A DNA stretch of 64,000 nucleotides from an uncultured Ruminococcus sp. (lineage in GTDB: Bacteria; Bacillota; Clostridia; Oscillospirales; Acutalibacteraceae): the NCBI GenBank assembly GCA_902786345.1, contig CADACB010000001.1, positions 1-64,000 of the forward strand. The letters run 5' to 3'. The notes under the pieces are model-generated. The model was not told where the DNA came from and searched no databases. It was given only the letters and a program-made list of their open reading frames with translations. This document shows, piece after piece, positions 1 through 64,000 of this stretch (within the stretch, counting starts at the first letter, position 1; each line of letters opens with the position of its first letter). The translations under genes and the position numbers were made by a program.

Positions 1-1
1 T

Positions 2-466
2 ATGATAAAAGTAATGTTCATCTGCCACGGCAATATATGCAGAAGTCCAATGGCAGAGTTTATAATGAAAGATATTGCCCGAAAACACCATAAAGAAAAC
101 GACTTTGAGATAGCATCGGCTGCCACATCAAGAGAGGAGCTTGGGAATCCGGTTTATCCTCCGGCAAGACGTATGCTTATGAGCAACGGAATCTGCTGTG
201 ACGGAAAGACAGCAAGACAGTTTACAGTTGAGGAATATGATTATTATGATATGATAATTGTTATGGACTATAATAATATGAAAAATCTTAAGAGCATTGT
301 CACAAATGACTCGAAAAATAAAATAAGTATGCTTCTAGATTATACAGACAGTAAGGGAAGTGTTTCTGACCCTTGGTATACAAGGGATTTCGATAAAGCA
401 TATAATGATATTTACAGAGGCTGTACTGCATTGTACAGCTACCTTGAAAGAAATAAACTGATATAA
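2..466 (+). CDS. Low-molecular-weight protein tyrosine phosphatase
   Basis: A 154-residue cytoplasmic phosphatase of the LMW-PTP/Wzb-YwlE family, which hydrolyses phosphotyrosine or phosphoarginine on proteins. The P-loop CHGNICRS (residues 8-15) carries the nucleophilic Cys and the Arg of the C-X5-R motif. SDPWY near residue 122 supplies the general-acid Asp. The length is normal for the family and the first Met, one base inside the window, gives the usual N-terminus (MIKVMFICHGN), so the gene is probably complete although its ribosome site is outside the window. A strong hairpin terminator follows directly. The substrate cannot be told from the sequence. Confidence 0.93.
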   Translation: MIKVMFICHGNICRSPMAEFIMKDIARKHHKENDFEIASAATSREELGNPVYPPARRMLMSNGICCDGKTARQFTVEEYDYYDMIIVMDYNNMKNLKSIVTNDSKNKISMLLDYTDSKGSVSDPWYTRDFDKAYNDIYRGCTALYSYLERNKLI

Positions 467-467
467 T

Positions 468-510
468 AAGCAAAACAGACACCTTTTTTGAATGGGTGTC
501 TGTTTTGCTT
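468..510. terminator. Bidirectional intrinsic terminator
   Basis: A 14-16 bp perfect stem (AAGCAAAACAGACACC paired with GGTGTCTGTTTTGCTT) with a short T-rich loop begins right after the phosphatase stop codon. A and T runs on both sides allow use in either direction. Confidence 0.85.
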
Positions 511-562
511 ATATTATGCTGTTTAGCTAAGTAAATGCGTATATCTTTGTTTATATTGTGTA

Positions 563-591
563 TTGACAGCCTTGTAATTACTGTATATACT
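563..591 (+). promoter_or_regulatory. Sigma-A promoter of the gntR-ABC operon
   Basis: TTGACA at 563-568 and TATACT at 586-591 are separated by 17 bp. The next gene starts 55 bp downstream with the ribosome site GGAGGGAG at 629-636. Confidence 0.75.
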
Positions 592-604
592 GTATATACA
601 CAGT
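580..604. promoter_or_regulatory. Palindromic operator, probably for the GntR regulator
   Basis: A 25-bp imperfect palindrome runs from ACTGT to ACAGT with GTATATAC copies inside. It covers the -10 element and the likely transcription start. YtrA-type GntR proteins commonly repress their own ABC operon from such a site; that this one binds here is inferred. Confidence 0.5.
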
Positions 605-645
605 ATAAATTGAATATACACTAAAAACGGAGGGAGTGTAAATGA

Positions 646-1017
646 ATGCATATTTTTATTGATAACAAAAGCGGTATGCCTATTTATGATCAGATATACA
701 CCCAGATAAAGGCACATATCATAAACGGCGAACTTAAAGAGGATGAGGCATTACCATCGATAAGAAACCTTGCAAAAGATCTGCGTATAAGTGTTATAAC
801 TACAAAACGTGCGTATGAAGAACTTGAAAAAGAAGGCTTTATCTATACAGTGGCGGCAAAAGGCTGCTTTGTGGCACCAAAAAATACCGAATTGCTCAGA
901 GAGGAAAGCCTGAAAAAAATTGAGGAATATATCTCAGAGATCGTCTCACTGGCGAATATGTGCGGAATTGGCTATGAGGAACTTATTGAAATGTTAAAAT
1001 TTGAAATGGAGGAATAA
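646..1017 (+). CDS. GntR-family (YtrA subfamily) transcriptional regulator
   Basis: A 123-residue DNA-binding protein. The N-terminal winged helix-turn-helix has the GntR hallmarks: MPIYDQIYTQIKAHI (residues 11-25), LPSIRNLAKDL, and TTKRAYEELEKEGFIYT. Only about 40 residues follow it, the short effector tail typical of YtrA-type regulators rather than FadR or HutC types. An ATG four bases upstream (642) leads to a quick stop, so 646 is the start, about 10 bases after GGAGGGAG. It is the first gene of a four-gene unit with an ABC ATPase and two permeases, which it very probably represses; the inducer is unknown. Confidence 0.92.
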   Translation: MHIFIDNKSGMPIYDQIYTQIKAHIINGELKEDEALPSIRNLAKDLRISVITTKRAYEELEKEGFIYTVAAKGCFVAPKNTELLREESLKKIEEYISEIVSLANMCGIGYEELIEMLKFEMEE

Positions 1018-1019
1018 TT

Positions 1020-1862
1020 ATGAACGCTATTGAAATCAGAGGATTGTGCAAAAATTATAAAGATTTTAGTATTGACAATTTGAATCTGTCCCTTCCGTCA
1101 GGATGTGTTTTAGGTCTTGTGGGAGAAAACGGAGCAGGAAAAAGTACAACCATAAAGCTTATCCTGAAAATGATTAGAAAGGACAGCGGCAGTATAAGTA
1201 TTTTAGGCAAGGACAGTGAAAAAGAAATACAGCTTGTTAAGGAGGATATTGGGGTTGTTTTTGACGAGCTATATTTTCCGGCTGATCTCAATCCCATACA
1301 GATAGGAAAAATACTTAAATGTATGTATAAGAATTGGGATAATGAAAAATACATTACACTGCTGGAGAAGTTTTCTCTTCCGGTAAAAAAGCCTGTTAAA
1401 AAGTATTCTAAGGGCATGAAAATGAAGCTTGGAATAACAGCTGCAATGTCTCATAATGCAAAGCTGTTAATACTCGACGAAGCGACAAGCGGACTTGATC
1501 CTGTTGTGCGTGATGATATTATAGATATGCTCACAGATTTTACAAGAGAAGAAGATCATTCTATACTCATATCCTCACATATTGTAAGCGACCTTGAAAA
1601 GCTGTGTGATTACATAGCCTTTCTGCACAAAGGAAAGCTGGTTCTCTGCGAAGAAAAAGATAAGCTCTATGAGCAGTATGGGTTGATACACTGCACTGAA
1701 AAGGAGCTTGAAGAAATTGAATCATCAGCTATTATCGGAAAAAAGACAGGCAGTTATGGTGCTGAGGCTATTGTTATAAAAAGTAAAGTACCATCAGGAA
1801 TACAAGTTTATCCTCTTGATATTGAGAAGCTGTTTATCTTTATGGTAAAGGAGCGTGGATAA
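1020..1862 (+). CDS. ABC transporter ATP-binding protein (YtrB/BcrA type)
   Basis: A 280-residue ABC ATPase. Walker A is GENGAGKST (about residues 35-43), the signature is YSKGMKMKLGI, Walker B with the catalytic Glu is LLILDEATSGLDP, and the switch His is in SSHIVSD. The signature departs from LSGGQ, as is usual in the ABC-2 exporter branch. It starts 2 bp after the regulator stop and pairs with the two following ABC-2 membrane proteins. Such GntR-linked exporters often respond to cell-envelope antibiotics or peptides; the substrate here is unknown. Confidence 0.93.
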   Translation: MNAIEIRGLCKNYKDFSIDNLNLSLPSGCVLGLVGENGAGKSTTIKLILKMIRKDSGSISILGKDSEKEIQLVKEDIGVVFDELYFPADLNPIQIGKILKCMYKNWDNEKYITLLEKFSLPVKKPVKKYSKGMKMKLGITAAMSHNAKLLILDEATSGLDPVVRDDIIDMLTDFTREEDHSILISSHIVSDLEKLCDYIAFLHKGKLVLCEEKDKLYEQYGLIHCTEKELEEIESSAIIGKKTGSYGAEAIVIKSKVPSGIQVYPLDIEKLFIFMVKERG

Positions 1863-1863
1863 A

Positions 1864-2541
1864 GTGAAGGGATTGTTTTTAAAGGATATTTACGAGCTAA
1901 GAAAGCCCGGAAATTTTCTTGTTATATTGACAGTTATATTTGTCAGTATATATTCGGCATTTCAGGTTGATCCCGAAACAAATAAATTGTCAGACTGCTT
2001 AACGGGAGGAGTTATGTTTGCGATAATGTTCAGCTTTATATCATTAAGCCTTGTAACGTCTGATGAACGATCAAAATGGGACAAATTCTGTATATCTTCG
2101 CCTGTTTCAAAAAAACAGTTTGTGTCTGAGAAATATTTACTGTTTCTTTTTTTTAGTGCAGCTGCTTCAACAATAATGTCTGTATCTACAATTGTACTTA
2201 TGATCAAAACCAATGATTTTAATATAAAGCAGTATATTTTTCAGTTGATTTTGATTATGTGTATACCGCTGTTTATGATGTCAATATGTGTGCCGTTATT
2301 ATACCGCTATGGTGCAAGTGCCGGAGCTGCAGCATTTCTGATAACCTTTTTGCTTCTTGTTGGATGTCTGATAACTGCTGTTTTGGTGTCGGCATTTAAT
2401 AATCATTTCAAATATATCGAAAACTTTTTTATTGATACTGACAAGCTTTTGCTTACGTTGGGAGCATTAGTGTTATTTGGAGGAATTTATGCGGTGTCGT
2501 GGATGATCTCAATAAAATGTATCGGAAAAAGAGAAGATTAA
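1864..2541 (+). CDS. ABC-2 family transporter permease
   Basis: A membrane protein of about 225 residues with six predicted hydrophobic segments, resembling the ABC2_membrane_5 family. The GTG at 1864 is preferred over the GTG at 1855, because AGGAG at 1849-1853 then has normal spacing and the protein begins VKGLFLKDIYELRKP, matching the next permease (MKGVMLKSLYNLKRP). The gene follows the ATPase with no gap. With the next permease it probably forms the membrane channel of the exporter. Confidence 0.85.
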   Translation: MKGLFLKDIYELRKPGNFLVILTVIFVSIYSAFQVDPETNKLSDCLTGGVMFAIMFSFISLSLVTSDERSKWDKFCISSPVSKKQFVSEKYLLFLFFSAAASTIMSVSTIVLMIKTNDFNIKQYIFQLILIMCIPLFMMSICVPLLYRYGASAGAAAFLITFLLLVGCLITAVLVSAFNNHFKYIENFFIDTDKLLLTLGALVLFGGIYAVSWMISIKCIGKRED

Positions 2542-2558
2542 ATAAGGGGGGAATATAT

Positions 2559-3269
2559 ATGAAGGGTGTAATGTTAAAAAGCCTGTATAACCTGAAAAGA
2601 CCGTTTAATATCGTGTTATTTGTGTGTTTGCTACTATTCGGATTTGGCGTAAATTTTCTGGTTCTCCAATCACCGAGCTGGAATTTTGATGAAGAAATGC
2701 TTGAGTTTATGACGTTTGAACCAAGTTATCTTGAATTCTGGATCATAGCGGGATTAATAAGTATGATACTGACTGCACGCAGTCTTGACACTCTTATGGT
2801 TGACGGAAATGAAAAATGGAACAGATATTGTGATGTAACTCCGCTGGGCAGACCAAAATATATACTCTCTTACTATACTTTAATGACAGGTCTGAATTTT
2901 ATTTATACGTGTTTAATGTCATTAATGCCTTTGTACACAATGTTCGTAGTAAAGACAAGATATGGAATATCACCTGATTTTCAAGCATTTATTTTAGGAT
3001 TTGTTATCATCTTTGCAGCAGGTCAGATAGTTCTTTCTTTAGGAATATTTGCCATATCAAATTTCGGTGCACTTGGTATTGCTTTATTATTTGTTTTATT
3101 TGGTGTTTTAGGAATATTTGTAATGTCGCAGGGCTTTTTGGATATAGGAGAATTTATCTATAATAACAATAAACTGCTGCTCTCGTCTGCAGCACTGCTT
3201 ATAGCAGCAGTATTTACAGTGGTTAGTTATTTAATAACAGTGATGATGTATAAAAAGAAAGAACTGTAA
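2559..3269 (+). CDS. ABC-2 family transporter permease (second subunit)
   Basis: A 236-residue membrane protein with about six hydrophobic segments, the second half of the heterodimeric channel. The ATG at 2559 is chosen because AAGGGGGG at 2543-2551 lies just upstream; an in-frame ATG at 2499 would overlap the previous gene and has no ribosome site. The N-terminus MKGVMLKSLYNLKRPFN mirrors the preceding permease, suggesting an old duplication. It is the last gene of the operon and is followed by an intrinsic terminator. Confidence 0.85.
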   Translation: MKGVMLKSLYNLKRPFNIVLFVCLLLFGFGVNFLVLQSPSWNFDEEMLEFMTFEPSYLEFWIIAGLISMILTARSLDTLMVDGNEKWNRYCDVTPLGRPKYILSYYTLMTGLNFIYTCLMSLMPLYTMFVVKTRYGISPDFQAFILGFVIIFAAGQIVLSLGIFAISNFGALGIALLFVLFGVLGIFVMSQGFLDIGEFIYNNNKLLLSSAALLIAAVFTVVSYLITVMMYKKKEL

Positions 3270-3280
3270 AATGCACAAAT

Positions 3281-3323
3281 AGGGGCTGTCGATAAGATGT
3301 TTCTTTTGCGACAGCCCCTTTCT
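3281..3323 (+). terminator. Intrinsic terminator of the ABC operon
   Basis: AGGGGCTGTCG pairs with CGACAGCCCCT (3309-3319) and a TTTC run follows. Confidence 0.8.
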
Positions 3324-3437
3324 GATAACTATTATTATTTTCATAGAAATATTTTATGTACAACATCAGGCTTTAATAATGTTTAACTCCATGCCGAAAA
3401 GTTAAAGAAAGTTATTCTTTAATAAAAAGAGGCAGCA

Positions 3438-3590
3438 TTATATGATTATGAGGAAACTCAAGCTTACAGCAAAAAACAAAAAAGAGTGTACTCTCAAAAG
3501 CTTTGAGGAAACCGCTCTTTTTCGATTTACCGCAGATATTGTACCCCCCTCGGCAACAGCAAGAAAATATTGCAGTTCCCGTATTTCCAT
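3438..3590 (-). pseudogene. Truncated LysR-family regulator remnant
   Basis: Read on the - strand from an ATG at 3590, behind a GGGG ribosome site, the first 20 residues are MEIRELQYFLAVAEGGTISA, the start of a LysR-type helix-turn-helix. Similarity then stops: the frame continues as unrelated hydrophobic residues and ends after 50 codons, with no recognition helix and no effector domain. I read this as a regulator with a large deletion. LysR genes often sit beside cyclophilin-like and acetyltransferase genes in gut Firmicutes, which fits its neighbours. It is too short to be a working regulator. Confidence 0.5.
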
Positions 3591-3668
3591 ATTCAAACCC
3601 CATACGTTTAATACTATTCTATTTCTTCGTATTCATTTTGGTAATAGGAAGCTATCCGATATAAGTAT

Positions 3669-3696
3669 TTGACAATATCATTATAGAATGTATAAT
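3669..3696 (+). promoter_or_regulatory. Sigma-A promoter of the lipoprotein-acetyltransferase pair
   Basis: TTGACA at 3669-3674 and TATAAT at 3691-3696 have 16-bp spacing. AAGGAG at 3718-3723 precedes the ATG at 3735. Confidence 0.75.
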
Positions 3697-3734
3697 AAAA
3701 TTATAAATAAACTCAGTAAGGAGATATAAGGTTA

Positions 3735-4340
3735 ATGAAAAGTCCTGTTTTGCTTATCACTGCACTGCTCATAACTCTTGCCCTTTCCGGCTGCGACAGT
3801 TTGGACAGCACAAGTGATTCAATCAAGAGCAGACCGGTTACCGGGATTAAATCCTCTGTGCCGGTTCAGGAAAAAACAAGTGAACAGTCTGAAAGAAATA
3901 AGGCTGAGAAACATGAAAACTCATCTGTTAAAGAGTCCTCGACAGAAGCAGAGCAACTATCAAAAGAAGAATCGGCTTCAAAACAGGTTCTTGTAATAGA
4001 GGTAAACGGCAGCACACTTTATGCCGATTTTGAAGCCAACACCTCCGCCGATGCTCTTCGTGAAAAGCTGAGTGAAGGTTCTATCACACTTGAAATGAGC
4101 GATTACGGTGGCTTTGAAAAGGTGGGGGAGCTTACGTTCAGCCTTGTGACGAATGATGAGCAGATCACCACAAGTCCCGGTGATGTTATTCTATATCAAG
4201 GCGACAAGCTGACAATATATTATGACACAAACACATGGAGTTTTACCAAGGTAGCTAAGATTCGTGACTCCGACAGTTCGCTGAAAGACCTGCTCGGTGA
4301 CGGTACGGTTTGGGTAACATTATCATTAAAATCGGAATGA
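3735..4340 (+). CDS. Lipoprotein with a cyclophilin-like fold domain
   Basis: A 201-residue secreted lipoprotein. A signal peptide ends in the lipobox LSGC, with the modified Cys at residue 20. A low-complexity Ser/Glu/Lys linker runs to about residue 85. The C-terminal 115 residues resemble the Cyclophil_like2 family: [18 protein letters not shown], a [10 protein letters not shown] strand, then [20 protein letters not shown]. In that family the fold is cyclophilin-like but proline isomerase activity is not established, so no enzymatic role is assigned. Its own promoter lies just upstream and an acetyltransferase gene follows 7 bp later. Confidence 0.8.
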
Positions 4341-4347
4341 GGTAAAT

Positions 4348-4929
4348 ATGAATATCAAAGAATTTATAGAAATAATGGACAGCGGCGCAGAGGTCATTGC
4401 ATTCAGTGAGGTACATCAGTATATGACATATCTTTCAAATGAAGCAATGAAGATAACTGCCGAACTAAATAACACATATCACACCCCTGACGAAATAAAA
4501 AACCTGATGGAAAAACTGACAGGCAGAGAATTCCCTGAGGGTGCCTATATGTTTCCGCCGTTTTATACCGACTGTGGAAAGAATCTCAAGCTCAGCAAGG
4601 GCGTTTTCATCAATGCCTGCTGTCAATTTCAGGATCAAGGCGGCATCACCATCGGCGAAGGTACGCTGATCGGTCCGAAAACTGTCATTGCTACACTCAA
4701 CCACCATATGAATCCCAAAAAGAGAGCTAACCTATTGCCGAAACCGGTAACGATAGGAAATAATGTATGGATCGGTGCGAATGTTACCATCCTTCCCGGA
4801 GTTACTATTGGTGACGGTTCAGTGATTGCTGCAGGTGCTGTTGTAACAACGAATGTTCCTGATAACTGTGTTGTGGGCGGTGTGCCTGCCCGGAAAATCA
4901 AGAGTATAGAATTTGATACATATGAATAA
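4348..4929 (+). CDS. Hexapeptide-repeat sugar O-acetyltransferase
   Basis: A 193-residue enzyme of the maltose/galactoside acetyltransferase (LacA/NodL) family, transferring acetyl from acetyl-CoA to a sugar hydroxyl. The N-terminal helical region (about 1-70) precedes left-handed beta-helix repeats: [13 protein letters not shown], the catalytic His loop TLNHHMNP, then [20 protein letters not shown] and [13 protein letters not shown]. It ends with the usual [10 protein letters not shown]. Length and motifs are complete. It is co-transcribed with the preceding lipoprotein; the sugar acceptor is not predictable. Confidence 0.9.
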
Positions 4930-5052
4930 CTTAGCTTTGGACAAACCAACGTTCTATACAACCAATATAAGTGTTAAATCCGCAACGCAAGGCATGGCAG
5001 AAATGCGGCAGAAGTTCACTTCCGCAAGTGAGCCTATGGTGTATCGCAGAAT

Positions 5053-5184
5053 GCATTGTGGAGGTATGTGCCGAAATACTTCGTTCAGCGTTATAAGAAA
5101 ATCGCAAAAGAAAAGCTGTGCACCGATGTTATTGATACACAGCTTAAATTTAGTATTCTCCATTATTGTTACGGTTCTGTCTGA
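5053..5184 (+). pseudogene. Possible decayed coding fragment
   Basis: The stretch 4930-5293 holds no intact gene. One frame (5053-5184) is open for 43 codons, reading ALWRYVPKYFVQRYKKIAK and ending at a stop after a Tyr/Gly-rich segment. The aromatic, amphipathic composition looks like the C-terminal ligand domain of a TetR-type regulator. There is no start codon, ribosome site or N-terminal domain, and this could be chance. Confidence 0.2.
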
Positions 5185-5293
5185 ATGACAAAAGAGTGGC
5201 TGTTATATGACAACACCACATCCGCCGACTTATAGGTGCATTTTCATTTAAAAGTTAATCAACAAAATCAAAAGCTGCCGTAATATATAAGCG

Positions 5294-6688
5294 TTATTTC
5301 AATTCATTGACTATTCTTTTGAAATGGAGTCCCTTTTCGGCAAAGTTTTTGTACATATCAAAACTTGCACTTGCAGGCGACATTGAAACAATATCTCCGC
5401 TGACTGCATTTTCTCTTGCAGCCTTTACTGCCTCTTCCATATTGCTCACACGGATAATAACGGGATTGCCCTCACTATAAGCAGGCGAAGCCTTGGTAGC
5501 AGCCTCTATCTTATCAGCTGTTGCACCAAACAATATGAGCACTTTTACTTTTTCAGGCACAACTGCACCCATATCATCATACGGTATCTTCTTGTCATAG
5601 CCGCCTGAAATCAGTATGATCTTTCTGTCATAAAGCGAAAGCGTTCCCTTTACTGTTCTTGTTGGACTTGTTCCAATCGCATCATTATAGTATTTCACTC
5701 CGTCAAGCTCTCTGACAAGCTCAGCTCTGTGTTCAACTCCGTTAAAACTCATAGCTACCTTTCTGATGGTATCTGGTTCAGCCATGCCCCACACAGCACA
5801 AATCGCAGCAAGATAATTCTCAATATTATGCAGTCCCGGTATTTTTATATCAGAAGCATTCATAATAACAGTCTCACTTCCATAGTGATTCATAATTATT
5901 TTTCCGTCCTCAGACATATATGCACCATTGCCCACCCTGATTCTGCGTGAAAACTTGAATGTTTGTCCTCTTGTATACTCCTCAAAGGAATCCGAGATAT
6001 CATTATCAAGATTAAGCACAGCCTTGCCAAAGGCATTTTGATGAAGTACAATATTTTTCTTTGAATCTATATATTCCTGCATATCCTTGTGTATATCCAA
6101 ATGATTTGGCGCAAGATTTGTAACAACAGCAATATCCGGGCTTTTTCTCATTGAGATAAGCTGAAAACTCGAAAGCTCAACTACAGCCACATCCTCAGGA
6201 GAGATGCTTTCAATATCTGGCAGCAGCGGACGACCGATATTTCCGCCAAGATGAACATTATATCCCTGTGCTTTAAGTATTTCGGAAATGATAGTAGTTG
6301 TGGTTGTTTTACCATCACTTCCAGTTACAGCAATTGTTCTGCACGGACAAAGATCAAAAAAAACCTCCATTTCACTTGTAACAGCTGCTCCCTTTTCACG
6401 TGCCTGCACAAGCTCGTCCATATAAAAACGCATCCCTGGGGTGCGGAAAATTATGTCAGCATCAAGATTTTTAAGATATTCCTCTCCGAGTCTTAGCTGT
6501 GCTCCATATTCTACAGCCTTATCCGCATTTTCTCCAAGGGCTTCTTTGTTTCTTTTATCACAGGCAATAATTTTTGCTCCGTATTTCCCGAATAATTTTA
6601 TAAGCGGCAGATTACTTCCGCCAATACCGCACAAGGCAATAGTTTTTCCGTTCATCCCATTCAGAAATCTTCTGATATTGTTCTCCAT
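5294..6688 (-). CDS. murD: UDP-N-acetylmuramoyl-L-alanine--D-glutamate ligase
   Basis: A 464-residue cytoplasmic enzyme that adds D-glutamate to UDP-MurNAc-L-alanine using ATP. It has an N-terminal Rossmann-like region (ALCGIGGSNLPLIKLFGKYG), the ATP P-loop GSDGKTTTTT, the central-domain motif NLAPNHLDIH and the C-terminal motif FNGVEHRAELV followed by YYNDAIGTSPT. The ATG at 6688 is preferred to an in-frame ATG 28 codons upstream, because a GGAGAGG site precedes 6688 and the family N-terminus fits. Here murD sits outside the division cluster, behind a transglutaminase gene. Confidence 0.93.
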   Translation of the reverse strand: MENNIRRFLNGMNGKTIALCGIGGSNLPLIKLFGKYGAKIIACDKRNKEALGENADKAVEYGAQLRLGEEYLKNLDADIIFRTPGMRFYMDELVQAREKGAAVTSEMEVFFDLCPCRTIAVTGSDGKTTTTTIISEILKAQGYNVHLGGNIGRPLLPDIESISPEDVAVVELSSFQLISMRKSPDIAVVTNLAPNHLDIHKDMQEYIDSKKNIVLHQNAFGKAVLNLDNDISDSFEEYTRGQTFKFSRRIRVGNGAYMSEDGKIIMNHYGSETVIMNASDIKIPGLHNIENYLAAICAVWGMAEPDTIRKVAMSFNGVEHRAELVRELDGVKYYNDAIGTSPTRTVKGTLSLYDRKIILISGGYDKKIPYDDMGAVVPEKVKVLILFGATADKIEAATKASPAYSEGNPVIIRVSNMEEAVKAARENAVSGDIVSMSPASASFDMYKNFAEKGLHFKRIVNELK

Positions 6689-6779
6689 AAATCCGCTTTC
6701 CTCTCCTATTATTATTTCCTGACATATATATTTTATGCGCAGATCAATTTGTAATGATGTCTGTGCAGCCATATTTACA

Positions 6780-8135
6780 TTAAAATTTAAGCTTTACGCG
6801 AAGCGTCATTGAAGCTTCATTTTTCAGGACTGAAACGCTGTCCTTACTTATACGGTGTGCTTCATCAAGACGTGCATTTGCATTTTCAAGGCAATAGTAA
6901 AATTCATATGGAGATTCATAAAACAGCTTATTGATATATTCACTGTATGTCATCTCATTACCGAAACGAAAAGGTATATAAACCTCTGAATTGCTCGCTT
7001 TTTCAACAAGCTTGGTGATTATCTCATCATCAACGGCTGAGTTGAAGCTTTGTATCATCACGCCCTCGGCATAATAATAATTCATATCCTTAGACGTACA
7101 CATTGGAACAAAGAAATTATAACGCGACAAAGGATCTATACTATCACTGTTTTCAACGTCAATAACCGTATCTATACTTTCGCTGATAATGTGGTTTTTT
7201 GTTATCGCTTCTGTTGTGAGATTAAAATATTCATAATTTATGTTTCCATCCTTGTCGTTATCATCCCATGTAGGATCAAGATGATACCACTCTCCGCTAA
7301 GCTCGGCAACATTCCACATATGTGCAATATTATCTGCATCACCTCTAATGGTGCTACAGGGAATACCGGCTCTTGTAAGCAATATCTGCATAGCCTTGGC
7401 ATAACCCTCACATACCGCCTCTCCTTCTACAAGTGCTCCATAAGAGGAGAAATATTCCCATCCATCAGCCGCCGAACTTACTCCCGTTTTATATATGCAG
7501 CCCTCAAGCAGCCTGTCATGTAGAAGTTTCTCCCTCTGATACTCCGTCATACCAGGCTTTATCTCAGAAAGTATGGAGTTGATCTTATCATTGAATTTTT
7601 CGATATATGCTTCACATTCATCAGAAGAAAGTACCGAATAGAATTCAACTATCGTATCTTCCTCATCATAAGCATATCCAAAAAGATTTTCAATCCAGAA
7701 TATCTCAGGATTGTCACTTATATACGCATTAACTACCTCACGAATATCAAACTCAGAAAATCTTTCATTTTTTATCTTCATTCTTGAAGTTCTGTAGCGG
7801 CCATTTTCATCCGGCTCATTTGTGACACTGTAAATACTTTCGGCAATACGGTCGTAAAGGTAACGCTTGTTGTTGTTTTCAAGTGCATTATAGCCATATT
7901 TTATCGTAATGCGCTGATAGTTTTCCGCTGGCTCACTGTTAACAGAGGTATCTATTTTTTCATAACCTCCGTCATTTTCTTCAGCCCCGTCGCTCAACAC
8001 AACAGCTTCTATGTTATTTATGGTTTGCCCCGTATTTCGTGAAGAATTTATCATCAGCATTATGCAGGCGGTAACAAGGGTTATCGCAAATCCGAAAAAC
8101 AATACATAGAGTATTCTTGACACTATTTTTCTCAT
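6780..8135 (-). CDS. Membrane-anchored transglutaminase-like protein
   Basis: A 451-residue protein with one N-terminal membrane segment (residues 9-29) and an extracellular body. The transglutaminase-like core near residues 240-300 has the Cys in EAVCEGYAKAMQIL, the His in NIAHMWNVAEL and the Asp in YHLDPTWDD. In bacteria this superfamily includes peptidases as well as cross-linkers, so the reaction is uncertain. The flanking regions are not recognised. A GGGAG site supports the start. It lies between a coiled-coil gene and murD, and a related lipoprotein is at 11733-12956. Confidence 0.8.
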   Translation of the reverse strand: MRKIVSRILYVLFFGFAITLVTACIMLMINSSRNTGQTINNIEAVVLSDGAEENDGGYEKIDTSVNSEPAENYQRITIKYGYNALENNNKRYLYDRIAESIYSVTNEPDENGRYRTSRMKIKNERFSEFDIREVVNAYISDNPEIFWIENLFGYAYDEEDTIVEFYSVLSSDECEAYIEKFNDKINSILSEIKPGMTEYQREKLLHDRLLEGCIYKTGVSSAADGWEYFSSYGALVEGEAVCEGYAKAMQILLTRAGIPCSTIRGDADNIAHMWNVAELSGEWYHLDPTWDDNDKDGNINYEYFNLTTEAITKNHIISESIDTVIDVENSDSIDPLSRYNFFVPMCTSKDMNYYYAEGVMIQSFNSAVDDEIITKLVEKASNSEVYIPFRFGNEMTYSEYINKLFYESPYEFYYCLENANARLDEAHRISKDSVSVLKNEASMTLRVKLKF

Positions 8136-8207
8136 ATGACATCTCCCTGCTCTGAGCTACGGCATTCAGCATACCAAAGACATTTTAGTTTCAAAAACCG
8201 AAAGCAA

Positions 8208-8696
8208 TTATCCCTGTCCTGCCGCCGTCTTTTTTGCACCGTTATTCTTTTGCTGATAGGATTTAAGATTCTGTCTGGTCTTTTTCAGATCGGCAAGATT
8301 TGCAGAAAGCTGTTCATCAGCTTTTTTCATTACGCTGTCAATATATATATTGGCTGCTTTTCTGATTTTTGCAGCGTCACTGTTTGCCTTGCTGATGATC
8401 TCACCTGCTCTTTGCTGAGCCTGCCTTGTTATCTCGTGTCCCTCAACCATAGCTTTAGCTCTTTCCTCAGCCTGCTGAACGATATTTTCAGCCTCCTGCT
8501 TTGATTTTTCAATTATATTGCTTCGATCTGCAGCAATGCTCTTTGCTTGTCTTACTTCCTGAGGCATATTTGTACGCATCTCATCTATAATTTCAATCAG
8601 ACGTTCAGCATCCACCATTTTCTTACCGCTGAGCGGAACGGTTTTTGCACTCTGTACGATCTCCTGAAGCTCATCTATCAACATTTCCAATTTCAT
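8208..8696 (-). CDS. Coiled-coil protein (DivIVA / V-ATPase subunit H-like)
   Basis: A 162-residue, Ala/Glu/Lys-rich protein predicted to be mostly coiled coil, with heptads such as IIEKSKQEAENIVQQAEERAK and a basic tail (KNNGAKKTAAGQG). Proteins of this shape are commonly found next to coaD in Clostridia and are labelled ATPase or DivIVA-like without a tested function. It has no membrane segment or nucleotide motif. It overlaps coaD by 4 bases (ATGA), indicating translational coupling. Confidence 0.7.
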   Translation of the reverse strand: MKLEMLIDELQEIVQSAKTVPLSGKKMVDAERLIEIIDEMRTNMPQEVRQAKSIAADRSNIIEKSKQEAENIVQQAEERAKAMVEGHEITRQAQQRAGEIISKANSDAAKIRKAANIYIDSVMKKADEQLSANLADLKKTRQNLKSYQQKNNGAKKTAAGQG

Positions 8697-9187
8697 TTCA
8701 ATTTACTCCTTTGTCTTATTCTCATCAAAATTTCATCATGAACACAGTCAGGGACAAACGGAGAAATATCTCCTCCCCACAAACCCACCTGTTTGACTAT
8801 ACTTGAACTTAAATACATATGTTCCGAGCTTGTTGTCAGGAACATTGTCTCCATATCCGGTGCAAGCTTGCTGTTTGTTAATGCCATCTGAAACTCATAT
8901 TCAAAGTCAGACACAGCCCTTAAGCCCTTGACAATTGCACATGCATTATTCTGTTTTGCAAAATCCACAAGCAAGCCGTCAAAGCCTGCAATTTCTACAT
9001 TATCAATCCCGATCGTTGCTTTTTTTAAAAGGTCTATTCTTTCATTAATAGTAAACCACGGCTTTTTTTCAACATTTACAAGCACAGCCACGATAACCTT
9101 ATCAAAGAGCTTTGAGGCCCTTGTGATAATATCTATATGACCAACTGTAACCGGGTCAAAGCTTCCGGGACAAATTGCTGTCCTCAT
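8693..9187 (-). CDS. coaD: Phosphopantetheine adenylyltransferase
   Basis: A 164-residue nucleotidyltransferase making dephospho-CoA from 4'-phosphopantetheine and ATP, the penultimate step of coenzyme A synthesis. It has the family start MRTAICPGSFDPVTVGHIDI with the T/HxGH motif, the KGLRAVSDFEYEFQMA segment and the SSSIVKQV motif with the usual ISSTxxR position reduced to LSSSIVK. The length is typical. It overlaps rsmD upstream and the coiled-coil gene downstream by 4 bases each. Confidence 0.95.
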   Translation of the reverse strand: MRTAICPGSFDPVTVGHIDIITRASKLFDKVIVAVLVNVEKKPWFTINERIDLLKKATIGIDNVEIAGFDGLLVDFAKQNNACAIVKGLRAVSDFEYEFQMALTNSKLAPDMETMFLTTSSEHMYLSSSIVKQVGLWGGDISPFVPDCVHDEILMRIRQRSKLK

Positions 9188-9735
9188 ATTCCTTCCACTT
9201 CCTTATGTGAATATACGGTTATTTTTATTTTACCGTATTTATAGCTTTTTTTAATGATAAAATCTCCCGCAGACTCCGGCAGTTCCTCATCATACGGATG
9301 TTCACATATCATAACTCCGCTTTTATTCATAACCCGTGGCAAAACCTCAATTGCCCTTTCAAGCAAACCGGTCTTATAAGGCGGATCAAGAAACGCAATG
9401 TCAAAGCGCTGTGCGGTATTTTTCAGATATTGCAGCGTATCGGTGTTTACCACCTTAGCTTTTTCTGAAAGTCCTGTCGCTTCAAGATTTTTTTTTATCG
9501 CCAAAAGCGACTGTCTGCCATTATCAAGAAATACAGCACTTGATGCACCTCTGCTCAGAGCTTCTATTCCCATCTGTCCCGAGCCAGCAAAGGCATCAAG
9601 AAAGCTTCTTCCCTCAACGGAAAACTGAATTATACTGAAAACGGCTTCCTTAACGGCATCTGTTGTTGGACGAACGTCCTCTCCGGGCGGTGTTATGAGT
9701 TTTCTGCCTCTTGAAATGCCCGTGATCACTCTCAT
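9184..9735 (-). CDS. rsmD: 16S rRNA (guanine(966)-N(2))-methyltransferase
   Basis: A 183-residue SAM-dependent enzyme methylating G966 of 16S rRNA. Visible motifs are MRVITGISRGRKLITP at the N-terminus, RPTTDAVKEAVFSII, the SAM site FLDAFAGSGQMGIEALSRG and the catalytic AFLDPPYKTG. AAGGACTG precedes the ATG. It is the first gene of the run rsmD-coaD-coiled coil-transglutaminase-murD, with a good promoter upstream. Confidence 0.95.
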   Translation of the reverse strand: MRVITGISRGRKLITPPGEDVRPTTDAVKEAVFSIIQFSVEGRSFLDAFAGSGQMGIEALSRGASSAVFLDNGRQSLLAIKKNLEATGLSEKAKVVNTDTLQYLKNTAQRFDIAFLDPPYKTGLLERAIEVLPRVMNKSGVMICEHPYDEELPESAGDFIIKKSYKYGKIKITVYSHKEVEGI

Positions 9736-9773
9736 AATCTCACAGTCCTTAAAAAAATATTTTCATAAATATA

Positions 9774-9802
9774 ATTATCAAATAAATGAACAAGAAAGTC
9801 AA
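9774..9802 (-). promoter_or_regulatory. Promoter of the rsmD-coaD unit
   Basis: On the - strand TTGACT (9802-9797) and GATAAT (9779-9774) are 17 bp apart. The -35 lies inside the perfect 16-bp palindrome AAAGTCAATTGACTTT at 9795-9810, a possible operator. Confidence 0.65.
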
Positions 9803-9836
9803 TTGACTTTTTGCATAGCATTAAAAATATTATCTG

Positions 9837-11708
9837 TTAATTTTCGTCATCATTTTTTCTGTCAATAATTCGTCCGTCAGGATAATGGTAATACCTGTAT
9901 ACCGACTCAGCCGCAGGACGATTCATTTCACTCACCTGAAGCAGTTCTTCAATCTCTGCTTGCTTTATCCTCTTTATGGTCTTGAAGCGTGCAAGCAAAG
10001 CTTTTGCACGCTCCTGTCCTATACCGTCAATTTCAGTCAGGGACGAAGAAAGCGTTTTTTTCTTTCGTGCAATACGATGATAACCTATCGCAAAACGGTG
10101 CACCTCTTCCTGTATATTTGAAACCAGAGTAAATGCCTGACGTTTTGAGGTAATTGAAATTTCTCTGCCCTCATCAGTTATGGCACGAGTTTTGTGCTTT
10201 CCATCTTTAACCATTCCGAACAGCGGAACGTCAAGTCCGAAGTAATCCAGAACGGGGCGAACCGCAGAAACCTGTCCCTTACCGCCGTCAAGCAATATCA
10301 GATCAGGAAGCTGACCAAAACCTTCGCCGCTGTCTTTATTCTTGAAATATTCCTCAAATCTTCTTGTAAGCACTTCATGCATTGAAGCATAGTCGTCCTG
10401 TCCCTGAAAGCCCTTTATACGGAACCGTCTGTATGACTGCTTAAAGGGCCTGCCGTTTTTGAACACGATCATACCTGCAACATTCTCAGAACCCATAAGA
10501 TTGGATATATCATAGGATTCTATGAATACAGGCGGTTTTGCAAGCCCTAATAGTGAAGAAAGCTCATCAAGAGCAGAAAGCTCGTGTCCGAGATGACCTC
10601 TGCTTTGAGCAAGCTTTTCGGCAGCATTCTGACGGCACATATCGAGTATCTGATGTCTTTCACCCTTTACAGGATACTCAAATCTTACCTTTTTGCCTCT
10701 CAGCTCACTCAGCCAGTTTATAAGCAGTTCCTCATCCTCAGGCGGTGCATCCAGCGTTATTACAGGCGGAATATTCTTTCTCATACTGTAATACTGCTTA
10801 AGAAAATCTGCCCTAGCAGCTGACATATCAGGAGAATTTCCGATATTTTTGATAACGAAATCCTCTTTATCATAAAGTCTGCTCTCAGAAAAACGTATTA
10901 CCGCAAAACAGGCATCCTCTCCTTCTGTCATCACTGATATAACGTCCTGCTCCTTGATATTGACGGCAACTACCTTTTGTTTCTCTGTAATTCTTTTAAC
11001 TGCCGTAATTCTGTCACGAAGCTTTGCAGCAAGCTCAAAATCAAGGTTTTCTGCCGCAGCATTCATTTTTTCTGTCATAAGTTTTATTGAATCGCTGTCG
11101 CCCTTTTTCAGAAAATCAACTGCCGCATTAATGCTTTCCTTATACTCAGAAAGCGACATTTTACCGCTGCACGGTGCTGAACATTGCTTTATATAGTAGT
11201 TAAGACACGGACGGCTTTTTTTAAAGTCTCTTGGAAAAACCTTATTGCAGGACGGCAGCCTGAATATCTTCAATGCCTCATCAACAGCATTTTTTGCATA
11301 CCACGCACTCATATAAGGGCCAAGGTATTCAGCACCGTCATCTGACTTCTGCATTACAAAGCTTATTTTCTGCCATTGATCATTTGAGATCCTGATATAG
11401 CTATAGCCTTTGTCATCCTTAAGCAGAATATTATATTTAGGCTTATGCTGCTTTATAAGACTGCATTCCAGAACCAAGGCTTCAAATTCACTAGAACAAA
11501 GTATGTAGTCAAAATGATCAACATTCGCAACCATCTGACGCACCTTTTCCTGATGATTCTTTTCCGAGCCGAAATACTGGCTGACACGGTTTCTGAGTGC
11601 CTTTGCCTTGCCTATATATATTATTTCCTCTTGCTTATTCTTCATAATGTAAACTCCCGGACTAAGCGGAAGCTTCATTGCCTTTTCTCTCAGTTCTTTT
11701 ATTGTCAT
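9837..11708 (-). CDS. uvrC: Excinuclease ABC subunit C
   Basis: A 623-residue nucleotide-excision-repair nuclease that makes the 3' and 5' incisions beside a lesion loaded by UvrAB. Domains in order: GIY-YIG nuclease (GVYIMKNKQEEIIYIGKA, residues 18-35), a Cys cluster (CLNYYIKQCSAPC), the UVR UvrB-binding motif (AAENLDFELAAKLRDRI), the RNase H-like nuclease (ESYDISNLMGSENVAGMIVF, LILLDGGKGQ) and a C-terminal helix-hairpin-helix (IDGIGQERAKALL). AAGGAG supports the start. Length is normal. Confidence 0.96.
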   Translation of the reverse strand: MTIKELREKAMKLPLSPGVYIMKNKQEEIIYIGKAKALRNRVSQYFGSEKNHQEKVRQMVANVDHFDYILCSSEFEALVLECSLIKQHKPKYNILLKDDKGYSYIRISNDQWQKISFVMQKSDDGAEYLGPYMSAWYAKNAVDEALKIFRLPSCNKVFPRDFKKSRPCLNYYIKQCSAPCSGKMSLSEYKESINAAVDFLKKGDSDSIKLMTEKMNAAAENLDFELAAKLRDRITAVKRITEKQKVVAVNIKEQDVISVMTEGEDACFAVIRFSESRLYDKEDFVIKNIGNSPDMSAARADFLKQYYSMRKNIPPVITLDAPPEDEELLINWLSELRGKKVRFEYPVKGERHQILDMCRQNAAEKLAQSRGHLGHELSALDELSSLLGLAKPPVFIESYDISNLMGSENVAGMIVFKNGRPFKQSYRRFRIKGFQGQDDYASMHEVLTRRFEEYFKNKDSGEGFGQLPDLILLDGGKGQVSAVRPVLDYFGLDVPLFGMVKDGKHKTRAITDEGREISITSKRQAFTLVSNIQEEVHRFAIGYHRIARKKKTLSSSLTEIDGIGQERAKALLARFKTIKRIKQAEIEELLQVSEMNRPAAESVYRYYHYPDGRIIDRKNDDEN

Positions 11709-11732
11709 TTACTTCTCCTTAGTTCATACCGG

Positions 11733-12956
11733 TCACACCATATATTTTATAGTAAGGATAAGTCCTGATGCACTCTGTGTATAACTTACTCCTCCATTGA
11801 CATATGGAATAGAAAATATATTCATATTGGTTATAAGGTCGTTTATGGCAATATCACGCTGTTCCTTTGTGGAAAATTTAACGCTTATAACACCTCTTTC
11901 CGGCTCTATCTCTGCTATATCCTCAATATATCTAAAATCATATTCTTCAAAATAAAGACCATTATATACATAATAATTATATCTTGTACCCTTGCATTCG
12001 GGAACAGGCCGTTCATTATCAAGCGTATGTGTTCTGAAAAGATCGTCGTCAGAAATAAGGAAATATTCATAGGTCTTCGAAGGCTCATTGTTTTCCTTTA
12101 CAGGATCATCCCATGTAACGTCCGTATAATAATATTCGTCGTCAAGCTTAAGAAAATTCCACTGATGGGGTCCTTGTTCAGACACTCTTGTTCCGCTTAC
12201 TCTGTAGCAATCTATACCAAGCCTGTTTAAAATAAGCTGAAACGTTGCCGAATATCCGGAGCATATTGCCTTATGCTCAACAAGACACCCATATACTGTT
12301 GAAGCATTCAGCAAGCCTTCATTCTGATTTGCATTTATCAGATAAAGAGTTTCGGAATCATATGTTGTATGATCAATTATATAATCGTGTACATAAAGAA
12401 GCTTTTCATATGGATCACTCTTTGCGGATGCATTTTCAACAATCTGATCAACAATATTTGAAACACCGCTCTGAAGTGCTTTTATCTTATCGGGATCTTT
12501 ACTCATACAGTTGGGTGATGCGGTTATAGCGGAATAATCTTCAAAAGTACTTACACTGTAGCTGAAGCTTTTTCCCATCCAGAAATATTCGGGATGATCA
12601 TCCAGTACAGCATAATATGCAGCTTTAAGATCATTGTCTGAAATATTCTCAAATTCAAATTCAGTTTTGTAAGCTTCAATATCATAAACAAGCCTGTTAT
12701 ATATCTCCGTCTGCTCCTCATTAAGAGTATTTTTCATAGAATATTCCTTTGTTTCTGAAGTGTCTGTAACAACATAGTTCTTTTTGGTATTCTTTTGTGA
12801 CAATTTTGATCCTTCTTCATTTTTCGAATTCACTATCCTGACTGATTCCTCATACCTGTCATTTTCATCCATCAGAAAATCAAGTGAACATCCGTTGATC
12901 ATAATTGTTACAGCAGCAAAAATAATAACGATAAAAAACATTTTTGTAGTTTTCAT
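11733..12956 (-). CDS. Transglutaminase-like domain lipoprotein
   Basis: A 407-residue secreted lipoprotein: signal peptide MKTTKMFFIVIIFAAVTIM followed by the lipobox INGC. The ATG at 12956 is chosen because AGAGGTG precedes it and it gives a proper signal peptide; an in-frame ATG 30 codons upstream does not. The core near residues 225-285 has the Cys in HKAICSGYSATFQLIL, the His in GPHQWNFLKL and the Asp in YYTDVTWDDP. It is clearly related to the 6780-8135 protein. The target, possibly cell wall or surface protein, is unknown. Confidence 0.8.
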   Translation of the reverse strand: MKTTKMFFIVIIFAAVTIMINGCSLDFLMDENDRYEESVRIVNSKNEEGSKLSQKNTKKNYVVTDTSETKEYSMKNTLNEEQTEIYNRLVYDIEAYKTEFEFENISDNDLKAAYYAVLDDHPEYFWMGKSFSYSVSTFEDYSAITASPNCMSKDPDKIKALQSGVSNIVDQIVENASAKSDPYEKLLYVHDYIIDHTTYDSETLYLINANQNEGLLNASTVYGCLVEHKAICSGYSATFQLILNRLGIDCYRVSGTRVSEQGPHQWNFLKLDDEYYYTDVTWDDPVKENNEPSKTYEYFLISDDDLFRTHTLDNERPVPECKGTRYNYYVYNGLYFEEYDFRYIEDIAEIEPERGVISVKFSTKEQRDIAINDLITNMNIFSIPYVNGGVSYTQSASGLILTIKYMV

Positions 12957-13211
12957 AAATTCACCTCTTGAAGCTGGTGTGTCATACATAATACAGAAAA
13001 TTTCTCCATAATACGTTATCAAAAATTTATAGTATTCCTCATCCATTAATTATAACAGAAACTCATGTCGAATACAACATTAACGTCATGCTGCCGCTCC
13101 CAATTCACGTTTTCGCTCGCTACTTCTGTCTGAACACTGACTGATGTTTTTTTGCAACACAAAAGCTGTCCAACAGTTAAAACAACCGATGAACAGCCGG
13201 ATAAACCATAT

Positions 13212-14285
13212 TCAGATAAGAGTTCTGCCCTCACAGTATTTACAAAGCAGCATATCACCGCCAACAGGCTTGAATAGCTTCGGAAGATAGGGTTCTGTTG
13301 TAGTTATACAGTTAGGGTTGGAGCATCTTACATTATGTGTATCAAACCTTCTTGGATATGGTTCACTTTCAGGTTTTTCAAGCATTTTCATAATCAGTGC
13401 CATCCTTGCATACATTCCGTAAACAGTCTGTATAAAATATTTCGACCTGTCATCATAGTCAACATCCTCTGTTATCTCATCAACTCTTGGAAGAGGGTGC
13501 AGTATTTTCATATCACGTTTTGCAAGAGAAAGCTTTTCTCTGTCAAGAACAAACACACCCTTTTGCTTTTCATATTCCTCTTGGTCTTTGAAACGCTCAC
13601 GCTGTATCCTTGTCATATAAAGCATATCAAGCATAGGCATAGCCTCTGCAAGGCTTGATGCTTCTCTGTATTTGCAGCCCGAAGAATTCATTATATCCTT
13701 TATGTACTGAGGAACTGTAAGCTCAGGTGTAGAAATAAGAACAAAGCTGTTACCTTTAAAATGCGATAGTGTTTTTATCAGAGAATGTACTGTTCGACCG
13801 TTCTTGAGATCTCCGCAAAGACCTATACACATATTATCAAGCGTACCCTTTTCGTTATAAAGCGTTACAACATCTGTCAGTGTTTGTGTAGGGTGAAGAT
13901 GACCGCCGTCACCTGCATTTATAACCGGTGCTGCCGAATACAATGATGCTGCCTGTGCAGTTCCCTCAAGTGAATGACGTATTGCTATTATGTCTGCATA
14001 GCCTCCCACAACCGTGATTGTATCTTTAAGACTTTCACCCTTTGAAACAGACGAATTCTGAGGATTATCAAATCCTATTATACTTCCTCCGAGCCTGAGC
14101 ATTGCTGTCTTGAAGGACATCTGAGTTCTTGTTGAGGGTTCATAGAAAAGCGTTGCAAGTATTTTTCCCCTGCACACCTCTGCATAATCCTCCGGTTTTT
14201 TCATAATATCATTTGCCAGACGAATTATTTCCATCAGTTCTTCAATTGAAAGATTTTCCAGATCTATGAGATGCTTTGATTTCAT
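13212..14285 (-). CDS. pyrB: Aspartate carbamoyltransferase with C-terminal PyrI-like zinc ribbon
   Basis: A 357-residue enzyme forming carbamoyl-aspartate from carbamoyl phosphate and aspartate, the first committed step of pyrimidine synthesis. The catalytic chain (about 1-310) has FYEPSTRTQMSF, GDGGHLHPTQTLTD, GDLKNGRTVHSL and LHPLPRVDEI. It is followed by about 45 extra residues with two Cys pairs (RCSNPNC near 318-324 and CKYC near 349-352), matching the zinc domain that ends the PyrI regulatory chain but lacking PyrI's nucleotide-binding domain. An AGGGGGC site precedes the ATG. No separate pyrI was seen. Confidence 0.93.
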   Translation of the reverse strand: MKSKHLIDLENLSIEELMEIIRLANDIMKKPEDYAEVCRGKILATLFYEPSTRTQMSFKTAMLRLGGSIIGFDNPQNSSVSKGESLKDTITVVGGYADIIAIRHSLEGTAQAASLYSAAPVINAGDGGHLHPTQTLTDVVTLYNEKGTLDNMCIGLCGDLKNGRTVHSLIKTLSHFKGNSFVLISTPELTVPQYIKDIMNSSGCKYREASSLAEAMPMLDMLYMTRIQRERFKDQEEYEKQKGVFVLDREKLSLAKRDMKILHPLPRVDEITEDVDYDDRSKYFIQTVYGMYARMALIMKMLEKPESEPYPRRFDTHNVRCSNPNCITTTEPYLPKLFKPVGGDMLLCKYCEGRTLI

Positions 14286-14315
14286 TGTTTTATTTGCCCC
14301 CTGTATATATAGTGA

Positions 14316-14343
14316 AAGCCTGTCGTATGGAAACGGCAGGCTT
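14316..14343 (-). terminator. Hairpin between ftsZ and pyrB
   Basis: AAGCCTGCCG pairs with CGACAGGCTT on the - strand, just after the ftsZ stop. Only a short TTTC follows, so it may be a weak terminator or part of the pyrB leader. Confidence 0.45.
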
Positions 14344-14350
14344 ATGATAG

Positions 14351-15649
14351 TTATTTGTTGTTAAATATAGATATAATATCAACAAATGAATCATCAGAAT
14401 CATCGCTCTTAGGCTGAGACTGTGGAGCAGCCGGCTTTGGAGCAGGAGCTTGTGAAGGTGTTCTAGTATTAGCATTAGGATATATAGGTGCCTGACGTGT
14501 TTCCTGTGCAGGACTTGCATTATATATAGGCTGCTGATAAGGCGGCTGAGGTCTTGCAGGTTTATTCTCCTGTGGTTTTGTTACCGTACCAAATCGAGCA
14601 GGCTCAGGCTTTGTTACTGCAGGTGTACCATATTGAAAAGGTGAAGAAGGTTTTTTCTCTTCCTTCTTAGGCATAAGTGCAGGAGCATAATGCTCTGTTG
14701 TCGGGAAACCTGTTGCAATTACTATAACACTGATAGCGTCTTCCATTTCTTCATCAAGAGCAGCACCCCAGATGATTATAGCATTCTCATCTGCCTGCTC
14801 TGAGATCATTGTTGAAGCATCTTGTATCTCGTCAAGACCGATGTCAGGAGATGCCTTTATGTTAACAATAAGTCCCTTTGCACCCTGTATAGATGTGCCG
14901 AGAAGCGGACTTGAAATAGCGTTCTGTGCTGCGATCTTTGCCTTGTCCTTACCTGATGCAACACCTACACCCATAAGTGCATAGCCTGCATCCTTCATAA
15001 CAGAAGTAACGTCTGCAAAGTCAAGATTAACAAGACCGGGAATTATAATAAGGTCTGTTATACTCTGAACACCCTGGCGAAGTACGTCATCTGCTGCATA
15101 GAATGCATTTTGAAGTGTGATCTTTTCCTCGCTGATGTGCTTAAGTCTTTCATTAGGAATAACGATAAGTGAATCCACATGCTGCTGGAGCTTCTGAATG
15201 CCCTGCTCAGCCTGTTCCATTCTGCGCTTGCCCTCAAACAGGAAAGGTGTTGTAACGATACCAACTGTAAGAATGCCCATTTCCTTAGCGACCTCAGCAA
15301 CTATAGGAGCCGCACCCGTACCTGTTCCGCCGCCCATACCTGCGGTTATGAACACCATATCTGTATCCTTAAGAAGTTCGGCAATAACCTCTCTGCTTTC
15401 CTCAGCAGCCTTTTCACCCACCTCAGGCTTAGACCCTGCGCCCTTGCCATGAGTTATCTTATCACCAATCTGAACCTTTTGTGTTGCCTTTGAGCGGTTA
15501 AGCGCCTGCTTATCTGTGTTGATAGAAATAAACTCAACACCGCTTACATACTCAACCATACGGTCAATAGCGTTTCCGCCACCGCCGCCAACTCCTACAA
15601 CCTTGATATGAACTATGCTCTCAACTTCGTTTTCAAATTCGTAAGGCAT
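14351..15649 (-). CDS. ftsZ: Cell division GTPase FtsZ
   Basis: A 432-residue tubulin homologue that polymerises into the Z ring. It has an N-terminal [17 protein letters not shown], the GTP-binding signature [10 protein letters not shown], the T7 loop [11 protein letters not shown], a Pro/Gln-rich linker (about 330-415) and the C-terminal peptide [13 protein letters not shown] that binds partner proteins. The ATG at 15649 follows AGGGAG with 7-bp spacing; an in-frame GTG eight codons upstream lies inside this site. ftsZ has its own promoter and is separated from ftsQ by a likely terminator. Confidence 0.97.
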
Positions 15650-15736
15650 TATTATTCTCCCTTCAATATTCACGTCTGACTGAAAAGACTGAATTCTGAC
15701 ATCAGACTGCTTTCAGCCTATTTTATAACCATTTAT

Positions 15737-15765
15737 AATTTACCACTTTCGGACAAATATTTCAA
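15737..15765 (-). promoter_or_regulatory. Candidate ftsZ promoter
   Basis: On the - strand TTGAAA (15765-15760) and TAAATT (15742-15737) are spaced 17 bp, about 85 bp upstream of the ftsZ start. Confidence 0.5.
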
Positions 15766-15827
15766 TATGATAAAAAGAATTTTACATAATTTATTATTCT
15801 TAGGCTATACAAACGATTTAAAAATAT

Positions 15828-15857
15828 AATTTTTGTTTATTATGACAAACAAAAATT
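15828..15857 (-). terminator. AT-rich terminator after ftsQ
   Basis: AATTTTTGTTT pairs with AAACAAAAATT over 11 bp and is followed on the - strand by ATATTTTTA. It begins at the ftsQ stop codon. Confidence 0.55.
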
Positions 15858-17310
15858 ACTCATATGTATAATTATCGCTGTTATCATAAGTGTAATTATT
15901 ATTATCATAATTATCCGTATAATCATAACCGTTGTCAGCATTATAATCATATGTATATCCGTCATCATAATTATAGTCATCAGAATAGACATAGCCATCG
16001 TCAGTATAGCCTTCGTCGGTATAAGCGTCATATGAAGTCGTATCCTCGTTGCTGTCTTCGTTTCCGGTTTGTACAGAAGTCTCTGTATTCTCTGAGGAAG
16101 TTTGCTCTCCCGAAGACTGCTGTCCACTGACTTGTGAGGATTCACCGCTGCTCTGAGTCAAAGGAGCACTGCTTGCTTTATCAACCTGTGAGCCTTGATC
16201 ATTTTTTTGTTCAGACTTTGACTTTGAGGTTTCAGCAGAACTTTCCACCTTTGATACCTCAGGCTTCTTTGAACTGAAATATGACTTTCCACCCTCTGTT
16301 GATGCATGTGAAACATCGAGTGTACCCTGATCATTTTCAGGCACACTTTTTTCTATTATCTTTCTGGCTGTCTTTAACTTGTAGTCAATATTTTCCGGAC
16401 TGCCTATAATTATTTTCAAGCCCTGTTTTCTTTCAAGAGTTATCTTTGAAAGAACTGTTATATCGATTGTTTCTATTGTTCCGATCTCATATTTCTCGGC
16501 ACATTCAAGCATTTGATTTATATAACCCTCAACATTCGGGTCTTTATATTTGACAGTTTTTGAAAGGGCAGGAGTTTCAAGCTTTGCCCCAAGAACTATT
16601 GGAGCATTGCTCTGTCGCTTATCGGAAATATCAATTATCTTTCCGCTTTCACTCAGCAGGATATACTTGCCGTCACTTTCAATTATCGAGGTCGGGACTG
16701 CCTCTTTAACTTCAATAACTATCTTATTGAAAAGCTTTTTATTTATACTTACATTTTCTATATACGGAAATTTATCCCATATTTCTTTTTCTCCCGGAGA
16801 TGTATTGCATAATATCAGATTATCTCCCTGCTTTATGCAGCTTGAGCCAATTATATCCTTAACATCATACCTTGTTTCTCCCTCAACCTCAATACTGTCT
16901 ATCTTGAAGAATACTGTAAGAGAAAGCACACAGCAAACAAAAACCAGAACGACAATTGTTGCCGCATAAAACAGCACACGCTTCAACTTTCGTTTATAAG
17001 GACTGCTCGGTTCTTTTGCAGGCGGCAGCGGTTTTAGAGGTTTTATATACTGACCCTCCTCATCCTTATGCCGCCTTTTTTTCAGAACATCTTCAGCACT
17101 CTGATCAAAATAATTCTGTCCGGGATATTTTTCCGTCATAGAGTCAGATGTATTAAGACTCAGCTCATTTTTACGTCTTTTTTTGATGCTTTGCTTATGG
17201 TTTTTTTTCCTCACCTCTGCTCCGGTATCATTTTTTTTATTCATTCCGGACGGTGAGGGCTTTCTCACACTGCCCTTCTTACTTGCATTGCCCGATGATT
17301 TTTTGCTCAT
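15856..17310 (-). CDS. ftsQ: Cell division protein FtsQ/DivIB with long acidic Tyr-rich tail
   Basis: A 484-residue bitopic division protein. A basic cytoplasmic N-terminus (about 1-105) precedes one membrane segment (VLFYAATIVVLVFVCCVLSL), then an extracellular POTRA domain starting at IDSIEVEGETRYDVKDI and the FtsQ beta domain to about residue 335. The last 150 residues are disordered: first Ser/Gln/Glu-rich, then about 55 residues dominated by Asp, Tyr and Asn (DDGYTYDYNADNGYDY). FtsQ proteins usually stop near 260-300 residues, so the tail is unusual. GAGGGG precedes the ATG. Confidence 0.88.
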   Translation of the reverse strand: MSKKSSGNASKKGSVRKPSPSGMNKKNDTGAEVRKKNHKQSIKKRRKNELSLNTSDSMTEKYPGQNYFDQSAEDVLKKRRHKDEEGQYIKPLKPLPPAKEPSSPYKRKLKRVLFYAATIVVLVFVCCVLSLTVFFKIDSIEVEGETRYDVKDIIGSSCIKQGDNLILCNTSPGEKEIWDKFPYIENVSINKKLFNKIVIEVKEAVPTSIIESDGKYILLSESGKIIDISDKRQSNAPIVLGAKLETPALSKTVKYKDPNVEGYINQMLECAEKYEIGTIETIDITVLSKITLERKQGLKIIIGSPENIDYKLKTARKIIEKSVPENDQGTLDVSHASTEGGKSYFSSKKPEVSKVESSAETSKSKSEQKNDQGSQVDKASSAPLTQSSGESSQVSGQQSSGEQTSSENTETSVQTGNEDSNEDTTSYDAYTDEGYTDDGYVYSDDYNYDDGYTYDYNADNGYDYTDNYDNNNYTYDNSDNYTYE

Positions 17311-17327
17311 TTTTTATCCCCTCGCAA

Positions 17328-18455
17328 TTACTTTCCGGAGGTTGCAATAACTTCTATAATGATAGAATATATACGCTTTGAGGAATCCGAGATGGCCATA
17401 GCCTTTGCATTTTCTGAATATTGTACAAGTCTTTCCGGATCGGCAGCAAGCTTATCTATCTCTTCTGTCAGTTTTTCCGGAGTAAGATCCTTTTCCTCTA
17501 TCATAACCGCAGCATTCTTCTCAACAAGCGACATTGCGTTGTGGTACTGGTGATTTTCCGCAACATTTGGTGACGGTATAAGTATAGACGGCTTTCCCAT
17601 AACCTGTATCTCACTTAATGTTATTGCACCCGCTCTGGCTATGACAACATCTGCTGCGGCAAGACAAACAGGCATATCGTTTATATATTCTCTTATATCA
17701 AGATTTTTTGCTTTTTCAAGATCAGCACCCTTATCCTCTAAAAGCTTTGGAAACCATTTGCCATACTGCCCATAGGCGTGTATATGCTGGTATCTGCCGT
17801 CTTGTGCACTTCTTGCTATTATGTCAGCAAGCGATTCATTTATTTTTCTTGCTCCAAGACTTCCCCCAAACGAAAGTATCACCGGACGCTCATCAAGTCC
17901 AAGCTGCATTCTTGCTTCATTTCTTTCCTGCTTGAGTATATCTCCCCTTACCGGGTTTCCCGTATCAACAAAATTGCATTTTCCCTTAAAATGTTCTCTT
18001 GCCGCCGGCATTGCAAGCATTACCCTCGCCGCTTTTTTTGACAGCATTTTATTCGTAATTCCCGGATAAGCATTCTGTTCATGTATGATGGTTGGTATTC
18101 CAAGCTTCGCAGCCGCCCTGAGAACAGGACCGCTTACATATCCTCCTGTGCCAACGCATATATCCGGCTTGAATTCCTGTATTATCTTCTTTGCCGCGGT
18201 GCTTGCAGATATTGCCTTTTTCACGGTCACAACATTTTCCTTCAGTGCCTTGAATGATACCCTTCTCTTAAAGCCCTGAACAGTTATTCCCTTGAACTCA
18301 AAACCTGCCTGCGGAACAAGTCTTTCCTCCATTCCGCCTTTTGCACCTATATAAAGTATATCTGCATCAGGCTGACGCTCACGCACATATCCGGCGATAG
18401 CGAGAGCAGGATTTATATGTCCGGCCGTTCCTCCGCCTGCAAAAATTATCCTCAT
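17328..18455 (-). CDS. murG: UDP-GlcNAc:lipid I N-acetylglucosaminyltransferase
   Basis: A 375-residue membrane-associated glycosyltransferase that converts lipid I to lipid II. It has the N-terminal glycine loop MRIIFAGGGTAGHINPALA, the acceptor-side motif GTGGYVSGPVLRAA with HEQNAYPG, and the nucleotide-sugar region ARAGAITLSEIQVMGKPSILIP. The ATG at 18455 follows GAGGAGTG; a TTG two codons upstream is less likely. It lies 18 bp before ftsQ and after ftsW, the normal division-cluster order. Confidence 0.96.
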   Translation of the reverse strand: MRIIFAGGGTAGHINPALAIAGYVRERQPDADILYIGAKGGMEERLVPQAGFEFKGITVQGFKRRVSFKALKENVVTVKKAISASTAAKKIIQEFKPDICVGTGGYVSGPVLRAAAKLGIPTIIHEQNAYPGITNKMLSKKAARVMLAMPAAREHFKGKCNFVDTGNPVRGDILKQERNEARMQLGLDERPVILSFGGSLGARKINESLADIIARSAQDGRYQHIHAYGQYGKWFPKLLEDKGADLEKAKNLDIREYINDMPVCLAAADVVIARAGAITLSEIQVMGKPSILIPSPNVAENHQYHNAMSLVEKNAAVMIEEKDLTPEKLTEEIDKLAADPERLVQYSENAKAMAISDSSKRIYSIIIEVIATSGK

Positions 18456-18470
18456 AAACAAACACTCCTC

Positions 18471-19718
18471 TTATGCTTTTTCGAGATTTGACGTTCGTGA
18501 TATTGATAAAATTATTCCCATTTGTCCGAGCAGCATAAGAAGCGACGAACCTCCATAGCTGAAAAACGGAAGACTGATACCTGTGTTCGGCATCCAGTCG
18601 GTTATTACCATAATGTTCAATATGACCTGAAAGCCTATCTGTGCGGAAAGTCCCATACCGAGAAGTGAACCAAATTTATCTTTGGCATGCATTGATATTG
18701 TTATACCTCTCCACACAAGCAGGGCAAATACACATAATATGATAGCAGCTCCGATAAATCCAAGCTCCTCACATACAACTGAAAATACAAAATCATTCTG
18801 AACCTCGGGAATATACAGATACTTTTGTCTTGATTGTCCGAGTCCAAGTCCCCACAAGCCGCCCGAACCTATTGCATACAATGAATTTCTTGTCTGATAC
18901 GTTTTCTGCCAGAGATCTTCATTCTTATAAGTCAAAGCCTGTCCCCAGCCGTCAAGACGGTCCATTGCATATCCAAGCATTCCCGTTGCCATAAGCACAA
19001 GCACCGCAACAACTACAACAGCCCCGAGTATAATAAAATATCTTATCTTTACTCCGCTCACAAACATCATTGTAACAAGAAGAAGTCCCACTATAACTAT
19101 ACCCGAATAGTGAGGCTCTAAAATCAGCAGCACTGCTGTTGGAGCAAAAATCACAATAGCCGGCAGTACGCCGTATAAAAAGGTATCCATTTTCTTAAAA
19201 TATTTTGAACCCCAGTGTGCCATAAACAGAACTATCGCAAACTTAGCAATCTCCGATGACTGGATCGTGACCGATCCAAAGCCTATCCAACGATGTACCC
19301 CTGTTGACGAAGGCAAGAACAGTGTCAGCACCAATGCAATCATTGCCACAACAAGTACCGGTATTGCAAATTTATGCCAGTGGTGATAATCAAAATAGGA
19401 AAAAAATAACATAACCGCAACACCACCAATTGCAAAAAGGCTTTGGCGGATAAGATATGTGTAGCTGCTTCCTGTATATTCAAGTGCCGAAGGATAGCTT
19501 GCCGAGAACATCATTATTAGTCCTATTATTACAAGCACAAGCACAAGAAACAAAAATGTCATATCAAGTCCGAGCCTTATGGAAAATGGCTTCAAACGTT
19601 TTTTTACTCTTTTTGGAATACTAAGCCGTTTGCTTCCCTGTTGCTCAGGTCTTTTCCCCGGAGAGGGCGACGGTGAAGGCAGCGGAAGCTTTCGTGCCGG
19701 TGAAGAATCCATTCGCAT
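18471..19718 (-). CDS. ftsW: Peptidoglycan glycosyltransferase FtsW (SEDS family)
   Basis: A 415-residue SEDS polymerase that joins lipid II into septal glycan together with the class B PBP. About ten hydrophobic segments start near residue 50, after a basic Pro-rich cytoplasmic tail. Family motifs include GVHRWIGFGSVTIQSSEIAKF, the extracellular QVQNDF-like segment PEVQNDFVFSVVCEELGF and the C-terminal GISLPFFSYGGSSLL. AAAGGATG precedes the ATG. The order after mraY is usual except that murD is missing between them. Confidence 0.94.
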   Translation of the reverse strand: MRMDSSPARKLPLPSPSPSPGKRPEQQGSKRLSIPKRVKKRLKPFSIRLGLDMTFLFLVLVLVIIGLIMMFSASYPSALEYTGSSYTYLIRQSLFAIGGVAVMLFFSYFDYHHWHKFAIPVLVVAMIALVLTLFLPSSTGVHRWIGFGSVTIQSSEIAKFAIVLFMAHWGSKYFKKMDTFLYGVLPAIVIFAPTAVLLILEPHYSGIVIVGLLLVTMMFVSGVKIRYFIILGAVVVVAVLVLMATGMLGYAMDRLDGWGQALTYKNEDLWQKTYQTRNSLYAIGSGGLWGLGLGQSRQKYLYIPEVQNDFVFSVVCEELGFIGAAIILCVFALLVWRGITISMHAKDKFGSLLGMGLSAQIGFQVILNIMVITDWMPNTGISLPFFSYGGSSLLMLLGQMGIILSISRTSNLEKA

Positions 19719-19798
19719 CCGGACACATCCTTTCTGAACAAAGCGTAATTATAGACTGCTGACCAAGTTCTTCACTCAGACAAATATTGCAAAGCTTA

Positions 19799-20824
19799 TC
19801 ACTGTGAAAACGACGGCACTGTCACACCACCCTTTGCCACAAACAAAAAGGCAAGTGCACCGCAGATAACAGTGAATATACTGAACACTAAAACAATTTT
19901 CACCTCAGACCAACCGCACATCTCAAAATGGTGATGGATGGGACTCATCTTGAACAATCTTTTGCCCTTGGTTGCCTTAAAGTAAAGCACCTGAAGTATA
20001 ACAGAGAACATTTCAAGAATATATGTCAGACCTATTAGTATGAGCATTATCGGCATATCCAGTGCATAGGCAAGTGCACAGACGAAGCCGCCAAGATATA
20101 GCGAACCTGTATCTCCCATAAACACCTTGGCAGGGTGGAAATTCCACATAAGAAATCCGAGGCACGCACCTGCAAGCGAAGCTGCAATTATCGAAGCTCC
20201 CATTCTGCCGATATAACCTGCAATCAGCATAAAGAAAATTGCCGCAAAGAAAGTTACTGAACCATTCAGACCGTCTATACCGTCTGTCAGGTTAACAGCA
20301 TTTACAACTCCCACTATCAATATTGCCGAAAGCGGATAATAAAACAGACCTATTTCAACATCCCCTACAAAAGGTATAAAGCTTTTTGTTGTACCATTGA
20401 AAAGGTATATGGTGAGCAGATATGCTCCTGCAACAAGAAACTGAAGTATAAGCTTCTGCATTGCTGTAAGACCGAGATTTCTTTTTTTCACAGCTTTTAT
20501 ATAGTCATCTATAAATCCTATTGCACCAAAAGCCACCGCCATAAACACTCCGGAATACACCTTTGCATTCATTAGCATTACTTCTTCGTTACCCATAAGG
20601 TTATACATCATAACACACAATGTACCCACTACCACTGTTGCAAATATAAACATAAATCCGCCCATTATAGGTGTGCCCTGTTTACTGTTGTGCCACTTTG
20701 GTCCTTCTTCCCTGATTGTCTGTCCGAAATGTATTTTTCTCAAAAACGGCACCAGCCACAATCCAAACAATCCCGATGCAGCAAACGAACCTATCGCCGC
20801 TACAACTGTCCACATTCCTGTCAT
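19799..20824 (-). CDS. mraY: Phospho-N-acetylmuramoyl-pentapeptide-transferase
   Basis: A 341-residue integral membrane enzyme that makes lipid I from UDP-MurNAc-pentapeptide and undecaprenyl phosphate. About ten membrane segments are seen, with the catalytic DDYIKAVKKRNLGL motif, NLTDGIDGLNG, the metal-binding FMGDTGSL and the terminal PIHHHFEMCGW loop. AAGGTGG lies before the start. It is followed by ftsW. Confidence 0.96.
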   Translation of the reverse strand: MTGMWTVVAAIGSFAASGLFGLWLVPFLRKIHFGQTIREEGPKWHNSKQGTPIMGGFMFIFATVVVGTLCVMMYNLMGNEEVMLMNAKVYSGVFMAVAFGAIGFIDDYIKAVKKRNLGLTAMQKLILQFLVAGAYLLTIYLFNGTTKSFIPFVGDVEIGLFYYPLSAILIVGVVNAVNLTDGIDGLNGSVTFFAAIFFMLIAGYIGRMGASIIAASLAGACLGFLMWNFHPAKVFMGDTGSLYLGGFVCALAYALDMPIMLILIGLTYILEMFSVILQVLYFKATKGKRLFKMSPIHHHFEMCGWSEVKIVLVFSIFTVICGALAFLFVAKGGVTVPSFSQ

Positions 20825-20921
20825 ATCTTATTTCCACCTTTCCCCGGCGAAACACCGGCTCCGTTTTTGCAGCATTCAGCATCACTTACGCATTATGAAC
20901 TATGCATTGTTTAAACCCGCT

Positions 20922-21482
20922 TTATTTGTTGAAGAAACTGAGTATTGCTGCAAGCGGTATTCCTGCGGCAATAAGCACGGATGTACAGATAAGAACCTCA
21001 CTTACAGAATATATACTGCTGTTTATCCTTACTCTGCTGAGTATGCCTCCGCTTAATATGTCAAATACAGTCGAATCCCCCTGCGTACTTATATTACGAC
21101 AAGTCACATCGGCTGAATAGTTCTCGGCTGAATATGTCAGCAACTTCTTTTCTGACTCTTCACTCTCTGCTGCTTTCTCATATGGCGTGACTATCCTGCG
21201 GAATCTCAAAATCTCATTTTCTTCAACACAGTCTGAAAGTACTGTATCCGCTATAATACCGTCATTGTCAATAATGTCATCATAGCTTTTTGATATAATA
21301 TAATCCGTATTTTCCTCAAGTCCGTCCACACTTGCATTATAGGAACAAAATTTGAGTATGTCTGATATGATCTCAGACAATCTGTCAGCTTCACCGCAGT
21401 TTAAAAGTATCATACGCGGATATTTCACCGTTTTTACACCGTTTGTCACCCCGGACGCACCTCCGCTCTGTTTAACATTCAT
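20922..21482 (-). CDS. Hypothetical protein resembling a degenerate Mur-ligase central domain
   Basis: A 186-residue protein in the place where murE/murF normally lie, between the PBP and mraY. The C-terminal half follows the end of a MurC/MurF central domain: YSADVTCRNISTQGDSTVFD, then SRVRINSS in the position of the PGRHN loop, then a helix reading LICTSVLIAAGIPLAAI. There is no GTxGKT P-loop, no catalytic Lys/His residues and no C-terminal ligase domain; a hydrophobic C-terminus may bind the membrane. The Mur kinship is my reading of the pattern, not a database hit. It starts 10 bp after the PBP with a poor ribosome site. Confidence 0.5.
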   Translation of the reverse strand: MNVKQSGGASGVTNGVKTVKYPRMILLNCGEADRLSEIISDILKFCSYNASVDGLEENTDYIISKSYDDIIDNDGIIADTVLSDCVEENEILRFRRIVTPYEKAAESEESEKKLLTYSAENYSADVTCRNISTQGDSTVFDILSGGILSRVRINSSIYSVSEVLICTSVLIAAGIPLAAILSFFNK

Positions 21483-21492
21483 TCATATTGTC

Positions 21493-23745
21493 TTACATTA
21501 TAGAATTATCCTGATTGAAGGTCACCGTTACTACGGTATACGGATCAACCTTTGTTCCTGCCTTTACATCCTGAGATTTCACATAAGACACACCATCGGA
21601 AACTCTTGAACCTTTTATACAGATATTCAGATTATTCTCCACCGCAAGGCTGTTTACCTCTGCAAGAGTCATATTTGTAAAGTCAGGTACAGTAATCTGC
21701 TCTATCTTGGTTTCATCCTCTGTATAAAGAACCACTGTTCCGTCCTTTGGTATAGTTGAATACGCAGCCGGATTCTGTGCAACAACAACATCTCCGCTGC
21801 CAACCACCTGTGCCTTGAGTTTGCGTTCACCTATTATTGTTTTTGCATAGTCTACTCCAAGTCCTACATATGCATCTGTTGTTGTATCAAGCTGTGTCAT
21901 CTCAGCATCTGAGTATTTCTTTTCAATCCCAAGATACGGTAAAACATCACTGAGAATATTTCTGAAACACGGACCTGCTACAGCTGAACCATAGTAGTTA
22001 ATTTCAGGATCAGGTGTATCAAAATAACATATCAGAGCGATCTCGGGATCGTCCGCAGGAGCTATTCCGCAGAACGAACCTATATAATCTTTTGAAAGCT
22101 TACCGTCCTCATCCAAAATCTTCTGAGATGTACCCGTCTTTCCTCCGATCCTGTACCCTGCAATATATCCGTTTGTACCGCCACCGCTTATAACATTGTT
22201 TTCAAGCATCTTACACATTTTCAGTGCAACCTCCTCAGAGATTGCCTGATGTCTTACAGTAGGCTCTGTCGTTTTGACAACATTGCCTGCCGAATCAGAT
22301 ATACTTGATACAACATACGGACGCATAAGCTTGCCTCCGTTTCCTATAGCCGCACAAGCCGAAAGCATTTGTATTGGTGTTATCTTAAAGTTCTGTCCGA
22401 AAGAACCAACCGCAAGGTCTGTCAAGTCCATACCGCAGACTCCGTTATCCTTTGAAAAGAATACATCATCACTTTCACCCGGCAGATCAATTCCTGTTTT
22501 CTCAGACAAACCGAAAGCTACATAATATTCATAAAATTTTTCACGCCCAAGCATAAAACCCATCTGCATAAAGGCAGGGTTACATGAATTACAAAGAGCC
22601 TGCTCCAAAGTTTGCGTTCCGTGTCCCGCGCTTGACCAGCAGCTTATCGGCTTTGACCCCTCAAAAGGCACATAAGAACCTGAGCATTCAAACTTTGTAT
22701 CCTTTTTATTAAGTCCCTCTGACAGAACAGCAGAAGCCGTTACCATTTTGAAAACAGATCCGGGAATATAAGTATCACTAACTCCCTTATTTCTCCACTG
22801 CTTGGACTGAGCCTTTACAATTGCTTCGTTCTGTTCTTTTTCAGGAAGTTTTTCTATCTCTTTTGCAACATCCTTATCAGCTATTTCAAAGGGATCATTC
22901 GGATTAAACGAACCTTCACACGCAAATCCTATTATTGCACCAGTTTTTACGTTCATCATAATGGCACAACCACGGTTTGCAACCCTGAATTCCTTGATAG
23001 TTTCACGAACATATTTTTCCATAACACTCTGAACATACTCATCTATTGTAAGTGTTAGATTATATCCGTCTGTTGCTTCAACCTTTTGTTCATATTCAAA
23101 AGGCATCTGCTGTTCCGCAGCACTTTTTGCAACGACAAGCCTTCCGGACTTACCTGTAAGATATTCGTCATACTGATATTCAACACCCGAAAGTCCCTGA
23201 CTGTCAGCACCTACAAAGCCCAGCACGTCAGCCGCAAAATTATCATTTGTATAATATCGTCTATAATCCTCAATGAGTTTTATTGTATTTCCGAGATTGT
23301 ATTTTTCCGAAAGTTCGTTTTTAAATTCCACTACCTTATCTTTGACGTCATTTGACACACCCGTTTTCACAACAGCATAATAGTGGTTTTCCTTGGTTCT
23401 CTCGAATATAGCTTTTTCGTCAGTATCAAGTATTTCAGCAAGTCCCTTTGCAATTATCATACCGCTTTTTTCATCCTTGATATTTGCAGGCTCCAGGACA
23501 ACCTTCCATACAGACACGCTCTGTGCAAGAACATTTCCGTTTCTGTCGTATATACTTCCTCTTTTTGCAGAGATCGGCGTTGAACGAAGCTGTTGATCAA
23601 CAGCCTTTTGCTGAAGCTCCTCCGCCATATATGTCTGAAGATAAAAAAGTCTTCCGGCAACAAGTCCGAAGCCAAGAACGATTATAAGCATCATTATAAT
23701 CAGTGACCTTGTCCACAGCTTTGCCGATGATCCCTTTCTTGCCAT
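21493..23745 (-). CDS. Class B penicillin-binding protein (FtsI/SpoVD type) with PASTA domains
   Basis: A 750-residue transpeptidase partner of FtsW. A membrane anchor (about 13-33) is followed by the PBP dimerisation region (RGSIYDRNGNVLAQS) and a transpeptidase domain with SxxK in YIPGSVFKMVTA, SxN in CNSCNPAF and KTG in GGKTGTSQK. Two C-terminal PASTA-like repeats follow (QVVGSGDVVVAQNPAAYSTI; VPDFTNMTLAEVNSLAVENN). The ATG at 23745 follows AGAGGTG; an upstream in-frame start has no such site. Being the only class B PBP in the cluster it probably serves division; a sporulation role cannot be excluded. Confidence 0.93.
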   Translation of the reverse strand: MARKGSSAKLWTRSLIIMMLIIVLGFGLVAGRLFYLQTYMAEELQQKAVDQQLRSTPISAKRGSIYDRNGNVLAQSVSVWKVVLEPANIKDEKSGMIIAKGLAEILDTDEKAIFERTKENHYYAVVKTGVSNDVKDKVVEFKNELSEKYNLGNTIKLIEDYRRYYTNDNFAADVLGFVGADSQGLSGVEYQYDEYLTGKSGRLVVAKSAAEQQMPFEYEQKVEATDGYNLTLTIDEYVQSVMEKYVRETIKEFRVANRGCAIMMNVKTGAIIGFACEGSFNPNDPFEIADKDVAKEIEKLPEKEQNEAIVKAQSKQWRNKGVSDTYIPGSVFKMVTASAVLSEGLNKKDTKFECSGSYVPFEGSKPISCWSSAGHGTQTLEQALCNSCNPAFMQMGFMLGREKFYEYYVAFGLSEKTGIDLPGESDDVFFSKDNGVCGMDLTDLAVGSFGQNFKITPIQMLSACAAIGNGGKLMRPYVVSSISDSAGNVVKTTEPTVRHQAISEEVALKMCKMLENNVISGGGTNGYIAGYRIGGKTGTSQKILDEDGKLSKDYIGSFCGIAPADDPEIALICYFDTPDPEINYYGSAVAGPCFRNILSDVLPYLGIEKKYSDAEMTQLDTTTDAYVGLGVDYAKTIIGERKLKAQVVGSGDVVVAQNPAAYSTIPKDGTVVLYTEDETKIEQITVPDFTNMTLAEVNSLAVENNLNICIKGSRVSDGVSYVKSQDVKAGTKVDPYTVVTVTFNQDNSIM

Positions 23746-23913
23746 TATCTCACCTCTCCTGTAAGAGCTTATGTTATTATTACTGTAAAATTTCCGGCTG
23801 ACAAAATCGGGTGTATGCTCCAAAAGAGCAATGCTGCTACTCTTTCGTTACATCCACCCTTGTAATTATATACTTATTTACAAAAAGGCTTTATTATGAT
23901 TATTACTGTGCCT

Positions 23914-24432
23914 TTAAGAAAAATTGAATAATTTGCCCATAGAATCGAAAACTGAATCTTTTCCGTCCTCTCTTACAACCTTGCCCTGATCGCCGTCAGC
24001 AAGCTCCACGAACTCCTTCTGTGCGTTCTGAACCTGTGTCATCCCGAGTTTGTTTTCTGCGTAGTCCTGAACTATATCAGAAGTGAGCTTACTGTCTATT
24101 TTAAGCTGATATTGAGCCTCAAGATTAGTCTGGTTTTCAATTATCTTATTTGAAGAAAGTATCTTTTCATTAAGCTCATTTATCACTACATTATTATATA
24201 CAATGAACGCTGATACCGCAGCCACCGCTATTGTCAGCAGTGATATTACCATTATCACCAAAGGATTATGTCTTCTTCTCTGTGACTTCTGCGAATTATC
24301 GGTATCCAGCTTTATTACCTTGCTGTCATTTTTATTCTCTGATAATTTCTCTTTGTCTGAGTTCTTTTTTTTGCTTTCCGGCTCAAACAAAGACAAATCA
24401 TAAGCTGCTGTGTTCTGCTTATTCATTGACAC
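23914..24432 (-). CDS. ftsL: Cell division protein FtsL-like
   Basis: A bitopic protein of about 172 residues with a charged cytoplasmic N-terminus, one membrane segment (PLVIMVISLLTIAVAAVSAF) and an extracellular coiled coil ending in YAENKLGMTQVQ, the usual FtsL end motif. It is assigned by topology and by position between rsmH and the class B PBP, as sequence conservation in FtsL is low. The start is uncertain: GTG at 24432 has AGGAAAGGG at good spacing, ATG at 24426 is also possible, and the longer frame to 24471 lacks a ribosome site. Confidence 0.8.
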   Translation of the reverse strand: MSMNKQNTAAYDLSLFEPESKKKNSDKEKLSENKNDSKVIKLDTDNSQKSQRRRHNPLVIMVISLLTIAVAAVSAFIVYNNVVINELNEKILSSNKIIENQTNLEAQYQLKIDSKLTSDIVQDYAENKLGMTQVQNAQKEFVELADGDQGKVVREDGKDSVFDSMGKLFNFS

Positions 24433-24530
24433 AACCGATACACCCTTTCCTGAATTTAAACAAACAGTCATTTCAGACTGTTTTTATTTTTTAAAGTCTT
24501 AAAGAAGTCTTTCACTTTTAGTGCCCCTTT

Positions 24531-25469
24531 TCAGACTGTTATTTCCTTTATTTTCTCACAGCATCTCAGCTTTGCGCTTCTGCTGCGGGGATTTTCTTTA
24601 AGCTCCTGCTCAGAAGCTGTTACAGGCTTTTTCAAAACAAGCTTTGCACTCGGTTTCTTACCACAAACGCATATAGGGAAATCCCTCGGGCACGTGCATC
24701 CCTGCATCCATTTTGCCATACGCTGCTTTACAGCTCTGTCTTCAAGTGAATGGAATGTTATCACTGCAAGCCTGCCTCCCGGCTTCAGTATATCAAAAGA
24801 ATTGTCAAGTCCCTCAGAAAGTCTGTCAAGCTCACCATTTACAGCTATTCTTAATGCCTGAAAGGTCTTTCTTGCAGGGTGCTTATCGTGTCTTTTCGAC
24901 GCCGGATATGCTGATCTGACAATTTCTGCAAGCCTGAGAGTAGTTGTTATCGGCTCAATTTCACGTTCGCGTTCAATTGCCCTTGCAATACTTTTTGCAA
25001 ACTTCTCTTCACCATAACCATCAAGCATTCTTACAAGCTCAGCATATGACATTGTATTTAACAGATCAGCCGCTGTCTGTCCACTCTGGCTCATACGCAT
25101 ATCAAGCGGTGCGTCATAATGATAAGAAAAACCCCTTTCGGCTGTATCAAGCTGATGCGACGACACGCCTATATCAAGCAGTACGCCGTCAGCCTTGCTT
25201 ATTCCAAGCTCTGAAAGAACATCCTTTATATGAGAAAAATTAGATTTGACAATGCTTACATTTTCACAGTCTGAAAACCTTTCGTGAAGTGTCTTTATGG
25301 CATCAGGATCCTGATCAATACATATAAGTCTTCCGGTTTTGAGCCGTCTGAGTATTTCAGAGGAATGTCCTCCTCCTCCTGCAGTGCCGTCAACATATAT
25401 TCCGTCAGCCTTCACTGCAAGAGCATCAATGGTTTCATCAAGAAGCACAGGTTTATGTGAAAAATTCAT
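24531..25469 (-). CDS. rsmH: 16S rRNA (cytosine(1402)-N(4))-methyltransferase
   Basis: A 312-residue SAM-dependent enzyme (MraW) methylating N4 of C1402. It has the family start HKPVLLDETIDAL, the SAM loop YVDGTAGGGGHSSEIL, GVLLDIGVSSHQLDTAERGFS, DMRMSQSG and the C-terminal AVITFHSLEDRAVKQR with CTCPRDFPICVC. AAGGCGG precedes the ATG. It is 11 bp after mraZ, the typical order. Confidence 0.96.
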   Translation of the reverse strand: MNFSHKPVLLDETIDALAVKADGIYVDGTAGGGGHSSEILRRLKTGRLICIDQDPDAIKTLHERFSDCENVSIVKSNFSHIKDVLSELGISKADGVLLDIGVSSHQLDTAERGFSYHYDAPLDMRMSQSGQTAADLLNTMSYAELVRMLDGYGEEKFAKSIARAIEREREIEPITTTLRLAEIVRSAYPASKRHDKHPARKTFQALRIAVNGELDRLSEGLDNSFDILKPGGRLAVITFHSLEDRAVKQRMAKWMQGCTCPRDFPICVCGKKPSAKLVLKKPVTASEQELKENPRSRSAKLRCCEKIKEITV

Positions 25470-25480
25470 AACATACCGCC

Positions 25481-25900
25481 TTAAATTTCGTACAAGTTCA
25501 TAACCTCAAGCACTTGACTTTCGGATATTTCATCATTATACTTATTCCAACGATCATAATCCCATATTTCAACCCTTGAGCCTGTGCCGATTATCATTAC
25601 ATCCTTTTCAAGATGTGCATAATTTCTCAGCATCTGGGGAAGCAGTATTCTGCCCTGCTTATCGGGGATAAGCTCTGCAGCACTTGAAAACAGGAATCTT
25701 TTAAGATCCTTTGTCTGTGCCGAAGGGAGCGAACATATTTTTTCGCCGAGTTCCTCCCATGCCTTTTTGGAAAGTACTGTAACCGACTCATCCGTTCCTT
25801 TAGTGGCATAAAAAACTTCGCCAAGCTCCTCACGGAACTTAGCCGGCATTATAACCCTGCCCTTAGGATCAATATTATGCTGATATGAACCCATCAACAT
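25481..25900 (-). CDS. mraZ: Division and cell-wall cluster transcriptional regulator MraZ
   Basis: A 139-residue protein of two AbrB-like swapped-hairpin domains, each with the family DxxGR signature: HNIDPKGRVIMPAKFREEL and LIPDKQGRILLPQMLRNYA. MraZ binds GTGG-type direct repeats in its own promoter region and controls the cluster. Such repeats are present just upstream (25937-25970). The ATG at 25900, giving MLMGSYQH as in Bacillus MraZ, follows CGGTGG; the in-frame GTG three codons earlier lies inside that site. Confidence 0.95.
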   Translation of the reverse strand: MLMGSYQHNIDPKGRVIMPAKFREELGEVFYATKGTDESVTVLSKKAWEELGEKICSLPSAQTKDLKRFLFSSAAELIPDKQGRILLPQMLRNYAHLEKDVMIIGTGSRVEIWDYDRWNKYNDEISESQVLEVMNLYEI

Positions 25901-25936
25901 ATATACCACCGTTTTTCAGAAAGCTGTACGTTTTCA

Positions 25937-25970
25937 CCCCAACGCACCACTTTCGTCCACCTTTCCCCAC
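25937..25970 (-). promoter_or_regulatory. MraZ-box array: four GTGG-type repeats at exact 10-bp spacing
   Basis: On the + strand CCCC, CCAC, CCAC and CCAC end at 25940, 25950, 25960 and 25970. On the coding (-) strand this reads three GTGG boxes then GGGG, each in a 10-base unit. They lie between the mraZ -10 element and the mraZ start. MraZ is known to bind such directly repeated boxes. Confidence 0.75.
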
Positions 25971-25981
25971 TTGATGTATAT

Positions 25982-26010
25982 ATTATAGAATATTCTATTT
26001 CAAATTTCAA
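25982..26010 (-). promoter_or_regulatory. Promoter of the mraZ division cluster
   Basis: On the - strand TTGAAA (26010-26005) and TATAAT (25987-25982) are 17 bp apart, a near-consensus sigma-A promoter. Transcription would start at the edge of the MraZ boxes. Confidence 0.8.
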
Positions 26011-26251
26011 GTTATATATAAGAATTAAAAAAAGATTTTTTAAAAGCCTACGAGAATTTCAGACACCTTCATAATATCAAGCAAACATTTTTTCGCTTTA
26101 TAGTGCAGAGTCTGGGGTTTATAGAACAATAGTGCGATATTTATAATTACGTTCACATAAATATAATAATATTACCACACCGATGTTACGAAAAGTCACA
26201 TAAGAATTGCTTATAAGTGTCAGAAAATAATAAAATTAAAAATTGAAGTGC

Positions 26252-26281
26252 GAATAAAAAATGCCATATCCGTTTATAATA
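26252..26281 (+). promoter_or_regulatory. Candidate forespore (sigma-F/G-like) promoter of spoVAE
   Basis: GAATA at 26252-26256, an 18-bp spacer, then TATAATA at 26275-26281, resembling the sigma-G pattern GAATA-N17/18-CATAATA. The -10 also fits sigma-A, but no TTGACA-like -35 is present. Confidence 0.35.
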
Positions 26282-26305
26282 ACAACAGATATGGTGGTGA
26301 ATAAA

Positions 26306-26680
26306 ATGCAGTATATATGGTCATTTATTGTAGGCGGACTGTTCTGTACGATTGCACAGATACTGATAGATAAGACAAAGCTCACTCCTGCAAGAATACT
26401 TGTAACGTATGTTACAGCAGGAGTATTCCTCACGGCAATAGGGATATATGAACCTCTTGTAAACCTTGCCGGAGCAGGAGCTACCGTACCTTTGACAGGC
26501 TTCGGCTATTCACTTGCCAAAGGAATCGAAGAAGCTGTTGCAAGTGACAGCTGGCTGGGTGCATTCAGCGGCGGACTCACAGCCTGCTCGGCAGGTATTG
26601 CAGCAGCCATATTTTTCGGACTGATAATGTCCCTTATTAAAAACAGCATAAACGGAACACAGGACAATATAAAACATTAA
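26306..26680 (+). CDS. spoVAE: Stage V sporulation protein AE
   Basis: A 124-residue membrane protein of the SpoVA complex, which moves dipicolinic acid into the forespore and out at germination. It carries the family core LIDKTKLTPARILV, GIYEPLVNLAGAGATVPLTG, AKGIEEAV and SAGIAAAIFFG, with about four membrane segments. The ATG at 26306 follows GGTGGTG with 7-bp spacing; an in-frame ATG 15 codons upstream lacks a site. It stands alone: spoVAC and spoVAD, its usual partners, are not in the window. A bidirectional terminator follows. Confidence 0.9.
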   Translation: MQYIWSFIVGGLFCTIAQILIDKTKLTPARILVTYVTAGVFLTAIGIYEPLVNLAGAGATVPLTGFGYSLAKGIEEAVASDSWLGAFSGGLTACSAGIAAAIFFGLIMSLIKNSINGTQDNIKH

Positions 26681-26691
26681 CATTCAATCAC

Positions 26692-26724
26692 AAAAAGCCG
26701 ATGAAACTAAGTCATCGGCTTTTT
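26692..26724. terminator. Bidirectional terminator between spoVAE and the signalling island
   Basis: AAAAAGCCGATG pairs with CATCGGCTTTTT across a 9-base loop. It serves spoVAE on + and the last gene of the island on -. Confidence 0.85.
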
Positions 26725-26733
26725 AATTGATCC

Positions 26734-26874
26734 TTATAAACCATACTCATCATCAAGAAGCCTTTTGAGCTTTCTGGACTTTACTGAAAGTATGATATTT
26801 GTAAAAATAATGCCTATAAGTGCAGCAGCAAAAAGAGCTATTCCTCCATAAAACATAATTGTACCCAATGTCAT
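26734..26874 (-). CDS. 46-residue single-span membrane protein
   Basis: A short gene starting at an ATG preceded by AAGGTGATA and located 10 bp after the kinase gene. The product begins MTLGTIMFYGGIALFAAALI, spans the membrane once (about residues 5-30) and ends in a basic segment SVKSRKLKRLL followed by DDEYGL. The ribosome site, the tight spacing and the terminator directly after it all support a real gene. No family is recognised. As the last member of the island it could be a small partner of the adjacent membrane kinase. Confidence 0.6.
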   Translation of the reverse strand: MTLGTIMFYGGIALFAAALIGIIFTNIILSVKSRKLKRLLDDEYGL

Positions 26875-26884
26875 AATTATCACC

Positions 26885-28936
26885 TTAAAAATAACCTTTC
26901 TCTTTTAATTCATCCATATAAGCTCTCATATCAGAAATATAAAGTACGTCATTGCCATTTATGCTGTTTTGCTTGTTGAGCTGTTCTGCCTTATCATATA
27001 ATTCCTTGAAATGCTTATAATCATTTGTCTTATATTTTGCCTGTATATCAAATTCCACCATAGCAAGCCTTGCATATACACTTGCATCATCAGGATAGTC
27101 CTTTGCCATACCGTTCAGAAGCTGACGTGCGCCCACATAATTCTCAACATATTGATATACAGTGGCAAGCTTGAACTTTGTCATTTTCTTAACACTTCCG
27201 CCTGACATCACCTGCTCATAATAGCTGATTGCCTTGTTTGAATACTCCGTCCATTCTGTTGAACCCTGACGCTGATGTTCAGCTTTACCCTTATATGCAT
27301 CTGCAATCATAAGCTTAGCTACCCTCTTACGTGATTCATTGAATAAGCTTTCACTGTTGACAAGATTATCTATTACCTCGTCATAATGTCCTATGTTGTA
27401 ATATATACGATTAAGGTAAAGTGAAGCACGCTGTGAAAGATTGCTGTTTGACGATTTTTCTATCGCCTTCTTAAAACTACGTATAGCAGTTTCACTGTCG
27501 TTTTCTGCATACGCTATTTCAGCCTCTACCAACACAACTGAGGCTTCGTCAAGTCCAAGATGCTTTGCATCCGAAAGTATACTCTTTGCCGAGGAAGTAT
27601 TGTTGTTTCTTGCAAGTGCTATCGCGTAATCACGGTAATATTCTGCATTCTCCTTATTCAGCTCAACTGCTTCTTCATACCACTTTACTGCCTCTGTATA
27701 ATTTTCCTGTTCAAAATACGAGTTTCCAAGGATATAATAAAAATCCGCCTTGTCCTTTTCGGTATCGTCTTTGAAGGTGTGTGCAGCAAGAGTATCCTTT
27801 CCGTATTTTGCGGCTGTTTCAAAGTCGAACTGTTCCGTATATATTTTCATAATACCAAGATATGGAAGTATGCTTTCCGATCTCATATCCATTGCCTCGT
27901 TATAGGCTTGTTCAGCCTGTGAAAAGCTCTTGTTTTCAACATAATTATCTGCAACAGATATTTTTCCGGCAAAGGCTTCATCCGACTCTTTCTGCATTGT
28001 AAAATATCCCCCAAAGGACAGCAACGCCGCGCCTACCATAATTACAGGGAACACTACATTTGAAATAAGTCTTGCCCTTTTGTGTCTGACATATCTTTTG
28101 TCAAGTTTTTTGATATTGTTCAGATCTTTGAGCAGCCTTTCTGCACTCTGATACCGTTCTCTTGGATCATATCTTGTCATCTTATTGACAATATGTATCA
28201 GAGTTTCATCAAAGCCCTCAAAATCGTCAGGTATCTCAGGGATCATTTCGGGATAATGAGGCGGATGCTGAAGTGTGATCATATGGTATATTGTAGCACC
28301 AAGGCTATATATATCCGACCTTTGATCAAGCGGCACCCTCATATCAAAATTATACTGAGGAACAAATCTTTTTCCGGGAACAGGCTGATTAAGCGGCTGA
28401 ATATTAAGATACTGTTCCGGAGAAGCATAGCCCCTGCTGGTAGCACTTATAAAGCTGTCGGGAGTACTTGTAAGTGATACATTAAAATCTATAAGGCATA
28501 TATTTCCTTCAAGGTTTATCATAATATTTGCCGGCTTTATATCACTGTGTATGATAGGCGGCTTTTGTCCGTGAAGATATACAAGTGCTTCTGCTGCCTG
28601 CTTCATCCAATACAAAATATGCTGCTGTGTAAAGCGGTAGTTATTTTTCAGATATTTGTCAACCGATAAGCCCGAAACATAATCCATAACGGTATAGATA
28701 CCGTCCTCAAGCTGTAAAAAGTCATATGCCTGAGGAAGATACTGATGTTTAAGATTTTTGATAATATCTGCTTCTTTACGTGAATCAACCACATTTGCCC
28801 AGCTGTCGTTTATTCGTTTTACAACCACAAACTTTTGCAGGTTAAGATGATAAGCCTTATATACAGTTCCTCCGCCGCCTGCTCCTATTTTTTCCATTAT
28901 CTTGTATGAACCAATCACTGTTCCTTCACTAAGCAT
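26885..28936 (-). CDS. Membrane Ser/Thr protein kinase with extracellular TPR domain
   Basis: A 683-residue Hanks-type kinase. The cytoplasmic kinase domain (about 9-270) has the glycine loop GAGGGGTVY, the ATP Lys in VVVKRI, and the catalytic loop HSDIKPANIM followed by DFN, so HRD has become HSD and DFG has become DFN; Lys, Asp and Asn of the loop are kept. One membrane segment (about 288-308) follows, then some 370 residues of TPR repeats predicted to be outside. AGGAGG precedes the ATG. It lies downstream of two TPR surface proteins. The altered motifs leave activity plausible but unproved. Confidence 0.85.
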   Translation of the reverse strand: MLSEGTVIGSYKIMEKIGAGGGGTVYKAYHLNLQKFVVVKRINDSWANVVDSRKEADIIKNLKHQYLPQAYDFLQLEDGIYTVMDYVSGLSVDKYLKNNYRFTQQHILYWMKQAAEALVYLHGQKPPIIHSDIKPANIMINLEGNICLIDFNVSLTSTPDSFISATSRGYASPEQYLNIQPLNQPVPGKRFVPQYNFDMRVPLDQRSDIYSLGATIYHMITLQHPPHYPEMIPEIPDDFEGFDETLIHIVNKMTRYDPRERYQSAERLLKDLNNIKKLDKRYVRHKRARLISNVVFPVIMVGAALLSFGGYFTMQKESDEAFAGKISVADNYVENKSFSQAEQAYNEAMDMRSESILPYLGIMKIYTEQFDFETAAKYGKDTLAAHTFKDDTEKDKADFYYILGNSYFEQENYTEAVKWYEEAVELNKENAEYYRDYAIALARNNNTSSAKSILSDAKHLGLDEASVVLVEAEIAYAENDSETAIRSFKKAIEKSSNSNLSQRASLYLNRIYYNIGHYDEVIDNLVNSESLFNESRKRVAKLMIADAYKGKAEHQRQGSTEWTEYSNKAISYYEQVMSGGSVKKMTKFKLATVYQYVENYVGARQLLNGMAKDYPDDASVYARLAMVEFDIQAKYKTNDYKHFKELYDKAEQLNKQNSINGNDVLYISDMRAYMDELKEKGYF

Positions 28937-28948
28937 TCATCTTCCTCC

Positions 28949-29308
28949 TTATTCAAGCTCGTATTTGATCATTTCTGAATATCCTTCAGCTCCGGCAAAC
29001 GAACCCATTTCAACACAAACATAAAGATCTCCGTTATTATCTATATATTTAGGTCTGGTAACGTCCTTATTTCTTACGAAATTCAATGTTTTTGCATATA
29101 CCTTATCTATATTATTGTATATATACTCTAAATCCTTGTTTTTTTCACGGACATCAGCAATGGTTTTTCCTTCCTTAATAATATTGCCGTCTTCGTCAGT
29201 AGTAGTGCCATACTTTCTGCAAAAAGCAAGCGAGAGAAAATCTTCGTCATTTTCAAGGTATTCCTTCTCTGTTATTCCTACAGTCTCCAGAACCTCAGCA
29301 CCTGTCAT
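28949..29308 (-). CDS. Frameshifted C-terminal part of the TPR/lectin surface protein
   Basis: A 119-residue frame starting at an ATG that overlaps the stop of the preceding gene (ATGA). Its sequence (VLETVGITEKEYLEND ... YIDNNGDLYVCVEMGSFAGAEG) aligns with the C-terminus of the paralogue at 31312-33096, where it is fused (FEAIGVTEKDFNDN ... YIDENGKLHIMIHTRIFFAAGEG). It is therefore the missing end of the 29305-31293 protein, displaced by one base. It could be made by -1 frameshifting at A AAA AAC (29317-29311) or by coupled restart. As a separate protein it would lack a signal for export. Confidence 0.7.
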   Translation of the reverse strand: MTGAEVLETVGITEKEYLENDEDFLSLAFCRKYGTTTDEDGNIIKEGKTIADVREKNKDLEYIYNNIDKVYAKTLNFVRNKDVTRPKYIDNNGDLYVCVEMGSFAGAEGYSEMIKYELE

Positions 29309-31293
29309 AAGTTTTTTGTGTTCATATCAATGTTATAGGCAAGAAATGCTGTATCGTGCCAGGGTCTGTACTGACACGTTATAACCAGTGATAAAACATT
29401 CTGATAGCTGAATACTTCATATGTTACATTATATGCAAATCCAGTGTCTCCCTCTGTTGCCGCAGCCTTGTCATTTATCTCCTTGTTTATTGCATCCTGA
29501 TCAGAAAATCCGGGAATATCAAGCTGTGGTATATCCATAGTCTTCGTAACATATTTATTGGTTCTATAGTTCTTTTCACGTGCAGTGACTTCTTTTGCTT
29601 TCACAAATGAAGAATAATCCTGCTGCTTCGGGGCATAGTCCCATTCACAGATGAAAATATCAACATCTCTTTCGGTACTGCCGCTGAATGAACCGTCATT
29701 CCACTGCCCGTCCTCATATTTATAATAGAACATAGCATAATGCTCACTGTCGTTTTCATTATTCGGCTCACCGTCAGCCCAGTTTTTGTAATCCGACTTC
29801 TTATTGTTCACCCATTTCCAGCTGCCCTCCTCTTCAGCGTCACTATAGCCGAAATATGCACTTTCACAGCCTTTTCTTTTCATATATTTAAAAAGGGCAT
29901 TATTCTCTTTTTCGTCATTTATTACGGCAAGATAGCCGCCAATTGACTCACAGTATTTTTCTGCAATTTCCCACTTATCAGAAATTTTATCAAAAATATA
30001 ATAGCTGTGTCCGTTATAGGTATAAGCATCGTCAGGTATCTTGTTTTCTGCTTTTTGCTGCTTTACTTCACCCGTTTCCATTATCAGGCCGAAATTTTCA
30101 AGCCCGAAAAATTTCTCTCTGCCACACATACCATCCTCCTGAAGATCGTTCCATTCACCTGCGTGACTGCCCTCCTCAGGTCTGTCCTTGTTATAAATCA
30201 TCAGTCTGTTTTCACTGCCTGTAAAATTATCCGGCTGTCTGACTGCCCAATTTGAGTAACCGAACTGTTCTCCGGTACTCCACACAGGTGTACCGTTTAC
30301 GATTGCTCCGCCAAGCCAGTATGAATTTTTGTTTCCGTTTGAAATAAGCTTTTTTACTGTATCCTGTTCCTCCTGTGAGGTAATTGTCAGAAGATAACCA
30401 CCGTTATCCTTACAATATTTTTCTGCCTCCTCCCATGTCATACCTTGATCAATCAGCCTATATGTATGCCTTACACCATCTATTGTAAGCTTGGCTTCAT
30501 ACCTCATATCTTCAAGCTCTTTAAGCTTTTTCCTGATCTGTTCGGAGTTAGTTTCACTATAGCCCTTTTCAAGTATGGTTTTTGCATCGTTATAGTCACT
30601 GTTTCCTATATAGCCCTCTGCTGCCAGAAGATAAGGCTTTTCTTCCTTAACCTTTATCTCTGCTGCCTGTTTAAAGCTGCCGGCTGCTTCGGTGTATTTG
30701 CTATCGGCAAGAAGCTTCTGTCCGCTTTCCATAAGCTCATTATACTGCTTCTCTTTTTTAAGCACCTCAAGTCTTGTTTTAAGGGATTCATCTTTTGTCT
30801 TTGAATAGCCTTCCTCAAGTGCCTGTATTGCACCTTCAATATCACCCTTGCCGATATATGAGTCAGCAAGCTTTTTATAAAGCTCAGGGTCATTCGGCTC
30901 AAGCTCTATCGCTTTTTTAAATGCGTCAATTGCATCGTCATAGTTTTCTTCACTCAGATATTTTTCTCCAAGCGAGATCTGATCTGAAAGCTCATTTCCG
31001 TTATTCTGTGACATTATTATAAACACTGCCGCCGCTGCACCTATGATAACAGCACACACAACTGCAATTATTACAATAAGCTTACCCTTTGACTTTTTCT
31101 TTTTAGCAGGCTTTTCTGAGACCTTTCTATTTTCAGGCACAAACTGATTCTGCATATCAAAGCTCTGAAATACGGACGTCTGTTCCGGTTCAACAGGTGC
31201 AGCAGGTCCTTCACCTTCATACGCCGTTCCGCACTTCGGGCATATAACGAATTTTTCATCAAATACCGCTGAACATTTTTTACAAGTCACCAT
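29305..31293 (-). CDS. Zinc-ribbon, TPR, double C-type lectin surface protein (frameshifted at 3' end)
   Basis: A 662-residue membrane protein. A zinc ribbon (CKKCSAVFDEKFVICPKCG) lies in the cytoplasm, one membrane segment follows (about 73-95), then outside TPR repeats (100-260), lectin domain 1 (about 270-405, with QPD and WND), lectin domain 2 (about 420-545, with EPN and WND) and the start of an RsiV/DUF3298-like domain (PQLDIPGFSDQDAINKEI). The last domain is cut off by a stop at 29305; the next frame completes it. QPD and EPN are the galactose- and mannose-type calcium-site motifs of C-type lectins. Its N-terminal half is nearly identical to the paralogue upstream. Confidence 0.8.
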   Translation of the reverse strand: MVTCKKCSAVFDEKFVICPKCGTAYEGEGPAAPVEPEQTSVFQSFDMQNQFVPENRKVSEKPAKKKKSKGKLIVIIAVVCAVIIGAAAAVFIIMSQNNGNELSDQISLGEKYLSEENYDDAIDAFKKAIELEPNDPELYKKLADSYIGKGDIEGAIQALEEGYSKTKDESLKTRLEVLKKEKQYNELMESGQKLLADSKYTEAAGSFKQAAEIKVKEEKPYLLAAEGYIGNSDYNDAKTILEKGYSETNSEQIRKKLKELEDMRYEAKLTIDGVRHTYRLIDQGMTWEEAEKYCKDNGGYLLTITSQEEQDTVKKLISNGNKNSYWLGGAIVNGTPVWSTGEQFGYSNWAVRQPDNFTGSENRLMIYNKDRPEEGSHAGEWNDLQEDGMCGREKFFGLENFGLIMETGEVKQQKAENKIPDDAYTYNGHSYYIFDKISDKWEIAEKYCESIGGYLAVINDEKENNALFKYMKRKGCESAYFGYSDAEEEGSWKWVNNKKSDYKNWADGEPNNENDSEHYAMFYYKYEDGQWNDGSFSGSTERDVDIFICEWDYAPKQQDYSSFVKAKEVTAREKNYRTNKYVTKTMDIPQLDIPGFSDQDAINKEINDKAAATEGDTGFAYNVTYEVFSYQNVLSLVITCQYRPWHDTAFLAYNIDMNTKNL

Positions 31294-31311
31294 ATTATAC
31301 TCCCCCTGTCA

Positions 31312-33096
31312 TCAGAATTCATACTCAACCATTCGTCCACCTTCTCCTGCGGCAAAAAATATGCGGGTGTGTATCATAATATGCAGTTTGCCGTTTTCAT
31401 CAATATATTTCTTATTATCAGCACTGTTTGGGATAAAGGATTCTGTTCCTTCTAGCGTAATTGAAAGCTGCTTTTCAATTTCCTCTCTTGTAAAGCTGTT
31501 ATCGTTTTTATTCAAAGCTTTATATACATCATCCATAGTATCGCCTTCACTTATAACAATTCCGCTATTATCAAGACTTTTACTGTTTTCCTTAATAAAT
31601 ACCCTAGTAACATTCTTCTCAAGATTATCATTGAAGTCCTTTTCCGTTACTCCTATAGCCTCAAATATATCATCATTTCCTGCGATCGTTTTGTCCTTCA
31701 TATTTATATTATAAATATAATAATTACGATAATTATTATTTCCTGCGGTTAAAACCACTAAGGACATTATGTTTTTATAGCTGTATACATGGTATTCCTG
31801 ACCTGACACAAAAAATTCATCACGATCAGGATCTTTTTTATAAAGCTCCATTATCTGTTCATTGATGCTGTCCTGCTCATCAAGTCCGGGAATATCTAAC
31901 TGAGGCATATCTGCATACACATATTCATATTTATCATTGGATAACCATTTTTTTGCTCTTACCCTTTCAGCACTTACAAACGAAGAATAGTCCTTTGGTT
32001 TGTTTATCTCTTCTGTTACCTCATCAAGCTTCTTTTTGACCTGTTCAGATTTCGTTTCCTTATAACCCTTTTCAAGTATTGCCTTTGCATTGTCAAGATC
32101 TTCACATTTTATATAGCTATCTGCTGCTGAAAGATAAGGCTTTTCTTCCTTAACCTTTATCTCTGCTGCCTGTTCAAAGCTGTCTGCTGCATCGGAATAA
32201 TAAGTATCGTCAAGCAGCCTCTGTCCGTTTTCAATAAGCTCGATATACTTTATCTCTTCTTCAACAGCATCAAGTCTTTTTTTGATCTGTGAGGAATCTG
32301 TTTCATTATAGCCTTTTTCAAGTATGGTTTTCGCTCCGCTGTAGTTTTCGTTTCCGATATAGCCATCTGCCGCAGAAAGATAAGGCTTTTCTTCCTTCAC
32401 CTTTATCTCTGCCGCTTGTTCAAAACTGCTGACCGCTTCAGTATATTTCTTTTCATCAAGAAGTTTCTGTCCGTTTTCCATAAGCTCGTCATACTTCTTA
32501 TCTTTTTTCAATACATCCGCCCTCATTTTAAGAGATTCGTTTTTTGTCTTGGAATATCCCTCCTCAAGTGCCTGTATTGCACCGTCAATATCACCCTTGC
32601 CGATATATGAGTCAGCAAGTTTTTTATAAAGCTCTGAGTTATTCGGTTCAAGCTCTATCGCCTTTTTGAATGCGTCAATTGCATCGTCATAGTTTTCTTC
32701 ACTCAAATATTTTTCTCCCAACGAGATCTGCTCCGAAAGTCCATTATCATTATTCTGTGACATTATTATAAACACCGCCGCAGCTGCACCAACGAGAACA
32801 GCACACACAACTGCAATTATTGCAATCAGCTTTCCTTTTGACTTTTTCCTTTCGGTCTTTTCAGACACAAACTGCTCTTTTACATCAGAGATGTGAGCGT
32901 CAGCTTCATCCTGTTCAGCAGGCTGCTTCTGTATATCAGACACCTTTATATCAACTGTCTCGGGCTGAGCGGCCTGACGAACAGTAGCAGAAGTATCAGC
33001 AGCACCGGGAACATCATCTTCATATACTGTTCCACACTTCGGACATATAACGAATTTCTCATCAAATACCGTTTCACAATTCTTACAAGTTACCAT
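31312..33096 (-). CDS. Zinc-ribbon, TPR surface protein with RsiV-like C-terminal domain
   Basis: A 594-residue membrane protein: N-terminal zinc ribbon (CKNCETVFDEKFVICPKCG), an acidic linker, one membrane segment (about 87-110), TPR-like repeats outside (115-370) that recur in units of about 65 residues (KVKEEKPYLSAADGYIG), and a C-terminal RsiV/DUF3298-like domain starting at YADMPQLDIPGLDEQD. It is the intact paralogue of the next gene, without the lectins. GGTGG precedes the ATG and a promoter with an inverted repeat lies upstream. RsiV-type domains bind lysozyme in Bacillus anti-sigma factors; binding here is unknown. Confidence 0.8.
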   Translation of the reverse strand: MVTCKNCETVFDEKFVICPKCGTVYEDDVPGAADTSATVRQAAQPETVDIKVSDIQKQPAEQDEADAHISDVKEQFVSEKTERKKSKGKLIAIIAVVCAVLVGAAAAVFIIMSQNNDNGLSEQISLGEKYLSEENYDDAIDAFKKAIELEPNNSELYKKLADSYIGKGDIDGAIQALEEGYSKTKNESLKMRADVLKKDKKYDELMENGQKLLDEKKYTEAVSSFEQAAEIKVKEEKPYLSAADGYIGNENYSGAKTILEKGYNETDSSQIKKRLDAVEEEIKYIELIENGQRLLDDTYYSDAADSFEQAAEIKVKEEKPYLSAADSYIKCEDLDNAKAILEKGYKETKSEQVKKKLDEVTEEINKPKDYSSFVSAERVRAKKWLSNDKYEYVYADMPQLDIPGLDEQDSINEQIMELYKKDPDRDEFFVSGQEYHVYSYKNIMSLVVLTAGNNNYRNYYIYNINMKDKTIAGNDDIFEAIGVTEKDFNDNLEKNVTRVFIKENSKSLDNSGIVISEGDTMDDVYKALNKNDNSFTREEIEKQLSITLEGTESFIPNSADNKKYIDENGKLHIMIHTRIFFAAGEGGRMVEYEF

Positions 33097-33164
33097 TTAA
33101 AATTCCACCCTTCATCATTTACAGGCTTTTGATGTTATACTGTTTGAATGATAAAATTATTTCT

Positions 33165-33225
33165 GATATATACTGATATTATTTCTTTTCAAAAACATTC
33201 CTTTTTAAAGGGAGATAATATCAGT
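33165..33225 (-). promoter_or_regulatory. Promoter with long inverted repeat before the TPR genes
   Basis: On the - strand TTGAAA (33192-33187) and TATATC (33170-33165) are 16 bp apart. An 11-bp inverted repeat, ACTGATATTAT at 33172-33182 and ATAATATCAGT at 33215-33225, encloses the -35 and may be an operator or an mRNA stem. Confidence 0.45.
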
Positions 33226-33253
33226 CTTTTACACTCAACGCCGATTTTAAAGC

Positions 33254-33281
33254 AGAAGCACCGGATTCAAACGGTGCTTCT
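33254..33281 (-). terminator. Terminator after the FHA genes
   Basis: AGAAGCACCG pairs with CGGTGCTTCT; on the - strand GCTTTAAAA follows. It separates the FHA genes from the TPR genes. Confidence 0.55.
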
Positions 33282-33337
33282 GTCATTTTGTCGGTCAATC
33301 GTCAGCGGACTGACTCGCTGTATTATGATGATCTATC

Positions 33338-33946
33338 TCAATCTCTGCTGAAATCCTTCCAGGAAAAGTTCTCTCCGCACAGAGGTACAAAAATAAATTC
33401 AGATCTGCCAATCTCAAGCTTATCCTTTGCCTTGAGCTGAACATTTTCAAGAACAACTTTATCATTTACATAAAACAGCTCTCTTGATTCTCCGGGCTGT
33501 GCAATAAATATGCTCTGCTTGGGAACATATGTAATAACTGCGTGCTTCTCTCTTGAAATTGCATCATCATTTTCGATAACAATATCCATAGCCCGTGAAC
33601 GTCCTATAAAGTTCCTGTTTTCTCTTATGGGATATGTTTTACCTTCGGAAGGACCTTTCACACAAACCAACCATCCTACAGTAGGCTGCCTGTTACGGTC
33701 ATCATTTTCCTGCTGTACAGGATAAGCTGCGGCTGCCTGCTGCTGAGGCATAGGCGGAACAGGAGGTACAGGCGGTACAGCGGGCTGATACTGCGGCCGG
33801 TAATTATACTGATAATTATTGTATTGATATTGTGCCTTTTGCTGAGGCTGCTGTACTGCAGCTGCCGATGGATTACAGAAAGGGCAATACATACTTTTGT
33901 TCATATCGTAATAATGTCCGTTTGGACACTGTACTACTTTTCTCAT
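33338..33946 (-). CDS. Zinc-ribbon FHA-domain protein
   Basis: A 202-residue cytoplasmic protein. The N-terminal ribbon is CPNGHYYDMNKSMYCPFC, a Pro/Gln/Tyr-rich linker runs to about residue 85, and an FHA domain fills 90-195 (NFIGRSRAMDIVIENDDAISREKHAVI), keeping the GR, S and H residues that hold phosphothreonine. The end, PLCGENFSWKDF, is shared almost word for word with the 35176-36453 protein. No STNG motif is present; its place is taken by ELFYVNDK. It probably reads phosphorylation by the island's kinases. GAAGGAG precedes the ATG. Confidence 0.88.
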   Translation of the reverse strand: MRKVVQCPNGHYYDMNKSMYCPFCNPSAAAVQQPQQKAQYQYNNYQYNYRPQYQPAVPPVPPVPPMPQQQAAAAYPVQQENDDRNRQPTVGWLVCVKGPSEGKTYPIRENRNFIGRSRAMDIVIENDDAISREKHAVITYVPKQSIFIAQPGESRELFYVNDKVVLENVQLKAKDKLEIGRSEFIFVPLCGENFSWKDFSRD

Positions 33947-33966
33947 AATTATTCTCCTTCTCTTAA

Positions 33967-35175
33967 TTATAGTAATCTGAATTGATTTTCTCCCTTTCCG
34001 AGTGAAATAACACTGCCCCTCGGAAGCTGTGTTTCCTGATTGTTAGGAAGCTGTTTATCGTTTGCGTAAGTACCGTTAGATGAGGTATCTATCACTTTAT
34101 AGCAATTTGTATAGGGATCGTATTTAACCGAACAATGTGACCTGCTTATATCCTTGCTGTCGGACGAGAATACGATATTGCTGACAGAAGGATCTCTTCC
34201 CAATATAAGCTTTATTCCGGGCTTCAGATCAATAACTGCTGTTTTATATTCACCCTTTATACCTTCTATTGCACCTTTCTGCGGCTCTGTTGGTGAATCA
34301 TCATCATTTGCAATCACATGATCTGACTGTATGGGAGATACAGGAACAGGCGGTATACTTGGAACAGGCGGTGCACTTGGTGCAGGATTTGCAGCAGGTA
34401 CAAACAGCTGATCAGACGGCGGTAAATGTGTGCCCTGTACATTCTGAAAACCCTTAGGCTGATTCTGAACTGCACCGGGACTATAACCCATAGTATTATT
34501 ATTCACATACTGATTTGAGGGAGGAACAGCAGGTCCGCCGAAACCGAAATGAGGTGCTTTTGTATCCGGTGCGAAAGCAGCAGAATCAGACAAGCCAAGG
34601 CAGCAAAATACTAATGTCAGCACAGAAAATATCGTCATAAGTATCGGTCCTATCCCAATATGCATATTATTAGAACTGTAATAACTGTATTTTGAAGGCA
34701 TATCATTCATAAAGTTATTCATGCTTATAATGAAAAATATGGTTGAACCCAGCATAAAAACTGAAAGTATAAGGCCAATAACAGCGCCTGTCAGTGCAAT
34801 AGATCTTCCGGTACGCTTGAATTGGAGACACTTGCCGCACACAACCACAAGTACTACAAGTATCAGACCAAAGAACACTACTGTTGAACCTATGATCTGT
34901 ATAAGTGTGGAAACCGCCAGTGATTTATAGCTATCCATATCATAAAGGTTATAGAATTTGTCCCAATTTTTTAATATTTCAGAATTAGAGTTTTCAAAAG
35001 TCCACATTTTCAACAAATTTGTATTGCTGTCGGCATAAAACGGCACAAACGACATACAGAACGTTGCTATTGAAAAGAGTATAGCACCAACTATTGATAT
35101 TATAGACATAACACTAAATGAATTTTTCTGTGTAACTGGGCGCACTGCTCCGGGATTATAATACTGATTATTCAT
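33967..35175 (-). CDS. Four-span membrane protein with C-terminal FHA domain
   Basis: A 402-residue protein. Four hydrophobic segments lie between residues 18 and 200 (the first MSIISIVGAILFSIATFCM). A Pro-rich linker (about 215-290) leads to an FHA domain at 300-402 with LGRDPSVSNIVF, ISRSHCSVKYD and the binding motif TSSNGTYAND. Both termini should be cytoplasmic. It begins at the stop codon of the preceding FHA gene and probably couples a membrane event to phosphothreonine recognition. No known transporter or enzyme motif is seen in the membrane part. Confidence 0.87.
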   Translation of the reverse strand: MNNQYYNPGAVRPVTQKNSFSVMSIISIVGAILFSIATFCMSFVPFYADSNTNLLKMWTFENSNSEILKNWDKFYNLYDMDSYKSLAVSTLIQIIGSTVVFFGLILVVLVVVCGKCLQFKRTGRSIALTGAVIGLILSVFMLGSTIFFIISMNNFMNDMPSKYSYYSSNNMHIGIGPILMTIFSVLTLVFCCLGLSDSAAFAPDTKAPHFGFGGPAVPPSNQYVNNNTMGYSPGAVQNQPKGFQNVQGTHLPPSDQLFVPAANPAPSAPPVPSIPPVPVSPIQSDHVIANDDDSPTEPQKGAIEGIKGEYKTAVIDLKPGIKLILGRDPSVSNIVFSSDSKDISRSHCSVKYDPYTNCYKVIDTSSNGTYANDKQLPNNQETQLPRGSVISLGKGENQFRLL

Positions 35176-36453
35176 TTATTTTTCCTCCTTAATATCATCC
35201 CAAGAAAAGTCTTCGCCACACAGTGGGAAAAACAACAGTTTTGTTGATCCTGCCGTCAGTATATCATAAGCCTTAAGGCTTTCATTTTTGAGCACTGCCT
35301 GATCATTCTTATAAAACAATTCCTTTGAATCTCCTGCCTGTACAAAGAATTGCTTTTCACGAGGCTCATAAATTACAACAGCGTGATTGTAATTTGATAC
35401 TCTGTCATCATCCGCAAGACAAACATCTGCTCCCTGTGCACGGCCTATAATGTTCTTTCCGCTCTTAAGCTCAAAGCTTTCACCGTAATATCTTCCATTT
35501 ACGCATATAAGCCAACCAACAACAGGCTCTGACGAAAATTTTGAGTTCATAAGGCTCACTGTAGGATTATCATTATACATTACAGGGGAATTCATTGCAT
35601 TCTGAACAGCTGCACCATAGCTGATCTGCGGCTGCGGAGGCTGAACCGGCATTTGATACTGGGGCTTAGGTACAAACTGCGGTTCAGGATTATTCTGCAT
35701 CGGAGGAGTATACTGTGGTTCTGGTTTGTTTTGTAACGGAGGTGTAAACTGGGGCTCTGAATTGTTCTGTGCCATAGGTGAAACCAACGGCTCGGTTTTG
35801 TCTTCGACCACCGGAGGCATGTACTGTGGTTCCGGCTTACTCTCCTGTACCGGAGGTGTGTACTGTGGCTCGGGCTTATTCTCCTGTACCGGAGGTGTGT
35901 ACTGTGGTTCAGGCTTACTCTCCTGCATCGGAGGCGTATACTGTGGCTCGGGCTTATTCTCCTGTACCGGAGGTGTGTACTGTGGCCCGGGCTTATTCTC
36001 CTGTACCGGAGGTGTGTACTGTGGCTCGGGTATGGACTGTATGCCTGCCGAAGGTCTTACAATAGGCACAGTAGCATCTGGATCTTCATCGCGTTCTGCT
36101 GCGGCAGCAACACTGCTGTTGGAATACAGATCAATGCCAGTTTTTTCAAGCTTAATAGTTTTGTTCTCTGATATGTCATTGTCTAAAGATGAAAAAATCT
36201 CCCTGCTGTCAGAAAACGCACCTGCCCTGTCAGCACCATTATCCACACCCATTGCACCGCAGTGAGGACAAGACGCAAATTTGTCACCGTCATAAAAGTG
36301 ACCCTTAGAACATTTTTGCAGCCCTGTCTTTTTTCTCTCTACTGCCGGTTCCTCTTTGACTGTGCCGCTGTCTATATCCTTTGCACCGCAATGAGGACAC
36401 ATCTCAAACCTGTCACCATCATAGTAATGACCGTTTATACATCTTTTTACCAT
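35176..36453 (-). CDS. Double zinc-ribbon, proline-repeat FHA protein
   Basis: A 425-residue cytoplasmic protein. It has two near-copies of a zinc ribbon (CINGHYYDGDRFEMCPHCG and CSKGHFYDGDKFASCPHCG), an acidic stretch, a Pro/Gln/Glu region built of 13-residue repeats of the type PEPQYTPPVQENK (about 145-285), and a C-terminal FHA domain (NIIGRAQGADVCLADDD, VSNYNHAVVIYE) ending PLCGEDFSWDDIKEE. The FHA domain matches the one at 33338-33946. AAAGGAGG precedes the ATG. The repeat arm looks like a flexible spacer or a binding platform. Confidence 0.87.
   Translation of the reverse strand: MVKRCINGHYYDGDRFEMCPHCGAKDIDSGTVKEEPAVERKKTGLQKCSKGHFYDGDKFASCPHCGAMGVDNGADRAGAFSDSREIFSSLDNDISENKTIKLEKTGIDLYSNSSVAAAAERDEDPDATVPIVRPSAGIQSIPEPQYTPPVQENKPGPQYTPPVQENKPEPQYTPPMQESKPEPQYTPPVQENKPEPQYTPPVQESKPEPQYMPPVVEDKTEPLVSPMAQNNSEPQFTPPLQNKPEPQYTPPMQNNPEPQFVPKPQYQMPVQPPQPQISYGAAVQNAMNSPVMYNDNPTVSLMNSKFSSEPVVGWLICVNGRYYGESFELKSGKNIIGRAQGADVCLADDDRVSNYNHAVVIYEPREKQFFVQAGDSKELFYKNDQAVLKNESLKAYDILTAGSTKLLFFPLCGEDFSWDDIKEEK
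35810..36035. repeat. 39-bp tandem repeats inside the FHA gene
   Basis: About six units of 39 bp encode PEPQYTPPVQENK-type repeats, several almost identical at the DNA level (TCCTGTACCGGAGGTGTGTA recurs). The length is an exact multiple of three, so copy number can change without breaking the frame. Confidence 0.85.
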
Positions 36454-36570
36454 ATTAAAAATTCCTCCTTTGAATTTTTACATTGATATAATGATTATAT
36501 AATATTTAAACAGAAAAATTAATACTATAATTGTAAATTTTTGTATATTTTACAGATATTTCTGTTTTTT

Positions 36571-37500
36571 CTACAGCGACGACTCAAATGCTTTTATTGT
36601 GACACCCGATTCTTCAGCCGCACTAAGTATAAACTGAGGCAGCGGTTTTATGGGGCGTTCTTTATTCATATCAATTTCAAGTTCCGTACAGTCATATATC
36701 ACCTCAAGAAGCTTGCCGGCATTCATAAGTTCTGTTTTATCGTCATCGAATACACCTCTTATATATTCCAGTTCCTTCGGGAATATTTCACCGTTGTCTA
36801 CATCAGAACAGTAAAAAAGAACAGAAAGAAGATCTCTGACATCCTTTGCTGCAGCAGCCTTTTTTGCATTCTCATCAGTCTGATCCAATACCGTTCCGGA
36901 AAATCCACTCAGAACAGCCATAGCATTCATTGACGAATCACTCACTATCCTTATACTTTCTGCTCCTATACATCCGTGATATATCCCTCTGCTGTGCATA
37001 AGCTTCATTGCAGCTGCAACCGGCATAAGCAAAGCTTTCAGTTCTTCATATTTTATTGTCCCCATCCTATTAATAAAGTCCTTAAGAGATTCATCAGGAC
37101 TATATCCAATAACAGCAAAACTCAAATGAGCGTCTGTCCTATATGTATATATCTTCGGCAAATATGCAAGATATGCTTCAGACAATTTTCTGCATACATC
37201 TACAAAGGCTGCATTACGCATGTAACTCAGATAAGCCGTGTTTTCTTCTCTGGCATTACTATCTTTATATAAAAGCTGACGGATAACAGTTTTTCTTCTC
37301 ATAACCGCATCATATGCGATATAAGAAACACCCTTATCATCCTCATAATATGCCCTTCCAATAAAATATCTGTTTTCAAAAAGCTCGGGCTTCATCCACC
37401 CTTCTTTGGGTATATAGCTGCTTTCATCAAAACCGCAGTAGGGACATACATTACAGTCATTCTCCGGCAGTCCTGAAAGGCACGACAGGCAATAATCCAT
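36571..37500 (-). CDS. Zinc-ribbon pseudokinase
   Basis: A 309-residue cytoplasmic protein with a Cys-rich N-terminus (CLSCLSGLPENDCNVCPYCG) and a protein-kinase fold, in the same order as the kinase at 38786-40081 (RYFIGRAYYEDDKGVSYIAYD versus RYLIGRAIGAGGFGITYSAYD). The catalytic residues are gone: the glycine loop is broken, the ATP Lys region reads KTVIRQL, the HRDxxxxN loop reads YHGCIGAESI and DFG reads GFS. It should be unable to phosphorylate and probably acts as a scaffold or allosteric partner. The ATG at 37500 has better spacing to GAGGAG than the one at 37506. Confidence 0.8.
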   Translation of the reverse strand: MDYCLSCLSGLPENDCNVCPYCGFDESSYIPKEGWMKPELFENRYFIGRAYYEDDKGVSYIAYDAVMRRKTVIRQLLYKDSNAREENTAYLSYMRNAAFVDVCRKLSEAYLAYLPKIYTYRTDAHLSFAVIGYSPDESLKDFINRMGTIKYEELKALLMPVAAAMKLMHSRGIYHGCIGAESIRIVSDSSMNAMAVLSGFSGTVLDQTDENAKKAAAAKDVRDLLSVLFYCSDVDNGEIFPKELEYIRGVFDDDKTELMNAGKLLEVIYDCTELEIDMNKERPIKPLPQFILSAAEESGVTIKAFESSL

Positions 37501-37608
37501 TTTCATTCTCCTCTGTCACTTTTATAGAATAAAGATCAGCACCAAAGCTGTCCTGATTATATTTTAAGTAATATCAGTTTACAATCTGTAAACCTACGGA
37601 ATATATCA

Positions 37609-37986
37609 TTATAAAAACTGCACCTGATGGCTGACATTTGCAAGAACAAGGATCGTTCCTGCTGGAATAGTGACAGGTAGGTTCTTCGGCAAGCGCTGTC
37701 CGTTAAGATAAACACCGTTTGTAGAATAATCGGTTACAATAAAAACATTGCGTTTACCGTCATATGCTGCCAAGCAGTGAAACCTGCTTATATCACGCGA
37801 GGGTACAGCGAGTTCACAACTTCTGCGTGACCTGCCTATGCGAACACTCTCAAGAGAGCCTACTGTCACCGAGTTTCCATTACCCTCTCCGCTAATGACG
37901 GTTATTCTTCCCCTGCGTGAATTTGTGCTTGTTATCACAGAGATCTCCGCATTGCCCCTTGTTGTCAGTCTTCTATATAAATTCAA
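37609..37986 (-). CDS. Stand-alone FHA-domain protein
   Basis: A 125-residue protein that is little more than one FHA domain: VRIGRSRRSCELAVP, ISRFHCLAAYDGKR and DYSTNGVYLNGQRLP hold all the phosphothreonine-binding residues. The start is a TTG at 37986 about 10 bases after AAAGGAG; the ATG between them is in another frame. It follows the PP2C gene by 15 bp. It may be a free adaptor or a competing phospho-reader. Confidence 0.85.
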   Translation of the reverse strand: MNLYRRLTTRGNAEISVITSTNSRRGRITVISGEGNGNSVTVGSLESVRIGRSRRSCELAVPSRDISRFHCLAAYDGKRNVFIVTDYSTNGVYLNGQRLPKNLPVTIPAGTILVLANVSHQVQFL

Positions 37987-38001
37987 TATACATCCGCTCC
38001 T

Positions 38002-38799
38002 TTAACTACACCGTATAAGAACAACCGTTGTATTATCCTGAGAACCGGCTGAATATTCCATAGCACATTCTGTGATGGTATCCGCCGCTTTTTGAAGATC
38101 ATAATAATTATCAACAACAGACGCAAGTATCATATCATTATTCAGCGTCTTATATACTCCGTCACTGCAGAGTATAATAACATCTCCCGGATAAAGTCTG
38201 AAATGCTCATTATTTATATCTATCAGCGAAAGCTCTCCCATTCCGAGATAGCTTATCAAAGCTTCTGCCTGAACGGATTCACGTATGTATTCCTCCTGAC
38301 TAAGTTCTCCCTTTTGAAGCCTGTCATCAAGTATCAGCCTGTAGTTATGTTCACGCACCACACAATACAAAGCATTGTTCCTGATTATATATATCTTGCT
38401 GTCGCCTACCGAAAGCCAATCCGTCATATCGTTCTTTATAAAAACAGATACTATCGTAGTACCTGCTCCAAGCTTGTTTTCGTTTTCATCACATAAGTCA
38501 TATACAAGCTTGTCAAGCTTTATTGCTTCTTCCCTGAAAAAGACTCTTGCGTCCGTTACAGGTGTTCTTATAAAGTCCTCTGTCAGAACACTTATTCCCA
38601 GCGCACTTGCCCTTTCTCCTCCTGCAAGGCCTCCCATTCCATCACATACTACCGCAAGCTTACCCTTATCTGTGTCTATTATAGCATAGGAATCCTGCTG
38701 ATACTTTCTCGTGCCAATAATGCTTGAAGCACACATTTCAATTTTCAGATCGGATACGAGCTTTTCCGTAACTGCACTTCCATGATCAGCTTTGAACAT
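38002..38799 (-). CDS. PP2C-family protein phosphatase
   Basis: A 265-residue metal-dependent Ser/Thr phosphatase, the expected counter-enzyme of the neighbouring kinases. Motifs: GTRKYQQDSY, VVCDGMGGLAGGERAS, SVGDSKIYIIRN, CSDGVYKTL and the terminal SQDNTTVVLI, which together supply the metal-binding Asp residues. The ATG at 38799 is 9 bases after GGAGG and lies inside the end of the kinase gene, overlapping it by 14 bases. This coupling suggests kinase and phosphatase are made in a fixed ratio. Confidence 0.93.
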   Translation of the reverse strand: MFKADHGSAVTEKLVSDLKIEMCASSIIGTRKYQQDSYAIIDTDKGKLAVVCDGMGGLAGGERASALGISVLTEDFIRTPVTDARVFFREEAIKLDKLVYDLCDENENKLGAGTTIVSVFIKNDMTDWLSVGDSKIYIIRNNALYCVVREHNYRLILDDRLQKGELSQEEYIRESVQAEALISYLGMGELSLIDINNEHFRLYPGDVIILCSDGVYKTLNNDMILASVVDNYYDLQKAADTITECAMEYSAGSQDNTTVVLIRCS

Positions 38800-40081
38800 A
38801 ATCATCGTCCTCCAATATAAGCCTGCACCTTGTATTTGCAAGAACAATAAGATCGCTGTTGCCCACAAAATACTTTACACCTTTTTCTATCCTCACATAA
38901 TTTACATATGTTCCGTTTGTTGAATAATCCTCAATGCAGAACTGCTGTTTTATACTGTCATATGTTACCGTACAGTGAGTCTTGCTTATACTCTCACAGT
39001 TTTCTATCACTATATCACATTTCTGTGACCTTCCGATAACAACAGTACGATCATCCTCAACATTTACCATACAGGCGGTTTCACCATCAACGCTGACGGT
39101 GAGGTAATGCTTTCTTTCAGAAAACACTTCATCGTTTTGAGAATGCTCAAGAAGATCAAGAAAATCCCCTACTGTGCGAAGTCTGTCCTTGGGTTCAATT
39201 GCAAGAGCCATATCCACTGCTTCTGAGGCTTCTTCGGTAACATCATTTCTTATTTTGCACAGAGGAATATAGCCTGCTCCCCTTAATCTTTCTGTAGCAG
39301 GTGGGATTATTATTGCCGTCAGCATATAGTAGTAGGTTGCCGCCAAAGCATAAAGATCTGTAAACGGTCCCTGTCTGCCAGCTTCCGAATACTGCTCTAT
39401 CGGTGCAAAACCATGTTTAAGAGTTATGGTATAGTTACTGTCCTTAAGAAAAAAACTCTTTGCACTGCCAAAGTCAATTATAACAACCCTTCCAGTGGGC
39501 AGTATCATAATATTCTCAGGGCTTATATCTCTGTGAAGATAGCCTTTTTCCTTATGTACTATATCAAGATTCTTACCGACTTTCTTTATTATATCATCAG
39601 CAAGTGCCTTGTTCATACCGCCGAAGGGTATCATACTGAACAGCGATACTCCGTCAAGATGCTCCATAACATAATAAGCAGTGCCGTTTTCCTCAAAGTG
39701 ATCAGATATGTTTACTATACCTGATATATTGTTAAGGTCACTTATTATCTCAGCTTCTGACATAAAGTTACTTATGCCGTGACGATACTCGTTCTCAATA
39801 TTGCTCCGTGTACAGTATACCTGTATTCCGTCGCTTGCCCTTACTGCCATTCCCAGCGGAAAATATTCCTTCACACATACTCTAATGTCATTAACCGTAT
39901 CATAAGCACTGTATGTTATTCCGAAGCCTCCTGCTCCGATAGCACGTCCTATAAGATACCTTTCCCTCAAGAGACTAAACATTTTCAGATTTGATGAGCT
40001 GTCGCTGAAATCAAGCTCATATCCGCATTCACTGCATTTCTTGTTATCCATTGCATTTTTAAAACAGTCCGGACAAATCAT
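38786..40081 (-). CDS. Ser/Thr protein kinase with zinc ribbon and C-terminal FHA domain
   Basis: A 431-residue cytoplasmic kinase. A Cys-rich ribbon (CPDCFKNAMDNKKCSECG) leads to a Hanks kinase domain (about 38-310) with GAGGFGITY, VCVKEYFP, the catalytic loop LHRDISPENIM and IDFGSAKSF, all intact. The C-terminal FHA domain (about 325-425) has VIGRSQKCDIVIEN, ISKTHCTVTYD and DYSTNGTYVN. No membrane segment is seen, unlike PrkC/PknB. It is the best candidate for the active kinase of the island and could bind its own phosphorylated partners. AAGGTG precedes the ATG. Confidence 0.93.
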   Translation of the reverse strand: MICPDCFKNAMDNKKCSECGYELDFSDSSSNLKMFSLLRERYLIGRAIGAGGFGITYSAYDTVNDIRVCVKEYFPLGMAVRASDGIQVYCTRSNIENEYRHGISNFMSEAEIISDLNNISGIVNISDHFEENGTAYYVMEHLDGVSLFSMIPFGGMNKALADDIIKKVGKNLDIVHKEKGYLHRDISPENIMILPTGRVVIIDFGSAKSFFLKDSNYTITLKHGFAPIEQYSEAGRQGPFTDLYALAATYYYMLTAIIIPPATERLRGAGYIPLCKIRNDVTEEASEAVDMALAIEPKDRLRTVGDFLDLLEHSQNDEVFSERKHYLTVSVDGETACMVNVEDDRTVVIGRSQKCDIVIENCESISKTHCTVTYDSIKQQFCIEDYSTNGTYVNYVRIEKGVKYFVGNSDLIVLANTRCRLILEDDDYVQS

Positions 40082-40099
40082 ACTCTCACCTTTTCCACT

Positions 40100-41836
40100 T
40101 TACAGTCCTGCTATAATTATCCTTGCTTTTCCGGCAGTAATAACATCATTTACATTCAGTCTTACCTTTGATGAAAGTCTCACACCATTTACAAACGTGC
40201 CATTTGTTGAAGCAAGATCGCTTATATAGCAGCCGTTATTTTCCCTCTCTATGATAAATTGCTTGCGTGCCATATACTGATCGTCAATGCAAATATCACA
40301 CGCCTTGCTTCTTCCTGCAATAAGCTTATTTTCAAGCTTAAGCTCTGTCGTTCTGAACCCTCCGCCTTCAAGCTCTATCTGAAGATTTATGACACCGCTT
40401 AACGGATATGCCTGCTCAACCGGGTATTGATAACCGAAGGACTGTTCATCATATTCGTAATCCTCATCAGATCTCTTCTTTTTTGATGCCCATCTTATAA
40501 GAACTATGAATGTCACGATAACACCTGCTGTTATCACAGCAGCTGCCGCAATAAGAACGATTCCCTTCCACGACGTTATAAAAACAATAAACTCATTCTG
40601 CGGCTCCGCTCCGTCAAAATATACCTGCAATTCCCCGTCAATACTGTTCTTTTCCATTGAACGATCACTTATGTTTTTACAGATGATCTTATAATCGCCC
40701 TTTATTATATCCTGACGGAATGTAAGCACTGAGATATATTCATTTGCATTTTCCTCATAAGCTGCCTTTTCAGGTATAACTGCCCTGCCTGCTGAATCAA
40801 CAAAGCAATAGCAGTCTGCATTGTCAGCATTGATAACATCCTCACTGAAATACAGCTTCACTGTGTTACAGCCCTCAAGAACTGCCTTTGTCAGCACAGG
40901 AGGTACTGTATCAGGCTGCCACCTGAACATATATGTTCTTCTTACCTTTGTGATGTCTTTGTCAATAAACTTTACTGAAAAATTGTTTTCACTGTTATTT
41001 ACAATATTATTTTTTGCTCTGAAAACAACGGCATATGAATTTTGTATCTCATCATATATTTCATTTACCGAATTCATTACTTCACTTTCGCTCTCAGGAA
41101 TAAGTATTCTGCCGCCTGTTCTACGTGAAAGTTCCCCAAGCTTTTGGTTTTCTTCAGATGCAGACCTCACAAAGGAAACCGTATATACCGGAATATTATA
41201 TTTCAACAGCTGCTCCTCTGTTTCTTCAATCGTTTCCTTGCCTGCTGCAAAGTCATATCCGTCGGTAAAAAGTATGCATTCGTGTCTTTTATATTCACTG
41301 CTGTTATTACCGTCGGCAAGTCTTGCTGTAAAAGCAAGTGCAGAATAAAGCGAGGTTTTGTTGCTTGTTGCTCGCAGACCATCAAGCACCAGCGAAAGCT
41401 CCTTTTCTTTTTTATCAGAACGGTATTCCTCCTTAACATCACTACCGAAAGATATAACAGAAAGTCTGTCTTTATCTCCAAGCCTTGAGCTTAAGCTTAT
41501 AACCGAGTTTTTCGCCTGAGAAAAAACTTCTTCTCCCACAGAAGCAGAGGTATCAAGAATTATATAGTAGTCCGTTCCGTCATTGGTTTCGGAAAATCTT
41601 ACCGTTTCAACACATTCAAGCGTTCTATCCTCGCAGAATGCCGCAATATTCTCTTTTTTTGCCTGTGACTCGTCTATATTGCTGAAATAAGCTCTTATCT
41701 CAGGCATATTGACATACACCTGCTCTATTTCTGACACAGTTACTCCATCAGAAGTTGCTCCGACTGAATTTGAAAACACCGTCAGGACAGCACACAAAAC
41801 AGTAAACAACACACAAGACTTAAATTTCAGATTCAT
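40100..41836 (-). CDS. Surface VWA-domain protein with cytoplasmic FHA domain
   Basis: A 578-residue membrane protein. A signal peptide (residues 1-26) precedes an extracellular von Willebrand A domain with the metal site DTSASV and TDGYDF (about 75-265), then a linker domain. One membrane segment (about 428-450) is followed by basic residues and a cytoplasmic FHA domain (AGRSKACDICI, MARKQFII, DLASTNGTFVNG). This topology could carry an outside binding event to the phospho-reader inside. ATG 41836 follows GGGGG; an earlier in-frame start adds 14 residues that spoil the signal peptide. It is first in the run of FHA and kinase genes. Confidence 0.9.
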   Translation of the reverse strand: MNLKFKSCVLFTVLCAVLTVFSNSVGATSDGVTVSEIEQVYVNMPEIRAYFSNIDESQAKKENIAAFCEDRTLECVETVRFSETNDGTDYYIILDTSASVGEEVFSQAKNSVISLSSRLGDKDRLSVISFGSDVKEEYRSDKKEKELSLVLDGLRATSNKTSLYSALAFTARLADGNNSSEYKRHECILFTDGYDFAAGKETIEETEEQLLKYNIPVYTVSFVRSASEENQKLGELSRRTGGRILIPESESEVMNSVNEIYDEIQNSYAVVFRAKNNIVNNSENNFSVKFIDKDITKVRRTYMFRWQPDTVPPVLTKAVLEGCNTVKLYFSEDVINADNADCYCFVDSAGRAVIPEKAAYEENANEYISVLTFRQDIIKGDYKIICKNISDRSMEKNSIDGELQVYFDGAEPQNEFIVFITSWKGIVLIAAAAVITAGVIVTFIVLIRWASKKKRSDEDYEYDEQSFGYQYPVEQAYPLSGVINLQIELEGGGFRTTELKLENKLIAGRSKACDICIDDQYMARKQFIIERENNGCYISDLASTNGTFVNGVRLSSKVRLNVNDVITAGKARIIIAGL

Positions 41837-41840
41837 TCTG

Positions 41841-41864
41841 TTTCCCCCTATGTTTCCCCCTATG
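41841..41864. repeat. 12-bp tandem duplication carrying the ribosome site
   Basis: TTTCCCCCTATG occurs twice in a row on the + strand, so the mRNA of the VWA gene has two AGGGGG sites in series. Only the one nearer the ATG has normal spacing. Confidence 0.7.
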
Positions 41865-41881
41865 CTGTTTTGTATCATACT

Positions 41882-41911
41882 ATTATCACTTTAAACAATA
41901 GATATTGTCAG
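41882..41911 (-). promoter_or_regulatory. Candidate promoter of the signalling island
   Basis: On the - strand CTGACA (41911-41906) and GATAAT (41887-41882) are 18 bp apart, about 45 bp before the VWA gene. Confidence 0.45.
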
Positions 41912-42086
41912 AGCTTAGCACAACACCCCACAAGAATTCTGCACCCTTGAACCCGGCAGGAACACAGCTACTGAATCCGTCATAAGGAAATAGTATCAAA
42001 CAAGCCTAAGCAATTATTTTATCATTCTTTCAGCATTATACAACAATCTCGTCAATAAGAACCAAAAATGTAATAATTGACATATT

Positions 42087-42785
42087 TTATGTAAGATTTG
42101 ACATCTGAAAGATACTTTTTACGTTAAGATAGTATTTTCTGCTCACAGGTATTGTCTGACCGTTCTTAAGAATCAACTCTCCACCCGAGAACGAATATAC
42201 CGCAGAGGAATTTACCGAATAGCTCTGGTGACAGCGTACAAAGGAATTTCCGGGCAGTACCTCAATCAGTTCATCCATTTTCTGATAGAACTCAATTTTT
42301 TCATCAGCAGTCACAGCAGCAAGCTTTCTGCCCCTGCTCTCAAAGTAATATATTTTATCCAGTCTTATATTCTGCACACAACCGTTAGCCTTGATACTAA
42401 GGTATTCCGTATTTGAATCCAGTCTTTCATTGACATATCTCAGAAGTGAAACACCAAGATCATCTGGCTCACCATTTTTAAGAACAAAATCAAAAATGCC
42501 ATATTTATATCCGTCAAAGACATATTTTGCTGTTTCAGTATAAACGATAATATCCGTACATATACCTGACGTTTTAACAAACCCGGCATAAGCCAATCCA
42601 CCGCACCTATCCGCATCAAGTATCACAAGATCATACACTGATATGCCTGACGATGCAAAATCCGTCATTTGAACATAGCCTTCATATTCTGTGATCACAA
42701 CATCGGTTTTATCGAAGAAAAACTTTTCTACATATTCTCTTATCATTTTTCTCTGCGATGCATCAGCATCACATATACCGACCAT
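42087..42785 (-). CDS. LytTR-type response regulator
   Basis: A 232-residue AgrA/AlgR-like regulator. The receiver domain (1-115) has the acidic pocket VGICDADASQR and the phospho-acceptor region DLVILDADR; the LytTR DNA-binding domain (about 135-230) has KIYYFESRGRKLAAVT, FVRCHQSYSVN and IPVSRKYYLNVK. No histidine kinase is nearby. The start is not certain: ATG 42785 gives the usual receiver N-terminus, GTG codons up to 42800 are possible. It lies about 250 bp upstream of the VWA gene on the same strand and might control the island. Confidence 0.88.
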   Translation of the reverse strand: MVGICDADASQRKMIREYVEKFFFDKTDVVITEYEGYVQMTDFASSGISVYDLVILDADRCGGLAYAGFVKTSGICTDIIVYTETAKYVFDGYKYGIFDFVLKNGEPDDLGVSLLRYVNERLDSNTEYLSIKANGCVQNIRLDKIYYFESRGRKLAAVTADEKIEFYQKMDELIEVLPGNSFVRCHQSYSVNSSAVYSFSGGELILKNGQTIPVSRKYYLNVKSIFQMSNLT

Positions 42786-42994
42786 AATCAACACACACAC
42801 TTCCCGACAATGATCTCACAGTTTTTTCTCCATTCATAGTGTCTGACCACACATTTCTCTATTCACTAACCAAATTCTAACAACATTATGCCAATTATAT
42901 AGCAATTATAACCAACATTACAATAATTGTCAACAGCAGTATCACGTCAATCCAGTTCTGCAACAGACAATAACGCGGTCGATCCGGAATTGAC

Positions 42995-43023
42995 TTGAAA
43001 TTTAAGCGGCAGTGTGTTATAAT
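42995..43023 (+). promoter_or_regulatory. Promoter of the queuosine operon
   Basis: TTGAAA at 42995-43000, a 17-bp spacer, TATAAT at 43018-43023. Transcription should begin near 43030, leaving a leader of about 158 nt before queD. Confidence 0.8.
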
Positions 43024-43029
43024 CTGGAT

Positions 43030-43187
43030 GGAATAGAAGAATATTATCCGACAGTTCGTTTGTGCCATCCTGTCGTTAAACAAAACCAGGACATCCAAGG
43101 GATATTTGTGTCCCTTTTTGAGGAAATACCTTGATATAAATGGATGCGTCTGCTTTTGGCAGACGTTTTTTATTTGGAGTGAATGTA
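43030..43187 (+). promoter_or_regulatory. Structured leader of the preQ1 operon, probable riboswitch
   Basis: The untranslated leader holds several possible stems that exclude one another: TCCTG (43068-43072) with CAGGA (43087-43091); AAGGGA (43097-43102) with TCCCTT (43111-43116); and two copies of CATCC (43066-43070, 43092-43096) that can each pair with GGATG (43142-43146). It ends in an intrinsic terminator. preQ1 riboswitches commonly control these genes and the class III type is known from Ruminococcaceae, but I cannot match this leader to a preQ1 class by eye. Confidence 0.6.
43147..43174 (+). terminator. Attenuator terminator in the que leader
   Basis: CGTCTGC (43147-43153) pairs with GCAGACG (43159-43165) around TTTTG, followed by TTTTTTATTT. 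The queD ribosome site GGAG is at 43175-43178, so termination here would switch off the whole operon. Confidence 0.85.
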
Positions 43188-43610
43188 ATGTATATGCTTA
43201 AAACCTCAGCAGACTTCGATAGTGCACACTTTCTTTTTGGATATAACGGGAAATGTGCTAATATTCACGGTCATCATTGGGTGATCGAGGTAATGATCAA
43301 TAGTGAAGCACTTGTGCAGAATGGTGAAAAAAGAGGAATGGTAATTGATTTTGGTAATCTTAAACACGAGGTGAGAGCACTTGCCGACAGCTTTGATCAT
43401 TCACTGATTTTTGAATCGGGCACATTAAAGAATAAAACACTTGAGGCTCTCAGAGAAGAAAAATTCAGTCTTATTGAAGTTATGTTCCGACCTACAGCTG
43501 AAAATTTTGCAAGGCATTTCTATTATATTCTTAAGGAAAAAGGTCTGCCGATAAAAAGTGTTGCAGTATATGAGACGCCTGATAATTGTGCCGTGTATGA
43601 GGAGGGATGA
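43188..43610 (+). CDS. queD: 6-carboxy-5,6,7,8-tetrahydropterin synthase
   Basis: A 140-residue enzyme converting dihydroneopterin triphosphate to 6-carboxytetrahydropterin, the second step of preQ1 synthesis. It shows the zinc His residues in DSAHFLFGYNGKCANIHGHHW, DFGNLKHEVR, the catalytic FDHSLIF and the terminal VYETPDNCAVYE. The ATG at 43188 lies after GGAG and outside the attenuator; an in-frame ATG at 43140 is inside the leader hairpin and is rejected. It is the first gene of the que operon. Confidence 0.95.
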   Translation: MYMLKTSADFDSAHFLFGYNGKCANIHGHHWVIEVMINSEALVQNGEKRGMVIDFGNLKHEVRALADSFDHSLIFESGTLKNKTLEALREEKFSLIEVMFRPTAENFARHFYYILKEKGLPIKSVAVYETPDNCAVYEEG

Positions 43611-43613
43611 GTT

Positions 43614-44273
43614 GTGTTTCCTGTAGTTGAATATTTTGTAAGTATAAACGGTGAAGGTCCTCACGCAGGTGAGACTGCATTATTCATACGTTTCAAAGGC
43701 TGTAATCTCTGCTGTTCATATTGTGATACACGTTGGGCTTGTAATGACAACGCAGAGGCTGTTGTGATGTCAGCAGAGGAGCTTGTTGATATTGCAAAAA
43801 AATCAGGTGTAAAAAACATTACGCTGACAGGAGGTGAACCATTACAACAGAAAAATATCTATGAGCTTACAGATAAGCTTATTGCCTGCGGTTTCAGGGT
43901 GGAGATAGAGACAAACGGAAGTGTTCCGCTCAAGTCTCTTTCCGGACGTAAACTCAGACCTGTTTTTACAATGGACTATAAGCTTCCGTCAAGCGGCATG
44001 GAAAAGTATATGGATGTCGATAATTTTTCCTGTCTTCAGGAACACGATACAGTAAAGCTTGTATCGGGCAGCAGAAAAGACCTTGTAAGGGCTGCTGAAA
44101 TAATTGACAAATTTGAGCTTACTGATAAGTGCCACGTATACATAAGTCCGGTTTTCGGTAAGATAGAGCCATCAGAAATAGTTGAATTTATGACAGAAAG
44201 AAAAATGAATTTGGTGCGTTTGCAGCTGCAACTTCATAAGTTTATATGGGCACCTGATATGAGAGGCGTGTAA
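43614..44273 (+). CDS. queE: 7-carboxy-7-deazaguanine synthase (radical SAM)
   Basis: A 219-residue radical-SAM enzyme that rearranges carboxytetrahydropterin to 7-carboxy-7-deazaguanine. The 4Fe-4S site is CNLCCSYC (CX3CX2C), preceded by the family start [33 protein letters not shown] is the SAM-binding GGE motif. It starts with GTG at 43614, seven bases after GGAGGG and 3 bp after queD. Confidence 0.95.
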
Positions 44274-44277
44274 GTCT

Positions 44278-44841
44278 ATGGATAAAAAAGCAATAGAATA
44301 TCATATACTCGGACTTCTGAAAGCAATAGGAGAGAACACAGAGCGTGAGGGACTGCGTGAAACTCCGGAACGTGTTGCAAGAATGCTTGAAGAGGTGCTT
44401 GAAGGAAGTAATTATACAAATCACGAGATAGCTGAAATGTTCGGAAAAACATTTGAAATGAGTGGTGAAGATGACAGTGCTGTTGTATTGAAGGATATAA
44501 CTGTTTTCAGCTACTGTGAGCATCATCTTGCACTGATGTATAATATGAAGGTTAATGTGGGATATATCCCGAACGGCAAGGTTCTGGGGTTGAGCAAAAT
44601 AGCAAGAATATGTGATATGGCAGCAAAGCGTTTACAGCTTCAGGAAAAGCTTGGCAGAGATATTGCGGATATTATCTCAGAGGCAGCAGGAACTGAGGAT
44701 GTTGCAGTTATGATAAGCGGCTGCCACAGTTGTATGACGGCAAGAGGAATAAAAAATTCCTCTGCAAAAACAATCACTTCGGTTTTCAGAGGAAGATTCA
44801 GAAATGATATTGAGCTGAAAAAAATGGTTGAATTTGATTGA
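44278..44841 (+). CDS. folE: GTP cyclohydrolase I
   Basis: A 187-residue FolE1 enzyme turning GTP into dihydroneopterin triphosphate, the entry to both folate and queuosine. Zinc ligands are in [11 protein letters not shown] and [44 protein letters not shown] and SVFRG complete the family. Its place between queE and queC shows that this copy serves preQ1 synthesis; a separate folate copy may exist elsewhere. Confidence 0.95.
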
Positions 44842-44855
44842 TCGGAGGGCAATAA

Positions 44856-45539
44856 ATGAAAGCACTTGTTTTATTCAGCGGCGGTGTTGACAGTACAACC
44901 TGCCTTGCTGAGGCTATAAAAAAATATGGTGTACGGGAGGTTCTGGCATTGTCTGCCGGATACGGACAGAAGCATACAAAGGAACTTGAGTCAGCAAGAA
45001 AAATTGCACATCATTATGGTGTGAAGCATATGGAGCTTGATCTTACACCGATCTTTGCCGATTCCAACTGCTCACTGCTTAAAGCTTCAGATGAAGACAT
45101 ACCACACGAAAGCTATGCTGATCAGCTTAAAAAAACAGACGGAAAGCCTGTGTCAACGTATGTTCCGTTCAGAAACGGACTGTTTCTTGCATCAGCTGCA
45201 AGCATTGCACTTTCAAACGGCTGTAGTGAAATATATTACGGTGCACACAGTGATGACTCGGCAGGAAGTGCATATCCTGATTGCAGTGAAGCCTTTAACA
45301 GTGCGATAAATACAGCGATATATCTTGGCAGCGGTAAACAGCTTAAGGTGACAGCTCCGTTTATCGGAATGAATAAAGCTCAGGTTGTTGCAAGAGGGCT
45401 TGAACTTGATGTTCCGTATGATCTTACGTGGAGTTGTTATGAAGGTGGAGATAAGCCGTGTGGAGTATGCGGAACATGCCGTGACAGAGCAGCTGCATTC
45501 AGAGCAAACGGTATTAATGATCCTGCATTGGAGGTGTGA
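44856..45539 (+). CDS. queC: 7-cyano-7-deazaguanine synthase
   Basis: A 227-residue ATP-dependent amidotransferase-like enzyme forming preQ0 from 7-carboxy-7-deazaguanine and ammonia. It has the PP-loop [47 protein letters not shown] and the zinc knuckle [25 protein letters not shown] precedes the ATG. It overlaps or abuts queF, which begins 3 bp after its stop. Confidence 0.96.
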
Positions 45540-45541
45540 AT

Positions 45542-46039
45542 ATGAACGGCAGAAATGAAAATGAAAAGGGCAGTATAAGTCTTTTGGGGAGCAACAAAAC
45601 GATTTATCCGTCTGATTATTCTCCGGACGTACTTGAAACTTTTCCGAACAAGCATTTCGGAAATGATTATTTTGTAAAATTCAACTGTCCTGAATTTACA
45701 AGTCTGTGTCCTATAACTGGACAACCCGACTTTGCGTGTATCTATATTTCCTATATACCTGATAAGCTTATGGTAGAAAGCAAATCACTCAAGCTTTATC
45801 TTTTTAGTTTCAGAAATCACGGCGACTTTCACGAGGACTGTGTGAACATCATAATGAAGGATCTCATAAGGCTTATGTCACCGAAATATATTGAGGTATG
45901 GGGCAAATTTCTTCCAAGGGGAGGTTTGTCAATAGATCCATACTGCAATTACGGCATTCCAGGTACAAAATGGGAGCAGCTTGCGTGGGAGCGTCTTGCT
46001 CATCATGATATGTACCCTGAACGTGTTGACAACAGATAG
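45542..46039 (+). CDS. queF: NADPH-dependent preQ0 reductase
   Basis: A 165-residue short-form (YkvM-type) nitrile reductase making preQ1 from preQ0. The catalytic Cys is in [19 protein letters not shown], the substrate residues in [25 protein letters not shown], and the NADPH region in [24 protein letters not shown]. The ATG at 45542 lies six bases after GGAGGT; GTG at 45536 overlaps queC and is less likely. It completes preQ1 synthesis; tgt and queA, which use preQ1, are not in the window. Confidence 0.96.
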
Positions 46040-46696
46040 GTGCTGTTATTCGTCTGATGTATGTTCCTGACTAAGGGGCAGCCGTGTAAATACAGGCTTG
46101 ATCTGTTTGGTGTCACGTAACTTCATACAGCACATTCACAACTTTTGTTTCTTATCTTATATTACTGCTTTAATAATGCTTTCAAAACATCAGCTGATAA
46201 TTATAAAATGAAGTTCATAGATCTGAAAGTGCTTTTGTTATTAAATGTGCTTTTTTGGCAGTCAAAAACAAAATAGAAAATAATTTAGTCTGTACTCACT
46301 AAGGTAGGTACAGACTTTTTAAATTGATTTTTAACTAATCAAACTTTTTAATTAATCAAACATCATTAAACAGCGTGGAAGATGCAAATGTAAACTTATA
46401 ATAACTAAACTGTCTGCTTTTTCAGATGGCTGCAGTACCACTCTGTATTAGTGTAATATTATGTAAGTTTATATTGTGGCACAGCAGTTGATAGTCTTAA
46501 AAATCGAATATATTGCTGCACTATAAAGTACCGGAATCATTTAAACTATCAGCAATAATTCATTGCGTGCTGTCTTTAGACAATAGATAAACTTATAGCC
46601 GTAACAAATGAGAAGCAATTTCTTTCAGGTTTTTACCTATTCAAAACAGTCCACCATTGGCAAGTATCCCAAGATCACTTCCTACAGGTACATAAG
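46040..46696. other. 657-bp intergenic region between queF and dnaE
   Basis: AT-rich, with no open frame supported by a ribosome site. It contains one clear terminator (46287-46320) and the A/T-rich repeat-like stretches AATCAAACTTTTTAATTAATC near 46338. A short frame next to dnaE on the - strand (IAYVPVGSDLGILANGGLF) looks protein-like but is only 20 codons and has no start. I see nothing else. Confidence 0.6.
46287..46320 (+). terminator. Intrinsic terminator downstream of queF
   Basis: AGTCTGTAC (46287-46295) pairs with GTACAGACT (46308-46316), followed by TTTTT. It lies 250 bp after queF, so it may end a long 3' tail or a small transcript. Confidence 0.7.
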
Positions 46697-49600
46697 CTAT
46701 ACTAAAATAACGTTTTCACTGCCTATGGCTTCTTTAAGAGATTTTAGAATATCATCTGTTGGTTCTACATAACCCGAATGTGATTTCAATAACATTCCAC
46801 TATCCATAAATAAAATATATAATGGGGTTGAGCCGCGTGATGAATCAACTATCCACTTGGCTTTGATGTATTCTTCGCTTTCCTTGCTCGGTACTCGTAT
46901 ATATAATCCTGGTTTAGACTTCTTTTTACTCTTCTTGACTGCCGACGGTATTGTTGCTTTTATCTCGTCAGGACTTAACTCGGATACGCTTTTGGGGGCT
47001 TGATGTATACTTTTGCATAATAGCTTTCGTTCCTCACCTTCTTTTCTGCTTATAGACGCCTTGATCCTTACAACGTTTCCTTCCATCATCAATTTTCCGT
47101 ATTTATCCAGCTCTGATGCAAATACCAACATCTCGATCATACCATGCCTGTCCTCTATCTTAATAAACGCCATTCGCTGATCTCTTCTGGTCTTCTTAAT
47201 GTCAACCGATACTATCATGGCTATAATGTCAACCGTTTTTCCGTTAAAATATATATTGCTGTCACTTAGAATGTCCTTTATCATATCAGTCTGAAGTGCA
47301 TATATTACATTCCTGTATTCCATCAGCGGATGCCCTGTAAGATATAATCCCGTGTACTCCTTCTCTTTGTCAAGAAGTTTTTCTGAAGAATACTCAGGAT
47401 ATTGATACATATCCGGTTCTTTCTTGTCTTCAACTTCACCATATGAACCATATAAATCAATTTGTCCGTCAAGAGTGTTTTTCCTCTGTTCAGCAATCAC
47501 ATACATAAACCGATCAGAAGCTTCGTCCATCTCTCTGCGGTTTGCACCCATCCCGTCAAGGGCTCCGCTGTATATAAGAGCACGGAGCACATGTGTGCTA
47601 AGCTCATTGCCATATATCCTTTTACAAAAATCATAAAAGGAAGTAAACTTTCCGCTGCGTCTTTCACGTATTATTGCGCAAATAAGTCCCTTTCCGATCA
47701 TTCTTATGGCTCTGAGTCCCATCCTTATACCGTTTCCTTCAACGGTATATCCATAAAAGCTCTCATTTACATTTGGCGGCAATACCTTTATCCCGCGACG
47801 TTCACATTCATCAATATATGCCGCTGCCTTTTCCGGAGTGTAAATCACACTGGTAATCAGTGCTGCAAAATATTCACGGGGATAATGACATTTAAGATAT
47901 GCCGTCTGATATGCGATAAGTGCATAACAGGCTGCGTGCGATCTGTTAAATGCATATGATGCAAAACTCTCCATTTCAGAAAATATTTTCTCTGCCGTTT
48001 TGCTTGGCACTCCTCGTCTTATGCAGCCTTCAACAATAACATTTCCATTCTCATCCTTCAAACCGTTTATGAATATGCTGCGCTCTTTTTCCATATCGCT
48101 TTTATTTTTCTTCGACATTGCCCTTCTTACAATATCTGCTCGTCCGAGTGAGTAGCCTGCAAGAGTACGAAATATCTGCATAACCTGCTCCTGATATACA
48201 ATACAACCATAAGTAACCTCAAGTATAGGCTTAAGCAAAGGATGCTTATATATTATTTTTGCTGGATTCTTACGGTTTTTGATATATCGGGGTATAGAAT
48301 CCATAGGCCCAGGACGATATAATGACAATACAGCAATAAGATCTTCAATGCACCCGGGACCTAATTGCTTTAGTACATTTTTTATCCCCTTTGATTCAAA
48401 CTGGAATACACCGTCTGAATCACCCCGTGAAAGCATTTTAAATACAGCACTGTCATTATCAGGTATATTATTGACAGAAAAATCTGGTATGCTCTTTCTT
48501 ATATTCTTTTCGGTATCATCCAGAACGGTAAGTGTCCTCAGTCCGAGAAAATCCATTTTAAGCAAGCCAAGCTTCTCAAGTGTTGTCATTGTATATTGTG
48601 TAACAACTGCCCCATCATTTTCTGCAAGAGGTACATAGTCACTGACAGGTCTGTCTGTAATAACAACTCCTGCCGCATGTGTTGTTGTGTGACGTGGGAG
48701 TCCTTCAAGCCTGTGAGCAATATTAAGAAGCTCTTTTACACTTTCATCGTGTTTGTAAAGTATCCTGAGGTCCTCAGAGAGCTCTATTGCTTTTCTTATT
48801 GTTATATCGTTGTGGTCATACGGTATGAGCCTTGCAACCTTATCACATAAATCACGGCCAATTCCCAGTACACGTCCTACATCTTTAATGGCTGCTTTTG
48901 GTGCCAATGTGCCAAAGGATATGATCTGTGCAACGTGATCACTGCCATATTTTTGTATTACATAATCAATGACTTGCTGACGCTTGTTCTTACAAAAGTC
49001 AATATCAAAATCAGGCATACTCACCCTTTCGGGATTAAGAAAACGCTCAAACAGAAGGTCATATTTTATCGGGTCAATACCTGTTATTCCTATGCAATAA
49101 GCCGCAAGACTGCCTGCTCCTGAACCTCTTCCTATTCCCACAGGTATTCCTGACTTTTTTGCATAACTCACATAGTCACATACAATAAGAAAATAATCAA
49201 CATAACCCATCCTTGAGATTGTTTCTATCTCATATTCAAGCCTTTCCTTCAAGGACTTATCAGGTGTATTGCCGTATCGTCTATAAAGACCCTTATAACA
49301 TTTCTCGCGGAAATACCCGGTGTGGTCACGATTGCCCGGAACATTAAACCTCGGCAGCTTAAGCTTACCGAATTCAAATTCAACGTTGCATCTCTCTGCG
49401 ATCTTTGCAGTATTCTCTATTACCTCAGGGTTATGCGGAAACAGCAGCCGCATCTCTTCTTCACTTTTTAAATAAAATTCATCATTGGGTAAACAATGGG
49501 AATTACTTTCATTAATTCGGCAATTTTCTTTTATATAAAAAAGTACTTTTTGAAATTTACTGTCTTCTCGCTTTATATAGTAACAATCATTTGTTGCCGC

Positions 49601-50197
49601 AAGGGGTATGTTAAGCTCTTTTGAAAGCTTTATTAAATACGAATTTATGCGTTTCTGTTCATCAATACCATGATCCTGAAGACCAAGAAAAAAGTTATTT
49701 TCACCAAATGTGCTTCTGTATTCAAGAGCTATGGCTTTTGCAGCATTATAGTCTCCTTTGATAAGCTCCCTTTGTATTTCTCCGTCAAGAGATGCTGCAA
49801 TTGCAATTATACCCTCATGATATTTTTTCAGCAGAGCTATATTCACCTTTGGCTTTTCAAATGATAACTTTGCCTTTGAAAGAGAAACCAGCTTTATGAG
49901 ATTCTGATAACCAAGATCATTCTCACAAAGAAGTACAATTCGTCTGTCTATATCAAGATAGTAAGTACTTCTATCATGCTCCTCAGGTTCAATATAAACA
50001 TCACAGCCGATAATAGGTTTTATACCAGCTTCTTTGGCTGCCAAATAGAATTCTACTGCACCATACATTACTGCTTTATCCGTTATAGCCAAAGCTGTCT
50101 GTCCAAGAAGTTTTGCCTGTCTTACAACCCTCTTTATTCTACACAGCCCTTCCAGCAAACTGTATTCGGTATGAACACACAAATGTACAAAGCTCAT
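46697..50197 (-). CDS. dnaE: DNA polymerase III subunit alpha, DnaE type
   Basis: A 1166-residue C-family replicative polymerase. Domains: N-terminal PHP (HTEYSLLEGLCRI, CDVYIEPEEHDRS), polymerase palm with catalytic Asp residues in VSMPDFDIDFC and LLKMDFLGLRTL, fingers (GRGSGAGSLAAYCIGITGID; YRPGPMDSIPRYI; GCIVYQEQVMQIF; SYAFNRSHAACYALIAYQTA), a helix-hairpin-helix (LPPNVNESFYGYTVEGNGI) and an OB fold (MIVSVDIKKTRRDQRMAFIKI). No DnaQ-like exonuclease is inserted, so it is DnaE rather than PolC. GAGGGG precedes the ATG. Confidence 0.96.
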   Translation of the reverse strand: MSFVHLCVHTEYSLLEGLCRIKRVVRQAKLLGQTALAITDKAVMYGAVEFYLAAKEAGIKPIIGCDVYIEPEEHDRSTYYLDIDRRIVLLCENDLGYQNLIKLVSLSKAKLSFEKPKVNIALLKKYHEGIIAIAASLDGEIQRELIKGDYNAAKAIALEYRSTFGENNFFLGLQDHGIDEQKRINSYLIKLSKELNIPLAATNDCYYIKREDSKFQKVLFYIKENCRINESNSHCLPNDEFYLKSEEEMRLLFPHNPEVIENTAKIAERCNVEFEFGKLKLPRFNVPGNRDHTGYFREKCYKGLYRRYGNTPDKSLKERLEYEIETISRMGYVDYFLIVCDYVSYAKKSGIPVGIGRGSGAGSLAAYCIGITGIDPIKYDLLFERFLNPERVSMPDFDIDFCKNKRQQVIDYVIQKYGSDHVAQIISFGTLAPKAAIKDVGRVLGIGRDLCDKVARLIPYDHNDITIRKAIELSEDLRILYKHDESVKELLNIAHRLEGLPRHTTTHAAGVVITDRPVSDYVPLAENDGAVVTQYTMTTLEKLGLLKMDFLGLRTLTVLDDTEKNIRKSIPDFSVNNIPDNDSAVFKMLSRGDSDGVFQFESKGIKNVLKQLGPGCIEDLIAVLSLYRPGPMDSIPRYIKNRKNPAKIIYKHPLLKPILEVTYGCIVYQEQVMQIFRTLAGYSLGRADIVRRAMSKKNKSDMEKERSIFINGLKDENGNVIVEGCIRRGVPSKTAEKIFSEMESFASYAFNRSHAACYALIAYQTAYLKCHYPREYFAALITSVIYTPEKAAAYIDECERRGIKVLPPNVNESFYGYTVEGNGIRMGLRAIRMIGKGLICAIIRERRSGKFTSFYDFCKRIYGNELSTHVLRALIYSGALDGMGANRREMDEASDRFMYVIAEQRKNTLDGQIDLYGSYGEVEDKKEPDMYQYPEYSSEKLLDKEKEYTGLYLTGHPLMEYRNVIYALQTDMIKDILSDSNIYFNGKTVDIIAMIVSVDIKKTRRDQRMAFIKIEDRHGMIEMLVFASELDKYGKLMMEGNVVRIKASISRKEGEERKLLCKSIHQAPKSVSELSPDEIKATIPSAVKKSKKKSKPGLYIRVPSKESEEYIKAKWIVDSSRGSTPLYILFMDSGMLLKSHSGYVEPTDDILKSLKEAIGSENVILV

Positions 50198-50242
50198 TCA
50201 ATTCCCCTCTTGTATTAATTATCTTCATATAAACATTTGTAA

Positions 50243-51364
50243 TTATTTTCTGAAATACATATACACCTGGCATTTTATCATCCCATTATAAAGCTTCCTG
50301 CGTTTATCCGCAGGACGTCCGAAAATATTCTCAAAATTGTCGTCAGGACTGATTATACTATAGCTCCATCCCTCACGCTTAGGGAATTTTTCACCCATCA
50401 CTTTATAAAGCTCTCTTGCCTGTTCCATATCAAGAAGTCTTTCACCATATGGCGGATTACATATAACTGCGGCACGCTCAAAGTCTTCTTTGAAATCTCT
50501 TATATCACGTTTTGCAACGTGCACACGCTTTTCAACCCCTGCTTTTCTTGCATTTTCAAGTGTAAGTTCTACAGCCTCGTTATCTATATCATATCCATAA
50601 GCCTGAAAATCCGCATCAAGCCTTATCATATCCTGAGCACGCTGACGTTCATTACTCCACACAGAAGACGGAGAAGCACACCATTTTTCAGCTGCAAAGC
50701 TTCTTCTTAAACCCGGAGCTATATTAAGAGCTTTGAGTGCAGATTCTATCAATATCGTACCCGAACCGCAGAATGGATCTATTACGGTTGAAAACGGACG
50801 GACTCTTGAAATATCCGCCATTGCAGCCGCAAGAGTTTCTTTTATCGGAGCTGCTGCTGAATTTGCACGATAACCTCTTTTGTGAAGTCCCTGACCTGTA
50901 GTATCAAGCATAATGCTGCATTTATCTTTTATAATAAGAAACTGTATCTGATGTATACTGCCGCTTTCCTCAAGCCATGAGGTATGGTATGAATTACCCA
51001 GTCTTTTTGCGGCAGCCTTTTTTATAATTTTCTGACAATCCGGAACACTTGACAGCTTTGAGCTGACGCAATGCCCCTTAACTGGGAACGCTTCTTTTTT
51101 ACCGATAAAATTTTCCCAGCGGATTTTGTTTACGCCCTGAAACAGATCTTCAAAACTATAAACAGGAAATTCAGCCAGCAACAGCTGTATTCTTTCGGCA
51201 TAGCGTGAGCATATATTTGCACGGGCAAGTGTATTGAAGTCTCCTTCAAACAGTACTCTTCCATTTTCTGCTCTGACGTTTTCAATATCCAGTCTTTTAA
51301 GTTCATCTGCACATATTCCCTCAACACCCATCAGACAAGGTGCAGCAAATTCCATTTTTCCCAT
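50243..51364 (-). CDS. THUMP-domain rRNA methyltransferase, RlmL/YpsC type
   Basis: A 373-residue SAM-dependent methyltransferase that probably makes N2-methylguanine in 23S rRNA. The N-terminal ferredoxin-like and THUMP region (about 1-160, with GKKEAFPVKGHCVSSKL) binds RNA. The Rossmann domain has GQGLHKRGYRANSAAAPIKE, the SAM loop VIDPFCGSGTILIESAL and the catalytic AVICNPPYGERLLD. The ATG at 51364 follows GGAGGAG. It lies 45 bp before dnaE on the same strand. Confidence 0.9.
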   Translation of the reverse strand: MGKMEFAAPCLMGVEGICADELKRLDIENVRAENGRVLFEGDFNTLARANICSRYAERIQLLLAEFPVYSFEDLFQGVNKIRWENFIGKKEAFPVKGHCVSSKLSSVPDCQKIIKKAAAKRLGNSYHTSWLEESGSIHQIQFLIIKDKCSIMLDTTGQGLHKRGYRANSAAAPIKETLAAAMADISRVRPFSTVIDPFCGSGTILIESALKALNIAPGLRRSFAAEKWCASPSSVWSNERQRAQDMIRLDADFQAYGYDIDNEAVELTLENARKAGVEKRVHVAKRDIRDFKEDFERAAVICNPPYGERLLDMEQARELYKVMGEKFPKREGWSYSIISPDDNFENIFGRPADKRRKLYNGMIKCQVYMYFRK

Positions 51365-52057
51365 AGTGATCTCCTCCATCAATCTTTCATCACGTCACCC
51401 CCGATTCAGCAGCGTAAACATTCACTCACACCAATCCAAGCCTTTATGACGTTTAACAATAACTTACCTTTTATATACACAATCCACCCTATCATTTTAT
51501 AACATCATCCTTAAAAAATCAACAACTACAGCCGCAACCGCGTGATCGCGAAGGAACTTGTCACGCTTTCGTTCGGCGGCTAGCTGCCGTGCCCATGTTT
51601 GCGTTTGCGTTCGCTCACGCTTCCTCTGATAATCCAAACCAAACATACGATGATCACGATTATCCCTTCCCCGCCCTCCTAAAGTCGTGCTTGCGGAAGG
51701 GTTTTGTTCAAACAGTTAGTTAATTACAAAAAAACGGATAAATAAAACACTTCGTTTTTGTGTTGAAACAAATACCTAAGATTTGAGCATACGCATCTTG
51801 TGAGGAACAGGATATGTATATTTTTATTATTAATAAAAACAACTCAATTGTATGCATCAGGTTTGATAAATAGTTAACTTCGAATCAAATCAGAAGATAG
51901 AACCCAATAAAATTCCTACCGATACAAAAAGTGCTCAGCAAAAAGCTGAGCACAAAAACAATATTCAGGCACGGCAACCTTGACAATGCATAATGTGTGA
52001 AATGTGTAAGCAACACAGGATACAACAAAAGAAGTAAACGAAATTATTAATTGTAAA
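51365..52057. other. 693-bp intergenic region with a GC-rich patch
   Basis: It begins with the upstream region of the methyltransferase. Positions about 51530-51720 are clearly richer in GC than the flanks and contain the near-palindrome CGGCGGCTAGCTGCCG (51577-51592) and repeated GCGTT motifs. No coding frame with a start is seen. The rest is AT-rich. The region ends in the terminator of the FMN-binding lipoprotein gene. Confidence 0.55.
51925..51955 (-). terminator. Terminator of the iron-uptake operon
   Basis: On the - strand GTGCTCAGC, a TTTTT loop, GCTGAGCAC, then TTTTTG. It lies about 100 bp after the FMN-binding lipoprotein gene. Confidence 0.85.
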
Positions 52058-52513
52058 TTAATTCGCAGCCTTGGCTTTTTCGAGAGCATCATAGGCTGCT
52101 TCTTTAAATTCGGTATTGTTGATAGTTGCACCTGAGATGGCATCAACCATTTCGGGATCGTTGGTTTCAATAAGAGACTTGGCATATTCATTGCAAGCCT
52201 TTACTGCCTTCTGGGCTTTGTTGTAAAAGTCCTGGTTGGCAATTTTTCCATCCTTCATACCATAACTGTCGTCCTTAAGAGTTCCGTCTTCTTCATAAGT
52301 ATTGAACTCGCAAGCAGTTATTTCGTTGTCCTTGACGGTAATCTTGATGACACCATAACCGCTGCCGACATCCTCTGTTCCTTCTCCTGTCTGATAAACA
52401 CCGCTCTTACCTTCGTAAACTCCATCCTTGTAGCTTGCAGGTGCTGAATTGCAGCTGCATAATGTAAACATTAATAATACTGCTATAGCTGATGTTATAA
52501 TTTTCTTTTTCAT
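52058..52513 (-). CDS. FMN-binding domain lipoprotein
   Basis: A 151-residue secreted lipoprotein with signal peptide and lipobox LCSC (Cys at about residue 20). The rest is one FMN_bind domain: YKDGVYEGKSG, YGVIKITVKDNEITACEF and the flavin-attachment motif VDAISGATINNTEFKEA. In such domains the Thr of SGAT can be esterified with FMN by ApbE; here the motif is present. It closes the iron locus and probably takes part in extracellular electron transfer, perhaps reducing iron for uptake; this role is inferred from position. GGGAGGG precedes the ATG. Confidence 0.9.
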   Translation of the reverse strand: MKKKIITSAIAVLLMFTLCSCNSAPASYKDGVYEGKSGVYQTGEGTEDVGSGYGVIKITVKDNEITACEFNTYEEDGTLKDDSYGMKDGKIANQDFYNKAQKAVKACNEYAKSLIETNDPEMVDAISGATINNTEFKEAAYDALEKAKAAN

Positions 52514-52527
52514 ATTGGCACCCTCCC

Positions 52528-53388
52528 TTATTTCTTGGATTTGCTGCCTTTTCTTGTTTTTCCTCTGGCTTTCATTGCGTCAGCCTTTCTGCCATTGTCT
52601 TCAGCTTTTTCTTTTTTTGCCTCGGGATTTTCTTCTGTGGTTTCAGCAGACTTTTTACTTCCAGAATCTGATATTCCGTTTTCCTGAGAACCGGAATTGT
52701 TTGCAGCAGCATTCTGTGAGTTGAAATTTTCATTCATAACCTCTTTGACAAGCTTGCCGTGATCAAGAATTATCGTCCTCTGGGCAACTTCGGCAACCTC
52801 GGGGTCGTGAGTAACAACAATGAGTGTTGTACCCTCGTTGTGAAGCTGACGGAAAAGATCAAGCACAATATTCTCGTTGGCTTCATCAAGGTTTCCTGTA
52901 GGTTCATCCGCAAGTATGATCTCAGGATGATTTATAAGTGCCCTTGCTATACACACTCTCTGCTGCTCACCACCGGAAAGCTGACTGGGAAGATGCTTTG
53001 CTCTGTCGGCTAAGCCTACTCGCTCAAGAGCTTCAAGCGCTTCTTTTTCATCAGGCATACTGTGATAATATTGTGCAAGCATTACATTTTCAACAGCTGT
53101 AAGATAATTCACAAGGTGGAACTGCTGAAAGATAAGTCCTATCTTATCTCTTCGTATTTCGGTAAGCTTTTTGGAACTGACCTTTGAAATATCAACATCA
53201 TCAAGCAGAACTTCTCCCAAGGATGCTTTGTCCATACAGCCTATTATATTCATCATTGTGCTTTTACCCGAACCGGAAGGTCCCATTATGGCAACCCACT
53301 CGCCTGTGTCAACAGTCAGGCTTACATTATCGAGTGCCTTAAGGCTTCCGTAGATCTTTGAAACACCTTTTATTTCCAAAAGACTCAT
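52528..53388 (-). CDS. ABC transporter ATPase of the MacB/LolD type
   Basis: A 286-residue ATPase partner of the two FtsX-type permeases upstream. Walker A GPSGSGKST, Q-loop IFQQFHLVNYLTAVENV, signature LSGGEQQRVCIARAL, Walker B ILADEPTGNLD and switch His VVTHDPEVA are all intact. After residue 225 comes a tail of about 60 residues rich in Ser, Asn, Glu and Lys, not part of the ABC fold and unusual for the family. MacB-type ATPases act as mechanical exporters rather than importers; in the P19 locus their exact role is unresolved. Confidence 0.92.
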   Translation of the reverse strand: MSLLEIKGVSKIYGSLKALDNVSLTVDTGEWVAIMGPSGSGKSTMMNIIGCMDKASLGEVLLDDVDISKVSSKKLTEIRRDKIGLIFQQFHLVNYLTAVENVMLAQYYHSMPDEKEALEALERVGLADRAKHLPSQLSGGEQQRVCIARALINHPEIILADEPTGNLDEANENIVLDLFRQLHNEGTTLIVVTHDPEVAEVAQRTIILDHGKLVKEVMNENFNSQNAAANNSGSQENGISDSGSKKSAETTEENPEAKKEKAEDNGRKADAMKARGKTRKGSKSKK

Positions 53389-53411
53389 TCTGTATTTCTC
53401 CTTGCTATATT

Positions 53412-54581
53412 TTATTCACCCTTGAGTACAAGAGCAGGATCTACATCTGCGGCACTTCTTACAGGCAGCAGGCAGGCAATTGCCGTTACAGCCACAGAAG
53501 CAACCAGCGTTAACGGTATAAGCAGCGGCTGGAAGGTGATGGAACTGTTAAACACATTTCTGCTTACAAGCTCGGCAAAGAAATATCCCAAAACAGAACC
53601 AAGAAGTCCGCCGATACCTCCAAGCATCATACCCTCTCCCATAAAGCCGCCGATAATGCTCTTATTTGAGGCACCCAACGCTTTTCTTAAGCCGATTTCC
53701 TTTCTTCGCTCAGTCACGACTGCCGTCATTGTGGTTGCAACACAGATCATCGTTAACAACAAAACAACGATCGTTACTATCAAAACAAGCGACTGAAGCT
53801 TTGTAAGAACCGTTGTTTCAGACTGAGTAACACGCTTTACAAGACGTGCCGAAAGACTGCCGACGGAATTATTTATTTTATTTGCGTAATCATTAAGCTC
53901 ATCCTGAGAAGCAGAAACACTAAGCTCAACCATATCATATGATGTATTCTTTTCTGTAAGAGAAGCCATATCCTCAAGTGAAATGAATATGTAATTTTCC
54001 TCAGAGCCACCTGTATCAAGCACACCTGTTACAGTGAAGGCGAGCTCATTTTTATTTTGAGGAGCATTATTGTTCTCGTTTGACACACCCTCATCTTCCT
54101 CAGCGTAAGCAAGCTTCATCTCATCACCCACCGAAACACCGTATGTTTCGGCAATATCCTTGCCAACAAGAATCTGTCCGTTCTTTTCCGGCCACGCACC
54201 GTTTACATACCAATAAGGACTTGTTGCTTTTGCACCGCTCATATTTGTAGCGGCTGCGATAACCGGACGTTCATTTATAAGAACTGTTTCATATTTGTAT
54301 GGCGCTGTACCCACTATATTTTTTTCATTGATAACATTAACAGCCTTCTTAGTGTCAGCAGCCGTAATACCTGCGGAATCACCTGAGGGAAGGAATATCA
54401 TATTTGCACCGTAGCTTCTGAATTGTTCTCCCATCTGTCTTGGAACATCATAATATATTGTCACAAGGCCTGAAAGTATAGTTGCTCCTACCATTATCGC
54501 CAACAGAGTTACAATCATTCTGGAACGACGACGCAAGAGTGACGCTGTTATCATACGAAAGAACATATTTTGTTTTTTCAT
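53412..54581 (-). CDS. FtsX/MacB-type ABC permease (second)
   Basis: A 389-residue membrane protein. One N-terminal membrane segment (RMIVTLLAIMVGATILSGL), an extracellular MacB core (about 45-245), then three C-terminal segments with the FtsX motif TTMTAVVTERRKEIGLRKALGAS. It ends SAADVDPALVLKGE, the usual MacB-family terminus. The ATG at 54581 follows GGAG with good spacing. It pairs with the adjacent permease to form a heterodimer. Confidence 0.9.
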   Translation of the reverse strand: MKKQNMFFRMITASLLRRRSRMIVTLLAIMVGATILSGLVTIYYDVPRQMGEQFRSYGANMIFLPSGDSAGITAADTKKAVNVINEKNIVGTAPYKYETVLINERPVIAAATNMSGAKATSPYWYVNGAWPEKNGQILVGKDIAETYGVSVGDEMKLAYAEEDEGVSNENNNAPQNKNELAFTVTGVLDTGGSEENYIFISLEDMASLTEKNTSYDMVELSVSASQDELNDYANKINNSVGSLSARLVKRVTQSETTVLTKLQSLVLIVTIVVLLLTMICVATTMTAVVTERRKEIGLRKALGASNKSIIGGFMGEGMMLGGIGGLLGSVLGYFFAELVSRNVFNSSITFQPLLIPLTLVASVAVTAIACLLPVRSAADVDPALVLKGE

Positions 54582-54601
54582 AGTAAACTCCAATCATATC
54601 A

Positions 54602-55891
54602 TTATCTGCCGTGAAGCACCTCTGCCGGACGAAGTCTAAGCAGCATTCTGATTGCCGGAAGGCTTCCTGCAAGTGTAACGGCTGTGATCAACACTGCAAC
54701 TATCGGCACAACCATAAGCTTCATTTCTATTTCAGATCCAAAAACACTCTGACCTATAATCTGTGCAAAACCATAGCCTGCAAAATATCCTGCAACACCG
54801 CCCACAACTGCCGTGAGCATAATTTCTGTAAGCACAACTCCCAGAACAGAGCTGTCCTTTGCACCAATAGCCTTCATAAGTCCTATCTCATTACTTCTTT
54901 CCATAACGCTTGCAGTAACAAGGTTTGAAATTCCGAGAGCAGAACCTATAAGACTGAATATGGTTATAAGAATCATAAGCAACTGAGTCTTATCCATAAT
55001 AGCACCCTCAGATTCAGCCACCTGACGCACAGGAGCTGCAACCGAATTGGTTATTACTTCCTGTATCTGGTAACAGATTGAGCTGACATATGCAGTGCAG
55101 TACCACGTTTCATAATCGGTAACTGAAAGTGATTCCGGACCGTTTTTTGCTGCCTTTCTTGAAAGCTCGTTATCAGGGGTTGTAAGTGCACTTACCTCAA
55201 TGCTGCTTATAAGTCCACTGCAATCCGCAAGTTGCTGAGCCGCCGGAAGGGTTGTATAAATATAATCATCCTCATCTCCGCCTGCATCATATATTCCGAT
55301 CACCCTGAGCTGTCTGCTGCCGTTGTCGGTGCTGACTGTTATGGTACTGCCTATCCTGAGGTTTTCCTTTTCAGCAAGAAGCTTTCCTACCATAGCCTCA
55401 TTTTCAGAACCTTGTTTCTGTTCGTCAAGCCAGTTGCCCTCAGTAAGATCCCACCACGTTCTCAAGTTTGCTATTCCCGTATCAAGAGTTTCACCGGTTG
55501 CAAGCTCCATATGATGATTGAACCATGTTCCTACAAGTTTTGCTTCGTCTTCTCCGATCCTCACTCTTGTGTCAATAAACGGAGTATAGTCAACAATATT
55601 AAATGCCCAAAAGATAGTTTTTATATTTCCAAGTTCGTCCTCTTTAAGATGTGCACTTTTAACATCACTTTCATCTATATCATACATTTCTTCAATGATA
55701 GAGCTGTTTTTAGGCTTTACGGTTATATTCGCACCATATGCCTTAAGCTCCTGATTCACCTTATCTCCGACATCAAACATTACATTCAACATTGCCGTTG
55801 CCAGAGACGCACCAAGCATTATGGTAAAGGCAATCATCAGCATTTTTCCCTTCTGCCTGAAAAACGCTCCTCTTAACATTCTGAAAAACAC
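54602..55891 (-). CDS. FtsX/MacB-type ABC permease (first)
   Basis: A 429-residue membrane protein with the same plan: N-terminal segment (MLMIAFTIMLGASLATAML), extracellular core with two Cys residues (about 225 and 265), and C-terminal segments with VTASVMERSNEIGLMKAIGAKDSS. It ends RLRPAEVLHGR. The start is a GTG after GAGGAGG. In the Campylobacter P19 region two such permeases and an ATPase lie next to the DUF2318 gene, as here. Confidence 0.9.
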   Translation of the reverse strand: MFFRMLRGAFFRQKGKMLMIAFTIMLGASLATAMLNVMFDVGDKVNQELKAYGANITVKPKNSSIIEEMYDIDESDVKSAHLKEDELGNIKTIFWAFNIVDYTPFIDTRVRIGEDEAKLVGTWFNHHMELATGETLDTGIANLRTWWDLTEGNWLDEQKQGSENEAMVGKLLAEKENLRIGSTITVSTDNGSRQLRVIGIYDAGGDEDDYIYTTLPAAQQLADCSGLISSIEVSALTTPDNELSRKAAKNGPESLSVTDYETWYCTAYVSSICYQIQEVITNSVAAPVRQVAESEGAIMDKTQLLMILITIFSLIGSALGISNLVTASVMERSNEIGLMKAIGAKDSSVLGVVLTEIMLTAVVGGVAGYFAGYGFAQIIGQSVFGSEIEMKLMVVPIVAVLITAVTLAGSLPAIRMLLRLRPAEVLHGR

Positions 55892-55903
55892 TCTGACGCC
55901 TCC

Positions 55904-57172
55904 TCAGCTTTTGAATTTTTTCTCGTGTTCTACAAGCGTTGAGATCGGCACAATAATATATCCGTCCTCGATCTTATAGTCTATAACTATGGGATTACAT
56001 CCTCCCTTGAAGCCGATAGTATTTATATTCATAACAACATCACACAACTTGCATACGATCTGTCCGTTTCTTTCATAATAGCCTGTTTCTCCGCAGATGT
56101 CACAAGCATCAAGACCAACACCGTATGCCTTTGAATTTGGCTTCTTTATGACGATAAAGCGGACATTTCTGTTGTTATTGGTTTTGTATGCAAAGCGGTG
56201 AAGATGTCCGTCTTCAACCTGTTCAAAGGGAATATAAAGGCTATCGTTCCTTATTTCACAATCCTCAACAGGCGAAAGCACAACTGCCTGATTATCTATT
56301 GCATAAACGACCGTAAGATTAAGCACACTTATTGCCGCACACACAGCCATAACAACCGCATATCTTCTGCTGCTTCTCATACCTGCTCGTATTTTTCTGT
56401 GCTGTGCAGGATTGCTGTATTCCTGAGTTACTCTGATATTTCTAAAAAACAGTATTGCAGCAGCAGCCACAGCCAATGCAATTGCTGCATAAATAAACCA
56501 GTTACTGTTATTCTGCAAATTCTTTGTTATCTCAAAAACAGGCTTTCTCATCGGGCTATTCATTTTTATCATTCTTTTTGAAAGCAAAATATTGAAGAAA
56601 TTTCCAAGAAAGCTTATAACGATAAGACAAGAGGCCACTCTCATAAAAATCGCATTATGAAGCTTTGGCAGTCTCACCATAATCCTGTACATAATCATAC
56701 AGGAAACAAATATCAACAGCAATCCAAGGAGATAGCCAATGAATCTGTAAAGAAAATCCGTTGAGAATACCGAATTATTTGACAAATCAAAGTTTGACGG
56801 ATAAGCGATAACATCAGGCAACTCATAAAACCACAGATATCCTATGAAGCTTGCACCAAGAACTGAAGCGATATATTCGCCGGGCTTTCTTGTCAGCTTG
56901 CGAATCGGACCTATAGTCATTATTATAAACAAGCCGAATATTATGAACAGTACAATAAGTGTTCGAAGATTCCACCCGTTCATATCAAAACGTTTTGTAT
57001 GATTTTTTATGTAGGACATTACCGCCGCCGCAATAAGTCCAGCTGCACAACCGATGAACATTGCGAGCTTGCCTTTTTTTTCGTAAAATACTTTCATAAA
57101 AGCAAACAATACACCCGTGATTATTCCGAGTATCACTGTGCTTTCCGTAACCATAAATAAATATTTTAGCAT
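55904..57172 (-). CDS. DUF2318 membrane protein of the iron-uptake locus
   Basis: A 422-residue protein with about ten membrane segments followed by a DUF2318 domain (about 300-420). That domain has the Cys pattern DACDICGETGYYERNG, VCKLCDVVMNINTIGFKGGCNP, which is proposed to bind metal or an Fe-S centre. DUF2318 genes are habitual neighbours of FTR1 and P19/Tp34 in bacterial iron uptake. The ATG at 57172 follows GGGG; an in-frame start 11 codons upstream lacks a site. Function at the molecular level is not known. Confidence 0.88.
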   Translation of the reverse strand: MLKYLFMVTESTVILGIITGVLFAFMKVFYEKKGKLAMFIGCAAGLIAAAVMSYIKNHTKRFDMNGWNLRTLIVLFIIFGLFIIMTIGPIRKLTRKPGEYIASVLGASFIGYLWFYELPDVIAYPSNFDLSNNSVFSTDFLYRFIGYLLGLLLIFVSCMIMYRIMVRLPKLHNAIFMRVASCLIVISFLGNFFNILLSKRMIKMNSPMRKPVFEITKNLQNNSNWFIYAAIALAVAAAAILFFRNIRVTQEYSNPAQHRKIRAGMRSSRRYAVVMAVCAAISVLNLTVVYAIDNQAVVLSPVEDCEIRNDSLYIPFEQVEDGHLHRFAYKTNNNRNVRFIVIKKPNSKAYGVGLDACDICGETGYYERNGQIVCKLCDVVMNINTIGFKGGCNPIVIDYKIEDGYIIVPISTLVEHEKKFKS

Positions 57173-57215
57173 ATATATACCCCAAAATTTTTTATGCACC
57201 AGCAAGTCTTCGTTT

Positions 57216-57251
57216 AAGGCATAATGTTTAATATATCTAACAGTATGCCTT
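57216..57251. repeat. Inverted repeat before the DUF2318 gene
   Basis: AAGGCATA (57216-57223) and TATGCCTT (57244-57251) form an 8-bp inverted repeat in the leader, 44 bp before the DUF2318 start. It could be an mRNA stem or an operator. Confidence 0.4.
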
Positions 57252-57264
57252 ATAACGCAAAAGT

Positions 57265-57296
57265 GTGATAACAGTATCAGAGAACACTGTTATCAC
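57265..57296 (-). terminator. Hairpin after the Tp34/P19 gene
   Basis: GTGATAACAGT and ACTGTTATCAC form an 11-bp perfect stem, followed on the - strand by ACTTTTGC. The short T run suggests partial termination inside the operon, leaving more mRNA for the binding protein than for the transporter genes. Confidence 0.6.
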
Positions 57297-57320
57297 AATT
57301 AAGCTTAAATTATGAATGTA

Positions 57321-58013
57321 TTACCATTCCTGAACTGTGTAATCCCAGTTGTCAAATGTAACTGTGATTGGTTCTTCCCAGAAACGACCCTTAACACCTG
57401 TTTCTTCATCAACGTGAAGGAGATAACCGTTTTCGATCGGGCTGTGGAGTGTGAATGTAAGCTTATAAGTATCAGCCTTATCAAGCTTTATGTTTGCACC
57501 GTAGTGAGGACCATCATCAGCGTTCATTACCATAAATGTACCTGCTGCCGCCTCTTTATTGTCAGAACCTTCTACCTTATAGTCAACTGTAAGATATGGG
57601 ATCCAGTCGCCCTTACCAAAGCCAAGCTCATTCTCAAGAGCAGATATGTCAGCCTCAAGGTGAATGTTATAGCCTTCTGCCGAAATATCATTCTGACCGT
57701 TACCCTTCATATCAACAGGCTGGAAATAAACTGCTGCGATGTGGATGGGAGCTTCTGTAAGATCCTTTTCACCGATCGGAAGCTCTGTAAAGCCTGCATT
57801 CTCATCAGGAGCAGCTGCTGAAGCGTCTGCGGTTGACTCAGCATTGCTTTCAGGAGCACCGTCCTCTTTGCTTGCTGCTGTTGAACTTGTTGTTGAAGCT
57901 GCTGATGCCTTTGAAGCCTGTGAGCTTGAACTGTCTGAGCTGTTTGAGCAAGCTGCAAGAGCTGTGATCATTACTGCTGAAAGCAGCACTGCAAATATTT
58001 TCTTTGCTTTCAT
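57321..58013 (-). CDS. P19/Tp34-family iron-binding lipoprotein
   Basis: A 230-residue lipoprotein: signal peptide with lipobox LAAC (Cys 22), a Ser/Ala-rich linker to about residue 75, then the Tp34/P19 immunoglobulin-like domain with HIAAVYFQPVDM, YNIHLEADISALENELGF, GPHYGANIKL and LLHVDEETG. The conserved His, Met and Glu residues of the metal site are present. Family members bind copper and iron and deliver ferric iron to the FTR1 permease. AAGGAGAG precedes the ATG. Hairpins lie on both sides of the gene. Confidence 0.9.
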   Translation of the reverse strand: MKAKKIFAVLLSAVMITALAACSNSSDSSSSQASKASAASTTSSTAASKEDGAPESNAESTADASAAAPDENAGFTELPIGEKDLTEAPIHIAAVYFQPVDMKGNGQNDISAEGYNIHLEADISALENELGFGKGDWIPYLTVDYKVEGSDNKEAAAGTFMVMNADDGPHYGANIKLDKADTYKLTFTLHSPIENGYLLHVDEETGVKGRFWEEPITVTFDNWDYTVQEW

Positions 58014-58044
58014 TTCTATTCTCTCCTTAAAATTTTTATAATCA

Positions 58045-58066
58045 ATTCCGTGTTTTTATACGGAAT
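58045..58066 (-). terminator. Weak hairpin between FTR1 and P19 genes
   Basis: ATTCCGT and ACGGAAT pair around an A-rich loop; on the - strand TGATTATAAAAATTTT follows. The stem is short, so it may be a processing or attenuation site. Confidence 0.4.
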
Positions 58067-58089
58067 CAATAAACTTGTTGATACAGCAT

Positions 58090-59823
58090 TTATTTTGCGG
58101 TCTTTGCTGTTTTTTCCGCCTTTGTCTCATTTGCCTTTTCGAGCTTGCTTTCACTTTCGGATTCGTTATCCTTGTCAGCTTTACCGGCAGACTTCTCCTT
58201 TTTAACTGCTGTTTTTTTCTTTGGAGCAAGTTCAGACTCAAACTGTTCCTGAGTACCTGTGAGGTAATGAACTCCCTCAGCAATAGATATAACAGTAGGG
58301 ATAAAGGTCCAGCAAAATGCTATATAAAGAAGTCCTTGACCGTATTTTCCAAGATAGAACTTGTGTATTCCGAAAGTACCAAGAACTACCGCAAGCACAC
58401 CTGCTTCGTTCTTTCTCTTCTGCTTCCAGCCCTGCATCACGAAAATCATCAGTGTGATCATAACGAGTATCAGCTGAGGTATGAGCGTTTCAAGTATCGG
58501 ATATATACCAAGTATATCGAATGCATCGTTCATCGGTATGAGGTTTTTGAGAAACTCGGGAGATGTCATAGAAATAATATCGCCCTCAATAAGTTCCTTA
58601 ATACCTGAGCCGAGGAATGCTATCGACATTGCAAACATCAGTATTGAGGTTGCAAGGAAGAACGGTCTTATCGGAAGCTTCACGCTGAAATAGCGTATTA
58701 TCACATAAACAACAACCAGAGTAACACAACCTATGCCGAAGCCAATCCATACCGGAGCTGAGTCACTGTTGCCTGATACAAGCGGCTGATAGAAAAGAAT
58801 AACCTCTGCGCCCTCTCTGAACACCGCAAGGAAAGCTGTAAAGCCGAGTGCAAGCGCATTGCCTGCTCCCATAGAGCCTTTTACCTGATCGTCAATATAT
58901 TTGTTCCATGCGTCAGCTTCTGCTTTGGAGATCATCCAGTTGCTGACATAGAACAGCACAAACACGGCGAGTATTGCCGTAACTCCCTCTATGATCTCCT
59001 GGTTTGCTGTGCTTGCGATCTTAAGACGATTGAACAGCACTGCTGCCGCAAAGCTTGCCAGTATAGCAAGTATAGCACCGCCATAAACCATCTTAAGTTT
59101 ATCCTTATTACCTGATTTCACAAGATAAGCAATGATAGCGCCTACAATAAGTATTGCTTCAAGACCTTCTCTGAGTATAATAGTAAAGCTTGCAGAAAAT
59201 CTTGCAACATCAAAACCGTTTGTATTTGTCTTTACTACAATTGCATCGTCATCATCGTCAGCCGTGTTCTGCTCATCACTTTTTGAAGCTTCAACAGCCT
59301 CGCCCGTAGAGAAATCCCTACCTGAACGCCAGCTTTTTTGTCTTGTAACATCGCTTGTTCCGTCAAGCTTGTTGGCGTCCTCACGAAGCATAGACCTGAG
59401 CGTATCTATCTTTTCCTTAGTTGCAGTCTTATCACCGGACTGTGCCGACATTTTACAATCCTTGAACTGAAATTCCATAGCGCTTACCCTTGAACCGGAT
59501 AAACTACCCATTGTAACCTTTTCAAAACCTGTTATCTCATAATATCCATAGTAGGCATCATTCAGCGCATTATATGCGCCTGTCGTGTCGCCCTCATCAC
59601 TCATTTCCTGAGCGGCATCAAGCACATCCTCCATAGCATCAACCACAACATTCCACGTAAGCGAGTCGGGCTTTCCATATGTAGACTTAAACGACTTCCA
59701 GTCCTTGCAGTAATCTGCAGCAGCACTAACATTAAGACTGAAAAAGCTCATCAGCAAAAACATCACCGCAGCTGCTGCCGCAGCCGTTCTGCTGAGCCTT
59801 CCGTACTTTTTCTGTACAGTCAT
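58090..59823 (-). CDS. FTR1-family iron permease with TM2-like C-terminal domain
   Basis: A 577-residue iron permease. A signal peptide (1-35) and an extracellular helical domain (about 36-200) precede the FTR1 core, whose two iron-binding motifs are REGLEAILI (near 220) and REGAEVILF (near 338), in seven membrane segments. After the core the sequence GTFGIHKFYLGKYGQGLLY is a TM2 domain, then a Lys/Glu-rich tail. The TM2 fusion is not usual for FTR1. ATG 59823 follows AAGGAGGAG. First gene of the iron operon. Confidence 0.9.
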   Translation of the reverse strand: MTVQKKYGRLSRTAAAAAAVMFLLMSFFSLNVSAAADYCKDWKSFKSTYGKPDSLTWNVVVDAMEDVLDAAQEMSDEGDTTGAYNALNDAYYGYYEITGFEKVTMGSLSGSRVSAMEFQFKDCKMSAQSGDKTATKEKIDTLRSMLREDANKLDGTSDVTRQKSWRSGRDFSTGEAVEASKSDEQNTADDDDDAIVVKTNTNGFDVARFSASFTIILREGLEAILIVGAIIAYLVKSGNKDKLKMVYGGAILAILASFAAAVLFNRLKIASTANQEIIEGVTAILAVFVLFYVSNWMISKAEADAWNKYIDDQVKGSMGAGNALALGFTAFLAVFREGAEVILFYQPLVSGNSDSAPVWIGFGIGCVTLVVVYVIIRYFSVKLPIRPFFLATSILMFAMSIAFLGSGIKELIEGDIISMTSPEFLKNLIPMNDAFDILGIYPILETLIPQLILVMITLMIFVMQGWKQKRKNEAGVLAVVLGTFGIHKFYLGKYGQGLLYIAFCWTFIPTVISIAEGVHYLTGTQEQFESELAPKKKTAVKKEKSAGKADKDNESESESKLEKANETKAEKTAKTAK

Positions 59824-59868
59824 CAACACTCCTCCTTCTATTTTCCTACAGCATAGGCATTATCAGAA

Positions 59869-59898
59869 ATTATAAATTAGTTTATTTGAACTAATTAA
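59869..59898 (-). promoter_or_regulatory. Candidate proximal promoter of the iron operon
   Basis: TATAAT lies on the - strand at 59874-59869, about 45 bp before the FTR1 start. The -35 region is poor (TTAATT with 18-bp spacing), as in promoters that need or are blocked by a regulator. Confidence 0.4.
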
Positions 59899-59921
59899 AT
59901 CATTTAGTTCAATCTAACTAA
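59876..59921. promoter_or_regulatory. Two TTAGTT-N6-AACTAA palindromes, probable metal-regulator operators
   Basis: Exact 18-bp palindromes lie at 59877-59894 and 59904-59921, centres 27 bp apart, directly upstream of the proximal -10. The half-site resembles the TTAGGTTAG-type boxes of the DtxR/IdeR iron repressors, and the next gene is an iron permease. The regulator itself is not in the window; its identity is inferred. Confidence 0.6.
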
Positions 59922-60103
59922 TCAGCCCTACCTTTGCAGTTTTGGCAATTAATCCGGCTTTCTGTATTTTTTAGTAATTAACCGGAGCTAACTAACTGTC
60001 ATTAAAAAACGGGCAACACAAAACATTATCATGACCGCTTTTTCGTGGATTTTTACTTCTAAAGGAAGTTGAAGTTAAAGTATCTTAACCTCTTCACCGA
60101 TTA

Positions 60104-60132
60104 AATATATCATACCAGCAAACCAATGTCAA
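60104..60132 (-). promoter_or_regulatory. Distal promoter upstream of the iron operon
   Basis: On the - strand TTGACA (60132-60127) and TATATT (60109-60104) are spaced 17 bp. It would give a leader of about 275 nt that runs through both palindromes. The rest of 59824-60210 shows no gene. Confidence 0.65.
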
Positions 60133-60210
60133 TAGTTTATACTGATTTTTTGTCATAATTCACATCACTGTGCCTCATTTTTTCACTCAATTGATATATA
60201 AAATATAAAC

Positions 60211-60900
60211 TTATCCCGGTCTGCCTTTTATCTGATCAGGCTTTCCGGCATTCATTCTATAAACAACATCCGCATATTTTTCGGCCTCAGCCTCGTGTGT
60301 TACCAGCAGCACTGACACCCCATCGTCCGCAAAATTTCTCAGAAGTTCCAAAACAAGTTTTGTATTTTCATCGTCAAGATCTCCTGTCGGCTCGTCCGCA
60401 AGAAGTACAGCCGGAGAATTTATAAGTGCCCTTGCTATTGCAAGTCTTCTCAGCTCACCGCCTGAAAGCTCTTTCGGATAGGAATGCGCAAGCTGTGCAA
60501 TGCCCACCTTTTCAAGCAGTTCCATAGCTCTTTCCTCAGAATTCAAAGAGACTTTATACAAAACCGAGGGCAGTATTACGTTTTCTATAACGGTAAGGCT
60601 GTCAAGACCTGTCTGTCCCTGAGGTATCACACCAATACTGCTGTTTCTCAGCCTTGAAAGCTCCTTGTCCTTAAGTGAATAAATATCCGTTTCACCGAGC
60701 AGAACTCTGCCAGAGGAAGGTCTGAGCAGACCTGCAAGCATATTCAACAATGTACTCTTTCCGCTGCCGGAGCGTCCGGTTATCTCTGTAATGCTGCCTT
60801 CTCTCAGTTCAAGCGTTGTTTCACTAACCGCATAGAAAAAGTTGCTTTCAGAAGATTTACGGAAGTATTTTTTTGTAACAGCCTCTGCCTTTAAAATCAT
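60211..60900 (-). CDS. ABC transporter ATPase (LolD/MacB type)
   Basis: A 229-residue ATPase with Walker A GRSGSGKST, signature LSGGELRRLAIARAL, Walker B LLADEPTGDLD and switch His LLVTHEAEA. It starts 1 bp after the permease and is the last of a three-gene unit with a DUF4418 protein. The system is a second FtsX-type exporter beside the iron locus; the substrate is unknown. Confidence 0.92.
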   Translation of the reverse strand: MILKAEAVTKKYFRKSSESNFFYAVSETTLELREGSITEITGRSGSGKSTLLNMLAGLLRPSSGRVLLGETDIYSLKDKELSRLRNSSIGVIPQGQTGLDSLTVIENVILPSVLYKVSLNSEERAMELLEKVGIAQLAHSYPKELSGGELRRLAIARALINSPAVLLADEPTGDLDDENTKLVLELLRNFADDGVSVLLVTHEAEAEKYADVVYRMNAGKPDQIKGRPG

Positions 60901-60901
60901 A

Positions 60902-62104
60902 TCAGTTACCCTCTCTCAGAATAAGACCGGGATCCACCCTGCTGAGCTTCACAGCGGCATAGAATGATGAAACAGCACTTATTACCACAGAAAGCACAAA
61001 CGTCACAGCCGCACATATTGCCAAAGCTCCCATATTCGGCAGCAAGAACGGTAAATTAAGACTGTTTTCTATCGCCGTACTGAACATATTCAAACCCAGT
61101 GCCGATACAGCACAGCCAAGCAGTGCACCTGCCGCGCTAATAATAACTCCCTCATACAGAACCATTGAAGCAAGCATTGCCCTGGACATCCCCATAACCC
61201 TGTATATCGCGAATTCCTTTTTTCTCTCGTTCACCATAGCCGCAAAAACTATGCACAGCAGTACGAACACAAACACCCATACTGCAGCTATCAATACTCT
61301 TATCACACCCGAAATTCCCGATAAGCTGTCGGCAATTCCCGAAATCATACTTCTTGTAGGATATGCCTGAACGTGACGCACATAGATATTTATATCTCCA
61401 GCAACATCGTCTATACCGTAGCCGTCCTCAACCTTTATCATAACAGACGATACTATTTTTTCGGGATCTTTTTTTGAAAGCTCATTTATGCCTGTATCCT
61501 TTGCGGCAGCTATAAGCCTTTTCACCGTGTCAACATTTGCATATACAGCATTATCAAGCTCTGTTCCTGTCTGTTCAAGCTTTGCCGCGACTTTACAATC
61601 TAAACCATATAAGGTGATATAAGAGTCCACATCCTTATTGACGTTATAGCCTATGACAATATCCAGCTCCCCCAGAGCCTTACCATAACTTTTCTTTATC
61701 CACGGCGTTACGGAAAAATCCGTTTCGGGGTCATATCCGATTATCTGAACAGGCATAGAGCAGCACCCAGCACTCAGGGACGCAAGATAATACTGCGCCG
61801 AAACCTTTTCAACACCTTCAACCTGTGCAAGCTTGTCAACATAGCTTTTATCCATATAAAAATAACCGGGAACACCCTGAAATATAATATTCTCAAGATT
61901 CACCTTTGATTTTGCCGTATCTGGTATCACAATAATATCCGCTCCCAGTCTTGTTTCAAGACTGTCAAGTCCTCTTTGCAGGCTCATAACCGCCAGAGTG
62001 CCGCCCAGAAGGGTAAATGACATCAGAAAAACTATTATCGTAAGTGCCGCTGTTCTTGCAGGCTTACGTATAATATTCTTAAAAGGCAGTGTTTTTTTCT
62101 TCAT
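60902..62104 (-). CDS. FtsX/MacB-type ABC permease
   Basis: A 400-residue membrane protein: N-terminal segment (AALTIIVFLMSFTLLGGTL), extracellular core (about 45-260, with the pair SAGCCSMPVQ) and three C-terminal segments around MVNERKKEFAIYRVMGMS. It ends SRVDPGLILREGN, the family terminus. A GGTGA site precedes the ATG, which overlaps the stop of the DUF4418 gene (TAATG). It is the only permease in this unit, so it probably works as a homodimer. Confidence 0.9.
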   Translation of the reverse strand: MKKKTLPFKNIIRKPARTAALTIIVFLMSFTLLGGTLAVMSLQRGLDSLETRLGADIIVIPDTAKSKVNLENIIFQGVPGYFYMDKSYVDKLAQVEGVEKVSAQYYLASLSAGCCSMPVQIIGYDPETDFSVTPWIKKSYGKALGELDIVIGYNVNKDVDSYITLYGLDCKVAAKLEQTGTELDNAVYANVDTVKRLIAAAKDTGINELSKKDPEKIVSSVMIKVEDGYGIDDVAGDINIYVRHVQAYPTRSMISGIADSLSGISGVIRVLIAAVWVFVFVLLCIVFAAMVNERKKEFAIYRVMGMSRAMLASMVLYEGVIISAAGALLGCAVSALGLNMFSTAIENSLNLPFLLPNMGALAICAAVTFVLSVVISAVSSFYAAVKLSRVDPGLILREGN

Positions 62105-62526
62105 TATGCTTCACCGTTCTTTTTTCTGTTTTTCAGCACAACCGCAATTTTAGCCACAGCAACAACGGCAACAAGACAAGCGATTACCATGACCAAAGGC
62201 TTTGTAACTGCATTACACTGCATTTTTTCACTCATACATGTTGTCATAACATTCGGCAATACCGCAGCAGCAGCCGAAAGCAATACAGTAACCACGCTGC
62301 ATACAAGCTTTATCATACCCGGAACAAACATACTCACACCGGAAAACAACGTCATAGCACACGCTGTCCACATTACAGCCTGTCCCATTTCGTGACACTT
62401 CATAAAGCTGCCGTCCTCCTTCGGACCGCATGGCGCAAAAAACGTAAGTATACCTACGAACAGCAGCACACTCAGCACTGTCATTATTATCCCAAGCGTC
62501 AGCTCAAATTTGTTATTCCTTTTCAT
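62104..62526 (-). CDS. DUF4418 membrane protein
   Basis: A 140-residue protein with four membrane segments. The first loop carries ILTFFAPCGPKEDGSFMKCHEMGQ and a later one TTCMSEKMQCNAV, giving paired Cys residues (CG...KCH and C...C) expected outside the cell, where they could form disulfides or bind metal. This is the DUF4418 pattern. It is first in a unit with an FtsX-type ABC exporter and lies behind a strong promoter. Function unknown. Confidence 0.82.
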   Translation of the reverse strand: MKRNNKFELTLGIIMTVLSVLLFVGILTFFAPCGPKEDGSFMKCHEMGQAVMWTACAMTLFSGVSMFVPGMIKLVCSVVTVLLSAAAAVLPNVMTTCMSEKMQCNAVTKPLVMVIACLVAVVAVAKIAVVLKNRKKNGEA

Positions 62527-62554
62527 AAATATCCCTCTTCATTTGTAATTACAC

Positions 62555-62598
62555 AAATGACATTATACACCTGTTGATCGAGCTTGTAAATGTCATTT
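62555..62598 (-). promoter_or_regulatory. Promoter of the DUF4418-ABC unit with paired operators
   Basis: On the - strand TTTACA (62590-62585) and TATAAT (62567-62562) are 17 bp apart. Odd palindromes AATGACATT (62556-62564) and AATGTCATT (62589-62597) sit over the -10 and -35, 33 bp apart, as in a repressor-controlled promoter. Confidence 0.65.
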
Positions 62599-62671
62599 AA
62601 CACCAAAAAAGAGCACGGTTAAATTAATTAAACTAATAATTTTGACCATTATTTTAAAAAGATAACAGAAG

Positions 62672-62707
62672 AAAGGTATGCTGTATGATATTCAGCAGCA
62701 TACCTTT
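62672..62707 (-). terminator. Terminator after the cysteine desulfurase gene
   Basis: AAAGGTATGCTG and CAGCATACCTTT form a 12-bp stem, with TTTCTTCT following on the - strand. Confidence 0.75.
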
Positions 62708-62725
62708 GCCTCTTTGCGCAATTAA

Positions 62726-63868
62726 CTACATTACAGAACTACACTTCTTTATAGTATAGACCAGACGATCAATTTCCACCGGCTTATTAAAGAACGAAGG
62801 TGATACTCTGACTGCACCTCTGTCGAGAGTACCTGCCGCACGATGTGCAGCAGGACTACAGTGAAGACCTGCCCTTACAGCTATCCCGCGTCTGCCAAGC
62901 TCCTGTCCCACAGCTTCACTGTCTGAATCCTTTATATTAAAAGATAATACCGGTACAAAAAATTCAGGTTCAGGCTCGGGCATATAAAGCTTTATCCCGT
63001 CAATTTTTGATAGCTCCTTATATAAACGCTTTATCAGAACAAACTCGTGTTTTGAAATATTTTCAGGCTTATTTCTTTTAACAAAGCCGATACCTGCCCT
63101 CAGTCCGGCAACACCTGCAACATTCGGTGTTCCGCTTTCAAGCCTGTCCGGAAGCTCCTCCGGCTGACTGAAAGAAATTGAACTGCTGCCTGTACCGCCC
63201 TCCGTAAGGCTGTCGGGCACAATATCTCCGCCAACTATCAGCATTCCTGTTCCCATAGGGCCATACAGCCCCTTATGCCCTGCCGCACACAAAAAATCAA
63301 TACCGCTTTTTCGAATGCTTATCGGTATAACACCTGCGCTCTGAGCCGCGTCAACCAGTATCGGTATACCATATTCGTGTGCCAGCGCCGATATTCTTTC
63401 AACAGGAAGCCTTATTCCCCATACATTTGAGGCATGTGTGCAGATTATAAGCCGCGTTGCAGCATTTATAGAACTGCGGAAAGACTCTATTGTCTTGTCG
63501 TCATCACATGGATACACCCTCGCCGCCGTCATTGTTATACCTCTGTGCGTCAGCTTTTCAAGCGGACGCATCACCGAATTATGCTCAAGCTCTGATACAA
63601 CAACGTGATCTCCGCTTTTTAAAATACCCTTTATTACTGTATTTATTGCAGCAGTACAGTTTAGTGTGAAAATCACATTTTCAGGCTTATGACTATCAAA
63701 AAATTCAGCTGCTGCCTTTCTTGCAGAATATATCTCCTCTGCCGCAGCCATAGAAAAACTGTGTCCTCCCCTGCCGGGATTTGCATAACCCGACAAAGCC
63801 GATGATACTGCATCTCTCACAGTGCGGGGCTTAGGAAAGGTAGTTGCCGAATTATCAAAATATATCAT
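62726..63868 (-). CDS. Cysteine desulfurase family aminotransferase (class V)
   Basis: A 380-residue pyridoxal-phosphate enzyme that removes sulfur (or selenium) from cysteine or selenocysteine as a persulfide. It has IYFDNSATTFPKP at the start, SELEHNSVMRPLE, VDAAQSAGVIPI, the PLP Lys in CAAGHKGLYGP and the active-site Cys in RAGLHCSPAAH. Length is typical for the SufS/CsdA-like group. The ATG overlaps the stop of a DUF3343 gene by 4 bases; such pairs are thought to act in selenium or sulfur transfer. Confidence 0.92.
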   Translation of the reverse strand: MIYFDNSATTFPKPRTVRDAVSSALSGYANPGRGGHSFSMAAAEEIYSARKAAAEFFDSHKPENVIFTLNCTAAINTVIKGILKSGDHVVVSELEHNSVMRPLEKLTHRGITMTAARVYPCDDDKTIESFRSSINAATRLIICTHASNVWGIRLPVERISALAHEYGIPILVDAAQSAGVIPISIRKSGIDFLCAAGHKGLYGPMGTGMLIVGGDIVPDSLTEGGTGSSSISFSQPEELPDRLESGTPNVAGVAGLRAGIGFVKRNKPENISKHEFVLIKRLYKELSKIDGIKLYMPEPEPEFFVPVLSFNIKDSDSEAVGQELGRRGIAVRAGLHCSPAAHRAAGTLDRGAVRVSPSFFNKPVEIDRLVYTIKKCSSVM

Positions 63869-64000
63869 CTTTTCAAGCTCCTTTCCGCACGTCCCATAAC
63901 CTTTATCCCGTTTTCTCTCAGGATTCTTTCCGCTTCATCGGTATCCTGCGGCACATACAGACTGTAGCCGCAGCCCTGGCGCAAACTGCTTCTAGGAGTT
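63865..64000 (-). CDS. DUF3343 protein, 3' end only
   Basis: The last 45 codons of a gene cut by the window end. They read TPRSSLRQGCGYSLYVPQDT and then an acidic/basic helix ending at a TGA overlapping the desulfurase ATG. The TPR...GCGYS pattern is that of DUF3343, a small putative sulfur/selenium carrier of about 80 residues whose Cys may accept the persulfide. The fragment is short but the fused context with a cysteine desulfurase supports it. Confidence 0.7.
   Translation of the reverse strand, partial: TPRSSLRQGCGYSLYVPQDTDEAERILRENGIKVMGRAERSLKR

Follow-up and report, generated by a model that had tools for sequence, protein, structure and literature searches.

Gene content and layout of the island

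The window, that is, the whole stretch of 64,000 nucleotides that was analysed, contains thirteen open reading frames between positions 26734 and 41878, all on the minus strand, which make up a phospho-signalling island (Table 1). The count is thirteen if a 46-aa frame and a 119-aa fragment are both included, and twelve if the fragment is merged with the neighbouring frame. A preliminary description of this DNA had placed the frames at these positions on one strand, which is borne out, and Pfam recovers the two kinases, the PP2C phosphatase, the six FHA domains (the sixth under the FHA cut-off) and the VWA, TPR and C-type lectin domains that it had listed. Cysteine pairs of the zinc-ribbon kind are present on six proteins, the number it had given, but the Pfam zinc-ribbon models all score below their cut-offs on the island proteins. 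A whole-genome search with the Pfam FHA model gave six matches, five of them in the island, and missed the weakest FHA domain of the island. Since FHA matches are concentrated here and relatives show the same gene order, the content is more than a chance assembly, and its identification as a genuine phospho-signalling island is supported.

Table 1. Coordinates and architecture of the island and of the region upstream of it
Feature	Position	Strand	Support or remark
46-aa protein, one predicted TM segment	26734..26874	-	no family match (Pfam)
Hanks kinase - TM - extracellular TPR	26885..28936	-	Pkinase 124 bits; TPR; hydrophobicity
119-aa ORF	28949..29308	-	split off by a frame break at the A-run 29312-29317
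Zinc ribbon - TM - TPR - two Lectin_C - start of C-terminal domain	29305..31293	-	Lectin_C 96 bits
Zinc ribbon - TM - extracellular TPR - unassigned C-terminal domain	31312..33096	-	described earlier as RsiV-like
241-bp gap with inverted repeat 33252-33283	33097..33337	-	weak terminator at best
Zinc ribbon - FHA adaptor, GWLV class	33338..33946	-	FHA over curated Pfam cut-off
Four TM segments - linker - FHA	33967..35175	-	canonical FHA residues; FHA over curated cut-off
Two zinc ribbons - long Pro-rich linker - FHA	35176..36453	-	zinc-ribbon FHA adaptor
Zinc ribbon - pseudokinase	36571..37506	-	weak Pkinase match
Small FHA-only protein	37609..37986	-	canonical GR / SRxH / NG residues; FHA over curated cut-off
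PP2C phosphatase	38002..38868	-	PP2C_2 39 bits
Zinc ribbon - Hanks kinase - FHA	38786..40081	-	Pkinase 83 bits; FHA over curated cut-off
Signal peptide - VWA - beta-sandwich - TM - cytoplasmic FHA	40100..41878	-	VWA 60 bits; FHA over curated cut-off
208-bp gap	41879..42086	-	two genes here in 6/6 same-genus relatives having the region
LytTR response regulator	42087..42800	-	Pfam LytTR 76 bits
Sigma-70 promoter TTGACA-17-TATAAT	42905..42933	-	12/12; upstream of the LytTR gene

The first gene of the island is probably the one encoding the LytTR regulator, which, like its promoter, was missing from the preliminary description, while the 46-aa frame may be the last gene of the operon. Among the six same-genus relatives with a contig extending to this point, five have a LytTR gene in the same place (G033 being the exception), as does G460; beside the core, no such gene turned up in G033, G445 or G335. 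By eye, a TTGACA/TATAAT pair spaced by 17-18 bases precedes it in G007, G022 and G047, and none was seen in G039, G052 and G460. Of the two genes that relatives carry in place of the 208-bp gap, one encodes a second PP2C and the other a zinc-ribbon FHA adaptor. When compared with the rest of the host genome, this second PP2C matches only the phosphatase adjacent to the PASTA kinase and the PP2C of the island. The host genome is also without the upstream adaptor, judging by a search with PF00498, a model that can overlook adaptors of this class. Further downstream, the 241-bp gap may divide a core unit from a transcription unit for surface proteins.

Writers, readers and surface proteins

The soluble kinase retains its Lys, HRD and DFG residues in 11/11 aligned orthologues, as does the PP2C its active-site residues (11/11), with intact metal-binding motifs; the true start of the PP2C probably lies inside the frame, near 38800. 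The membrane TPR kinase has HSD and DFN instead of HRD and DFG, both aspartates being kept. No PASTA repeats occur among the Pfam matches listed for either kinase (the best 25 of 30 for the TPR kinase). The earlier recognition of a pseudokinase is corroborated by all eight orthologues aligned, in which arginine stands for the VAIK lysine and HRD is without its aspartate; an intact DFG is found in none of them, and an aspartate is present at that position in five, the copy of the host not included.

The FHA domain of the long-linker adaptor (35176-36453) scores 18.4 bits against an FHA cut-off of 20.7, and 33.4 against 33.2 with the related model Yop-YscD_cpl. The NG turn is missing from two of the six FHA domains in the window, those of the zinc-FHA class. 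In the VWA protein, the FHA domain has AR for SR in 6/6 and Q for H in 5/6 of the same-genus rows aligned, and its phosphothreonine binding may therefore depart from the usual mode.

The linker of the 35176-36453 adaptor carries six YTPP repeats and the threonine motifs DPDATV and NPTV, the NPTV threonine lying 15 residues before the FHA core. Within the window this conserved threonine is present only here; the shorter adaptor (33338-33946) lacks it, as do several of its orthologues. It is found in 9/9 upstream adaptors, in 7/7 adaptors of two other clostridial families and in 26 of 27 adaptors from Bacilli, the 27th being without the GW landmark; in the L001 adaptor it stands at -16. An acidic-T[VI] motif, defined post hoc after inspection of the sequences, occurs 20 times in 23 adaptor linkers versus 1.7 expected (sd 1.3, maximum 7, 2000 shuffles). 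The strict T[VI] form occurs in 0/20 of a Bacilli set, where M or L follows the threonine, and across the island the motif is only mildly enriched. A surface protein of G007 has five DPDAT repeats in its cytoplasmic tail. The position of the threonine suggests that the zinc-ribbon FHA adaptors act as a switch resembling GarA/OdhI, in which, according to the sections of PMC8546545 drawn upon here, a threonine in a flexible N-terminal extension ahead of the FHA domain is phosphorylated by a Hanks kinase. The island adaptors differ from that description in having a zinc ribbon and in the mostly K/R-T-[IVM] context of the threonine at -15.

Translation of the VWA-FHA protein probably starts at the ATG at 41836. 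Hydrophobic segments at residues 17-35 and 440-458 correspond to a signal peptide and a TM segment, from which the VWA domain is predicted to be extracellular. Both lectin domains of the neighbouring surface protein carry sugar-type motifs (QPD...WND and EPN...WND). The C-terminal domain that begins in this protein is the same as that in 31312-33096, and the 119-aa fragment resembles the C-terminus of the latter (31% over 120 columns, E 1e-12). The separating frame break, which had gone unnoticed in the preliminary description, is either real or a sequencing error. No support was found for an RsiV-like module in 31312-33096: no Pfam match, to DUF3298/DUF4163 or otherwise, was obtained at E values up to 5, a PDB sequence search gave no RsiV and a single match to a surface antigen (E 0.018), and the AlphaFold model (pLDDT 46.6) is too poor to be used. 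In other genera the ectodomains interchange while the FHA domain stays: G335 and G445 have S8 subtilase-VWA-FHA and M4 peptidase-VWA-FHA proteins near their cores; in L118 an FHA-FHA-ABC exporter adjoins the core.

Distribution and kinship with type VII secretion loci

The island is accessory, being carried by 8 of 64 genomes of the genus. The preliminary description had made its proposal depend on the genes being conserved together in relatives, and the core order is indeed kept in 7/7 other carriers of the genus and partly in 10 genomes outside it. In all seven, the genes for the FHA-bearing kinase, PP2C and FHA-only protein are followed by the pseudokinase gene, directly in six and via an extra kinase in G052, and in five the zinc-FHA and TM-FHA genes come next. 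Three further genera of the family have a core of two PP2C, zinc-FHA, VWA-FHA and kinase genes; a TM-FHA, second PP2C, zinc-FHA, VWA-FHA run is present in 7/7 genomes of two other families. The VWA part was found in 4 of 398 genomes and the VWA profile in 8 of 391 genomes of the class, the host's own included in both counts. The surface genes of the distal part differ from one relative to another.

The earlier statement that no type VII secretion gene is present stands for EssC and WXG100 and is too strong in view of the TPR kinase. The best TIGR03928 (EssC/TsxC) match of the host genome is a 1007-aa FtsK (97.7 bits, the cut-off being 778), which is also the single FtsK_SpoIIIE match, and PF06013 (WXG100/TsxA) gives no match there. 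An EssC match is absent from 10 of the 11 carriers searched (four genera, host included), none of which has a WXG100 protein over the cut-off. However, the TPR kinase is sister to four kinases from type VII loci of the same genus (support 100/99; 31-34% identity over 531-647 aligned columns); these comparison kinases were taken from EssC loci of the genus and are not named TsxD proteins. The TPR surface proteins and the LytTR regulator also weakly match proteins of these loci, only through the TPR repeats and the DNA-binding domain, and such matches may be generic.

According to the sections of Garrett et al. 2024 (PMC11217815) used here, T7SSd/e/j loci encode together TsxD, a membrane Hanks kinase with an extracellular helical or TPR region, the PP2C TsxF, the DUF6382-FHA protein TsxJ and the Ig-like envelope giants TsxI, and threonine phosphorylation is raised there as a means of control. 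The island resembles that description in encoding together a membrane Hanks kinase with extracellular TPR, a PP2C and FHA proteins. It departs from it in that an EssC/TsxC match is missing from the host and from nine of the ten other carriers, no WXG100 protein scores over the cut-off in these genomes, and the island has in addition a membrane VWA-FHA protein, lectins, and a pseudokinase and FHA adaptors with zinc ribbons. Neither TsxJ nor TsxI is among the best 25 Pfam matches listed for the island proteins. DUF6382-FHA proteins and giants are seen near the core in other genera only: a giant envelope protein together with a T7SS-type kinase in three, a DUF6382-FHA (in G335 and G460) together with a PP2C of T7SS type in two. 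As far as the same source describes it, the EssB/EssC pair of T7SSb likewise partners a pseudokinase with FHA domains; the pseudokinase of the island differs in that it bears a zinc ribbon and lacks a predicted TM segment, and EssC is absent.

A possible control of surface proteins by phosphothreonine

Many bacteria have Hanks kinases and FHA domains, and type VI secretion is gated by phosphorylation and FHA binding. A similar gating has been proposed for some T7SS subtypes. The best reading, to which we give about an even chance, is that the island encodes a phosphothreonine docking network at the membrane by which membrane-anchored surface proteins are controlled. Threonines of the flexible cytoplasmic adaptor linkers, together with threonines of the surface proteins' cytoplasmic tails, would be the targets of the soluble kinase and the membrane TPR kinase. 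FHA domains, which the soluble kinase has as well as the VWA protein, the four-TM protein and the adaptors, would read these marks, and the PP2C would remove them, with the pseudokinase as a putative scaffold. The balance of marking and erasure would select the ectodomains (VWA, TPR, lectin) that assemble into a complex at the surface. The adaptors probably function as GarA/OdhI-like switches, the phosphorylated -15 threonine binding their own or a neighbour's FHA domain, and LytTR would set the expression of the island.

The direction of the signal could also be the reverse. In this reading, which is that of the preliminary description, lectin, TPR and VWA ectodomains might bind sugar or wall ligands and alter kinase or phosphatase activity, the changed soluble FHA adaptors then acting on metabolism or transcription. 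The extracellular TPR of the membrane kinase, the sugar-type lectin motifs and the LytTR regulator in front of the island speak for such sensing. Yet of the surface proteins with a single TM pass, four in all, three are without a kinase domain and bear an FHA domain or only a zinc-ribbon tail, so that they look like the receiving end of a phospho-signal, and the proteases among FHA-linked ectodomains of other genera are output-like rather than sensor-like. We regard this explanation as unlikely, and a control of surface assembly that runs from the inside out is at least as good a fit. Nor does the kinship of the TPR kinase, even with the weak LytTR and TPR matches, the T7SS-type genes near the core in other genera and one frame-broken gene, make it other than quite improbable that the island is a leftover T7SSe/j control unit, either decaying after loss of EssC and WXG100 or working in trans on another export route. 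Active sites are intact in carriers lacking EssC, which is not decay-like, and carriers are not enriched in T7SS: an EssC-type match above 300 bits occurs in 1/8 of them versus 16/56 non-carriers of the genus.

It could further be imagined that the phospho-module (42800-33338) merely neighbours an unrelated surface-protein operon (33096-26734). The 241-bp gap with its inverted repeat would suit such a division, as would the variable distal genes, the same TPR kinase recurring only in G056 of seven relatives (the contigs of G007 and G033 end before that point). The zinc-ribbon tail is, however, common to the distal proteins and the core adaptors, and a zinc-tail single-TM gene also follows the core in G007, G039, G056 and G460; there is little probability in this separation. 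A controller of envelope stress or wall growth, as a specialised parallel of PrkC-PrpC, is brought to mind by the nearby gene 25481-25909, which we take to be mraZ, by an M15 peptidase gene near the L118 core and by an FHA-FtsW fusion elsewhere in the host genome. Such a role is very improbable, given that a PASTA kinase and an adjoining PP2C are already encoded on contig C25, that so few genomes of the genus carry the island, and that spoVAE, the mraZ-like gene and the queuosine genes do not stand beside it in the compared stretches of relatives.

Beyond the docking network itself, the likeness of some parts to a secretion control unit, for which no motor was found, may point to a separate way of controlling surface display. 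It is a tentative idea, and one we hold to be less than probable, that clostridial islands of this type perform a type VII-like envelope assembly in which phosphothreonine-gated display, with zinc-ribbon FHA switches, replaces export. Such a family would share kinase, phosphatase, FHA proteins and giants with T7SSd/e/j and would display interchangeable tethered VWA, lectin, subtilase and thermolysin domains. The island also matters for the question of how type VII systems originated or fell apart, since parts of their regulatory half are present without the motor. To our knowledge, phosphothreonine-gated control of surface proteins has been little studied in Clostridia. Here, writers, eraser, readers, a candidate scaffold and probable clients are brought together in one compact island, and the position of the threonine at -15 in Oscillospiraceae-type, other clostridial and Bacilli adaptors leads to a precise predicted phosphosite.

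Other systems share some of these elements. The GAP1-N2 conflict loci, as portrayed in the consulted part of PMC7159879, combine zinc-ribbon kinase, PP2C and vWA genes too, but there the vWA protein is standalone and the loci are restricted to actinobacteria and centred on a GTPase; neither a GTPase nor MoxR is among the Pfam matches listed for the island, and PADLOC reported kinase-model matches only. A zinc-finger FHA adaptor, a vWA/beta-sandwich protein, kinases and a phosphatase are encoded together in the island, a set of the ArnA/ArnB type. In the archaeal ArnA-ArnB motility module, in the account of PMC6509490 used here, the vWA protein is phosphorylated and is bound by the FHA domain of the adaptor in the cytoplasm; the VWA domain of the island is predicted to be extracellular. 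The top Foldseek match of the AlphaFold model of the VWA-FHA protein (pLDDT 79.6) is a chain of the ArnAB complex 8s05, and GarA is also among the matches.

Composition of the island and its conservation

The island is a real, conserved and accessory phospho-signalling block. It is a variant of the known kinase-PP2C-FHA-VWA modules, with an unexpected kinship to type VII secretion systems (T7SS), and its function is inferred. A published description of it was not found in the openly licensed literature. It comprises 13 closely spaced minus-strand ORFs, located between a queuosine cluster and a spoVA-type gene and preceded by a LytTR gene (see the table). The preliminary description of its domains and topology is accurate, with the exception of the "RsiV-like" label. 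RsiV homology of the C-terminal domains found no support in any test applied: neither Pfam nor a PDB sequence search supported it and the structure model was unusable. For the VWA protein, a second structural alignment of its model listed mainly VWA domains and barely covered the rest of that protein.

Features of the island and its flanks, in order of transcription (positions in the window)
Order	Feature	Coordinates	Strand	Remark
	Queuosine cluster	43140-46039	plus	flanks the island
1	LytTR response regulator	42087-42800	minus	precedes the 13 ORFs; perfect TTGACA-17-TATAAT promoter
2	Signal peptide-VWA-beta-sandwich-TM-FHA protein		minus	
3	Zinc ribbon-kinase-FHA		minus	
4	PP2C		minus	
5	FHA-only protein		minus	
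6	Zinc ribbon-pseudokinase		minus	
7	Double zinc ribbon-Pro-rich linker-FHA		minus	
8	Four-TM-FHA		minus	
9	Zinc ribbon-FHA	33338-33946	minus	
10	Zinc ribbon-TM-TPR protein		minus	
11	Zinc ribbon-TM-TPR-two-lectin protein, frame break, then its 119-aa remainder		minus	
	Frame break of the lectin protein, at an A-run	29312-29317		may be real, slippage-prone or an assembly error
12	Membrane kinase with extracellular TPR		minus	
13	46-aa TM protein		minus	
	spoVA-type gene	26261-26680		flanks the island

Base composition and tRNA content gave no foreign-DNA signature: G+C is 35-44% throughout, and the window has no tRNA. No RNA element was matched by Rfam at the gathering threshold between 25000 and 47000. 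A role in anti-phage defence was considered and rejected: in a PADLOC scan of seven island proteins, three kinase-like proteins matched kinase models only (best MAD6, 170 bits) and the remaining four gave no match.

Of 64 genomes of the genus, 8 contain the VWA part of the island, and so do 4 of a sample of 398 from the family; both counts include the own genome, and the three other family carriers belong to other genera. The conserved gene order that the preliminary description had named as a check is found in relatives: a kinase-PP2C-FHA-only run followed by the pseudokinase occurs in all seven other genus carriers, with one extra kinase in between in one of them (G052). In that genome, a run of zinc-ribbon kinases (two of 731 and 1064 aa and a further, partial one) surrounds the pseudokinase after the FHA-only gene (L055:1-7175). 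The LytTR gene leads the island in five of the six genus relatives whose contig reaches that far, the exception being G033. All six of these relatives encode two further proteins ahead of the VWA gene, namely the second PP2C and an adaptor of the zinc-FHA type; in the window there are just 208 bp at this place. After the pseudokinase, zinc-FHA and TM-FHA genes are found in 5/7 genus carriers; of the other two, the G033 contig ends earlier and G052 has kinases up to the contig end. The distal surface genes are variable, and the same TPR kinase was seen in G056 only, the contigs of G007 and G033 ending too early.

At the level of the class, the VWA-protein profile matched in 8 of 391 genomes, own included. 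The order first PP2C, TM-FHA, second PP2C, zinc-FHA and VWA-FHA is found in all seven other class-level carriers, preceded by a zinc-ribbon-type kinase in five; the loci where this kinase was not seen (L119 and L123) both lie near contig ends. Several other proteins are encoded near core cassettes: subtilase-VWA-FHA and thermolysin-VWA-FHA fusions in two other genera (L071:4639-8571 and L069:14754-19256) and, in a single neighbourhood, an M15 peptidase (L118:5645-6553) and an FHA-FHA-ABC exporter (L118:11320-13635), whose architecture resembles that of mycobacterial Rv1747.

The active-site residues of the zinc-ribbon kinase and of PP2C are kept in 11/11 aligned orthologues. In the TPR kinase and in its G056 orthologue these motifs read HSD and DFN, with the aspartates retained. 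In all eight aligned pseudokinase orthologues, Arg replaces the catalytic Lys and the HRD Asp is missing; an intact DFG is found in none of the eight, though five have an Asp there. The complete set of canonical residues (GR, S..H, NG) is present in three of the six FHA domains in the window. The FHA domain of the VWA protein has AR instead of SR in 6/6 same-genus rows and Q instead of H in 5/6, and the NG turn is missing from both zinc-FHA domains of the window. The lectin domains of the window bear one motif each, QPD...WND and EPN...WND, both of the sugar type.

Relation to type VII secretion loci

Kinases and TPR proteins matching those of the window are encoded in the loci of EssC, the T7SS membrane ATPase, of four genomes of the same genus (G037, G046, G023 and G044). 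In two of these, G037 and G044, the gene after EssC encodes a LytTR protein. The TPR kinase is 31-34% identical over 531-647 columns to two kinases of such loci. In a phylogenetic tree, this kinase and its G056 orthologue are sister to four T7SS-locus kinases, one of which is a 227-aa fragment, with support of 100/99. The matches of the TPR protein and of LytTR are short, being located in the TPR repeats and the DNA-binding domain, respectively, and the likeness of these two proteins to T7SS-locus proteins may be generic.

A similar kinship is seen in carriers of other genera. G335 (402 bits), G460 (391 bits) and G445 (232 bits, partial) have, close to the core, a kinase related to one from a T7SS locus of G046. 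In two of them, G335 and G460, it is adjoined by a PP2C (231 and 209 bits) and likewise by a DUF6382-FHA protein, which has the TseJ architecture. Furthermore, a giant gene adjoins the core run or LytTR in G335 (2689 aa), G460 (2099 aa) and G445 (1860 aa), the first two being single ORFs. Pieces of these giants match T7SS-locus giants with 111, 73 and 272 bits, respectively; Pfam Ig matches are clear for G460 and weak for G335 and G445. One T7SS locus of the same genus, L087, encodes a 3375-aa giant (2442-12569) and a trypsin-like-FHA protein (16369-18033).

The secretion motor itself was searched for in the 11 carriers of the genus and the family. EssC was not matched in ten of them, in which WXG100 is also absent or under the cut-off; the sole EssC-matching genome is G052, the one with the kinase run. 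Incomplete genomes are among those searched (G039, 74%; G056, 84%; G022 and G033, 88%) along with more complete ones (G047, 99%; G335 and G445, 95%; own genome, 100%). Within the genus, an EssC-type match above 300 bits is found in one of eight carriers versus 16 of 56 non-carriers. That the island is part of an active T7SS in its own genome is rejected, neither EssC nor WXG100 being matched there. The earlier claim that no type VII gene is present, and that the locus is not simply of the EssC type, holds in this respect; it has to be qualified by the position of the TPR kinase as sister to T7SS-locus kinases. The island is thus no T7SS, yet it has phospho-regulatory parts in common with T7SS.

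A threonine at a fixed distance from the FHA core

The linker of the zinc-ribbon FHA adaptors is variable and has one fixed feature, a Thr-[I/V/M/L] that precedes the GWL of the FHA core by exactly 15 residues. The position was first noticed in the Bacilli adaptor set and afterwards checked in the adaptor sets counted below. It is present in 9/9 upstream adaptors, encoded ahead of the VWA gene, in 7/7 adaptors of two other clostridial families, whose loci had been fetched for another reason, and in 26 of 27 Bacilli homologues above 70 bits, which are closely related and therefore not independent counts; the 27th has no GW landmark. The L001 adaptor has its Thr at -16. The pattern is less regular in the adaptors encoded downstream (zinc-FHA and Pro-rich ones of genus and family), where the Thr is at 14-16 in 7/15. 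Of the two such adaptors of the window, the Pro-rich one has the -15 Thr (NPTV) and the zinc ribbon-FHA one lacks it. Judged by the analogous proteins GarA and OdhI, this Thr is likely to be the phosphosite of the zinc-ribbon FHA adaptors.

A strict motif, with two acidic residues among the four before T and then V or I, occurs 20 times in 23 Oscillospiraceae linkers, spread over 13 of them, against 1.7 in shuffles. It was found in 0/20 of the Bacilli set; widened to T[VIML] it is found in 20/20, a widening that is post hoc because the strict form had scored 0/20 beforehand. Over the whole island the strict motif is mildly enriched (44 versus 28, sd 5, maximum 42 in 200 shuffles), with a density of 1.08 per 1000 residues versus 0.60 in neighbouring ORFs. 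A zinc-ribbon surface protein of G007 (L048:17956-19998) has, in its cytoplasmic tail, five copies of a related acidic-Thr motif, DPDAT; this tail is a candidate phosphothreonine docking array.

Other FHA loci

In Bacilli, the zinc-FHA adaptor and PP2C have homologues that lie together in one gene run (L007:11751-19038). According to the L007 domain scan, this run also holds a protein of about 722-759 aa without Pfam match, a DnaJ protein, another FHA protein and a TssD/Hcp-like protein, the last below the cut-off (E 0.0013). Similar runs are found in L010, L016, L023, L031 and L035, and they possibly represent an uncharacterised system of Paenibacillus and its kin. Finally, many genomes of the genus have FHA-bearing frames of about 560-600 aa. 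In the one such frame that was domain-scanned (G000:C16, L056:2506-4263), the FHA domain is fused to FtsW/RodA; this gene adjoins one similar to the 21493-23823 gene of the window.
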